Translations under genes and position numbers: made by a program | Notes under the pieces: generated by a model | What the model saw: the letters and a program-made list of their open reading frames with translations, nothing else | The model's database searches: none | Told to the model about the DNA's origin: nothing | Assembly (NCBI GenBank): GCA_949935795.1 | Contig: CATLFX010000025.1 | Span: forward strand, 1 to 37,463 | Direction of reading: 5' to 3' | Origin: an uncultured Oscillospiraceae bacterium | Lineage (GTDB): Bacteria > Bacillota > Clostridia > Oscillospirales > Oscillospiraceae | Length of the DNA: 37,463 nt | Shown here: positions 1 to 37,463 of the stretch, one piece after another | How the letters are laid out: every line of letters begins with the position of its first letter | How positions within the stretch are numbered: position 1 is the stretch's first letter

Positions 1-332
1 AGGGCGATCTTGCCCAGCTCCCACTTGTCCAGGTTGCGGCGGCCCTTCTGGGTGTCCAGCGCCCACTGCTTGGCCTCCAGCATACTCTCAAACGAGAACA
101 CGGCCATCTGGTAGGGCAGGCCGTGCTGTTCGCACAGCCTCTGCCGGTTGTGGCCGTCAATGACCACCATGTCCTCGTTGACAATCACCGGAGAGTAGCA
201 GCCGTTCTTGAGAATGTCCGCTTCCAGGGCGGAGAGCTGCTCCCCCGTCAGCGGGGGGAGCAGCTCGGCCATCTCAGGCAGGACGGTGGGGGTGCGCTCC
301 GTGCTGCTGTAGATGATCCCGGTGTTGCGCAT
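1..332 (-). CDS. ParB-like partition/nuclease-fold protein, cut by the window edge
   Basis: This is the N-terminal ~110 residues of a ParB-like protein; the rest lies outside the window. ParB N domains bind and load onto centromere-like DNA, and the phage and ICE relatives often serve as regulators. The diagnostic motif DGHNR is visible, followed by the conserved stretch around LEAKQWALDTQKGRRNLDKW. It starts at ATG 332-330, overlapping the ssb stop by one base (TGATG), which suggests translational coupling. It is a diverged paralogue of the complete parB at 17616-18569 in the same ssb-parB order but on the opposite strand. Family assignment is firm; its exact role is inferred. Confidence 0.85.
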   Translation of the reverse strand, partial: MRNTGIIYSSTERTPTVLPEMAELLPPLTGEQLSALEADILKNGCYSPVIVNEDMVVIDGHNRQRLCEQHGLPYQMAVFSFESMLEAKQWALDTQKGRRNLDKWELGKIA

Positions 333-703
333 CAGGCGGCAGCCTCGGCGGCGCCGTTCTCGCCGGCCACGCCAGCGGCCTCCTCCACCTTCCGGGGGGA
401 CAGGAACTCCACCTCGGTGGCCTTGATGAGAAAGCCGGGCTGGCGGGTGGGGTCCTCCGCGAAGCAGATGGTCTCGAAGTCCCCGGAGGCGGCCAGCTTG
501 CAGCCCTTATAGGCGAAGGCGGCGCACCGCTCCGCCAGAGCGCCCCGGACCTTGATGGAGATAAAGTCGGTGAGCTTGTTGCCCTCCCGGTCCCGGTAGC
601 GGCGGTCGGAGGCGATCCGCAGGATGGCGTAGGGCTTGCCGTCCTCATGGGAGCGCAGCTCCACATCGTTGGTCAGATTCCCGATTGCGGTGATCTTCAG
701 CAT
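332..703 (-). CDS. ssb: Single-stranded DNA-binding protein (short SSB, copy 1)
   Basis: A 123-aa single OB-fold SSB-like protein that would coat single-stranded DNA in replication or conjugative transfer. It opens with MLKITAIGNLTNDVELR and contains the conserved core RIASDRRYRDREG. There is no long acidic tail; the C-terminus is Ala/Glu rich. ATG 703 is preferred over ATG 709 because AAAGGAG then sits 8 bases upstream, matching the start of copy 2. It lies between the truncated adhesin (upstream) and parB (downstream). By eye it is about 65% identical in protein to the SSB at 17239, so the duplication is not recent. Confidence 0.9.
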   Translation of the reverse strand: MLKITAIGNLTNDVELRSHEDGKPYAILRIASDRRYRDREGNKLTDFISIKVRGALAERCAAFAYKGCKLAASGDFETICFAEDPTRQPGFLIKATEVEFLSPRKVEEAAGVAGENGAAEAAA

Positions 704-709
704 AGTCAT

Positions 710-780
710 TTCTCCTTTTCTGATGATATTATTTATAATGTATAGGGAAAGCGGAGGCCCCCTCCGAAGAGGGAGCCTCC
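710..780 (-). promoter_or_regulatory. Hairpin plus TACATTATA leader upstream of ssb copy 1
   Basis: Read on the minus strand, a 12-bp hairpin (arms 780-769 and 764-753, one G-U pair, UUCG loop) follows the adhesin stop. It is followed by an AT-rich tract containing TATACATTATAAAT (744-731) and then the ssb Shine-Dalgarno. The same order of hairpin, TACATTATA and Shine-Dalgarno is found before ssb copy 2 and before the replication gene at 18935. It may be a transcript-end or processing hairpin, or a -10-like promoter element. No convincing -35 was seen. Confidence 0.55.
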
Positions 781-790
781 AGGGGTGCGC

Positions 791-3700
791 TTAATACCCG
801 GTCTTGGGGAGCGGGGTGGGCTTGCCGTAGACGGTGGTGACCCAGCGGCTGATGGCCTGCACCCAGACCCCGTTGTAAGTGCCGCCCACATCAGCGATGT
901 TGACGAAGCTGCTGCCAGCCTTGAGACCGGCCACGGCGGTACACTTGATCTGGGGCTTCTCCACCTGGGCGAAGCCAGCCGGGGCCTGACCGAACACGAA
1001 CATCACTTCCGTCACCCGCTCATTGGCCGCGAGGCCCAGGGCGGCGGGGGATGCCTGGAGGGTGTAGTTCCTGCTGGTGGACAGATTGTCCGCCAGCGTC
1101 CGGTACTCGCCGCCGTTCACCCGGTAGGTGATCTTGTACACGCCGGGGAAGTTGTAGGTCCCGGTAACGATGGTGTTCAGGCGCACCTGGGCGGGAAGCG
1201 TATCCCTCCAATAAAAATTGTCCAGCCGGACATTGGAATTGTTGGCGATGCCGGACAGCACATAGTTTACCGGCTGGCCCGCCATGGCCTCCTTGGGTCC
1301 GGTCTTGGTGATGGATACGCCGGTGGTGAGGCTCTTGTTGGTCACCTCGAAGCGGAGGATCTGGCCCTCATGCTCCAGATAGGCGGTCAGCTCCTGGTCG
1401 CTCACGCCGTAGTTGGCCGGGGCCTTGGTCTCCCGGATGGTGTACCGGCCCAGGGGCAGGGGCTTGGAGGAGGCCAGACCACGGTTGTCGCTCTTGATGG
1501 TGTCCACCAGATTGCCCGCCTTGTCGTAGATCTCGAACACAGCCCCCTCCAGCAGCGTCCCGGCAGGCAGGCCGTTTGTGGAGTTGTAGTCCGCAGACTT
1601 CTTCACGATCTGGATCTGCGCGGTGATGGGGATGTTCTTCCACTCGATCAGGGTGGTCTCGCCAGCGGTCACATAGACCGTTTTCATCTGGGTATCGGGG
1701 ACATAGCCCTCATTTTCCAGTTCCCGCAGGTAGTAGCGGCCAGAGGTGGTCAAGCCCTCAATGTAAACATACCCGGAATTGTCAGAGGTGTACTGCCCGA
1801 TGGGGGTATTGATGCTGTCGTACAGCAGGAAGGTCACGCCCTGGATGCCCTTGCCGGTGACGCTGTCCGTCTTATGGATCAGAATCCCGCTGAAAGGCTT
1901 GTTTTCCACAGTCAGGGTGGTGTTTTTGCCATTTTCCATGGTGAAATAATGGCGTGTGGCGTCCAGCTTGTAGCCCTTCGCCGCTTCCGTCTCCAGGGCA
2001 TAGTAATTTCCGGCGTCCAGCGTGAGAGACACCCGGCCATCGCTGCCGGTGGTGACTATCTCCATCAGAGCATCGTCCGAGGCGCGGCGGATCTCGAAGG
2101 TCACGTTGGGGATGCGCTTCTCCTTGTTCCCCTCCACCACTTTGATGAGTTCGAAGGTCCCGATGGGATCATTCTCAAACACCAGATCGTTGCCGCCGTT
2201 GGTCCCACCGCCTACATTGGCGCCGCCGCCGGGGGTGACGTTGGCGGTTCCGCTGTTCACGGTGTTGGAGCCGTTTTTGACGGTGATGGTCTGGGGGGTG
2301 CTATTCAGAACATAGCCCTCCGGCACTTTGGTTTCGGTGACTACCACGGTGCTGCCGGGAACCAAGCCAGTTACAACGACAGTCCCATCCTTGCCGGTGG
2401 TGTAACGCCCCAGCACAGTGCCATTGCCGTCCTTTACCGTGAACTCGGTGCCGGGGATGGGCTTGCCGGTGACAGAGTCCAGCTTGGTCAGCGTCAGGCT
2501 GCACAGGGGTTCGTTCAGGAAGGTGAGGGTCTGGGTGTCCATGGGGTTCACGGTGACGGTCTGGGTCTGGGTACTCTGGTCGATGACGTAGCCGGGAGCG
2601 GGCTTGACCTCCTTGACCACCACAGTGCCGGTGATGCCGCTGATGCGGATCTCGCCCTTGTCATCGGTGGTGTACAGGCCGTTGCTGCTCAGATGCCCGT
2701 TGTCATTGTCAACGTACCCGCCGTTGGCGTAGGTGAGCTGGAACTGCGTGCCTGCGATGAGAGCGCCGGTCACACTGTCTTTCTTTTGGATGACCAGCGT
2801 CCCGGCCCGCTTGTTCCAGAAGATGAGTTCGGGGGCCTGGGGTCCTGCGGTGATCTTCACACTCTTAGGCGTCCCATCCAGCACGAAGCCCTCCACGGTC
2901 TTGATCTCCCTGGCGGTGATCACGGTTCCGGGTTCCAGCCCCTCGATCACGATCTCACCTGCGGCGTTGGTGTAGAAGGTGCCATCGCCGGGGCCGACAG
3001 GCGCGCCGCTGCCGTCCACGACCTTGAAGGCCACGCCAGCCAGAGGCTCGTTGGCGGTCCCCTCAATGTACTTGTGGATCGTGAGGTTTACGGTAGGATC
3101 ATTCTCGAAGGTCAGGTCGTTTCCATTGCCGGTATTGGTGTTTCCTCCTGCGGGTCCGCCGCTGCTCACGGTGTTGGAGCCATTTTTCACGATGATGGTC
3201 TGAGGCGTGGTGTTCAAGACATAGCCATACGGCACCTTGGTCTCGGACACCACCACGGTGCTGCCCGGTACGAGGCCGGTGACCGTCACAGTGCCATCCT
3301 TGCCGGTGGTGTAGCTGCCCAGAAGATTGCCGTTGCCGTCTTTCACCGCGAACACCGTACCCGGCACAGGCTTGCCGGTGACGGAGTCCAGCTTGGTCAG
3401 CGTCAGGCTGCACAGGGGGTCGTTCAGGAAGGTCAGGGTCTGGGTATCCAGGGGGTTCACCGTGACGGTCTGGGTCTGGGTACTCTGGTCGATGACGTAG
3501 CCGGGGGCGGGGTTGACCTCCTTGGCCACCACGGTGCCGGTGATGCCGCTGATGCGGATCTCGCCCTTGTCATCGGTGGTATAGAGACCATTGCTGCTGA
3601 GATGTCCGTTGTCATTGTCCACATACCCGCCGTTGGCGTAGGTGAGCTGGAACTGCGCGCCCGCGATGAGAGCGCCGGTCACGCTGTCTTTCTTTTGAAT

Positions 3701-4909
3701 GACCAGGGTCCCGGCCCGCTTGTTCCAGAACGTCAACTGCTGCACATGGCCCGCCTCGATCTTGATGTCCTGGGGAGTGCCATCGAGGACGTACCCTTCC
3801 ACAGTCTTGACCTCACGGGCAATAACGGTGGTGCCGGGTTCAATGCCCGTCAGGACGATCTCGCCGGATTTGTCGGTGTAGTAGAGGCCGTCATCCGGTC
3901 CGACAGCGGCGCCGGCTCCGTCCACCACCCGGAAGGCCACGCCGGACAGCGGTTCGTTCTCGGTCCCTTCGATAAATTTGCGGATGATCAGCGTGGTGCC
4001 GGGTTCATCGTCAAAGATCAGGCTGTTGGCTACGCCGGTGCGTACCACGATGCTCTTGGGCGTTTCATCGAGGATATAGCCCTTGGGGGCCTTTTTCTCG
4101 GAGACGACCACGGTGGAATTGGGAGCCAGCCCGGTGACGGTGACAGTGCCATCGGTGCCGGTGGTGTAGATCCCGTTGTCGGGGCCGACCACATGGCCAT
4201 CGCTGTACTGCACCATAAACTCAGCGCCCTTCAGGGGCTTCTTGGTCACCGCGTCCCGCTTCAGGATCGTCAGGGTGCAGAGCGGGTCATCATAAAACCG
4301 GATGGTCTGGGTGTCCCCGGCGTTGACCACCACGGTCTGGGGGGTGGGGTCCTTGCGGTAATTGTCCGGCGCCTTTTCCTCAGACACCACATAGGTGCCG
4401 GGGAGCAGCTTGGACAGCACGATCTGACCGTTGACATCGGTGGTGTAGAGGCCATTGGAGGAGGTGAGGCCCTCGTTGTCCGGGGTCAGCTCTCCATTGG
4501 CGGTCATCACCTTGAACTGTGCGCCGGAGAGGGGCTGTTTGGTGACGCTGTCGTATTTCTCAATGATCAAACCGCCCTTGCGGGTGTTCTTGATCACCAC
4601 GGTCTGGGTATCGCCGCCCTGCCCAATGACCACGTTGGTGGAGGGCGTGTCGATGACATACCCGCCGTCCGGGGCCTTGATCTCATTGATCACATAGGCA
4701 CCGGGGGCCAGATTGGTGATCTTGATCTCGCCCTGGGCATCGGTGGTGAAGATGCCGTTCTGGGTCAAAGTGGATGTGCCGATGACACCGTCCAGGCCCA
4801 CCTCGCACCCAGCGGCGGTCGTGATCCTGAACTCGGCTCCGGGCAGCACCTCGTTGGTCTGGCTGTCCCGTTTCTGGATGATCAGGCTGCCTTTCGGCTG
4901 GTTTTTGAA
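791..4909 (-). pseudogene. 5'-truncated Cna-B repeat adhesin (silent cassette or remnant)
   Basis: An open frame of about 1370 codons ending in LPKTGY-stop. It holds 12 Cna-B/SpaA-like modules of ~90-100 aa, then the same C-terminal domain as the intact adhesin at 10480. Homology starts abruptly at FKNQP (4909), corresponding to the boundary between modules 8 and 9 of the intact protein. Upstream, the frame runs through the terminator at 4937-4966 to a TAA near 4987 with no ATG, GTG or TTG in between. The first internal candidate, GTG 4849, lies inside a module without a Shine-Dalgarno. Signal peptide and thioester head are missing. No frameshift or internal stop was found, so decay is recent or the sequence is kept as a recombination donor. 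A three-module block is duplicated in tandem. Confidence 0.85.
2160..4000 (-). repeat. Tandem duplication of a three-module Cna-B block
   Basis: Inside the truncated adhesin, two consecutive ~0.9-kb units (about 4000-3096 and 3095-2160, reading along the minus strand) each encode the same module order. Each has a module with IEGT.NEPL, one opening TLVIQKKDSVTGALIAG, and one opening SLTLTKLDSVTGKP, followed by a Gly/Asn/Thr-rich linker. The second and third modules are almost identical in protein between the units. The intact adhesin has only one clear copy of this triplet (modules 11-13). Confidence 0.7.
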
Positions 4910-4936
4910 TCTTGTGTAGATAAACAGGATGCAAGC

Positions 4937-4966
4937 AAAAAATCCGCACTTTTGTGCGGATTTTTT
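4937..4966. terminator. Perfect bidirectional terminator at the broken end of the adhesin cassette
   Basis: Arms AAAAAATCCGCAC (4937-4949) and GTGCGGATTTTTT (4954-4966) form a perfect 13-bp stem with a TTTT loop and a six-base T run on both strands. It lies 28 bp outside the point where adhesin homology stops. It would block transcription entering the silent cassette from the right as well as leftward readout into region 2. Confidence 0.85.
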
Positions 4967-5082
4967 CGCCTGCTCACTCGCTTTTTAATCGTATTGAGAA
5001 GAAAATGAAGTTGTTTTGAAAATTAGGGGGCGTGATTTCAAAATTACGAAAAAAGATGCAAGTAACGGCGACATACTGAGGG

Positions 5083-5094
5083 GGACCTGGGTCC
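5083..5094. repeat. Short inverted repeat in the gap before the 70-aa gene
   Basis: GGACC and GGTCC flank a TG spacer in the AT-rich gap 4967-5122. It is operator-like in shape only. Nothing else was recognised in this gap apart from the terminator on its left. Confidence 0.3.
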
Positions 5095-5122
5095 TTGGAA
5101 TACAATAGAGGGGAGGGAAAAA

Positions 5123-5335
5123 TTGAAACGCTTTTATATCTTTAAGGACGGAGTGCAGTTAGGGAGCACTGTTACCAGAGAAAGCGCAATCGCCCTGATA
5201 CGCAGTCACCAAGAATTTGAAACACACCCCTTTTTGCGATCTGAGTTCAGCATGATAGAGGGGGAGGAAGAATTCATCCGCTACCCGTCTCTTCAAAAGA
5301 AACCGGCCAAACGGGACAAGGGAAGGGAGCGGTAG
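5123..5335 (+). CDS. Conserved small protein of unknown function (70 aa)
   Basis: TTG start with GGGAGGG six to eight bases upstream, giving MKRFYIFKDGVQLGSTVTRE. The chain is charged and soluble, with no membrane segment or cysteine pair. The body resembles small proteins common on Clostridia mobile elements, but I cannot name a function. The C-terminus KRDKGRER-stop carries the basic-patch plus Glu-Arg ending seen on many genes in this window. It stands alone, with gaps of over 100 bp on both sides, and is AT-richer than its neighbours. Confidence 0.7.
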   Translation: MKRFYIFKDGVQLGSTVTRESAIALIRSHQEFETHPFLRSEFSMIEGEEEFIRYPSLQKKPAKRDKGRER

Positions 5336-5346
5336 AACCCGCTCCC
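5325..5346 (+). terminator. Hairpin overlapping the stop of the 70-aa gene
   Basis: GGGAGCGG (5325-5332) pairs with CCGCTCCC (5339-5346) around a six-base loop containing the TAG stop. No T run follows, so it is a weak terminator at best or a 3'-end stabiliser. Confidence 0.35.
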
Positions 5347-5429
5347 CCGCTGTTCTCATTGGTGGTTTTGCTTCATCTGTCCGTCCTTCCTTGGTGGTGT
5401 TGGTAATAGCTTTCGCCATGCCTTTTGGG

Positions 5430-5435
5430 TATACT
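5430..5435 (+). promoter_or_regulatory. Candidate -10 box for the 5465 gene
   Basis: TATACT sits about 30 bases upstream of the ATG, with the Shine-Dalgarno AAAGGAG in between. The hexamer 17 bases further upstream (TAGCTT) is a poor -35, so this is only a tentative sigma-A-type promoter. Confidence 0.35.
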
Positions 5436-5464
5436 AGCTTCACCAACAGGAAAGGAGCAGCGAC

Positions 5465-5734
5465 ATGAGCGACAGCAAGAATGAACGTAATGTGGGCAGC
5501 GGGACCACGGGTCAGGAAAATATACGCCAGGCGATCCTCGATTTTATAACTTTTGAGGACGAGACCTCGCAAGTATGGCCCTGGGCCATGACCGCAGAGG
5601 AAATTCTTCAAAATGAAGAAATCTTGCAAAAGATAGCGGTGACCGTGCGGTCTGACATCTCAGGCAAATGTGATACGGACGAGCTGTACGATACAATCAG
5701 CGAGATCGTCGGCGTCAACCCGACGCTTCATTGA
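5465..5734 (+). CDS. Hypothetical acidic protein (89 aa)
   Basis: ATG start with GGAAAGGAG upstream. The product is acidic, with Asn/Ser/Gly at the N-terminus followed by a predicted helical body (EEILQNEEILQKIAVTVRSD). No known domain, membrane span or metal motif was recognised. It precedes the ribbon-helix-helix gene by 15 bases and is probably co-transcribed with it. Confidence 0.65.
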   Translation: MSDSKNERNVGSGTTGQENIRQAILDFITFEDETSQVWPWAMTAEEILQNEEILQKIAVTVRSDISGKCDTDELYDTISEIVGVNPTLH

Positions 5735-5749
5735 GAGGAGGACAATGCC

Positions 5750-6178
5750 ATGCCAGCTACGATCAATTTATGCGCAAAAATACCAGTCGACCTGCACCAG
5801 CGCGTCTGCGAGGGAAAAGAGCAGACGGGCCAGACCACCAGCCAGTACATCACGGACCTGCTGACCGAATACTTTAAACTGAAAGAAAATGGGGGTAATG
5901 AAATCATGACGAACGGAAAAACCAGGACGATGGCCTTCCAGATTGGAGAAGATTTTTTTCAGCGGATCAAGGTCCACCTGGACCGGGAGAGCGCCCGGCT
6001 GGGCCGCAAGCTCACCCAGCGGGAGTTCGTGCTGGGGCTCATCGAGCAGGCGCTGGCGGAGGCCGAAGCCCAGGCTGACGCCGGGGACGAGGCCGACACC
6101 GCCCCTGTCAGCCCCGGTGAGGCCCCGGAGGAGCCGAACGAGGAGGAGGACCAGACGGAGGACACGGACCAGCGTTGA
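5750..6178 (+). CDS. Double ribbon-helix-helix DNA-binding protein
   Basis: A 142-aa protein with two CopG/Arc-like segments. One is at residues ~3-45 (TINLCAKIPVDLHQRV, then helices ending ITDLLTEYF). The other is at ~58-100 (TMAFQIGEDFFQRIKVHL, then REFVLGLIEQAL). An acidic tail of about 40 residues rich in Glu, Asp and Pro follows. Each segment has the short beta strand followed by two helices typical of the fold. One chain with two units could bind an operator as a pseudo-dimer. It is likely a transcriptional or partition regulator of the element. The start follows GAGAGGAGG. A strong terminator follows it. Confidence 0.7.
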   Translation: MPATINLCAKIPVDLHQRVCEGKEQTGQTTSQYITDLLTEYFKLKENGGNEIMTNGKTRTMAFQIGEDFFQRIKVHLDRESARLGRKLTQREFVLGLIEQALAEAEAQADAGDEADTAPVSPGEAPEEPNEEEDQTEDTDQR

Positions 6179-6212
6179 GCCCCCCCAGGGCCCCGCATGG
6201 CCCACAAAAGCG

Positions 6213-6259
6213 ACGGCCTCGGAGTCTGCCCGAGTTGGGCTGCCTCCGAGGCCGTTTTT
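6213..6259. terminator. Terminator between convergent genes
   Basis: ACGGCCTCGGAG (6213-6224) pairs perfectly with CTCCGAGGCCGT (6244-6255), followed by TTTTT. On the minus strand a shorter TTTT run also follows, so it can end both the ribbon-helix-helix transcript and the minus-strand zinc-ribbon gene. Confidence 0.85.
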
Positions 6260-6264
6260 CGTGT

Positions 6265-6444
6265 TCAGCCGGCCATGGCGGGCGCGGCGTCCTGCCACAC
6301 GTCCTCCCGTTTCCGGGCCTGGAAGGCCCGGCTCTCATCCAGGGTGGCCGTGCGGATGTGGCCCAGTTTCCCGCAGTCCGGGCACTGGACGGGCTTGGCC
6401 GCCGCCTCCAGCTCAAAGTGGCAGTGATCGCATACGAATACCAT
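6265..6444 (-). CDS. Small zinc-ribbon protein (59 aa)
   Basis: MVFVCDHCHFELEAAAKPVQ is followed by CPDCG, giving a CxxC...CxxC zinc-ribbon or rubredoxin-like knuckle at residues ~5-25, then a charged tail. Such small zinc ribbons occur on Clostridia mobile elements; the partner is unknown. ATG 6444 is chosen because GGGGAG lies about 10 bases upstream. A longer GTG start at 6489 lacks a ribosome site. It is the only apparently intact minus-strand gene right of 5000 and has its own promoter at 6516-6544. Confidence 0.7.
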   Translation of the reverse strand: MVFVCDHCHFELEAAAKPVQCPDCGKLGHIRTATLDESRAFQARKREDVWQDAAPAMAG

Positions 6445-6478
6445 GTTTTCCACGCTCCCCGTGCAGTTCAATATCGGA

Positions 6479-6499
6479 GGCACAGCCACCGGCTGTGCC
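6479..6499 (-). promoter_or_regulatory. 5'-UTR hairpin of the zinc-ribbon gene
   Basis: GGCACAGCC (6479-6487) and GGCTGTGCC (6491-6499) form a perfect 9-bp stem with a three-base loop. It lies between the predicted transcription start (~6509) and the ATG at 6444 on the minus strand. It has no T run, so it is more likely a leader structure or repressor site than a terminator. Confidence 0.45.
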
Positions 6500-6515
6500 C
6501 CGCTTGTCTAGAAAC

Positions 6516-6544
6516 AGTATACCACCCAGGCTCTGTAGTATCAA
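6516..6544 (-). promoter_or_regulatory. Sigma-A-type promoter for the zinc-ribbon gene
   Basis: On the minus strand, TTGATA (6544-6539) and TATACT (6521-6516) are separated by exactly 17 bp. This is the best promoter match seen in the window. Transcription would begin near 6509 and run through the hairpin at 6479-6499. Confidence 0.65.
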
Positions 6545-6680
6545 CCCATAGTGGTGCATTCTGCATTATCCACAAAATAGAGTATACATAACAACCGATT
6601 CCCAGCCCTTCCCAGCGGGAAGCAAGCCCCGCAAGGGCTTTGCCGGACCGTCAAAACAACGAAAGGGAAACTACTGAACA

Positions 6681-6727
6681 GGCCGGGAGGGCGCCCCCAA
6701 TTGTGAGGCGCCCTCCCGGCCGGTTTT
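6681..6727 (+). terminator. Strong hairpin with short T run ahead of the surface operon
   Basis: A perfect 15-bp GC-rich stem (6681-6695 with 6707-6721, 11-base loop) followed by GGTTTT, ending 27 bp before the start of the TOPRIM gene. A terminator directly upstream of an operon, in a 300-bp non-coding leader (6445-6754), suggests attenuation or read-through control. A weak TATACA at 6583-6588 could be the -10 box of the leader transcript. Nothing else was recognised in the leader. Confidence 0.7.
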
Positions 6728-6754
6728 GCGTTTCAGCCGAAGGAGGTGAACACC

Positions 6755-7699
6755 ATGAGACAGCGGACAGACCAGGAGAACTTCTGGAAGTTCACGGACG
6801 AGGAGATGGATACGGTCAAAAATACGGACCTGCCGGACCTGCTGGAACACCTGGGTTACCATCTGAAGCGGACTGGGCGGTACTACACCACCACAGAGAT
6901 GGACAGCCTGATGATCAAGGACCGCCGTACCTGGAAGCGGTACTCCAGCGGCAAGGGCGGCGACGCCATCACCTTCCTCCAGGAATTTGAGGGGAAGGGT
7001 TTCCGGGAGGCGGTGGACTACCTGCTGGAGTTCAATGGGCGGGCCCGGGCCCCCGACGAGGACAGGCGGTCCAGGGCTCCCCCCGAGGCGGAAAAGCGGC
7101 CTGAGTTCGTCTTGCCCCCGGCCAACGGGGACAACCGACGTGTCTTTGGTTACCTGCGCAAGCGGGGCATCGCCCCCCAGGTGATCCGGATGTTCCTCAA
7201 CACCGGCCTGCTCTATGAGGACGAGAAGTACCACAACTGCGTGTTCGTGGGCCGGGACGGCGAGGGCGTCCCCCGGTTCGCCAGCAAGCGTGGCACCTAT
7301 GACAAGGACGGCGCCAGCTTCAAGCGGGACGTGCTGGGCAGCGACAAAAGCGTGGCCTTCCCCATCCCCTGCGACCCCGCCATCCCCTGGGTGGTGGTGT
7401 TCGAGGCCCCCATCGACCTGATGAGCTTCTGTACCCTCCACCGTGAGGCCATGTCCAACGCCATCGCCCTGTGCGGGCTCTACGAGGGCGGGCTGGACCG
7501 CTACCTGAAGGACCACCCCCACCTGAACCATGTGGTGCTGTGTCTGGACAACGACGGCCCAGGCCAGGAGGTGGCGAAAAGGCTCCGGGCAGAGTACGAG
7601 GGCCGAGGGCTGAAGGTGTCCGCCCGGGTCCCACCCAGGGGCAAAGACTGGAACGAGTATCTTCAAAACCGTGGCCCGCCCCGGGAAAGGGGGCGGTAG
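6755..7699 (+). CDS. DUF3991/TOPRIM primase-like protein
   Basis: A 314-aa protein of the type found on ICEs and conjugative plasmids. The N-terminal part (~20-95) has the DUF3991-like pattern including KDRRTWKRYSSGKGGDAITF. A linker follows, then a TOPRIM domain with the catalytic Glu at ~217 (VVVFEAPIDLMS) and the Asp motif LDNDGPG at ~264-270. TOPRIM proteins of this type are thought to prime DNA after single-strand transfer. No zinc CHC2 finger is visible. ATG 6755 is chosen because AAGGAGG lies 8 bases upstream. It heads the surface/transfer operon. Confidence 0.85.
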   Translation: MRQRTDQENFWKFTDEEMDTVKNTDLPDLLEHLGYHLKRTGRYYTTTEMDSLMIKDRRTWKRYSSGKGGDAITFLQEFEGKGFREAVDYLLEFNGRARAPDEDRRSRAPPEAEKRPEFVLPPANGDNRRVFGYLRKRGIAPQVIRMFLNTGLLYEDEKYHNCVFVGRDGEGVPRFASKRGTYDKDGASFKRDVLGSDKSVAFPIPCDPAIPWVVVFEAPIDLMSFCTLHREAMSNAIALCGLYEGGLDRYLKDHPHLNHVVLCLDNDGPGQEVAKRLRAEYEGRGLKVSARVPPRGKDWNEYLQNRGPPRERGR

Positions 7700-7750
7700 T
7701 GTGACATAACTTTTACGGAATAAATCTAAATGGAAAAGAGGAAAAATCAG

Positions 7751-8707
7751 ATGAAACGTATCTTCACCGCAATGTGCGCCCTGGCCCTGCTGTTGGCCGG
7801 GTGTACCCCCGCCCTGGCCACCGACGCTCCCAAACTGTCCGCCCCGCCCTCCCAGGAGCCGGAGCGGAGCTGCTACTACCCCGTCAAGGTGGAGGAGTAC
7901 ACCTACGGCCCGCTGGACGAGCTGCGCATCGACAAGGTGTACCAGCTCTCCCTGGGCGACGACCCCAGCGGCATCCCCACCGAGGACTTCACCCGCAATG
8001 GGCGGCTGTATTACCTGCTGGACATGGTCCGCAAGGACGAGGTGGGCGTGGACACCCAGACCCACACGGAAACTGTCACTCTGGCCAGCGACACGGACAA
8101 GATGGACGCCATCCTCCAGCGGCTGGAAGGCGAGATGGAGTTCACCACGGAGGACGGCTACACCGGCGTCCTGCGGCTGGACCACACCAGCGTCCAGGTC
8201 ACCACCGACGGCTACGCCAGCAAGACCACCTCCCTGTCTGCCACCCGCACCTACCCGAATCTGTCCGAAGCGGATGTGTCGCTGATCCCCAAGTCCATCA
8301 ATGACAAGGGCCGGACCCTGACCCTGGCGGACGTGCAGTGGTCCAGCGCCGAGAGTACGGACGGAGAGGGTGCCGTGGTGATCCATTACACCGCCACCGC
8401 CAGCTATTCCGGCAGCGCCACCAGCCGGTACGCCACCGGGTACACGGTCACCGCCAACTACACCGGCGAGGTGTCCAAGACGGACTGCCAGGTGGTGACC
8501 TACACCGCCACCTTCGGCAGCGTGGAGGACCCGGAGGCGTCCAAAAAGCCCGCGGCGGACGATCCCACCGCCTCCGCCGCCCCCGGCGAGTCCTCCGCAC
8601 CCTTCAACTGGGCGGAGATCAAGACCCCGCTGATGATCGGCGGGCTGGTGCTCGTCCTGGCCATCGGCGGAGCCTTCGCCCTGAAAAAATTTCGAGAGAG
8701 AAGGTAA
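7751..8707 (+). CDS. Secreted protein anchored by a C-terminal membrane segment
   Basis: A 318-aa protein with a signal sequence (MKRIFTAMCALALLLAGCTP, which also contains a lipobox-like LAGC). A ~250-residue beta-rich extracellular part rich in Thr and Ser follows, then a Pro/Ala/Ser linker and a C-terminal transmembrane segment (MIGGLVLVLAIGGAFALKKF) with a basic tail. This layout puts the domain outside the cell, tethered by its C-terminus. No catalytic motif was recognised. Its place between the TOPRIM and sortase genes suggests a role at the conjugation or adhesion surface. ATG 7751 is chosen over 7730 because AGAGG is correctly spaced only there. Confidence 0.75.
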   Translation: MKRIFTAMCALALLLAGCTPALATDAPKLSAPPSQEPERSCYYPVKVEEYTYGPLDELRIDKVYQLSLGDDPSGIPTEDFTRNGRLYYLLDMVRKDEVGVDTQTHTETVTLASDTDKMDAILQRLEGEMEFTTEDGYTGVLRLDHTSVQVTTDGYASKTTSLSATRTYPNLSEADVSLIPKSINDKGRTLTLADVQWSSAESTDGEGAVVIHYTATASYSGSATSRYATGYTVTANYTGEVSKTDCQVVTYTATFGSVEDPEASKKPAADDPTASAAPGESSAPFNWAEIKTPLMIGGLVLVLAIGGAFALKKFRERR

Positions 8708-8711
8708 GCCT

Positions 8712-9566
8712 ATGAAGCACATGAAAAGAAAACTGTGTTCCGTCCTGTCCGCTGTTATGCTGTGCGCCCTGTGCGTGGCCCCTGCCCATGCGCTGGAATA
8801 CTCCATCGACGGTGCGGACGATTACCTGTTTGGCCGTCCCACCAGCGACGACACCATCTACGAGTGGGAGAACCCCAACGTGGACAGGAGTAAGAACACC
8901 GCCCTCATCCCACCCGGCTTTGGGACGCCCACCAGCTATCTGCCCAACTCCGGCGAGTATTTGACGCCCAACCTGGTCCCCGGCGCGCTCAGCGGCGGGC
9001 TGGTGAATCAGGTGGGCAGCGTGGGCAGCCCGGATGGAGGAACCTCCGTGGACGCCTCCGGCAATTACCCCGCCGCCGACACCAGCGTCAGCGTGGACAG
9101 TTCCGGCTTTCCCACGGTGAGCGGCGGCAGCTCCACGGGCGGGTCCGGCACCTCTTTCACTGAGGTCACCAATGGGATGTACCTGGCCAACGGCAGCCTG
9201 GGCACCCTGAAGATCCCCTCCATCGGCTTGACAGTGGGGGTATACGAGGGCACCGGCTCCGCCCCGCTGCTGAAGGGCGCGGGCCACTTTGAGGGCACCA
9301 GCATTTGGAGCGGAAATGTCGCCATCGCGGGCCACAATCGCGGTGTCCGCAACGACTTCGGCAAGATCCACACCCTGAAAACTGGCGACACCATCACCTT
9401 CACCGGGGCCCTCGGCACCAGAAGTTACGCCGTCACCAGCGTGTCCAAGGTGTCCGTCAACGACACCTCCGGCCTGGGCTCCACCACGGAAAACTGCATC
9501 ACGCTGTATACGTGCGTGGAAAACCAGCCCGCCTTCCGCTGGTGCGTCAGGGCCTTGGAGCGGTAA
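8712..9566 (+). CDS. Class D-like sortase (secreted transpeptidase)
   Basis: A 284-aa sortase that should cleave an LPxTG-type signal and transfer the protein to a cell-wall or pilin amine. It has a signal peptide (residues 1-~27), a Gly/Ser/Thr-rich low-complexity spacer (~95-150), and a C-terminal sortase domain (~160-284). His208 lies in IAGHN, Cys268 in TLYTC and Arg276/280 in RWCVRA, forming the catalytic set. The TLxTC form fits class D best. There is no second membrane segment. Gene order suggests the giant adhesin at 10480 is its substrate. Confidence 0.85.
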   Translation: MKHMKRKLCSVLSAVMLCALCVAPAHALEYSIDGADDYLFGRPTSDDTIYEWENPNVDRSKNTALIPPGFGTPTSYLPNSGEYLTPNLVPGALSGGLVNQVGSVGSPDGGTSVDASGNYPAADTSVSVDSSGFPTVSGGSSTGGSGTSFTEVTNGMYLANGSLGTLKIPSIGLTVGVYEGTGSAPLLKGAGHFEGTSIWSGNVAIAGHNRGVRNDFGKIHTLKTGDTITFTGALGTRSYAVTSVSKVSVNDTSGLGSTTENCITLYTCVENQPAFRWCVRALER

Positions 9567-9612
9567 GCATCCCCACCACGCGCTGTTCGGCGAAAGTGTT
9601 CGACTTCGGCCT

Positions 9613-9656
9613 CCGGTTGTGGTAGTGTTGCGGTTGCGGAACCAAAACACAACCGG
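9613..9656 (+). repeat. Inverted repeat in the sortase-peptidase gap
   Basis: CCGGTTGTG (9613-9621) and CACAACCGG (9648-9656) enclose a smaller GGTT/AACC inverted repeat (9632-9643). The right arm lies just before the peptidase Shine-Dalgarno. It may be an mRNA structure or operator; no T run follows. Confidence 0.4.
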
Positions 9657-9673
9657 ATAAGGAGGTCAGCATC

Positions 9674-10399
9674 ATGAAAAAAGGAACAGCCGTCACCTTC
9701 GCCGTGGGCGTGTTCGCCGGCCTGGCCCTGTGCGGGTCCGCCGCCCAGGCGGCCAGCGGCATCACCGCCACCCTCAGTGACCAGCCCATCTACGTGGACG
9801 GCCAGCGGGTCCAATTCGAGGCATACGAGATCCACGGCAATAATTTTGTAAAACTGCGCGACATCGGGAGAGCAGTGGATTTCGCCGTGGACTACGACGG
9901 CGGTACCAACAGCGTCCACATCAACAGCGCCCTGCCCTATCGAGAGGAGGCGGTCACACCTGCACAACCCCTGCCACCCCTGCCCGCCCCCCAGACCATC
10001 GCCGAGGAAAGTGTGCGGGCCGCCCTGGCCGCCCTGCGGGAACAGTACCCCAACGGTACGGTCTGGCCCTCGCCCTGCCGCTCCGCCAGCGGCGGACCAT
10101 ACGGCGCCAGCAGCCACAGCTGCGCGGGCTGGGCCATCCTGTGCTCCGATGCCGCCTTCGGGGACCTGCCCTGGCGGCGGGTGGACCGCCCCAGCTGGGA
10201 GCAGCTCCGCCCCGGCGATCTGGTGGAGTACGACAACGACCTGGGGGGCCATGTGATCGTGGTGGTGAGCAAAACCAGCGATACCATCACTTTCACGGAC
10301 AGCGGCCCCACCCAAAAGGCATACTGGGGCGGGCAGTACCCCCGCTGGTGGCTGGAGAAACAGCCCGGCCTTATCCTCTACACGAGGTATCCAAGTTAA
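9674..10399 (+). CDS. Secreted NlpC/P60- or CHAP-like cysteine peptidase with a copper-amine-oxidase-type N-terminal domain
   Basis: A 241-aa protein with a signal peptide (cleavage after ~AQA-26). A stalk-like domain (~35-85; PIYVDGQRVQFEAYEI, NNFVKLRDIG) of the type named for the copper amine oxidase N-terminus is followed by a Pro-rich linker and a papain-like amidase domain. Candidate catalytic residues are Cys150 (HSCAGWA), His193 (GGHVIVV) and Asp209 (FTDSG). It would cut peptidoglycan peptides outside the cell, as expected for opening the wall for a conjugation apparatus or adhesin. It follows AAGGAGG and sits between sortase and adhesin. Confidence 0.75.
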   Translation: MKKGTAVTFAVGVFAGLALCGSAAQAASGITATLSDQPIYVDGQRVQFEAYEIHGNNFVKLRDIGRAVDFAVDYDGGTNSVHINSALPYREEAVTPAQPLPPLPAPQTIAEESVRAALAALREQYPNGTVWPSPCRSASGGPYGASSHSCAGWAILCSDAAFGDLPWRRVDRPSWEQLRPGDLVEYDNDLGGHVIVVVSKTSDTITFTDSGPTQKAYWGGQYPRWWLEKQPGLILYTRYPS

Positions 10400-10427
10400 A
10401 AAAGATCACTGTTTGCTTACAACGCCA

Positions 10428-10465
10428 AGGCCAGACCGCAAAAACGCGGCCTGGCCTAACCTTTT
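10428..10465 (+). terminator. Hairpin with short T run upstream of the adhesin start
   Basis: AGGCCAGACCGC (10428-10439) pairs with GCGGCCTGGCCT (10446-10457), one mismatch, AAAAAC-type loop, followed by AACCTTTT. It sits between the peptidase stop and the adhesin TTG, ending just before the Shine-Dalgarno. It may lower adhesin expression by partial termination. Confidence 0.55.
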
Positions 10466-10479
10466 ATGGAGGGATCACT

Positions 10480-13400
10480 TTGAAAAACAAATTTGTCCAG
10501 CGCGCTATATCCCTGCTGCTGGCGCTGGTGTGCGTTCTGGGCGCTCTGCCCTTGGCGGCCTTCGCCGCAGGGCTGTCCAGCGCCCCCGGCTCCATCACCC
10601 AGAAAAGCAGCGCCTACATGACCATCGGCGGTCGGTCCGTCCGCTACAAGGCCGCCAGCAGCACCATCAACAACGTGGGCCTGCCCTACGTCTTTAACGA
10701 GCAGGTGGATGTACCGGGCTTTGGCTCCACCCGCGCCCTGTGCGCCTATCAGAAGGGCACCCTGGGCCCCGCCGCCAACGGACAGAAGTGGAATTTTAAG
10801 GAGGAGGTCACCCACCCCTCCCTGGTGCTGCTGCTGTCCTACATTTATTCCCACACCTACGGCAATTTCACGGATGCCGGGAACGCGGTCGCGGCAGAGC
10901 ACTGGAACCAATACTGGTCCGATATCTGGTTTATGGTCGCCCAAGCGATGTCCTGGTACTACGAGCATGGCATCCTGAAGGACGTGAACACGGACCGGGA
11001 GGGCTTCATCAACCAGGCTGCCGAGGAGTTCGTGGCTGCCATGCGCCTCTACCACGACACCTACGGCCAGTCCAGCTTCATTAAGGATTGGAGTAAGATC
11101 GACATTCACTCCATCATTGACAGCGCGGACGGCGGCAAAACCGGCAATTCCGCTTACGACTACATCAACGCCGGGGTCAAGCTGATGCAGGAGCACCCGG
11201 AATACTACAAAAAGTATCATCTGTGGATCTACGACTGGGATAAGTCCCAGCCCTGGAAGCTGGCGGGCCAGTCCGGCGTCCCCATGCAACGGCTTCTCAT
11301 TGCGGTGCCCGATCCCGAGCAGCCCACCATCGACACCGTCCAGCTCACCGTGAAAAAACTGGAGGCGGGCTCCAACAAGCCCATGGCCGGGGTGACGTTC
11401 AAGATCGAGAACGCCAACGACCCCGCCGCCTTCTCCGTCACCCGAGAAACCGGCGCGGACGGTACCATCACCCTCACGAAAGATGCGGATAACCTCACCG
11501 CAGGCCAATATATGATCACCGAGGAGGCCGTGCCCGAGGGCTATGTGGCCCAGACCGCCTCTCAGCTGGTCACCGTCCTGCCCAACGGCTCCGCCAACAG
11601 CGTTTTCACCTTCTATAACGAGCCGGAAAGTCCCGAAACTCCCACGCCTGACACCCCCAGCACCGGCACGGGAACGATCAAAAAAGTGGACGCCGACAAC
11701 CCCACCGTGGGCATCCCCGGCGCTGTGATCCGCATTACCAGCGTCAAGCTGGATGATGGCGGCAGCTTCATGAGCGAGTACACCACCAAGGACGGCGGCT
11801 ACATTCTGAAGGAGGATCTGGACTTCTCCAAACTTGCCACCGGCAGCTACATTGCGGAGGAGATCACCCCGCCCGAGGGCTATATTTTGAGCTCCGACGT
11901 CAGCAAGGTCAAACAGCCCTTCGTCTGGGATGGGGAGCATGACGTGTCCCTGGTTTTTGAAAATTCCAGCAAAGTCAAGGTCATGCTAAAGAAAGTGGAC
12001 GAGAGCAACGCTCCCCTGGCCGGGGCCATCTTCGTCATCCTGCGGGACGGCCAGGTGATTGGCACCGAGGAGACTGGCGCGGACGGCACCATCACCGTGT
12101 CCAACGTCAGCGAGGGGTACTACGAATTCCGGGAGGTCTCCGCCCCCGCTGGCTTCGACTGCGACCGCTCCCCCGTGGGCGTCCATGTGGAGGCCGAGGA
12201 CCTCCAGGGTGAGCAGACCATCACCGTAACCAAGATGAACCATCACAAGCGCGATCTGACCATTCAGAAGCGGGACGCTGAGACAGGCGACCCCATCCCC
12301 GGCACCAGCTTTCACGTCCGGGGCGTGAATCTGGGCTATGAGAACGATGTGGTGACGGGGGCGGATGGCACCGTTACCCTGTCGGATATGCTTAGTGGGT
12401 GTTATGAGGTGGAAGAAACCGACGTGCCCAAGCCCTACATTTTGGACTCCAACAACCGCAAGACCGTTTGGATCGACGCCGCCAAGGACCAGGACGTGGT
12501 GGTCGATTTTGTCAACTCCAAGCTCCCCGGCGTCCGGCTGGTGAAGCGGGACCGCCAGACCAACCAGCCCATCCCCGGCGTCACCTTCAAGATCGAGGAG
12601 GTGGACGGAGGCTTTACCGATCAGCGCCAGACGGACAAGGACGGCATGATCTTCTGGGAAAATCTTCGTCCCGGGGCCTACAAGGTCTACGAGGTGGAGC
12701 CCGCTCCTAATTACGTCCACGACGACACCGTTCATGTGGTGCAGCTGGAGCCGGACCACACCACCACCATCGAGCTCACCAACATCCTCAAGCCCACCCT
12801 CAAGGTGGTTAAGGTGGACAGCATCACCCACAGCCCCATCGCCAAGGTGAAGTTCCAAATCTGGCGGGGCAGCGACGACACGATCACCGGGGAGCTCAAC
12901 GACCTGGGCGTATTCCAGACCAACGACAGCGGTGAGATCGTGCTGGAGCACATCGACACCGGGTGGTACCGCATCAAGGAGCTGGAGCCCGCCCCCGGCT
13001 ACACCATCAAGCAGCCAGACACCCAGGATATCTACCTGAAAGCGGGAGAAACCCATACCGTTCCCTTCGAAAATACTCCAAAAAATTGTATTATAGTCGA
13101 AAAGTATGACTCTGTCACCGGCGAAGCCCTGGGCGGCTGTACCTTCCAGCTCCGCTATCTGGCGGGCAGCAGCGGCACAGGCGGAACCGTGATCGGGCAG
13201 AAAGTGACCAACAAAAATGGCGTGGCTATGTGGACCGGGCTGGAGCCCGGGGCCTACGTCGTGGAAGAAGTGGACCCGGCGGACGGCTACTCCATCATCA
13301 ACTCCTCCGAGACGGTCTATCTGGCGGACAACGGGGAGCAGAGCGTGATCACGGTCCGCTTCGACAATATGCCGGACGGACTTCTCCTTGTGAGGAAGGT

Positions 13401-16400
13401 TTGCGCCACAAATCCCAGCATTACCCTGCAAAACGCGGAGTTTAAGATCACTTACGCAGACGGAAGCGTGATCGGCGACTCCAACGGCATCTACCGCACC
13501 GACGAGAAGGGCGAGATCCGCATTTCCGGCCTGAAACCTGGCAAAAGCGTCATCGTCACCGAGGTGAAGGCCCCGGCTGGCTTCCTGATCGACACCCAAT
13601 CGCAGACTATCCAGATCAAGGAGGGCCGCACCAGCGTCCTCACCTTTAAGAACCAGCCCCGTGGCAAGCTCATCGTCCAGAAGCGGGACAGCGCCACCAA
13701 TGCGCCCCTGCCCGGCGCTGAGTTCCGCGTCACCACGGCGGCGGGCTGCGAGGTTGGCCTGGACGGCGTGATCGGCACGTCCTCCCTGACCCAGAACGGC
13801 ATTTTCACCACCGACAGCCAGGGCGAGATCCGGATCACCAACCTGGCCCCTGGCGCCTACGTGCTGAATGAGATCAAAGCCCCGGACGGCTACGTCATGG
13901 ACACCCCCAGCACCAACGTGGTCATCGGCCAGGGCGGGGACACCCAGACGGTCATCGTCAAAAACTCCAAGAAGGGCTCCCTCATCATCAACAAAAAGGA
14001 CTCCGCCACCGGCAAGCCCCTGGAGGGCGTGGAGTTCAAGGTGACCACCTCCAGCGGCCAGGTGGTGGCCGATCAGGAGGGAAAGCTGTCCAGCAACGGC
14101 ATCTATTTCACCAATAAGGACGGCCAGATCGTGATCTCCGGGCTGAAGCCGGGCACCTACGTGGTCACCGAGCAGCACACTATCCCCGGCTACATCATCC
14201 ACGAGGCCACCCGCTCCCAGACCGTGGTGGTGGACGCCAACGATACCCAGTCGCTCACCTTCTACAACGATCCCACCGCCACCCTGGTGATCCACAAGTA
14301 TGTGGAGGGCACGGAAAATGAGCCCCTGTCCGGCGTGGCCTTCAAGGTGACGGACGGCAACGGCGGCGCGGTGGGCCCCGACGACGGCATCTATTTCACA
14401 GACAAATCCGGCGACATCACCCTCTCCGGGCTGGAGCCGGGCATGACCGTCATCGCCCGGGAGGTCAAGACCCTGGACGGGTTCGTCCTTGATGGAACTC
14501 CCCAGGACATCCAGATCAAGGGCGGGGTGCAGCAGCTTACGTTTTGGAACAAGCGGGCGGGCACCCTCGTCGTCGAAAAGAAGGACAAGCTCACCGGCGC
14601 GCTGATCCCCGGCGCACAGTTCCAGCTCACCTATGCCAACGGCGGGTTTGTGGACAATAACAATGGCCACCTGTCCAGCAACGGCCTGTATACGACAGAT
14701 GACAAGGGACAAGTCCGCATCGAGGGCATCACCGGCACTGTCGTGGTCAAGGAGACCAAGCCTGCCCCCGGCTATGTGATCGACCAGTCCACCCAGGTGC
14801 AGACCGTCACCGTGAACCCCATGGATACCCAGACGTTGACGTTCCTGAACGAGCCTCTGTGCAGCCTGACCATCACCAAGCTGGACGCAATCACCGGGAA
14901 GCCTGTGCCCAACACCCAATTCGTGATCAAGGACGGCAATGGGGCCGTGCTGGCCCGCTGCACCACCGGGAAGGACGGCACCGCCACTGTCACCGGGTTG
15001 ATCCCCGGCACCACGGTGCAGGTCATCGAGACCAAGGTGCCCGATGGGTACGTCCTCAACACCACGCCCCAGGTCATCACTGTGAAAAACGGCTCCAACG
15101 CCCTCACCGGCAGCACCGGGGGCGGCACTGTGACCGTGCCCGGCGGCAACACCGGCACCGGCACTGGGACCGGCACCGGCACTGGCAACGACATGACCGT
15201 GGAGAACGACCGCAAGATGACCCTCACCATCAAAAAGTACATCACCGGCACCAACCGGGAGCCCCTGGCCGGGGTGTGCTTCAAGCTGACGGACGGCTTC
15301 GGCGCGCCCATCGGGGCCGGGGACGGCACCTACTACACCGATTCCAAGGGGGAGATCGTGATCCCCAACCTGGAGCCGGGCACCGTGGTCAAGGCCCAGG
15401 AGGTGGCCACGGTGGAGGGCTTCGTGCTCAACGGGGAGCCCAAGAGCATCACTATCAAATCCGGCAAACAGGCCCCCGAGCTGGTGTTCTGGAATGAGAG
15501 GGCCGGGACCCTGGTCATCCGCAAGCTGGACTCTGTGACCCAAAAGCCCCTGGCTGGGGTGCAGTTCGAGCTCACCCACCCGGACGGGCGGTATGTGGAC
15601 GCGGACAACGGCCACCTGTCCTCCAAGGGCATCTTCCAGACCGACCAAAACGGCGAGATCCGGGTGTCCGTCACCGGCACCGTGGTGGTGAAAGAGGTCA
15701 AGACCCTGCCCGGATATTCCATCGACCCGGCCACCCAGATCCAGACGGTGGAGATCAACCCGGACGACACGCAGTACCTCACCTTCTACAATTCCCCCGC
15801 AGGCAATTTTGAGCTCATTAAAGTGGTGGCGGGGAACAAGGAGAAGCGCATCCCCAACGTCACCTTTGAGATCAGGCGGGCCGACGATGATGCCCTGGTG
15901 GACACCATCACCACGGATAGCGATGGCCGCGCCACCCTCCAGCTGGATGCGGGCAATTATTACGCCGTGGAAACGGAGTGCCCGAAGGAATTCAAGCTGG
16001 ACTCCACCCACCACACCTTCAACGTGAAGGACGGCAAAAACACCACTTTGACGGTGGAAAATAAGGCTTTCTCAGGAATTCTGATCCACAAAACCGACAG
16101 TGTCACTGGAAAGGGCATCTATGGTGTTACCTTCTTGCTCTACGATAACACCAACAAGCCCATCGGTCAATACACCTCGGACAATTCCGGCTACGTCTAC
16201 ATCGAGGACCTGGCGGACGGCGGCCGCTACTACCTGCGGGAGCTGGAAAACAAGGGCTATATCCCCGATACCCAGATGAAAACGGTCTATGTGAAGGCGG
16301 GCGAGACTACCCTCATTGAGTGGAAGAATACGCCCATCACCGCCCAGATCCAGATCACGAAAAAGTCCGCCGACTACAACTCCGTCAACGGCCTGCCCGC

Positions 16401-17175
16401 CGGCACTCTGCTGGAGGGCGCTGTCTTTGAAATTCGGGACAAGGCGGGCAATCTGGTGGACACCATCCGCTCCGACAGCCGGGGCGTGGCCACCTCCAAG
16501 CCCCTGCCCCTCTCCCGTTACACCATCAAAGAGGTGAAGGCTCCGGCCAACTACGGCGTCAGCGACCAGGAGCTGACGGCCTACCTGGAGCATCCCGGCG
16601 AGATCGTCCGCTTCGAGGTGACCAATAAGGCCCTGTCCACCGGCGTGTCCATCACCAAGACCGGCCCCAAGCAGGCCATGCGCGGCCAGCCGGTGAACTA
16701 CACCTTCTCCAGCATCGGCAACAATTCCAACGTCATGCTCACCTCGTTCTATTGGAGGGATACGCTGCCCGCCGAGGTGCGGCTGGACACAGTGGTCACC
16801 GGCACCTACAATTTCCCGGGCCGCTACAAGATCACCTACCGGGTGAACGGCGGGGAGCCCCGGACCCTGGCGGATAACCTCTCCACCCAGAAGAACTACA
16901 CCCTGGCGGCGTCCTCCGCCGCCCTGGGGCTGGCCTCCAACGAGCGCGTCACCGAGATCATGTTCGTGTTCGGCCAGGCCCCGGCCGGCTTCGCCCAGGT
17001 GGAAAAGCCCATGCTGAAATGCACCGCGGTGCGGAACATGGCCTCCTCCGCCTTCACCAACATCGCCGACGTGGGCGGCGTGCACAACGGGGTCTGGGTC
17101 CAGGCCATCAGCCGGTGGGTGACCACCGTCTATGGCAAGCCCGTCGTGCCCTCCCTGCCCAAGACCGGCTATTGA
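10480..17175 (+). CDS. Giant surface adhesin: thioester-type head, 18 Cna-B modules, LPKTGY end
   Basis: A 2231-aa protein starting at TTG 10480 with GGAGGG six bases upstream; the frame is open further upstream, but that overlaps the peptidase. A signal peptide (~1-29, AFAA) is followed by a head domain (~30-290). Cys88 (RALCAYQ) and Gln155 (VAQAMSWYY) fit the Cys-Gln pair of thioester/TQXA domains, which bond covalently to host or cell-surface amines. Eighteen Cna-B/SpaA-like modules follow; many have the strand Lys and the E.KAP.GY-type Glu expected for isopeptide bonds. A C-terminal DUF11-like domain precedes LPKTGY-stop. No hydrophobic anchor or basic tail follows the sorting motif. It most likely serves mating-pair or host adhesion. 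Confidence 0.9.
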   Translation: MKNKFVQRAISLLLALVCVLGALPLAAFAAGLSSAPGSITQKSSAYMTIGGRSVRYKAASSTINNVGLPYVFNEQVDVPGFGSTRALCAYQKGTLGPAANGQKWNFKEEVTHPSLVLLLSYIYSHTYGNFTDAGNAVAAEHWNQYWSDIWFMVAQAMSWYYEHGILKDVNTDREGFINQAAEEFVAAMRLYHDTYGQSSFIKDWSKIDIHSIIDSADGGKTGNSAYDYINAGVKLMQEHPEYYKKYHLWIYDWDKSQPWKLAGQSGVPMQRLLIAVPDPEQPTIDTVQLTVKKLEAGSNKPMAGVTFKIENANDPAAFSVTRETGADGTITLTKDADNLTAGQYMITEEAVPEGYVAQTASQLVTVLPNGSANSVFTFYNEPESPETPTPDTPSTGTGTIKKVDADNPTVGIPGAVIRITSVKLDDGGSFMSEYTTKDGGYILKEDLDFSKLATGSYIAEEITPPEGYILSSDVSKVKQPFVWDGEHDVSLVFENSSKVKVMLKKVDESNAPLAGAIFVILRDGQVIGTEETGADGTITVSNVSEGYYEFREVSAPAGFDCDRSPVGVHVEAEDLQGEQTITVTKMNHHKRDLTIQKRDAETGDPIPGTSFHVRGVNLGYENDVVTGADGTVTLSDMLSGCYEVEETDVPKPYILDSNNRKTVWIDAAKDQDVVVDFVNSKLPGVRLVKRDRQTNQPIPGVTFKIEEVDGGFTDQRQTDKDGMIFWENLRPGAYKVYEVEPAPNYVHDDTVHVVQLEPDHTTTIELTNILKPTLKVVKVDSITHSPIAKVKFQIWRGSDDTITGELNDLGVFQTNDSGEIVLEHIDTGWYRIKELEPAPGYTIKQPDTQDIYLKAGETHTVPFENTPKNCIIVEKYDSVTGEALGGCTFQLRYLAGSSGTGGTVIGQKVTNKNGVAMWTGLEPGAYVVEEVDPADGYSIINSSETVYLADNGEQSVITVRFDNMPDGLLLVRKVCATNPSITLQNAEFKITYADGSVIGDSNGIYRTDEKGEIRISGLKPGKSVIVTEVKAPAGFLIDTQSQTIQIKEGRTSVLTFKNQPRGKLIVQKRDSATNAPLPGAEFRVTTAAGCEVGLDGVIGTSSLTQNGIFTTDSQGEIRITNLAPGAYVLNEIKAPDGYVMDTPSTNVVIGQGGDTQTVIVKNSKKGSLIINKKDSATGKPLEGVEFKVTTSSGQVVADQEGKLSSNGIYFTNKDGQIVISGLKPGTYVVTEQHTIPGYIIHEATRSQTVVVDANDTQSLTFYNDPTATLVIHKYVEGTENEPLSGVAFKVTDGNGGAVGPDDGIYFTDKSGDITLSGLEPGMTVIAREVKTLDGFVLDGTPQDIQIKGGVQQLTFWNKRAGTLVVEKKDKLTGALIPGAQFQLTYANGGFVDNNNGHLSSNGLYTTDDKGQVRIEGITGTVVVKETKPAPGYVIDQSTQVQTVTVNPMDTQTLTFLNEPLCSLTITKLDAITGKPVPNTQFVIKDGNGAVLARCTTGKDGTATVTGLIPGTTVQVIETKVPDGYVLNTTPQVITVKNGSNALTGSTGGGTVTVPGGNTGTGTGTGTGTGNDMTVENDRKMTLTIKKYITGTNREPLAGVCFKLTDGFGAPIGAGDGTYYTDSKGEIVIPNLEPGTVVKAQEVATVEGFVLNGEPKSITIKSGKQAPELVFWNERAGTLVIRKLDSVTQKPLAGVQFELTHPDGRYVDADNGHLSSKGIFQTDQNGEIRVSVTGTVVVKEVKTLPGYSIDPATQIQTVEINPDDTQYLTFYNSPAGNFELIKVVAGNKEKRIPNVTFEIRRADDDALVDTITTDSDGRATLQLDAGNYYAVETECPKEFKLDSTHHTFNVKDGKNTTLTVENKAFSGILIHKTDSVTGKGIYGVTFLLYDNTNKPIGQYTSDNSGYVYIEDLADGGRYYLRELENKGYIPDTQMKTVYVKAGETTLIEWKNTPITAQIQITKKSADYNSVNGLPAGTLLEGAVFEIRDKAGNLVDTIRSDSRGVATSKPLPLSRYTIKEVKAPANYGVSDQELTAYLEHPGEIVRFEVTNKALSTGVSITKTGPKQAMRGQPVNYTFSSIGNNSNVMLTSFYWRDTLPAEVRLDTVVTGTYNFPGRYKITYRVNGGEPRTLADNLSTQKNYTLAASSAALGLASNERVTEIMFVFGQAPAGFAQVEKPMLKCTAVRNMASSAFTNIADVGGVHNGVWVQAISRWVTTVYGKPVVPSLPKTGY
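15151..15186 (+). repeat. ACCGGC hexanucleotide tandem repeat in an adhesin linker
   Basis: About six degenerate copies of ACCGGC/ACTGGC encode a Thr-Gly repeat between modules 13 and 14. Slippage would change linker length in frame. The corresponding linkers of the truncated adhesin are Gly/Asn/Thr-rich but of different sequence. Confidence 0.7.
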
Positions 17176-17185
17176 TCCACCCACA

Positions 17186-17228
17186 GGGGGCCGCCGCAAG
17201 GCGGTCCCCTACATTATAATATAAGGAG
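17186..17228 (+). promoter_or_regulatory. Hairpin plus TACATTATA leader upstream of ssb copy 2
   Basis: A 10-bp hairpin with a GCAA loop (arms 17186-17195 and 17200-17209) follows the adhesin stop. It is followed by CTACATTATAATAT, which contains TATAAT at 17215-17220, and AAGGAG at 17223-17228. No -35 is apparent. The layout matches the leaders of ssb copy 1 and of the replication gene at 18935. Confidence 0.55.
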
Positions 17229-17238
17229 TGAAAACGCA

Positions 17239-17616
17239 ATGCTGAAGATCACAGCCACCGGCAACCTGACCAACGACGTGGAGCTGAAGCTGAACGAGGT
17301 CACGGGCAAGCCCTACGCCATCCTGCGCATCGCCTCGGACCGCCGCTACCGCACCCGGGAGGGCATCCGTCCCACCGACTTCATCTCCGCCAAGGTGCGG
17401 GGCAGGCTGGCCCAGCGGTGCGCCGCCTACGCGGTGAAGGGCTGCAAGCTGGCCGTCTCGGGGGACTTTGAGACCGTCACCTTTGAGGGAGAACCCAACC
17501 GTCAGCCCGGTTTTCTCATCAAGGCGTATGACGTGGAGTTCCTCGGGTCCCCCGAGGTGGCGGAGGCCGCCAACGCCCTCCCGGACCCGGCTGATACCGC
17601 CCAGCCCGCAGCCTGA
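17239..17616 (+). CDS. ssb: Single-stranded DNA-binding protein (short SSB, copy 2)
   Basis: A 125-aa OB-fold SSB-like protein opening MLKITATGNLTNDVELKLNE, with RIASDRRYRTREG and a Pro/Ala-rich end instead of the usual acidic SSB tail. It would protect single-stranded DNA during replication or transfer of the element. ATG 17239 has AAGGAG 10 bases upstream. Its stop overlaps the parB start (TGATG), as in copy 1. The pair of diverged SSBs in one window may serve different DNA intermediates, or one may be a relic. Confidence 0.9.
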   Translation: MLKITATGNLTNDVELKLNEVTGKPYAILRIASDRRYRTREGIRPTDFISAKVRGRLAQRCAAYAVKGCKLAVSGDFETVTFEGEPNRQPGFLIKAYDVEFLGSPEVAEAANALPDPADTAQPAA

Positions 17617-18569
17617 TGCGGAACACCGGCACAGAGTACGCCAGCGGCGAGGCCACCCCCGTCGTCCTGCCGGAAATGGCCCAGCTGCTCCCCCCGCTGA
17701 CGGGGGAGCAGCTCTCGGCCCTGGAGGCGGACCTGCTGGCCAACGGCTGTTATTCGCCCGTCATCGTCAACGAGGACATGGTGATCGTGGACGGCCATCA
17801 CCGCCATGAGCTGTGTGAGAAGCACGGCATTCCCTACAAAATGGCGGTGTTTTCGTTCCAGGATATGCTGGAGGCCAAGCAGTGGGCGCTGGACACCCAG
17901 AAGGGCCGCCGCAATCTGGACAAGTGGGAGCTGGGCAAAATCGCCCTCAAGCTGAAGCCCGACATCGAAGCCAGAGCAAAAGAGAATATGTCTTTGGGTG
18001 GGCAGGCGTTTCGGCCCTCCGAGGATGCGGAGGAAGGTTCGGCAATATTGCCGAACCTTCCTCCCGTTGACACCCGCAAAGAGCTGGCCGAGGCGGTGGG
18101 CCTAGGGGAGCGGACCATGGGCAAGGTGATGCAGATCGACGAGCACGCCCCCGCCCCCGTCCGGGAGGCCCTGGACAGCGGCGACCTGTCCATCAGCCAG
18201 GGCTACAACCTCACCCGCCAGCTCCAGGAGGTGCCCGAGGAAGAGCGGGACGAGGCCGCCGCCCAGGCGGTGGAGCTGGCCAAGGCGAAGAAGGAGATCC
18301 GGACGCTGGACGCCGAGGCGGACCGCCGGGGCAAGATCGCGGCCCTGTTCTGCAAAGCCTTTGAGCGGGCGGTGCTGCTCACCCCCAGTGAGGAGAACGT
18401 GCGCCTGTGGGTGGAGGGCACCCGGATGCGCCCCGATGAGATCGCGGACTCCGTCCAGGAGGCCCGGGAGCTGTCCGGGGTGTTCTCCACCATCGCGGAT
18501 ATTTTGGAACGGATGCTGCCGGTAGAGGCAGATATTACAGAAGAAGGGGGACATGATGATGATGATTGA
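17616..18569 (+). CDS. ParB-like partition protein (complete copy)
   Basis: A 317-aa ParB/Srx-fold protein. The N-terminal domain carries DGHHR at 59-63 and the LEAKQWALDTQKGRRNLDKW stretch. A linker (~125-150) is followed by a helix-turn-helix-type region (TRKELAEAVGLGERTMGKVM) and a helical C-terminal part ending in Asp residues. ParB proteins bind centromere sites; ICE relatives may instead regulate or nick DNA. The linker is encoded by a perfect 36-bp palindrome (18029-18064). The 3' end overlaps the DUF4314 start within a run of ATGs. Confidence 0.85.
   Translation: MRNTGTEYASGEATPVVLPEMAQLLPPLTGEQLSALEADLLANGCYSPVIVNEDMVIVDGHHRHELCEKHGIPYKMAVFSFQDMLEAKQWALDTQKGRRNLDKWELGKIALKLKPDIEARAKENMSLGGQAFRPSEDAEEGSAILPNLPPVDTRKELAEAVGLGERTMGKVMQIDEHAPAPVREALDSGDLSISQGYNLTRQLQEVPEEERDEAAAQAVELAKAKKEIRTLDAEADRRGKIAALFCKAFERAVLLTPSEENVRLWVEGTRMRPDEIADSVQEARELSGVFSTIADILERMLPVEADITEEGGHDDDD
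18029..18064. repeat. Perfect 36-bp palindrome inside parB
   Basis: Every base from 18029 to 18064 pairs with its mirror around 18046/18047 (18-bp arms, no loop; centre AATATT, arms beginning GGAGGAAGGTTCGGC). In frame it encodes EGSAILPNLPP in the interdomain linker. Such a long perfect palindrome in a coding region is unlikely by chance. It could be a ParB site, a small palindromic mobile element inserted in frame, or an RNA hairpin. Confidence 0.85.
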
Positions 18570-18855
18570 CAGGGCGCAGGTGGAGCGTCTGCGGGAACAG
18601 CACCCTATTGGCTCCCGGATCGAGCTCCACGAGATGACGGACGACCCGCGGCCCATTGAGCCCGGGACCATGGGGACCCTGCTCGACATTGACGATGTTG
18701 GCACCCATTTCGTTAAGTGGGACAACGGGCGGTGCCTGGGAGTGCTGCCGGGGAAGGATGCGTTCTCCGTCCTGCCGCCTGAGAAGGCTGGCCCCGACGC
18801 CCCCTCCAAGCCCCCCTTGCGGCACAAGACCGGGCGCGGCGGACAGGAGCGGTGA
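18553..18855 (+). CDS. DUF4314 family protein
   Basis: A protein of about 100 aa with the DUF4314 core: a helix with RLREQHPIGSRIEL, then a small beta-barrel-like part (GTMGTLLDIDDVGTHFVKWD, then NGRCLGVLPG). Function is unknown; the family is common next to ParB and replication genes on Clostridia elements. Four consecutive ATG codons open the gene, and the fourth (18562) has better spacing from GAAGGGGG, so the true start may be 9 bases later. It ends GRGGQER-stop, a variant of the shared Glu-Arg ending. Confidence 0.8.
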   Translation: MMMMIDRAQVERLREQHPIGSRIELHEMTDDPRPIEPGTMGTLLDIDDVGTHFVKWDNGRCLGVLPGKDAFSVLPPEKAGPDAPSKPPLRHKTGRGGQER

Positions 18856-18874
18856 CCTGAAGAAATAACTGGCT

Positions 18875-18924
18875 GGGCCGGGACGCTGATGCGCTCCGGC
18901 CCTTACATTATATCATCATAGGAG
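18875..18924 (+). promoter_or_regulatory. Hairpin plus TACATTATA leader upstream of the replication gene
   Basis: GGGCCGG (18875-18881) pairs with CCGGCCC (18896-18902) with a partly paired inner stem and TGAT loop. TTACATTATATCATC then follows directly, ending in AGGAG. This is the third instance of the same leader layout in the window. Confidence 0.55.
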
Positions 18925-18934
18925 TTGTGTCGAA

Positions 18935-19834
18935 ATGGCAGTTTTCAGAGTGGAGCGGACGCGGGACTACACCGTCATGAGCAACCACCATTTGAAGGAT
19001 ATGAATTTGTCCCTGAAGGCCAAGGGGCTGCTGTCCATGATGCTGTCCCTGCCGGACTCGTGGAACTACACCACCCGGGGGCTGGCCGCCATCTGCAAGG
19101 AGGGGGTGGACGCCATCGGCTCCGCCGTCCGGGAGCTGGAGAAGGCGGGCTACATCGTCCGCCGCCTGCTCCGGGGCGAGGGCGGGCGGATCGCCGACAC
19201 CGAGTACGTCATCTACGAGCAGCCCCAGGGCGGGCCGGATACGCTGCCCCCGGTACCGCCCGCGCCGGATACGCCGTCCCCGCCATCGGGCGGACCGGAT
19301 ATGGCTTCACCGCATCCGGGAAACCCGTATGCGGCGGGGCCAGACGCGGCCGCGCCATGTGCGGGAAAGCCCGTGCAATTAAATACTGATCCAGTAAGTA
19401 CGGATCGATCAAATACCCATCTATCCCGACCGACCGAAGGAAACGCGCGCGGGGGCGCGCCCGGCGAGGCAGCGGGCTGCTCCGAGCAGGCGGTCCGCTT
19501 TGAGCGGGAGCGCATCCGGGCCCAGATCGAGTACGACCGCATCATCAACGTGGAGAACCGGGAGCAGGTGGACGAGTTCGTGGAGATCATGCTGGCGGCC
19601 AGCCTCACCGAGAGCCCCACCATCCGCGTCGGGCGGAAGCGGGAGTACCCCGCCGCCCTGGTGCGGGAGCGGTTCCGGCAAATCGACAGCTCCCACATCG
19701 AGCGCCTGCTGGACGCCATCCTGGAGAACAAGGTCCCGGTGCGCAACACGAAAGCCTACCTTCTGGCGGCGCTGTTCGACGCCCCGGCCTCCAAGGACAA
19801 CTACTACACCATGGCGGCGGCAAGCAGCGGATGA
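18935..19834 (+). CDS. Helix-turn-helix / DUF6017 replication initiator-like protein
   Basis: A 299-aa protein with two conserved ends. The N-terminal winged-helix-type domain (~1-90; LSLKAKGLLSMMLSLPDSWN, then VRELEKAGYIVR) resembles RepA/phage replisome-organiser domains of Firmicutes. The C-terminal DUF6017-like domain (~195-299) ends with RQIDSSHIERLLDAIL and TKAYLLAALFDAP...NYY. Between them lies a Pro/Gly/Asp-rich linker of degenerate repeats (PDT, PDM, PGNP). It probably binds the replication origin of the element. Start is ATG with TAGGAG upstream, behind the hairpin leader. Confidence 0.8.
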   Translation: MAVFRVERTRDYTVMSNHHLKDMNLSLKAKGLLSMMLSLPDSWNYTTRGLAAICKEGVDAIGSAVRELEKAGYIVRRLLRGEGGRIADTEYVIYEQPQGGPDTLPPVPPAPDTPSPPSGGPDMASPHPGNPYAAGPDAAAPCAGKPVQLNTDPVSTDRSNTHLSRPTEGNARGGAPGEAAGCSEQAVRFERERIRAQIEYDRIINVENREQVDEFVEIMLAASLTESPTIRVGRKREYPAALVRERFRQIDSSHIERLLDAILENKVPVRNTKAYLLAALFDAPASKDNYYTMAAASSG

Positions 19835-19873
19835 GGGAGGAAAACCATAAACTTTCACACAGGAGGTGTTTTG

Positions 19874-19912
19874 TTGAAGAAATATTCACTGGGGAGGGAT
19901 GGCGGTGCGTGA
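19874..19912 (+). CDS. Possible 12-aa leader peptide
   Basis: TTG 19874 has a perfect AGGAGG seven bases upstream and reads MKKYSLGRDGGA-stop, overlapping the start of the next gene by 8 bases. It could couple translation into the 19905 gene, whose Shine-Dalgarno lies inside this frame. It may also be fortuitous. Confidence 0.3.
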   Translation: MKKYSLGRDGGA

Positions 19913-20405
19913 GGATGTTTCCGTCCGCCAGTGGCAGACAATGTACCGGATGGGCGCGTTCAACGACAAAGACAGATCCGTCCAGATCGAGGCGGGCTGG
20001 TACGACTGGTTCTGCCGGGACGAGTCCCTGGCGGGCCGGCTGAAGCAGATCGCACCCGTTGTCCTTGGCATCACTGACCCCTTCATCCTGGACAATTTCT
20101 ACGTCTGGTTCAAGAACAACTGCCCCTTAAACGGCCCGCTGTATGACGATGTGCGGTTCGAGCCCCTGTCCGGGGAGCGGAGCGGGAAATATTTCATGGT
20201 GACCAAGGACAGTCCCCATGAAAAGGCCAAGTGGGTGCTGTACACCGAGCGGTACGGTTTCCAGGAGCCGGAATTCCAGTGCGGCAATGTGCGTGACATG
20301 ATCCGCTACGTCAACCAGCTGGGGCCGGAGCTGCAGCGGGGCGCGCCCGATCCGCACCGCCATCTGCCGTCCAAGGCGCCCAGGCGGAAGGAGGCGGAGC
20401 GGTGA
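19905..20405 (+). CDS. Conserved protein of unknown function, first of a paralogue pair
   Basis: A 166-aa soluble protein. GTG 19905 is preferred because GGAGG is 7 bases upstream; ATG 19899 abuts it. Landmarks are VRQWQTMYRMGAFNDKD, AGWYDWFCRDESLAGRLKQI, DPFILDNFYVWFKNN and LYTERYGFQEPEF. All are repeated in the next gene, so the two arose by tandem duplication. No catalytic or metal motif is evident. It ends RRKEAER-stop with the next GTG overlapping (GTGA). Confidence 0.75.
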   Translation: MREDVSVRQWQTMYRMGAFNDKDRSVQIEAGWYDWFCRDESLAGRLKQIAPVVLGITDPFILDNFYVWFKNNCPLNGPLYDDVRFEPLSGERSGKYFMVTKDSPHEKAKWVLYTERYGFQEPEFQCGNVRDMIRYVNQLGPELQRGAPDPHRHLPSKAPRRKEAER

Positions 20406-21145
20406 GCACAGAGCAGATAACTGTCCGCCAGTGGCAGGAGAACTACCGGGCCGGAGCCTACAACGGCAGGGACATCGAGACACAGCGGGCGGCGGGCTGG
20501 CGGCATTGGTGCTGCCGGGGAGACGCCCTGGCCGGGCGTCTGAGGCTGATCGCGCCGGTGATCCTGGGTGTCAGCGACCCGCTCATCCTGGACAACTATT
20601 TCATTTCCTTGACGAACAACATCGGGCAGGAGGATCTGATATACGACTGTGCGGCGTTCCGGCCAGCGGATGGAGAAATCGGCGATATTCCATCCTTCGA
20701 AGTGCGCCTCGGCAGTCCGGGGCTGGACAGGTGGACGCTGTACACGGAGCGGTTCGGCTTCCGCACACCGGAGTTCAGCTGCGGCCACGTTCAAGATATG
20801 ACGAAGTACATCGACGCAATGGCCCCGGAATTGGAGCAGGGTGTGCGGCCAGCGATCCTGGACGAAAAACAGGCCGTGATGGAGTACATCCTGTTTTGGA
20901 ACTCCATCTTCCCCCTGGACCTGCGGCGGGAAGGAGAGCACAGCTACAGCTTTCTGGACCGGGACGATGGCCGGAGGAAAACCGTCCATGTGGCCGCCCG
21001 GCTGGAGAACGCGCCGCCCGGCTTCCAGGCGGAGGGGTCTGTGCGGATCAACAGGCTCTATGTGTCCTGTCCCGATGACCGCGCCAAGGAGGCCGTGATC
21101 TTACCCCCTAAAAAATCTCACAAAAAGAAGGAGGCCGAGCGTTGA
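20402..21145 (+). CDS. Conserved protein of unknown function, second of a paralogue pair
   Basis: A 247-aa protein. Residues ~5-140 align with the preceding gene (VRQWQENYRAGAYNGRD, AGWRHWCCRGDALAGRLRLI, DPLILDNYFISLTNN, LYTERFGFRTPEF). A C-terminal extension of ~100 residues carries a mixed alpha/beta pattern and a lysine-rich tail (KKSHKKKEAER-stop). The GTG start overlaps the previous stop; the Shine-Dalgarno AAGGAGG lies in the previous coding end. Function unknown. Confidence 0.75.
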   Translation: MSTEQITVRQWQENYRAGAYNGRDIETQRAAGWRHWCCRGDALAGRLRLIAPVILGVSDPLILDNYFISLTNNIGQEDLIYDCAAFRPADGEIGDIPSFEVRLGSPGLDRWTLYTERFGFRTPEFSCGHVQDMTKYIDAMAPELEQGVRPAILDEKQAVMEYILFWNSIFPLDLRREGEHSYSFLDRDDGRRKTVHVAARLENAPPGFQAEGSVRINRLYVSCPDDRAKEAVILPPKKSHKKKEAER

Positions 21146-21564
21146 ACGATAAGACCCGCGCAAAAGGGGCCGGTCCCCCCGGCAAGCCCGATCTTCCGCC
21201 CCAGGCGGAGGCGGAGATCATGGAGCGGCTGTACGCCGACATGAGGATCAGCTCCGGGGAGATCGCCGCTATTTTGAAAAAATATGACGTCTGCGGCGAT
21301 GTTCCTGCCCTCCAGGACAGCTATCGCAAGCGGCTGGGCCAGCGCCTGATGGCCAGCATCCGGGACGAGAGCGGCAAGCGGGAGGTGCTGGCCCACGGCA
21401 GCCAGTATGTGGTGGTGGAGTGCTGCAACGACCGCCAGGCGCTGCGGGCCATCCGCCGCCGCATCCAGGCGCAGATGGGCGGGCTGGACGTGTCCGCCGC
21501 CAAGGTCCAGGGCCGCATCCATGTGCTGGACCGGCTGTTGGCCCGGTTTAGAAGGGCGGCCTGA
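21142..21564 (+). CDS. Hypothetical helical protein (140 aa)
   Basis: TTG start overlapping the previous stop (TTGA), with AAGAAGGAGG upstream. The product looks mostly helical with many Arg and Ala. Segments include EAEIMERLYADMRISSGEIA and a basic C-terminal helix (HVLDRLLARFRRAA). It may bind nucleic acid, but no family was recognised. Confidence 0.65.
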   Translation: MNDKTRAKGAGPPGKPDLPPQAEAEIMERLYADMRISSGEIAAILKKYDVCGDVPALQDSYRKRLGQRLMASIRDESGKREVLAHGSQYVVVECCNDRQALRAIRRRIQAQMGGLDVSAAKVQGRIHVLDRLLARFRRAA

Positions 21565-21566
21565 CC

Positions 21567-21671
21567 ATGGGCTTTTGGAAAGACCTGCGGGCTGTGCTGG
21601 CCCGCCCGGACATTGTGCGTGAATTGGAGCTGGAGCATCATAAAAACGAAAAGCGAGGCGAAGCACGATGA
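21567..21671 (+). CDS. Microprotein (34 aa) ending in the shared junction
   Basis: ATG 21567, three bases after the previous stop, reads MGFWKDLRAVLARPDIVREL and continues to KRGEAR-stop. The stop overlaps the ATG of the next gene (ATGA). Its basic tail, Ala-Arg ending and overlapping stop/start are the same as at junctions of clearly real genes here. No obvious Shine-Dalgarno beyond coupling. Function unknown. Confidence 0.55.
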   Translation: MGFWKDLRAVLARPDIVRELELEHHKNEKRGEAR

Positions 21672-22858
21672 GCGGCATAGTGGAATTGAAGCTGTACAGC
21701 CCCCTCCAGGTGGACATCATCGACCGGGACACCCCCGGCCATGCCATCCCTTTTCAGGCGTTGGGCCGTGACCGCCTGGGAGAGTACACCGGGATGATCA
21801 TGAAGGCTTTTAGGGCGCTCCAGTCCCAGGAGGATGCCCGGGACGCCTTCGTCTCGCCGGACCAGGACTGGTCTGAGGTGTGTGACAAGATCGTGTCCCT
21901 CACCCGCACGGTGGAGGTGGTGGACGGCAGGCTCTACGGCGTTTATACCTGCCGGAGCCAGGGTGAACTGCGTCCGAACGAGCTGGATGACCTGGAGTGG
22001 TACTGCCATGATCAGTGGGAGAACGGCTGGGGCGAGGGCTACGCCTGCTGTCCCTGTGAAGGGGCCGGCCTGGGGCTGTATATCCACTTCTGGCAGGATG
22101 CCGATGGGCCGCTACTGGCCCGGGAGGAGCTGGAGGGGCCTCGGAGTGCGCCGCTGCTCGGGCCCGCTGTCACGGAGATCACGCCGGACACCTTCTGGAC
22201 CCTGCTGGACCAGGCCAGGACGGCCTGTGACGGCAGCCAGAGGGCGGCGGCGTACTGGCTGACAGAGCGGCTGATCAGTATGGGACCGGAACAAGTGATG
22301 CATTTTCACAGCATCCTGCACGGGTACATGGAGCTGGCGGATAAGTACGGGCTGTGGAACGCGGCCATCCTCATCCATGAGGACGGCTGTTACATCGATG
22401 GATTTGAGGACTTCCGGGCCTGGCTCATTTTCCAGGGCCGGGATACTTACCTGGCGGCACTGAGGGACCCGGACTCCCTGGCCGGTGTCCCCGCCAGCGT
22501 GGAGGAGGACTGCCGGTTCGCGGACTTGCCCTATGTGGGTGAGATGGCATACGCACGGCTGACAGGCCGTAACGCCTATGACGATCTCGACGCGGCCGGC
22601 CACCAGCGCATGGTGGCAGAGCTGAAGAAAGATATCGTGTACAGCGCGGGGATCGAGTATCCTCACGAGTGGTCCGAGATGGCCGCCTACCTCCCCCGCC
22701 TCACCGCCCAGCACACGACCCCGGAGGAGCTGCGGTCCCGCGCCCGCCGTGGCCCCATTTGGGACCGCAACGCCCCGGACATCCAGAGAGCGAGGGCCGC
22801 GGCTTCCAAGAAGCAAAAAACGAAAAACGGCAAAAAGAAGGGGGGCGAGACCCGGTGA
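21668..22858 (+). CDS. DUF4240-containing protein with an extra N-terminal domain
   Basis: A 396-aa protein. The C-terminal half (~165-350) is DUF4240-like: ITPDTFWTLLDQAR, then GFEDFRAWLIFQGRDTYLAA and DPDSLAGV. The family's function is unknown. The N-terminal ~160 residues form a separate domain with VEVVDGRLYGVYTC and a Cys-rich CCPCEGAG stretch, seen in no other gene here. The following gene is a single DUF4240 domain clearly related to this C-terminal half. The lysine-rich end is KKKGGETR-stop. Confidence 0.8.
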   Translation: MSGIVELKLYSPLQVDIIDRDTPGHAIPFQALGRDRLGEYTGMIMKAFRALQSQEDARDAFVSPDQDWSEVCDKIVSLTRTVEVVDGRLYGVYTCRSQGELRPNELDDLEWYCHDQWENGWGEGYACCPCEGAGLGLYIHFWQDADGPLLAREELEGPRSAPLLGPAVTEITPDTFWTLLDQARTACDGSQRAAAYWLTERLISMGPEQVMHFHSILHGYMELADKYGLWNAAILIHEDGCYIDGFEDFRAWLIFQGRDTYLAALRDPDSLAGVPASVEEDCRFADLPYVGEMAYARLTGRNAYDDLDAAGHQRMVAELKKDIVYSAGIEYPHEWSEMAAYLPRLTAQHTTPEELRSRARRGPIWDRNAPDIQRARAAASKKQKTKNGKKKGGETR

Positions 22859-23532
22859 GCGACACCATCACCGAGGTGAACAAGGACACCTTCTGGGCCC
22901 TCATCGGCCAGGCCAAAGAGCACCCGGGCGGCCCCGGCGAGTGGCTGATGGAACAGCTGGTGGATATGGGGCCGGAGCAGGCAAAGCGGTTTGACACCAT
23001 GGCGCGGGTGTACATGGACCTGGCCTATCAGTACGGCCTGTGGACCGCCGCCAGCGTGATGGAGCGGTACGGCTGCTCCGATGATGGGTTCATTGATTTC
23101 CGGGCCTGGCTGGTAGGCCAGGGCAAGGCTGTGTACATGGCCGCGCTGGCCGACCCGGACTCCCTGGCCGGCGCGGCGGACTATCAGGACCAGCGTTTTA
23201 GCTTCCTGCCCTATGTCGGGGACTGCGCCTACGAGGAGCTTACAGGCTGGGGCGCCTACCAGGACTTCGACCCCGCCGGGTACCAGGCGCTGAAAGCGGA
23301 GCTGGAGAGGGATATCGTGTACGGCGACGGCATCAATTACCCCTACGATCTGGCGGATATCCCCGCCTACGTCCCCCGGCTGTGCGCCAAGTACCTGACG
23401 CCGGAGCAGATCCAGGACCTGACCCAGTCCCGGGGCTGTACCTGGAACCTCACCAGCCCGGAGATCCTGGCGGCGCGTCAGAATGCGAAAAAAAGCGAAA
23501 AAATAAAGGACAAGAAAGGAATCGAACGATGA
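22855..23532 (+). CDS. DUF4240 protein (single domain, paralogue of the preceding gene)
   Basis: A 225-aa protein opening at GTG 22855 (overlapping GTGA), with AAGAAGGGGGG upstream. It aligns along its length with the C-terminal half of the upstream protein: EVNKDTFWALIGQAKEHPGG, GFIDFRAWLVGQGKAVYMAA, ADPDSLAGA and DIVYGDGINYPYD. The function of DUF4240 is unknown. It ends in KIKDKKGIER-stop, with the ParM-like start overlapping. Confidence 0.8.
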   Translation: MSDTITEVNKDTFWALIGQAKEHPGGPGEWLMEQLVDMGPEQAKRFDTMARVYMDLAYQYGLWTAASVMERYGCSDDGFIDFRAWLVGQGKAVYMAALADPDSLAGAADYQDQRFSFLPYVGDCAYEELTGWGAYQDFDPAGYQALKAELERDIVYGDGINYPYDLADIPAYVPRLCAKYLTPEQIQDLTQSRGCTWNLTSPEILAARQNAKKSEKIKDKKGIER

Positions 23533-24458
23533 GCGAAACGATCACGATTGGGGTGGATCACGGCTACGCAGCCATGAAAACCGCCCATTTCTCCTTCTCC
23601 ACCGGGCTGGTGGAGTACGCGCACGAGCCCTACACCCGGATGGATGTGCTGGAGCTGGACGGCAAGTATTATGTTGCCGGTACCGGCCGCCAGCCTCTCC
23701 AGAAGGACAAGACCGCCACCGAGGACTACTACCTGCTCACCCTGGCGGCCATCGCCAAGGAGCTGGACTACCGCCAGGCGGGGCCTGTGGCCACCGTCCA
23801 CCTGGCGGCCGGCCTGCCCCTTACCAGCTTCGGGCGGGACAAGAAGAAATTCAGAGAATACCTATTCCGGGACGGCAAGCCCGTCACCTTCCGCTACGAG
23901 TGGACGACCTACACTGTCACCATTGAGCGGGTGTCCCTGTTCCCCCAGGGGTACTCCGCCGTCCTCACCCAGCAGGACCTGCTGGACGAGCCCTCGGTCA
24001 TCGTGGCGGACATCGGGGGCTGGACGGTGGACCTCATGCGGCTGGACGGGCGCATCCCCAACGCCGCCGCCTGTCGGAGCCTGGAGCTGGGCATGATCCG
24101 CTGCCTGGACGAGACCGCCGAGCAGGTGCGCCGCTCCCTGGGGCTGTCTTTGACGGCGGCGCAGATCGAGAGCGTCCTGCGGGGCGATGTGAGCGGCGTG
24201 GACAGCCGGGCCAAGGAGATCATCCGCCGGGAGGCCGGGGCCTACACCCGCCGCCTGCTGTCCGCCATCGCCGAGAGCGGCCTGGACGCGCGGGCCATGC
24301 CCGCCATCTTCCTGGGCGGCGGGGCGGCGCTGATGCAGCGGCACGTTTCGGCCATAGACGGCCTTTGTCGGGCCCTAATTTTAGACGACGTATGCCTGAA
24401 CGCCAAGGGCTATGAGCGCCTTGTGGAGCAGATCTCCGCCCGTGTCAGCGATGGATAG
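23529..24458 (+). CDS. parM: ParM/StbA-like actin-family ATPase
   Basis: A 309-aa protein of the plasmid-segregation actin family. Phosphate-1 loop GVDHGYAAMK lies at ~8-17, phosphate-2 DIGGWTVDLM at 161-170, and the adenosine motif FLGGGAALM at ~261-269. ParM filaments push plasmid copies apart when capped by ParR bound to its centromere. ATG 23529 overlaps the upstream stop (ATGA). The next gene is a short protein with a ribbon-like N-terminus, fitting ParR. The gene symbol is by family only. Confidence 0.85.
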   Translation: MSETITIGVDHGYAAMKTAHFSFSTGLVEYAHEPYTRMDVLELDGKYYVAGTGRQPLQKDKTATEDYYLLTLAAIAKELDYRQAGPVATVHLAAGLPLTSFGRDKKKFREYLFRDGKPVTFRYEWTTYTVTIERVSLFPQGYSAVLTQQDLLDEPSVIVADIGGWTVDLMRLDGRIPNAAACRSLELGMIRCLDETAEQVRRSLGLSLTAAQIESVLRGDVSGVDSRAKEIIRREAGAYTRRLLSAIAESGLDARAMPAIFLGGGAALMQRHVSAIDGLCRALILDDVCLNAKGYERLVEQISARVSDG

Positions 24459-24756
24459 GCGGCGGCTGAACCTGTCCCTCTCCATGGCCTCGCCCCTCCA
24501 GCGGGAGGCGTGGGCCATCCTGTCCGCCATCCCCGCGGGCCAGCGGACCGACGCTGTTTGCCACGCCCTCTGCCGGGCCCACGATGAGGGCACCATGCTG
24601 GACGCCCTGCGGGCGGTGCTGCGGGAGGAGTGGGGCGGGGTCGGCTCAACAACAGAAAAGCCAGTGCAGGCGCGGGAGGCCGGGGATGTCGGGAGCGACG
24701 TCCTCGGCTTTCTGCTTGACCTGCAAAGCGATGATGAGACCGGGTTCGTGACATGA
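24451..24756 (+). CDS. Candidate ParR-like centromere-binding adaptor
   Basis: A 101-aa protein starting at ATG 24451 inside the end of the ParM gene (8-base overlap). The first ~50 residues (RRRLNLSLSMASPLQREAWA then helices to CHALCRAH) fit a ribbon-helix-helix pattern: basic strand followed by two helices. The C-terminal half is acidic and variable, as expected for a ParR tail that contacts ParM filaments. The assignment rests on position, size and pattern; sequence similarity cannot be tested here. GTG 24442 is an alternative start. Confidence 0.6.
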   Translation: MDRRRLNLSLSMASPLQREAWAILSAIPAGQRTDAVCHALCRAHDEGTMLDALRAVLREEWGGVGSTTEKPVQAREAGDVGSDVLGFLLDLQSDDETGFVT

Positions 24757-26162
24757 GAAAATATTTTATTTGGGGGTTTCCTGGCATCGGAAAATCCGCC
24801 GTAGATCCCAAATTCCGCATCGTAGACGCGGACTGTGAGCGTTTCAAATATGTGCTCCCGGCGGATGCTCCCGACAGCCCGCATTCGCTCCAAAACACAG
24901 CGTACACCCGGCGGGACCCGTCTTTCCCCCAAAATTATTGGGACTACGTTCACTCAGTGGATGCGGACGTGGTCCTGCTCAACTGCCACATCAGCTTGCT
25001 GGGCGCGCTGGACAGCGAACGGCTGCTGCTGGTCTACCCCTCCCCGGCTTTGAAAGAGGAATACCTGCGGAGATACGCGCTGCGGGGGGACAACGGGACC
25101 TACCTGCTCCATATGGAGGCCGCCTTTGACGGGATGGTGGCGGCGGTCAGAGCCAGTCCCTACAGAAAATATGAGATCACAGATCCGAATACTTATTTGC
25201 AAGATTTGATAGAAAAAGGGATGATCATGGAACAATTCATTACCAAGAAAGAGCTGGTGGACCTGCTGGGAAAATGCGTACAGCTGGGCGTCTACGCCCC
25301 GGAAGGGCCCGCCGCCGGGAAAACGCCGGACGAGCTGGCGCAGATGCTGTTTGAGGGGAGCCTCTCGCTGGACGTCGCCGGTCTGAAAAACGATCTGGCG
25401 GCCAGGCAGGCGGAACTGGACCGGGAGCGGCTCCTGCGTGATCGCAGGGGCGGCCTGAGCCATGAGGAACTGAGCGGCAGGATCATGGAGGGGATCGTGA
25501 ACGGCGCGCTGAACATACGCCACACCGATGTCGCGCCCTATTCTTTCGGCTATCAGGTGACGTTCCGATCCGCCAAGCATGGCGTTACCTATCGCTGTGC
25601 GTGCTACTGTTCCCTTCCGGATGTGCCGGAGGAAATCACCCGCAAAATCGAAAGCGGTACGCTGACGATAGACGTCCCGGACCTGCTGGCGGAGATTGGG
25701 TCGGCGGAGGAGCGCAAGATCAAATCTTTTGTTTTGGAGCGGGACTCCGGGCTCCAGCCCCGCGGCAGTTATACCGGCCATGTGGCAAGCGCCCGGGACG
25801 TCCATCGGGGGATCGCGCTGGACGGCATCATCCGGGGCCATTATCAAGGGGACTACAGCAGCATGACCACCGGGACGGAGAACGACACGGTGCGCGCGCT
25901 GGTGGCATTGAAGGGCTTCTGCCTGGACTGCCTCAATAAGCTGCCCTCGCGCCCTCTGATCGAGTTCGTCACGGCCTATCTGAAGGACCACGGCACGGAC
26001 GTCTCCACCCCGGAAAAGCTGAAAGATTGGATCAGGAGAAATCCCGATAAATGCGCGCTGCCCGAAAACCGTGAGCGTTTTTCGTCCTGTTTGGAGGCTG
26101 AACAGGCCGCTTTGGGGCAGAAACCGAAAAAGTCCAAACGGAAAAACCAGTGTGAACGATAA
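24753..26162 (+). CDS. P-loop nucleotide kinase-like protein fused to a long C-terminal region
   Basis: A 469-aa protein. Residues 1-~150 have a Walker A loop (GFPGIGKSA, 8-16), IVDADCERFKY, NYWDYVH and LLVYPSPALKEEYLRRYALR, the pattern of phage-type deoxynucleoside/adenylate kinase-like proteins. The following ~300 residues include a helical part (ITKKELVDLLGKCVQLGVYA), a possible Cys cluster (CACYC), and no domain I can name. The start overlaps the previous stop (ATGA). It is less GC-rich than its neighbours, suggesting separate acquisition. It ends KRKNQCER-stop. Confidence 0.65.
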   Translation: MRKYFIWGFPGIGKSAVDPKFRIVDADCERFKYVLPADAPDSPHSLQNTAYTRRDPSFPQNYWDYVHSVDADVVLLNCHISLLGALDSERLLLVYPSPALKEEYLRRYALRGDNGTYLLHMEAAFDGMVAAVRASPYRKYEITDPNTYLQDLIEKGMIMEQFITKKELVDLLGKCVQLGVYAPEGPAAGKTPDELAQMLFEGSLSLDVAGLKNDLAARQAELDRERLLRDRRGGLSHEELSGRIMEGIVNGALNIRHTDVAPYSFGYQVTFRSAKHGVTYRCACYCSLPDVPEEITRKIESGTLTIDVPDLLAEIGSAEERKIKSFVLERDSGLQPRGSYTGHVASARDVHRGIALDGIIRGHYQGDYSSMTTGTENDTVRALVALKGFCLDCLNKLPSRPLIEFVTAYLKDHGTDVSTPEKLKDWIRRNPDKCALPENRERFSSCLEAEQAALGQKPKKSKRKNQCER

Positions 26163-26177
26163 AACGAGCGGCGGTGG

Positions 26178-26204
26178 CCGGGGATGAATAGCGTCCCCGG
26201 TTTT
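26178..26204 (+). terminator. Terminator upstream of the cytosine methyltransferase
   Basis: CCGGGGA (26178-26184) pairs with TCCCCGG (26194-26200), nine-base loop, followed by TTTT. It overlaps the first possible ATG (26184) of the methyltransferase frame, which argues that translation starts downstream at 26223. Confidence 0.65.
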
Positions 26205-26222
26205 CTGCTGTTCCGTAAGACG

Positions 26223-27383
26223 ATGGAGGTGAAAAAGCATCTGATCCGCTATTTTGATATGTTCGCGGGCATCGGCGGGTTCCGGGCGGGCCTGGACCGG
26301 GCCGGAGGATTCCAGTGCATCGGGCACTGCGAGATCGACAAGTACGCCGACGCCAGCTACCGCGCCATCCACGAGATCGGAAAGGAGGAGGTCTATTATC
26401 CAGACGCCAGAGAAATTGACCCCGGAACTATGCCGGACTTTAATCTGCTCTGTGCCGGTTTTCCGTGCCAGCCCTACAGCCTCAGTGGAAAGCGCAGGGG
26501 CTTCGAGGACGCCCGAGGCACTCTGTTCTTTGAAATTGCCCGACTGGCTGAAGCCAAACGACCTGCGTTTTTATGTCTTGAAAATGTTCCCGGACTGCTT
26601 TCGCATGACCAGGGCCGGACGTTTCACGCCATCCTCACCACGCTTCATGAGCTGGGGTATGGTCTGGAATGGTCTGTGCTCAACAGCGCCAATTTCCACA
26701 TCCCCCAGTCGCGGCGAAGGCTGTTCCTTGTCGGATATCTTGATCCCCGATGCGCCGGAAAAGTATTTCCTCTCGGCGGAAATGACGGCAAAGCTCTTAT
26801 TCAACTCATCGGAGGCCCCCAGGGATACCGGGTCTACGACCCCAGCGGAGTAGCTTGTACGCAAACCTCCGGTTCAGGAGGAACGGGGGCCAAAACGGGG
26901 CTGTACCTGGTGGACCTGTGCGCCGGACACCCCCAGCCCAGCGAGATCGCCCGGTGCCTCACCGCCCGGTATGGGCAGACGACCCTGTCCACCCACCCCA
27001 GGGAGCGTTCCGGGGTGCTGCTGATCAAGGAGGCCACCAAGCGCGGCTACAAGGAGGCCAACCCCGGCGATTCCGTGGACCTGGGCTACTACGGGAGCAA
27101 TACCCGCCGAGGCCGGGTGGGCCGGGACATCGCCCACACCCTGGAGACCAGCAGCATCCAGGGCATCGTGGAGCGCGGCGGGCGCATCCGCCGCCTGATG
27201 CCCCGGGAATGCCTGCGTCTCCAGGGCTTCGCCGAGGATCAGATCGACCGCCTGCTGGCTATCACCTCGGACGCCCAGGCGTACAAGCAGGCCGGCAACA
27301 GCGTCACCGTCAACGTGATCGAGGCCATCGGGCGGCGCATCCGGGCGGTGGATGAGGAGCTGAGAGGGGGCGCGGCGGCGTGA
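26223..27383 (+). CDS. DNA cytosine-C5 methyltransferase
   Basis: A 386-aa C5-methyltransferase with the full motif set: I DMFAGIGGF (12-20), IV with the catalytic Cys in GFPCQPYS (Cys82), VI ENV (120-122), VIII QSRRRLFLVG, the target-recognition region, and IX/X (RECLRLQGF, then QAGNSVTVNVI). It transfers methyl groups from S-adenosylmethionine to cytosine in DNA. No restriction endonuclease lies next to it, so it probably protects the element from host restriction. ATG 26223 avoids the terminator; GGAGG inside the first codons suggests that an even later start is possible. Confidence 0.9.
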   Translation: MEVKKHLIRYFDMFAGIGGFRAGLDRAGGFQCIGHCEIDKYADASYRAIHEIGKEEVYYPDAREIDPGTMPDFNLLCAGFPCQPYSLSGKRRGFEDARGTLFFEIARLAEAKRPAFLCLENVPGLLSHDQGRTFHAILTTLHELGYGLEWSVLNSANFHIPQSRRRLFLVGYLDPRCAGKVFPLGGNDGKALIQLIGGPQGYRVYDPSGVACTQTSGSGGTGAKTGLYLVDLCAGHPQPSEIARCLTARYGQTTLSTHPRERSGVLLIKEATKRGYKEANPGDSVDLGYYGSNTRRGRVGRDIAHTLETSSIQGIVERGGRIRRLMPRECLRLQGFAEDQIDRLLAITSDAQAYKQAGNSVTVNVIEAIGRRIRAVDEELRGGAAA

Positions 27384-28351
27384 TTGGTTTGAAAGACCAG
27401 TGCTTCGGTGTGGAGGTGGAAATGACTGGCATCACCCGGAGGCAGGCTGCACGGGCGCTGGCGGAATATTTCGGGACAGAGGCTCAGTATACGGGCGGCA
27501 CTTATGACACCTGGGTGGTAAAAGACTCCAAGCGGAAAAGCTGGAAGCTGATGAGCGACAGTAGCATCCTCGCGGAGAAGAAAACCGTCAGCGGCTATGA
27601 GGTCATCCCCGATGATGACGAGGGCAGGTACTACTGGGTGGAGATGGTCACGCCCAAGCTCACCTATGACCAGCTCCCCGTGCTCCAGGAGTGTATGCGG
27701 CGGGTGGAGCGGGCCGGGGCCAAGGTGAACGATTCCTGCGGCCTCCACGTCCATGTGGACGGGGCCGGCCACAACCGGCAGAGCCTGAAAAACCTCATCG
27801 GCATCATGTTCTCCAAGGAGGACATCTTGTTCAAGGCCCTCCAGGTGAACGAGGAACGGGCCAAAAGATGGTGCAAAAAGGTGCGGGAACCCATGCTGCG
27901 GGAGGCCCGGGCCCTGTCCGCCGACGAGACGAAGGACCTGACCGCGCTGGAGGAGATCTGGTACGAGGGCAATGTGGAGCACGACCACTACAACAAGACC
28001 CGCTACCACGCCCTCAACCTGCACTCCATGTTTTACCGGGGCACCGTGGAGTTCCGCTGTTTCAACTCCACCCTGGACCCCGGGCTGGCGACATCCTATG
28101 TCCACCTGTGCTTGGCCATGTCCGCCCAGGCCATCGCCCAGCGCAGCACCGTCATGCGCAAGACCCACAGCGACAACGAACTGTTCACCTTCCGGGTGTG
28201 GCTGGTGCGGCTGGGCCTCAACGGGCCTGAATTCAAGGAGACCAGGGACCAATTACTCAAAAATCTGAGCGGCGACAGGGCCTGGCGCCACGATAAGGAC
28301 AGCTATGAAGTCAACAGAAGAAAAAAGCGTGACCGAAACGCGGAAAGGTAG
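27380..28351 (+). CDS. Amidoligase family protein (COOH-NH2 ligase)
   Basis: A 323-aa protein with the amidoligase_2 pattern: FGVEVEMTG at ~9-17, WKLMSDSS, a YYWVEMVTPKLTYDQLP stretch, GLHVHVDG, RYHALNLHSMF and GTVEFRCFNSTLDP. Enzymes of this ATP-grasp/glutamine-synthetase-like group form amide bonds between carboxyl and amino groups, often on peptides. The GTG start overlaps the methyltransferase stop (GTGA). Two genes downstream is a gamma-glutamylcyclotransferase, which could break gamma-glutamyl bonds; this pairing is known in other genomes. Substrate unknown. It ends RRKKRDRNAER-stop. Confidence 0.8.
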   Translation: MIGLKDQCFGVEVEMTGITRRQAARALAEYFGTEAQYTGGTYDTWVVKDSKRKSWKLMSDSSILAEKKTVSGYEVIPDDDEGRYYWVEMVTPKLTYDQLPVLQECMRRVERAGAKVNDSCGLHVHVDGAGHNRQSLKNLIGIMFSKEDILFKALQVNEERAKRWCKKVREPMLREARALSADETKDLTALEEIWYEGNVEHDHYNKTRYHALNLHSMFYRGTVEFRCFNSTLDPGLATSYVHLCLAMSAQAIAQRSTVMRKTHSDNELFTFRVWLVRLGLNGPEFKETRDQLLKNLSGDRAWRHDKDSYEVNRRKKRDRNAER

Positions 28352-28356
28352 TGAAC

Positions 28357-28608
28357 ATGAAGATCCGTATCGACGGAAGGACCTATGAGGGGACGGGAGA
28401 GGCCATCATGGACCAGCTCCGGTTGGCCGCCTTCGACCCCACCGAGCACCCGGACGCTGAGAGCTATCTCCAGCAGCTCCGGGCCAATTTCATCCGAACC
28501 ACGGGGCTGGACTGCCCGCTGCCGTCCGGCAGCGTGGAGCGCCAGGCCCAGGCCATGATCCGCCATCTGGCCAGGTACGGCGCGCTGGAGGTGATCCACG
28601 ATGGCTGA
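28357..28608 (+). CDS. Hypothetical small protein between amidoligase and GGCT (83 aa)
   Basis: ATG 28357 with GGAAAGG upstream; GTG 28351 is an alternative. MKIRIDGRTYEGTGEAIMDQ opens a short strand-turn-helix pattern, and the remainder is helical. No family recognised. Because it is sandwiched between two enzymes of the same likely pathway and overlaps the next start by 8 bases, it could be a substrate or adaptor. Confidence 0.65.
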   Translation: MKIRIDGRTYEGTGEAIMDQLRLAAFDPTEHPDAESYLQQLRANFIRTTGLDCPLPSGSVERQAQAMIRHLARYGALEVIHDG

Positions 28609-29113
28609 CGGTTCCCTTTATTTTGCGTATGGCTCAAATATTAATTTGGAACAGATGGCCCACCGCTGCCCCGACGCCCAGGTGGCGGGTCCGGTGAAGC
28701 TGGAGGGCTGGGAGCTACTGTTCCGGGGCAGCGGAGTTGCCACCATCGGCCCCAAGGAGGGCGCCGCCGTCCACGGTCTGCTGTGGCAGCTCACCCCGGA
28801 CTGTGAGCGGTCCCTGGATCGCTACGAGGGCTATCCCCACCTCTACGTCAAAGAGCCGGTGACGGTGCGGGACGCCCAGGGGCAGGAGCTCACGGTCATG
28901 GCCTACGTCATGACGGAGCGGTACCGGGCCCCCGCTGTGCCGCCCGCGTCCTATTATCAGGGCATCCTGGAGGGCTACCGGCAGAACGGCCTGCCGGTGG
29001 CGGCCCTGGAAAAAGCCTGGGAACAGGCTGTGCGGGAGGTCCATGAGTACACCAGCCGGATCAACGGCATGGCCGTCAAACAACATGAGAGGAGGAAGCG
29101 TGATGAGCGGTAA
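28601..29113 (+). CDS. Gamma-glutamylcyclotransferase-like protein (GGCT/AIG2 fold)
   Basis: A 170-aa protein with the GGCT nucleotide of conserved motifs: FAYGSNI (YGSN at 10-13), GPVKLEGWEL, and the catalytic Glu at ~76 in LDRYEGYP, then Y.KE.V.V. These enzymes release 5-oxoproline from gamma-glutamyl amines. Paired with the amidoligase it could reverse or trim a gamma-glutamyl tag. ATG 28601 overlaps the previous stop. It ends HERRKRDER-stop with the next ATG inside (11-base overlap). Confidence 0.8.
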   Translation: MADGSLYFAYGSNINLEQMAHRCPDAQVAGPVKLEGWELLFRGSGVATIGPKEGAAVHGLLWQLTPDCERSLDRYEGYPHLYVKEPVTVRDAQGQELTVMAYVMTERYRAPAVPPASYYQGILEGYRQNGLPVAALEKAWEQAVREVHEYTSRINGMAVKQHERRKRDER

Positions 29114-29498
29114 GATCAGGGTGCTCGTGGCAGAGCCGGGGAAGCCCTGCCAGGCGCGGGAGGTGGAGGATGAGCTGAAGGCCCTCCAGGCCCTCGTGGG
29201 CGGGAGCATCGAGGTCGTGACATCCTCTGCGGAGGATATCGCCATCGTGTGCAACGAGGAGGGAAAGCTGTGTGGCCTGCCCCCCAACCGCCCTCTGCTG
29301 GGCCCTTCCGGCCAGCCCTATGACATCCTTTGCGGCACATTCTTCATCACCGGAGTCCAGGGGGAGAGCTTTGCCTCCCTCACTGATGAGCAGATCGGGC
29401 GGTTCAGCTCCATGTACGACGGCATGATGCTTCGCACCGCCGAGCCCCAGGAGAAGCGTCCTGAAAAGAAAAAGGGAGGTGTCGACCACGAGAGATGA
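29103..29498 (+). CDS. DUF3846 protein
   Basis: A 131-aa protein with the DUF3846 core: IRVLVAEPGKPCQAREVEDE, LKALQALVGGSIEVV, then the conserved DIAIVCNEEGKLCGLPPNR and DILCGTFFITG. Function is unknown; members are common on Clostridia and actinobacterial phages and ICEs, often near anti-restriction genes. ATG 29103 lies inside the end of the GGCT gene. The C-terminus is lysine-rich (KKKGGVDHER-stop). Confidence 0.8.
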   Translation: MSGKIRVLVAEPGKPCQAREVEDELKALQALVGGSIEVVTSSAEDIAIVCNEEGKLCGLPPNRPLLGPSGQPYDILCGTFFITGVQGESFASLTDEQIGRFSSMYDGMMLRTAEPQEKRPEKKKGGVDHER

Positions 29499-29525
29499 GC
29501 TGACCGGCCTCCAGCCGGGGTGACC

Positions 29526-30272
29526 ATGGGCAGGCCGCTCCACATCGCCGGCTGTTCATTTGGCAAGGACAGCTTAGCGGCCATTCTGCTGGCCAAAGAG
29601 CATGGCGAACCGCTGGATGAGGCGGTGTACTGTGAGGTCATGTTTGACCGGGACATCTCCGGCGAGGTGCCGGAGCACCGGGACTTCATCTACAGCACCG
29701 CTATCCCTGCCCTGGAGCGGATGGGGGTGAAGGTGGTGGTGCTCCGCTCGGAGCAGACCTATGTGGGGCTGTTCACCGGGCGGGTGACCCGAGGGAAGCG
29801 GAAAGGCATGGTGCGTTCCTTCCCCCTGTGCGGCAAGTGCGCCGTCCAGCGGGATTGCAAGGTCAAGCCTCTGGAACGCTACAAGGAAACGCTTCCTCCC
29901 GGGACGGTCCGGTACATTGGAATCGCCAGTGACGAGCAGGACCGCCTGCTGCGGCTGGACGGGGCCCAAAAAATATCGCTGCTGGAAAAATACGATTACA
30001 CAGAACAGGACGCGAGGAGCCTCTGCGAAAAAGCGGGGCTTCTCTCTCCGATTTATGAGTTTTCCGACCGGGGCGGCTGCTGGTTCTGCCCCAACGCCAA
30101 ACGGCGGGAACTGCGCCACCTCTACGATCACCACCCGGACCTGTGGGCCCATATGCTGGAGCTCCAGGCCATCCCGGGCAAGGCCACCGAGAAGTTCAAC
30201 CGCACCCAGACCTTCGCCGACATCGACCGGCTGTTTCGGGAGGAGGATGGGCAGATCCCCAAAGCGGCGTAG
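29526..30272 (+). CDS. PP-loop ATPase / PAPS-reductase-like protein
   Basis: A 248-aa protein with the PP-loop SFGKDS (11-16) typical of adenine-nucleotide alpha hydrolases. Two cysteine clusters (CGKCAVQRDC and CWFCP) could bind an iron-sulfur cluster or zinc. PAPS-reductase-like proteins on mobile elements include DndC-type DNA sulfur-modification enzymes and others of unknown role. No dnd partners are present, so its substrate is open. The start is ATG 29526 or GTG 29520. It is followed by a 128-bp gap, ending the preceding overlapping gene group. Confidence 0.75.
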   Translation: MGRPLHIAGCSFGKDSLAAILLAKEHGEPLDEAVYCEVMFDRDISGEVPEHRDFIYSTAIPALERMGVKVVVLRSEQTYVGLFTGRVTRGKRKGMVRSFPLCGKCAVQRDCKVKPLERYKETLPPGTVRYIGIASDEQDRLLRLDGAQKISLLEKYDYTEQDARSLCEKAGLLSPIYEFSDRGGCWFCPNAKRRELRHLYDHHPDLWAHMLELQAIPGKATEKFNRTQTFADIDRLFREEDGQIPKAA

Positions 30273-30329
30273 CCCGCCATTGTTGGTATTGCTGGGTTTT
30301 CACACTCCATCTTTGTTGGGTATCGTGAT

Positions 30330-30349
30330 AGCTTTTGCCGCAAAAAGCT
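30330..30349 (+). repeat. Small hairpin in the gap 30273-30400
   Basis: AGCTTTT (30330-30336) and AAAAGCT (30343-30349) form a 7-bp stem. The gap is AT-richer than its surroundings and ends with GAGGAGG for the next gene. No clear promoter or terminator was found in it. Confidence 0.35.
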
Positions 30350-30400
30350 GGTATGGTTGTGGGCTGGACCCACCAAAAAACATCGAGGAGGCTGAGAAAA

Positions 30401-30835
30401 ATGACAAAATACGAACGCCACCCCGCGCCGGAGAAGCTGCTCCGGCAGATCACCACCGAGGCGGTCAACCTGCTGGCCCTGGGCACCCCGGACAAGCCCG
30501 GCGACGCCTCGCTCCCGGAGGCGGGCGCCACCCTCATCGTCAAAGCCTGGGGGCTGCCCCAGGAGCTGCTGGACAACAGCCTGGCCCTCATCCAGCGCCA
30601 GAGGAAGCTGGTGGGCGACGGCAGCGGCAAGGCCGCCCTGCCCGACGACCAGCTCCTGGAGCCCTACGACGGCGGGATGATCGCCGAGCTGGTCTGGGGC
30701 CTGTTCGAGACGGCCATCCGGCTGGACGGCGCGGAGGACCGCCAGACCATGTACCAGCTTGCCCTGCTGCTGGCCGACATCCTGGACTTCGACGAGTGGA
30801 TCGGCCAGTGCGGGCCGGATGGACCGAAAAATTGA
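30401..30835 (+). CDS. Hypothetical helical protein (144 aa)
   Basis: ATG 30401 with GAGGAGG upstream. The chain is acidic to neutral and helical (EKLLRQITTEAVNLLALGTP, then WGLPQELLDNSLALIQRQRK). The conserved-looking end is YQLALLLADILDFDEWIGQC. No family recognised, no membrane span. The longer frame upstream has no ribosome site. Confidence 0.7.
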   Translation: MTKYERHPAPEKLLRQITTEAVNLLALGTPDKPGDASLPEAGATLIVKAWGLPQELLDNSLALIQRQRKLVGDGSGKAALPDDQLLEPYDGGMIAELVWGLFETAIRLDGAEDRQTMYQLALLLADILDFDEWIGQCGPDGPKN

Positions 30836-30844
30836 ACTGTGCGC

Positions 30845-30878
30845 GGAGGGGCGCTGTCCATGGGGGCGGCGCCCCTCC
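30845..30878 (+). repeat. GC-rich hairpin between 30835 and 30895 genes
   Basis: GGAGGGGCGC (30845-30854) pairs perfectly with GCGCCCCTCC (30869-30878). There is no T run. It occupies nearly the whole gap and stops just before the next Shine-Dalgarno, so it may control translation of the 30895 gene. Confidence 0.5.
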
Positions 30879-30894
30879 TGTGCGTGAGGAGGTG

Positions 30895-31203
30895 ATGGAT
30901 ATCAGCACAGAGATCCAGATAGACCGGGCGGAGCTGGAGCGGCGGGTGGTCGACTACACCGGCACCGCCGCCTTCCAGGAGTGGCTGGCGGACGCTGCTG
31001 ACGCCTACCGGGCAATGGGCCTCCCGGTCCCGTCCTACGAGGTGCTCCGGGCGGAGGAGACGGACGAGGTCCGCAGGTGCATAGAGAACCTGATGGTCTG
31101 CGAGGCCAAGGGCCATCTGTGGACGGAGCGGGCCGATCCCGAAAACGGGACCAGCACTCTCTCCTGCCGCCGCTGCGGGGCGGAGGAGCACCTGCGGTGG
31201 TAG
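30895..31203 (+). CDS. Small protein with a C-terminal zinc-ribbon-like motif (102 aa)
   Basis: MDISTEIQIDRAELERRVVD opens a helical N-terminus. The C-terminal third contains CEAKGHLW and, ~20 residues later, CRRCG, a C-H-C-C arrangement that could bind zinc. The AGGAGG lies unusually close to ATG 30895; GTG 30880 is in frame and could be the real start. Function unknown. It ends three bases into the next gene's Shine-Dalgarno. Confidence 0.65.
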   Translation: MDISTEIQIDRAELERRVVDYTGTAAFQEWLADAADAYRAMGLPVPSYEVLRAEETDEVRRCIENLMVCEAKGHLWTERADPENGTSTLSCRRCGAEEHLRW

Positions 31204-31212
31204 GAGGACGTT

Positions 31213-31407
31213 ATGGCAAAAATCAAAAACTTGAACGGCTACGAAACCTGTGTTCACAGCCAAAAGCGAAAAAGCGCCCCCTGGCGGGTGACCGCAGGCT
31301 GTGATAACCGGGCGGTCCTGTTCACGGGCAGGCACTACGAGTTACCCAATTCCAGCATCTGCGTGACCTGTCCATTTTACCACCAAAGCGGGGCGAGTTC
31401 AACATGA
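31213..31407 (+). CDS. Hypothetical small Cys-containing protein (64 aa)
   Basis: ATG 31213, GGAGG five bases upstream, giving MAKIKNLNGYETCVHSQKRK. Four Cys and several His are present (TCVH, GCDN, CVTCPFYH), so metal binding is possible. The stop overlaps the next ATG (ATGA). It begins a short run of three AT-richer small genes (to 31950). Confidence 0.6.
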   Translation: MAKIKNLNGYETCVHSQKRKSAPWRVTAGCDNRAVLFTGRHYELPNSSICVTCPFYHQSGASST

Positions 31408-31706
31408 TAGACCTGCATATGAGGGAGTTGGACGGCGCCACCTTCGGGATGCCGGTGGAGGCATCCTCTCCGGCGTTCAGGCGGATGAAACGGAACGTGT
31501 TCACCAAAAAAATGACGCTCCACGGCGGCTGGGTCGAGCGGACCGTCCGCTGTGTCCGGGCCTCCGATGTGGCGGCGGTGATGGGGCCTGTCGGGTGGTT
31601 GGTCAGCGAAAGGCGGGAGATGGAGACGATCCGATGGGGGACCGACAGCAACGAATATTACATCATTTACGAGGGAAAAGACGATGAAACTGGCAAAAGA
31701 GGATAA
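31404..31706 (+). CDS. Hypothetical protein (100 aa)
   Basis: The ATG overlaps the previous stop. MIDLHMRELDGATFGMPVEA opens a basic, beta-rich chain with WVERTVRCVRASDVAAVMGP. No known domain. The 3' end overlaps the next gene by 23 bases. Confidence 0.6.
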   Translation: MIDLHMRELDGATFGMPVEASSPAFRRMKRNVFTKKMTLHGGWVERTVRCVRASDVAAVMGPVGWLVSERREMETIRWGTDSNEYYIIYEGKDDETGKRG

Positions 31707-31950
31707 GGCGTTTTTGATTTCCTTGGGCCATGACGAATGTGATTTGCCGCAAATTGAGGATGCGCTCCACGCAAGCAGGACAACGTACAGTCTGGATGGC
31801 GAACCGATCACCCGTGCTCGGGCGCTCCAGCTGCTGGGCCGAGAGAGCTACCTGGCCGGAATTTCCAGGAGCGCCTTTCACTTTACCGCGGCGCAGACTG
31901 CTGAAAATGGCAAAACCGTATATTTTGATTCCTACAAATTATTCCAATAG
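31684..31950 (+). CDS. Hypothetical protein (88 aa)
   Basis: ATG 31684 lies inside the previous gene; GAGGGAAAAG precedes it. The product MKLAKEDKAFLISLGHDECD has a helix-turn-helix-like middle (ITRARALQLLGRESYLAGIS), so weak DNA or protein binding is conceivable. It ends in YFDSYKLFQ, without the shared Glu-Arg end. Function unknown. Confidence 0.6.
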   Translation: MKLAKEDKAFLISLGHDECDLPQIEDALHASRTTYSLDGEPITRARALQLLGRESYLAGISRSAFHFTAAQTAENGKTVYFDSYKLFQ

Positions 31951-31958
31951 GGGGCAGT

Positions 31959-32591
31959 ATGACAAACCAAAAATATGAAATTACCGATATTGTCCACGGG
32001 GAATACCCCTTTCTCCACCGCGTCCGGGCCCTGCGGGACATCGGGACGAACGTGAAGGCCGGGGACCTGGGCGGCTTTGTGGAGCACGAAGGCAACCTGT
32101 CCTTCGAGCCGGGGGACGACGCCTGGGTTTGCGACGAGGCCATCGCCGCCGGGGACAGCGTGGTGGAAAAGGGCTCCGTCCTGCGGGGCCGGGCCGTTGT
32201 CTGCGGCAGCGCCTGTGTCTCCCACGGCTCTGTGCTGTTCGGCGACGCCAGGGCCGAGGACGATGCCTATCTGCGGGGAGCCACCATGTGGGGCTGCGCC
32301 AGGGCCTCCGGGGCCAGTGTGACCGTGGCCTCGCCGGACGATCCGGCCCGCGCCCCCAGGCTGTCCGGCAAATGCTGTGTGTACGGAAAAGTCATGGGCG
32401 ATGTGCATCTGCTGGGCAGCGCCGTGGTCATCAGCGGCGAGGAGGTGTGCAACACCACCCCGGACGGCCTAATCCTGGATGGGAAAACGCGGACGGTGGC
32501 GCGCTCCTCTGCCCGGGATGTGCTTCGCCCCCGCCAGCCGGAGGAGACGGCGGAAAAGAAAAAATCAAAGCATAGGGAGGCGGTCCGATGA
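31959..32591 (+). CDS. Beta-helix (hexapeptide-like) mobile-element protein, first of a pair
   Basis: A 210-aa protein. The N-terminal signature YEITDIVHGEYPFLHRVRAL, RDIG, KAGDLGGFVEHEGNLSFE is typical of a phage and prophage family. It is followed by degenerate short repeats (VVEKGSVLRGRAVVCGSACV, GSVLFGDARAEDDAYL) that form a left-handed beta-helix in related sequences. Function is unknown; binding or structural roles have been suggested by fold only. It ends KKKSKHREAVR-stop, overlapping the next ATG (ATGA). Confidence 0.75.
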   Translation: MTNQKYEITDIVHGEYPFLHRVRALRDIGTNVKAGDLGGFVEHEGNLSFEPGDDAWVCDEAIAAGDSVVEKGSVLRGRAVVCGSACVSHGSVLFGDARAEDDAYLRGATMWGCARASGASVTVASPDDPARAPRLSGKCCVYGKVMGDVHLLGSAVVISGEEVCNTTPDGLILDGKTRTVARSSARDVLRPRQPEETAEKKKSKHREAVR

Positions 32592-33226
32592 ATCCAGGCA
32601 ATCAAAAGTTTGAGATCACGGACATCGCCCACCCCGAGTACCCCTTCCTCCACCGCATCCGGGCCCTGCGGGATATTGGCCCCACGGTAAAGGCCGGGGA
32701 CCTGGGGGGATTCGTGGAGCAAGAAGGCAACCTGTCCTACGAGGACAGGGACTCCTGGATCGCCCACGACGCCATCGCCGCCAACGGGGCGTTCGTGACG
32801 GATGGGACTCTTGTGCGGGATCAGGCGGTGATCTGCGGCGAGGCCCGCGCCTATAGGGCCGTGTTGTCCGGCCGCGCCAGGGTGGAGGATCATGCCCGTG
32901 TGGACGGCGGGCGGGTGGAGAACTGCGCCCGGCTGTCCGGTCACGGGATGGCCGCCGCTATCACACCGTCCAAGTACCCCGTCCTCTCCGGCGAGTGCAT
33001 CGTCCACGGCATTGTGAAGGGCAATGTGCTGGTGATCTCCCATGCGATTGTGCTGGGCGATGAGAAGATCGTGAACGAGGCCCTGGACCGTCTGGTGGTC
33101 ACCGAGCACGGCCGCGTCATCGAACTCAGCCCGGACCGGGACAAGCTGGTGCCCAGCGCGGTGTATTTTGGGTATGACCCGCCGAAACGGAAACAGAAGC
33201 ACAAGCGAGAGGGGGCGGAACGGTGA
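32588..33226 (+). CDS. Beta-helix (hexapeptide-like) mobile-element protein, second of a pair
   Basis: A 212-aa paralogue of the preceding gene, with the same N-terminal signature (FEITDIAHPEYPFLHRIRAL, KAGDLGGFVEQEGNLSYED) and short beta-helix repeats (TLVRDQAVICGEARAYRAVL, SGRARVEDHARV). The C-terminal third differs. It ends KRKQKHKREGAER-stop, with the next GTG overlapping. The gene pair arose by tandem duplication. Confidence 0.75.
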   Translation: MNPGNQKFEITDIAHPEYPFLHRIRALRDIGPTVKAGDLGGFVEQEGNLSYEDRDSWIAHDAIAANGAFVTDGTLVRDQAVICGEARAYRAVLSGRARVEDHARVDGGRVENCARLSGHGMAAAITPSKYPVLSGECIVHGIVKGNVLVISHAIVLGDEKIVNEALDRLVVTEHGRVIELSPDRDKLVPSAVYFGYDPPKRKQKHKREGAER

Positions 33227-33699
33227 GCAATTTCTTTGAGCAGGAGCTCCGCAAGCTGTTCGAGGACGGGCAGGTCGTCCCGTCCCCCAAATTCGTGGGC
33301 CGGGCCTGCCTGGGGGACCTGGGAGGCGACCTGCGGGTGCGGGCCGAGTTCGTGACCACGGACATGGGTTACAGTGAGGCCCTGCGGCTGACGGTGCTGA
33401 AGCGCACAGACGGTGAAGTGGACCGGCTCGTCCTGGGTTTCCGGGACGTGATCGGGATGAAGCAGAGCTCCACCGACCCCAAATTATCCAGTGAGGTGTC
33501 GCCCTGCATTCGGAACAACTACGGGACAATAGAGTGGTATCCATTCCAGCCCGCCGATGCCGACTACCAGGCTCTGCGCAGGGCGGCAGGCGATTACCTG
33601 GAGATGTTCCGGGAGCGCACACCGGAGCAGGAGTGGCCCGCGCCCGTCCGAAGATCTCCCGGGCGTTCGGCATCCAGGAAAGGAAGGGATGAACGGTAA
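33223..33699 (+). CDS. Conserved hypothetical protein (158 aa)
   Basis: The GTG start overlaps the previous stop (GTGA); GAGAGGGGGCGGAAC carries the Shine-Dalgarno. MSNFFEQELRKLFEDG opens the chain, then a beta-rich core (LRVRAEFVTTDMGYSEALRL, VDRLVLGFRDVIGM) and IEWYPFQPADADYQALRRAA. A Pro/Arg-rich tail ends SRKGRDER-stop. The family seems common on Clostridia elements, but its function is unknown to me. Confidence 0.7.
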   Translation: MSNFFEQELRKLFEDGQVVPSPKFVGRACLGDLGGDLRVRAEFVTTDMGYSEALRLTVLKRTDGEVDRLVLGFRDVIGMKQSSTDPKLSSEVSPCIRNNYGTIEWYPFQPADADYQALRRAAGDYLEMFRERTPEQEWPAPVRRSPGRSASRKGRDER

Positions 33700-34067
33700 T
33701 GGATCAGAATGATATGCTGCAGATGCGGTTGGATCAGAACTACACGGACTATGTGGCAGGGCTCCAGGGCAAGACCGCCGACGAGCTGATCGCGCTGGCC
33801 CCGGAGATCACCGCTGCCCAGCAGCTCCGGGACGAGCTGGCCGACGCCTGCTCAGATGAAAGCCTGGACTTTCTGCTCGGCTTTGAAGATCCGCTGGGGT
33901 TCGTGGTGGACTATTGGAAAGCGGAACTTATGCGGGACAGCCACAGCGATGAGATCGGGCGTATGCTCTGGGAGGTCGAACGTCAGGGGGAGGTCCTTGC
34001 GCCCACACCGCCCCGTCCTCCGGCAAAACACACGCCGCCCCGCCTGGGGCGGGGCCAAGAGAGGTAA
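33699..34067 (+). CDS. Small acidic-core protein, DUF3848-like (122 aa)
   Basis: The ATG overlaps the previous stop (TAATG). A helical N-terminal region (QMRLDQNYTDYVAGLQ, ADELIALAPEITAAQQLRDE) is followed by DFLLGFEDPLGFVVDYWKAE and a Pro/Arg-rich tail. The layout resembles DUF3848 proteins from Clostridia elements, but I cannot confirm this without a search. It ends RGQER-stop. Confidence 0.6.
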   Translation: MDQNDMLQMRLDQNYTDYVAGLQGKTADELIALAPEITAAQQLRDELADACSDESLDFLLGFEDPLGFVVDYWKAELMRDSHSDEIGRMLWEVERQGEVLAPTPPRPPAKHTPPRLGRGQER

Positions 34068-34069
34068 AT

Positions 34070-34666
34070 ATGGTAAAACAAATCACGACCGACGACCTGC
34101 GCCGCATGGGCGGCCAGGAGGGCATCATCCTCCAGGGCTGCGGCGGCGACCCCCAGGAGTGGGTGGACGGCATCAATGAGCTGTTCGCCGAGGCCGGCAT
34201 ACTGCTGAACGGCAGCGCCTTCAAAGCCGAAAATGTGTCCCTCTTCCAGAACGGAGAGCTGACCTGTCTGCTGTTCCCCTTCGAGGGGGTGCAACTGGAC
34301 GCGGGCAGGCTGGCCGTGTGGCGCATCCAGACCCATGGGCAGTTCGGCGGCACTTGGCTTTCGGATCATGTGTCCAACAAGCTGGGAGGTTTTGTTCAGG
34401 AGGAGTCCCCCGTCCCCGCCAAGCCCTCCATGGAGCTGCTGGGCCACGACGGCAACATCTTCTCTATTATGGGCCACGCCGCCAAGCTGCTGCGGCGGGC
34501 TGGTATGGCTGAGCAGAGCGAGGAGATGGTGGAGCGCGTCACCGCCTGCGGAGACTACTATAAAGCCCTCCATATCATCAGCGAATATGTGGATACGGAA
34601 CTCTCCGACCACACAAGCCCCCAAAAATCTCAAAAAAAGAAAGGAACTGACGCCTATGAACGTTGA
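34070..34666 (+). CDS. Conserved mobile-element protein of unknown function (198 aa)
   Basis: Landmarks are EGIILQGCGGDPQEWVDGIN, LTCLLFPFEGVQLDAGRLAV, WRIQTHGQFGGTWLSDHV, LLGHDGNIFSIMGHAAKLLR and CGDYYKALHIISEYVD. These make up a widely distributed protein of gut Clostridia elements whose function is unknown. ATG 34070 follows the previous stop by two bases with AAGAGAGG upstream. The lysine-rich end KKKGTDAYER-stop contains the next ATG (11-base overlap). Confidence 0.75.
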   Translation: MVKQITTDDLRRMGGQEGIILQGCGGDPQEWVDGINELFAEAGILLNGSAFKAENVSLFQNGELTCLLFPFEGVQLDAGRLAVWRIQTHGQFGGTWLSDHVSNKLGGFVQEESPVPAKPSMELLGHDGNIFSIMGHAAKLLRRAGMAEQSEEMVERVTACGDYYKALHIISEYVDTELSDHTSPQKSQKKKGTDAYER

Positions 34667-35384
34667 CCCCCGCTGGGAACTCATCCACGGCGATTCCCTG
34701 AAGCTGCTGCCGGGGTTCGCCCCCGGCTCCTTCGACGCCGTCATCACCGACCCGCCCTACGCCTCCGGGGGCCGCACCCAGACGGAGAAGAACAAGTCCA
34801 CCGCCAAAAAGTATTCCAGCATGGGTGCCGCCGCCCTCCCCGACTTCGACGGCGACGCCAAGGACCAGCGGTCCTGGACCCGCTGGGCGGCAGCGTGGCT
34901 GGCCGACGCCCGCCGCGCCTGCAAGCCAGGCGCCCCGGTGTGTATGTTCATCGACTGGCGGCAGCTCCCCGCCGCCTCGGACGCCCTCCAGTGGGCGGGC
35001 TGGATCTGGCGTGGCACCGCTGTGTGGGACAAGGGCAACTCCCGCCCCCAGAAGGGCCGGTTCCGCCAGCAGGCGGAGTACATCGTGTGGGGCTCCAACG
35101 GCGATATGCCCATCGACCGCCCCGTCCCCTGCCTGCCCGGCGTCTTCAAGTACGGCAACCCCCAGCACCGCATCCACCTCACCGAGAAGCCCCTGCAACT
35201 CATGCGGGACATCGTGCGGATCACCGAGCCGGGGGGCCGCATCCTGGACCCCTTCGCCGGGTCCGGCACCACCGTGCTGGCCGCTGTGCTGGAGGGCTAC
35301 ACCGCCACCGGCATCGAGATGAGCGACGAGTACGCCCGCCGGGCCGTGGAGCGGATCGAGGCCGAGCTGAGCCAGGCGGCGTGA
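34656..35384 (+). CDS. Beta-class DNA amino-methyltransferase (N6-adenine or N4-cytosine)
   Basis: A 242-aa enzyme with the catalytic motif DPPY at 32-35, preceding the S-adenosylmethionine motif DPFAGSGTT at ~198-206; this order defines the beta class. WELIHGDSLKLL at the start and EKPLQLMRDIVRI before motif I also fit. It would methylate DNA, probably as self-protection; no nuclease gene is adjacent. The short target-recognition part lies at ~50-150. ATG 34656 lies within the previous gene. Confidence 0.88.
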   Translation: MNVDPRWELIHGDSLKLLPGFAPGSFDAVITDPPYASGGRTQTEKNKSTAKKYSSMGAAALPDFDGDAKDQRSWTRWAAAWLADARRACKPGAPVCMFIDWRQLPAASDALQWAGWIWRGTAVWDKGNSRPQKGRFRQQAEYIVWGSNGDMPIDRPVPCLPGVFKYGNPQHRIHLTEKPLQLMRDIVRITEPGGRILDPFAGSGTTVLAAVLEGYTATGIEMSDEYARRAVERIEAELSQAA

Positions 35385-35462
35385 GCTGTGTGGCGATTGT
35401 TCTGGATATTGCGGAAAGGGTGCGGTATGATGTGGGCTACCAAATCTGAGGAGGTGCACGAT

Positions 35463-35765
35463 ATGAAAGTAACGTTTTCCTTTGACGAGGCCGCCGTCAC
35501 GCGGCGGGGCCGCAGGCGGGAGGATGTGCATCAGACGGTGAAGGGCCTGTTCGCCGCCCACGATCTCCCCTGCACCGTTGATGGCGACACCCTGTCCTTC
35601 CAGGACAAGGGCCACGGCGACGACTTCGCCTGTATGTGGGACATCATCCTGGCCCTGCTGCGCTCCGAGTGGTTCATGGAGTGCGTTGCCGCCTGCGTCT
35701 GGCAGGACGAGGGCGGCGAGGAGGATGTGCTTGCCCAGGCCAGGGATGCTGTGCGGCATGGGTAG
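35463..35765 (+). CDS. Hypothetical protein encoded upstream of VapD-like gene (100 aa)
   Basis: ATG 35463 with GAGGAGG upstream. MKVTFSFDEAAVTRRGRRRE opens a small alpha/beta chain; the core is FAAHDLPCTVDGDTLSFQDK and WDIILALLRSEWFMECVAAC. No family recognised. The 3' end overlaps the VapD-like start by 8 bases, so it is a candidate partner or antitoxin on position alone. Confidence 0.65.
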   Translation: MKVTFSFDEAAVTRRGRRREDVHQTVKGLFAAHDLPCTVDGDTLSFQDKGHGDDFACMWDIILALLRSEWFMECVAACVWQDEGGEEDVLAQARDAVRHG

Positions 35766-36153
35766 CAGGAAGCAGATCACCTTCGATCTGAGCTTGGAGG
35801 CGTTGAGACAGCACTATCCCCATAAAGAGGGGGCCCAGGACCCGCAGTTTTTCAAGCGGGCCTACAAGGACATCCAGCGGTTCATGGCCACCCACGGTTT
35901 TGAGCGGGGGCAGTATTCCGTGTACGTTTCCAAGGAGAAGATGACCGCCCTGGATGTCGCCGTCCTGACCCAGAGCATGGCGGAGCAGCTCCCCTGGCTG
36001 CGTCAGTGCGTCAAGGAGATCACGGCGACCAGCGTCGGGGCGCGGCATAGCCTGCTGGGGCTGCTGCGCTCCGACGCCCCGCCCGTGGAGCTCCTGACGC
36101 CGCCCGCTCACAGGGAGCGGGCAAAAAACAGGAGCGCCCTGGAACGGAGGTAG
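35758..36153 (+). CDS. VapD-like endoribonuclease
   Basis: A 131-aa protein matching the VapD pattern. A first strand (KQITFDLSLEALRQHYP) is followed by FKRAYKDIQRFMATHGFERG, QYSVYVSKEKMTALDVAV and MAEQLPWLRQCVKEITATSV. VapD has a ferredoxin-like fold related to Cas2, and characterised members cut RNA. The C-terminal ~30 residues are an added Pro/Arg-rich tail. ATG 35758 is inside the upstream gene. It probably acts in plasmid maintenance or stress; no canonical VapX antitoxin is visible. Confidence 0.75.
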   Translation: MGSRKQITFDLSLEALRQHYPHKEGAQDPQFFKRAYKDIQRFMATHGFERGQYSVYVSKEKMTALDVAVLTQSMAEQLPWLRQCVKEITATSVGARHSLLGLLRSDAPPVELLTPPAHRERAKNRSALERR

Positions 36154-36170
36154 TAGGGATAGAACATAAT

Positions 36171-36422
36171 ATGAACTGGTATATCAGCCTGCTGAACCGT
36201 GCGCAAGCCTATGAATATACGTCGTATCCGTATACATACGAAAACTTGGAGCGGGCGAAAATCATCAAAGAATTAAGGAGTTCGCTTCGGAAACTGCTTG
36301 ACGAAAACGAAAAACAGGCGGCAGAAATTGCGGAGCTGAAGGAGCATTTAGAAAAGGCGCGGAAATCCAACGGAAAATCTGCGGCAAAGAGAAAAAAAGG
36401 AATGTATGAAAATGAGCGGTAA
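36171..36422 (+). CDS. Coiled-coil small protein (83 aa)
   Basis: MNWYISLLNRAQAYEYTSYP opens a Tyr-rich start. It is followed by a heptad-like coiled coil (LRSSLRKLLDENEKQAAEIA) and a lysine-rich tail (AAKRKKGMYENER-stop). It is AT-richer than its neighbours. It may oligomerise or serve as an adaptor. The Shine-Dalgarno is weak (AGGG). Confidence 0.65.
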   Translation: MNWYISLLNRAQAYEYTSYPYTYENLERAKIIKELRSSLRKLLDENEKQAAEIAELKEHLEKARKSNGKSAAKRKKGMYENER

Positions 36423-36446
36423 GCTCACATAGCGAGGAGGTTGTGC

Positions 36447-37463
36447 GTGAAATATTATCCCATCAATGAGGACCTGGCCCGGCGGGCCAACGAGATGAAC
36501 AGCTATTTCGAGTATGTGCCGGGCCGTGCCACCCAGTCCTACCGGGCCGAGGTGGACGAGGCCGCCGCCCTGGCGGAGCGGCAAAAGCAGCGGGTGGACC
36601 CCATACATCATGACAAGATCGACCATCTGCTGGACACCTTCGCCCGGAAACTGGCGGACAATATTAACCGCCGCAATGAGATCGCCGCCCGGGTGCCCTC
36701 CATCCTGGTGGCCGGGGGGAGCAATTTCCCCGTCCGAAAAAAGCAGAAGCAGAACCAGGCGGACGCCGCCGCCATGGAGGAATACCAGCAGATCCGGGGC
36801 CTGCTGGACAAGATCCGGGGCACCGGCAGGGGCGGGATCAGTGCGGACGATCCCGCCGCTGTGGACAAGCTGAAGGTCAAGCTGGCCGGCCTGGAGGCTT
36901 TTCAGGAGAAAATGAAGGCGGTGAACGCCTACTATCGTAAGCACGGGACGCTGGAGGGCTGTCCGCAATTGTCCGCTGTGGAGATCGAGAGGCTGAATGC
37001 CCGCATAGCCCGGAGCTGGCAGAAGTATCCCAGCCCCTATGACAGCTTTCTCCTAAACAACAATAACGCCAACATCCGTCAGACAAAAAAACGGATCGAG
37101 GAGCTGTCTGCGAAAGCGAATATAGACTATGAGGGCTGGGTTTTTGAGGGTGGCGAGGTGAAGATGGACCGGGAAATCAACCGGCTCCAGGTGTTCTTCC
37201 ACGAGAAGCCGGACCGGGACACCTGTTCGGCCATGCGGCACAGCGGCTTTAAATGGGCGCCCAGTGTGGGCGCTTGGCAGAGGCAGCTCACCAGCAACGC
37301 TATCTACGCCGCCAAGCATCTGGACTGCCTCCGGCCCCTGTCCGGGGAGCGGCCCGCACCGGAGCAGGCTGGATCTGTTCAAGAACCAGCCCACGATGCC
37401 GCTCCCGGCTGGCGGTTTTACATCATCGCCGACCTGAAAACCTGGGCGGACAACGCCCCGGAG
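36447..37463 (+). CDS. Large conserved mobile-element protein, cut by the window end
   Basis: GTG 36447, with GAGGAGG six bases upstream, opens a frame that is still open at the window end (339 codons). MKYYPINEDLARRANEMNSY and RATQSYRAEVDEAA are followed by a helical, lysine/glutamine-rich region (residues ~90-220). Next comes a region ending in DTCSAMRHSGFKWAPSVGAW, then QRQLTSNAIYAAKHL. The GFKWAP..GAWQR motif recurs in large helicase/methyltransferase-type proteins of gut ICEs. No catalytic motif is visible in this fragment, so the function is open. Confidence 0.75.
   Translation, partial: MKYYPINEDLARRANEMNSYFEYVPGRATQSYRAEVDEAAALAERQKQRVDPIHHDKIDHLLDTFARKLADNINRRNEIAARVPSILVAGGSNFPVRKKQKQNQADAAAMEEYQQIRGLLDKIRGTGRGGISADDPAAVDKLKVKLAGLEAFQEKMKAVNAYYRKHGTLEGCPQLSAVEIERLNARIARSWQKYPSPYDSFLLNNNNANIRQTKKRIEELSAKANIDYEGWVFEGGEVKMDREINRLQVFFHEKPDRDTCSAMRHSGFKWAPSVGAWQRQLTSNAIYAAKHLDCLRPLSGERPAPEQAGSVQEPAHDAAPGWRFYIIADLKTWADNAPE

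Follow-up and report, generated by a model that had tools for sequence, protein, structure and literature searches.

Why should the genes of a mobile element encode unrelated proteins that end in nearly the same few residues? The question is raised by a 37,463-nt stretch of DNA from an uncultured Oscillospiraceae bacterium (hereafter the window), which belongs to an integrative conjugative element. A first-pass annotation had pointed out that unrelated genes of the window end alike, in a basic patch followed by Glu-Arg and the stop codon. All 14 tails that it listed, as well as two outside that series (ending at 5335 and 18855), were located in the sequence at the places given for them, and the resemblance was borne out when the ends were counted. 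Beyond 17 kb, Glu-Arg ends 13 of the 30 called genes and Arg ends 16, versus 1 and 30, respectively, of 384 genes in a host control, 400 kb of sequence drawn from 18 further contigs of that genome. Under a strict tag rule, which demands a terminal Arg and at least three Lys or Arg among the 11 residues preceding it, 15 of the 30 genes are tagged versus 11 of the 384 host genes. The rule also picks up ordinary proteins, such as a ribosomal protein S9-like protein (ending AARRAPQFSKR). Equal frequency at host junctions, the outcome that the first-pass annotation had set against its own claim, was not seen: 60 overlapping host junctions yielded no Glu-Arg end, one Arg end and no gene satisfying the tag rule. 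The frequency of the tail in the window is far above chance.

The tailed genes are all on the plus strand. A DUF3991/TOPRIM primase (6755-7699) ends in PPRERGR, and a DUF4314 protein (18559-18855) ends in GRGGQER, 79 nt ahead of the next start. An unnamed protein (19905-20405, RRKEAER), whose stop is overlapped by the GTG of the next gene, is followed by its paralogue (20402-21145, KKKEAER), and a DUF4240 protein (21668-22858, KKKGGETR) likewise by a DUF4240 paralogue (22855-23532, KDKKGIER). The tail of a phrog_4182 protein (24753-26162, KRKNQCER) is not overlapped by the next called gene (26184). Amidoligase_2 (27380-28351) carries RRKKRDRNAER appended beyond its conserved part, and a gamma-glutamylcyclotransferase-like (GGACT) protein (28601-29113) carries ERRKRDER, within which lies the start of the gene for a DUF3846 protein (29103-29498, KKKGGVDHER). 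Further along are two phrog_5070-family paralogues (31959-32591, KKKSKHREAVR; 32588-33226, KHKREGAER), an unnamed protein (33223-33699, RKGRDER), and another (33699-34067, LGRGQER) that fails the strict rule, yet is in a tailed family. They are followed by a protein with a phrog_1933 match (34070-34666, KKKGTDAYER; next start at 34656 within the tail), an unnamed protein whose family is tailed in 8 of 8 members (35731-36153, NRSALERR) and an unnamed small protein (36171-36422, KRKKGMYENER). Past 36422 the gene finder called no further gene, and scanning the window for Rfam families and tRNAs found nothing.

Other plus-strand genes of the window have no tail. The large surface protein (10480-17175) has a sortase-type end, LPKTGY. 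SSB (17239-17616), a ParB-like protein so labelled by eye, without a Pfam match (17616-18569), an actin-like protein (ALP_N; phrog_691 partition protein; 23529-24458), a C5 cytosine DNA methylase ending in AAA (26184-27383) and an N6/N4 DNA methylase (34656-35384) belong to untailed families (0/16, 0/18, 0/18, 0/23 and 0/12, respectively), and the family of a PAPS-reductase-like protein (phrog_424; 29526-30272) is nearly untailed (2/23). The sortase (8712-9566) ends in LER, which was not scored as a tail because its same-place neighbours in three related elements end otherwise.

One possibility is that the tail merely translates the Shine-Dalgarno sequence and start codon of the next gene, which lie in the 3' end of the tailed gene. 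Overlapping start and stop codons with an embedded Shine-Dalgarno sequence are the arrangement of translational coupling, and many tail junctions share it. AAGGAGG together with GTGA, ATGA or TTGA occurs at several junctions of the window, 109 of 133 overlapping tagged genes have a Shine-Dalgarno-like sequence within the last 30 nt, and where the overlap is 11 nt, Glu stands at -2 in 50 of 55 tails, co-encoded with the next start. At 29103 and 34656, where the next gene begins within the tail by such an 11-nt overlap, DER or YER with the stop also encodes the ATG-Ser/Asn of the following gene. The embedded signals that the first-pass annotation described are real, but they appear secondary to the tail. 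In these elements, untagged genes with an overlap have a Shine-Dalgarno-like sequence there too, in 91 of 143 cases, and tagged overlapping junctions amount to 0 of 60 in the host and 3 of 78 in phages. Moreover, translational coupling does not predict a tail where genes do not overlap, and tailed families keep theirs at gaps greater than 100 nt (20/24) as well as at 4-nt overlaps (56/70) and gaps of 21-100 nt (30/35); Glu at -2 is also present in 41 of 51 tails of the 1-20 nt gap class. Where no 30-codon frame starts near the stop, the tail is kept in 27 of 34 cases, a count that sets aside locus-end cases and any 30-codon frame able to start there. Genes with no same-strand neighbour, a class that mixes true ends, locus ends and missed genes, are tailed in 15 of 19 cases. 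Codon use in the tails also counts against translational coupling, with 243 CGN versus 162 AGR codons for Arg and, among purine-only codons, 729 for Lys versus 162 for Glu and 109 for Gly. An embedded ribosome-binding site as the sole cause was rejected, given the tails kept at distant and absent starts, and we regard translational coupling as a very improbable source of the tail. In the window itself, the earlier remark that tails also occur where the next gene is not overlapped holds at 5335, 18855, 26162 and 36422, but some junctions that seem free of overlap do overlap, by 11 nt (29103, 34656).

The alternative is that the tail goes with the protein. In 39 related loci, from which one locus (L025) with an amidoligase 100% identical to that of the window was excluded, Arg ends 301 of 653 genes and 267 satisfy the tag rule. 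For the family analysis, five of these relatives (L028, L030, L036, L053 and L061) were exchanged for longer genome stretches, and a cut at 95% identity brought 775 genes down to 661. When families with fewer than four members are left out, the gene families are bimodal: in 18 the tagged share is at least 60%, in 21 it is at most 15%, and none is intermediate. With all junction types included, the tag is present on 234 of the 268 proteins in tailed families versus 4 of the 266 in untailed ones; the tail is a property of particular protein families and not of the gene junction. A gene's own family explains 0.78 of the variance in the tag and the downstream family 0.57; these two values are confounded by gene order, and we therefore relied on the junction tables.

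The consensus tail has Arg at -1, Glu or Asp at -2, mixed residues at -3 and -4, and Lys or Arg at -5 to -13. Within tailed families the frequency of Arg at -1 is 0.91 and that of Lys plus Arg at -5 to -11 is 0.42-0.63. Polar and poor in hydrophobic residues, the add-on is about 13 residues long. The patch and the terminal Arg are coupled, as Arg is the last residue in 214 of 243 patched genes of the elements versus 5 of 26 in the host. The tail sits mainly on soluble proteins (254/594 tagged) and not on membrane proteins (6/67 membrane-like ones). In the element type of the window the relaxase family is tagged in 9 of 10 cases and DUF3801 in 6 of 9; the coupling protein (0/6) and LPxTG-type proteins (0/11) are untagged.

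The first-pass annotation had also suggested a standard joint that lets gene cassettes be swapped at their ends through short homology. Gene neighbours are indeed variable, and tandem paralogues have tails on both copies. Sharing between tails of different families, judged against synonymous-codon shuffles, is mildly above the null for 8-mers (155 vs. 106), but 10-mers (19.4 vs. 14.1, a value that 17% of shuffles reach) and 12-mers (1.49 vs. 1.77) show no DNA identity beyond that dictated by the peptide, and a recombination joint was rejected on these grounds. The tail remains with its gene though the neighbours differ, and untailed families share the same operons and likewise change neighbours. 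Such a joint is extremely unlikely.

Homologues in phages bear on where the tail begins. The tail was found in none of 18 phage homologues of four families, namely amidoligase (0/6), GGACT (0/5), DUF3846 (0/4) and the phrog_5070 family (0/3 complete); the amidoligase and GGACT counts omit short unannotated fecal scaffolds (e.g., H1, H2 and H5). These homologues stop before the tail position; by sequence, the tail lies past the conserved portion of the fold and is separable from the folded domain. In five such phages 7 of 243 plus-strand coding sequences are tagged, some very small ones being omitted, and 3 of 78 among the overlapping ones; a further phage (L108) contributed its amidoligase end but not its coding sequences. 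A tail that is bound to families and lacking from their phage homologues strongly supports the other reading of the first-pass annotation, that of a common C-terminal tag.

If the tail is a tag, it could be a substrate of the amidoligase and gamma-glutamylcyclotransferase pair, both of which are encoded in the window, and Lys-rich tails with Glu at -2 fit such a role. However, blastp found the amidoligase in just 1 of 35 other element regions, and the other 15 of 16 long-DUF3801 regions have 4 to 12 tags each without an amidoligase. Since tags occur in elements that have no amidoligase, this role is disfavoured, to the point of being barely conceivable.

Across Clostridia, the tail is concentrated in those elements whose DUF3801/PcfB protein is long. 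In a comparison for which the prediction was fixed in advance, 94 of 350 genes were tagged in ten new long-DUF3801 regions (5 to 11 in each) versus 21 of 687 in the chromosomal background (p 2.5e-29). The ten were picked for contig room from 18 new long-DUF3801 matches above the cut-off, and five of the short ones were read as well; in the earlier set, 20 regions were read among 37 DUF3801 matches. Over 400 kb of one Oscillibacter contig, two elements have 36 of their 83 genes tagged versus 10 of 284 elsewhere. Two genomes that hold both element kinds show the contrast internally, with 12/35 long versus 1/30 short in G014, and 11/35 long versus 1/28 and 0/37 short in G053. There is little contrast in a third, G040 (8/40 long vs. 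5/40 short), and G092, with a weak, long-framed DUF3801 match of 336 codons, has 2 of 24 genes tagged. Short-DUF3801 elements are also tagged, in 22 of 461 genes of the first set and 18 of 131 of the new set. Among relaxase loci from Clostridia 9 of 28 readable ones are tagged, after unreadable loci had been dropped from the readout (two for the relaxase, one for DUF3801); the relaxase was taken as the longest frame on its strand, so a few may be wrong. A second tail flavour (Lys-rich with D/E-x-S/T/E-L) in short-DUF3801 elements, at 23/461 versus 6/687 under a rule devised after looking, failed in the new set as a prediction fixed in advance, with a slightly wider rule (3/131 vs. 12/687). An element of Monoglobus pectinilyticus (NZ_OY725736.1) has 11 of 39 read genes tagged: ParA, ParB, an SNF2-related protein, DUF3991/TOPRIM, DUF3846, the relaxase, PcfB and four unnamed proteins. 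Its VirD4, VirB4, PrgI, sortase, CHAP, TnpV, sigma factors and MobC are untagged. Of the features listed for L298, 41 of 42 were read, two of them lacking a stop codon within the range given, and for L299 27 of 40.

What might such a tag do? No secretion genes were recognised on the window contig, and the link to secretion comes from syntenic relatives. The long-DUF3801 regions also contain VirD2-type relaxases and VirD4-type coupling proteins, and the coupling protein of the relatives (PF02534, CD1115-family VirD4) was not recognised on the window contig itself. The tail shares with type IV secretion system (T4SS) signals its extreme C-terminal position and positive charge, the VirD4-type coupling protein in the relatives, and its absence from membrane machinery and exported proteins. 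We consider it probable that the tail serves a class of Clostridial integrative conjugative elements as a C-terminal address tag for their T4SS, and we lean, by a little, toward its occurrence on at least 18 unrelated soluble families of one element type reflecting a single C-terminal address for T4SS delivery. Within the donor cell, the free basic C-terminus would be bound by the VirD4 coupling ATPase, perhaps via its acidic C-terminal region, or by PcfB serving as an adaptor, and the bound protein would be passed through the conjugation channel. The relaxase, the primase and the giant SNF2-related protein may enter the recipient together with the DNA, and small anti-defence or host-takeover proteins may also be delivered. 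ParA and ParB, which are tailed in other elements of the class, would likewise reach the recipient; F-plasmid substrates reportedly include ParA and ParB. Untailed DNA methylases would act in the donor, as would MetK and the PAPS-reductase-like enzyme, and the next Shine-Dalgarno sequence and start held by the tail codons of overlapping genes would be a matter of packing, not cause. Counted against the address tag are the untailed SSB and ParB-like protein in the element type of the window and the untailed MobC of Monoglobus. The acidity of the coupling-protein C-terminus did not serve as a discriminator, as the last 25 residues are acidic in many elements, whether these are tagged or not.

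It is possible, though we think it unlikely, that the tail is a protein-level tag with another job, such as binding element DNA, the relaxosome or a membrane pole, or controlling stability, and that the tagged protein does not cross into the recipient or is merely dragged along with bound DNA. Basic tails generally bind nucleic acid, and many carriers are DNA-related (relaxase, ParA, ParB and primase). However, a fixed Arg at -1 with an acidic -2 is a better fit to recognition of a free C-terminus than to a role of charge alone, carriers such as the amidoligase, GGACT and DUF4240 have no evident DNA role, and several DNA proteins (SSB, ParB-like and the DNA methylases) are untailed.

An address tag for the T4SS would have precedents. 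Vergunst et al. in 2005 reportedly described positively charged C-terminal translocation signals for the Agrobacterium VirB/D4 T4SS. A review states that positively charged C-termini serve as VirB/D4 signals, that VirB/D4 recruits a MobA relaxase via its C-terminal 48 residues, and that a consensus Arg motif is mentioned for Agrobacterium signals (PMC10025392); another paper describes Glu/Asp-rich C-terminal regions in VirD4-type coupling proteins (PMC7434980). The Agrobacterium signals resemble the tail in being a C-terminal charge cluster that a number of unrelated proteins carry in a VirD4-type system; the tail differs in that it belongs to Clostridia, occurs on 18 or more families within a single element type and has a defined end, acidic at -2 and Arg at -1, and its role in transfer is a prediction from sequence. 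The F-plasmid "conjutome" is a further case of a conjugation system sending proteins to recipients, which for the tailed proteins is predicted; its signals are C-terminal or internal and varied, unlike the one common C-terminal motif of the Clostridial elements, and truncating the positively charged C-termini of four tested proteins had no significant effect on transfer, which counts against the address tag (PMC11288057). Polyvalent proteins of phages and of conjugative elements, Tn1549-like ones included, share with the tailed proteins the T4SS element class and YodL, ArdA and Toprim primase domains, and are proposed to act early after invasion; unlike here, no shared terminal tail was found for them, a search of that paper's text for such a tail giving one unrelated hit (PMC5512222).

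No report of such a shared tail was found in the open-licence literature searched, a scope outside which most subscription papers fall. The common tail would at once yield a list of candidates for delivery, many of them without an assigned function (among them DUF3846, DUF4240, DUF4314 and YodL), and one simple sequence to test. If the address tag is true, the tail would show directly which proteins enter the recipient, as a general secretion code of Gram-positive conjugation, and elements would recruit unrelated proteins as co-travellers through adding a short tail. A 70-codon frame of the window (5123-5335, plus strand) that the gene finder missed ends in KRDKGRER and is probably a real gene, because it matches, by eye, a tailed gene of an Oscillibacter element.

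The window carries the genes of an integrative conjugative element, and it belongs to a genome assembly of 2.2 Mb in 70 contigs that is about 70% complete. These genes encode an SSB, an actin-like partition protein, a DUF6017 protein, a sortase, a large surface protein ending in LPKTGY, a DUF3991/TOPRIM primase, an amidoligase, GGACT, DUF3846, DUF4240 and DUF4314 proteins, and two DNA methylases. No secretion gene was recognised within the contig; in relatives, a similar gene order leads on to genes for a relaxase (PF03432), a DUF3801/PcfB protein (PF12687) and a coupling protein of the VirD4 type (PF02534). The first-pass annotation had reported similar ends, a basic patch followed by Glu-Arg, on unrelated genes at 19.9-36.4 kb, and the tails it listed are indeed in the sequence. 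Tandem paralogue pairs at 19905-21145, 21668-23532 and 31959-33226 have the tail on every copy.

How unusual such ends are was judged against a 400-kb sample of this genome, made up of 20 stretches on 18 contigs, using our own gene finder (a dicodon model with start scoring), whose calls were used throughout except for annotated phage and plasmid records. A gene was considered tagged if its last residue is Arg and at least three of the preceding 11 are Lys or Arg. The 384 host genes include 30 ending in Arg, 1 ending in Glu-Arg, 26 with a patch of at least four Lys/Arg among the 11 residues that precede the final one, and 11 tagged genes. The corresponding counts are 16, 13, 13 and 15 among the 30 window genes beyond 17 kb, and 301, 164, 253 and 267 among 653 genes of 39 related loci. 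The motif is not equally frequent at host gene junctions, a comparison that the first-pass annotation had proposed, as none of 60 overlapping host junctions was tagged. Within a 400-kb Oscillibacter contig, 36 of 83 genes in two separate elements are tagged versus 10 of 284 in the remainder.

Averaged over tailed families, the frequency of Arg is 0.91 at position -1 and that of Asp/Glu 0.64 at -2; positions -3 and -4 are mixed, Lys/Arg runs at 0.42-0.63 from -5 to -11 and weakens by -14, and hydrophobic residues are depleted. In the elements a basic patch almost implies a terminal Arg (214 of 243 such genes), whereas in the host 5 of 26 patched genes end in this way. All six Arg codons (AGA, CGA, CGG, AGG, CGC and CGT) are used at the end, and among purine-only codons in the tails those for Lys far outnumber those for Glu and Gly. 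Thus, the tail is more than a purine-rich stretch.

The tail belongs to the protein rather than to the junction. When 775 element genes, reduced to 661 by removal of near-duplicates, were clustered and families with at least four members scored, 18 families were at least 60% tagged, 21 were at most 15% tagged and none fell in between. In tagged families the tail is retained in every junction class: 4-nt overlaps (56/70), longer overlaps (64/67) and gaps of 1-20 nt (45/49), 21-100 nt (30/35) and more than 100 nt (20/24). Untagged families have it in 4 of 266 cases with all junction classes pooled. Small genes downstream could have escaped our gene finder, so the 78 genes of tailed families that have a gap above 20 nt or no called neighbour were examined again; three of them lie at a locus end. 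A possible 30-codon frame starts near the stop in 41 of them, 36 being tagged, and 27 of the 34 without such a frame are tagged as well. For a given downstream gene, the upstream neighbour is tagged or untagged depending on its own identity.

The first-pass annotation had attributed part of the motif to Shine-Dalgarno and start signals placed inside the tails, and such signals do occur in many of them: an SD-like stretch is found in 109 of 133 overlapping tagged genes, and the overlapping genes without a tag in these elements have one too in 91 of 143 cases. At 11-nt overlaps a start encoding ATG-Ser/Asn co-encodes the Glu-Arg-stop end, and Glu occupies -2 in 50 of 55 cases versus 22 of 59 at 4-nt overlaps. 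Because Glu use differs by overlap type and untagged genes have SD-like stretches too, the overlap sets the wording of the tail, not its presence. The further proposal, that the motif is a joint at which genes are swapped by short homology, is not supported. Tails of different families have 1.49 12-mers in common versus 1.77 in synonymous shuffles; 10-mers (19.4 versus 14.1, reached by 17% of shuffles) and 8-mers (155 versus 106, 4%) are shared somewhat more, and overall k-mer sharing does not point to a joint at which genes are exchanged by homology. The tails at 26152, 33689 and 36412 contain GTGAACGATAA or ATGARCGGTAA, start-like sites that open frames of just 6-11 codons and at which no called gene starts; perhaps they are relics of a former neighbour gene.

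Homologues of four tailed families are present in phages of related and other hosts, and the tail is absent from those read: 6 amidoligases (all ending in Ala-Ala), 5 GGACT, 4 DUF3846 and 3 complete phrog_5070 proteins. In five such phages 7 of 243 plus-strand coding sequences have a tag, a rate close to that of the host, and so do 3 of the 78 that overlap. Ala-Ala ends also close the untailed DNA methylases and PAPS-reductase-like enzyme of the window (26184-27383, 29526-30272 and 34656-35384). In gut phages of Ca. Heliusvirales (L105-L107, L109 and L110) the order DNA methyltransferase, amidoligase, GGACT matches that of these conjugative elements.

What might such a tail do? The pattern is what an address for type IV secretion would give, since a separable basic C-terminus sits on soluble proteins of conjugative elements, and since relaxase, partition and primase proteins carry it and the membrane machinery is excluded. 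In an annotated Monoglobus pectinilyticus element (NZ_OY725736.1), 11 of 39 coding sequences read to the stop are tagged, namely ParA, ParB, an SNF2-related protein, the DUF3991/TOPRIM primase, DUF3846, the relaxase, PcfB and four unnamed proteins; VirD4, VirB4, PrgI, sortase, CHAP, MobC, TnpV and sigma factors are untagged. The tail would bind VirD4 or PcfB, and the tagged protein would enter the recipient. The main alternative is that the tail acts in the donor, for example in binding DNA or the relaxosome. Several observations count against a secretion address: SSB, a ParB-like protein and MobC lack the tail, the tag is present on just 9 of 28 relaxases from Clostridia, and the charge of the coupling-protein tail fails to distinguish element types. 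In addition, truncating the charged C-termini of four proteins made no significant difference in the F-plasmid system (PMC11288057). Predicted tet(O/32/O) and tet(40) genes are also present in the Monoglobus element, with no tail at the end of their listed ranges, which contain no stop codon.

A DUF3801 search of 118 Clostridia genomes gave 37 matches, and 20 regions of 24-40 kb, which take in flanking chromosome, were read, with long and short DUF3801 distinguished by open-frame length. Six regions with long DUF3801 and a VirD2-type relaxase have 8/40, 11/35, 4/40, 6/42, 9/34 and 12/35 genes tagged. Ten of 13 short-DUF3801 regions hold no tag or one, the other three having 7/42, 4/41 and 5/40, and a region with a weak match in a long frame (G092) has 2/24. 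Three genomes hold both kinds; the contrast is sharp in G014 and G053 and slight in G040 (8/40 versus 5/40). In a test with its rule and predictions fixed beforehand, ten long-DUF3801 regions in new genomes of the order had 94 of 350 genes tagged (5-11 each), compared with 21 of 687 in the chromosomal background. The p value of 2.5e-29 is indicative, as neither genomes nor families are sampled independently. Outside the Clostridia, the Bacilli plasmid of Cohnella herbarum (NZ_CP051681.1) has 4 of 27 genes read tagged, including the primase, and its relaxase and PcfB are untagged. The tail is independent of the amidoligase, since blastp found the latter in only 1 of 35 element regions.

A second prediction, that short-DUF3801 elements would have a tail of another kind, failed (3/131 versus a background of 12/687); the first tail type occurs in 18/131 genes of these new regions. 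In some elements the ends of ArdA and DUF3801 proteins (ArdA loci L252, L253, L259, L264 and L267; regions G031C13, G014C5 and G036C3) are Lys-rich and followed by D/E-x-S/T/E-L or similar, as in KPVKEDISL, KKPREETL and KDRGQSL. It is possible that these ends are a second flavour of tail, although the predicted count failed. Three short ArdA proteins, which we take to be Tn916-like, end in FEIVY. A 541-aa protein with a weak relaxase match ends in RRKEQSHER in three genomes (G040:C6, G053:C18 and G077:C1; loci L169, L143 and L171), and in the G053:C18 region it is the sole tagged gene.
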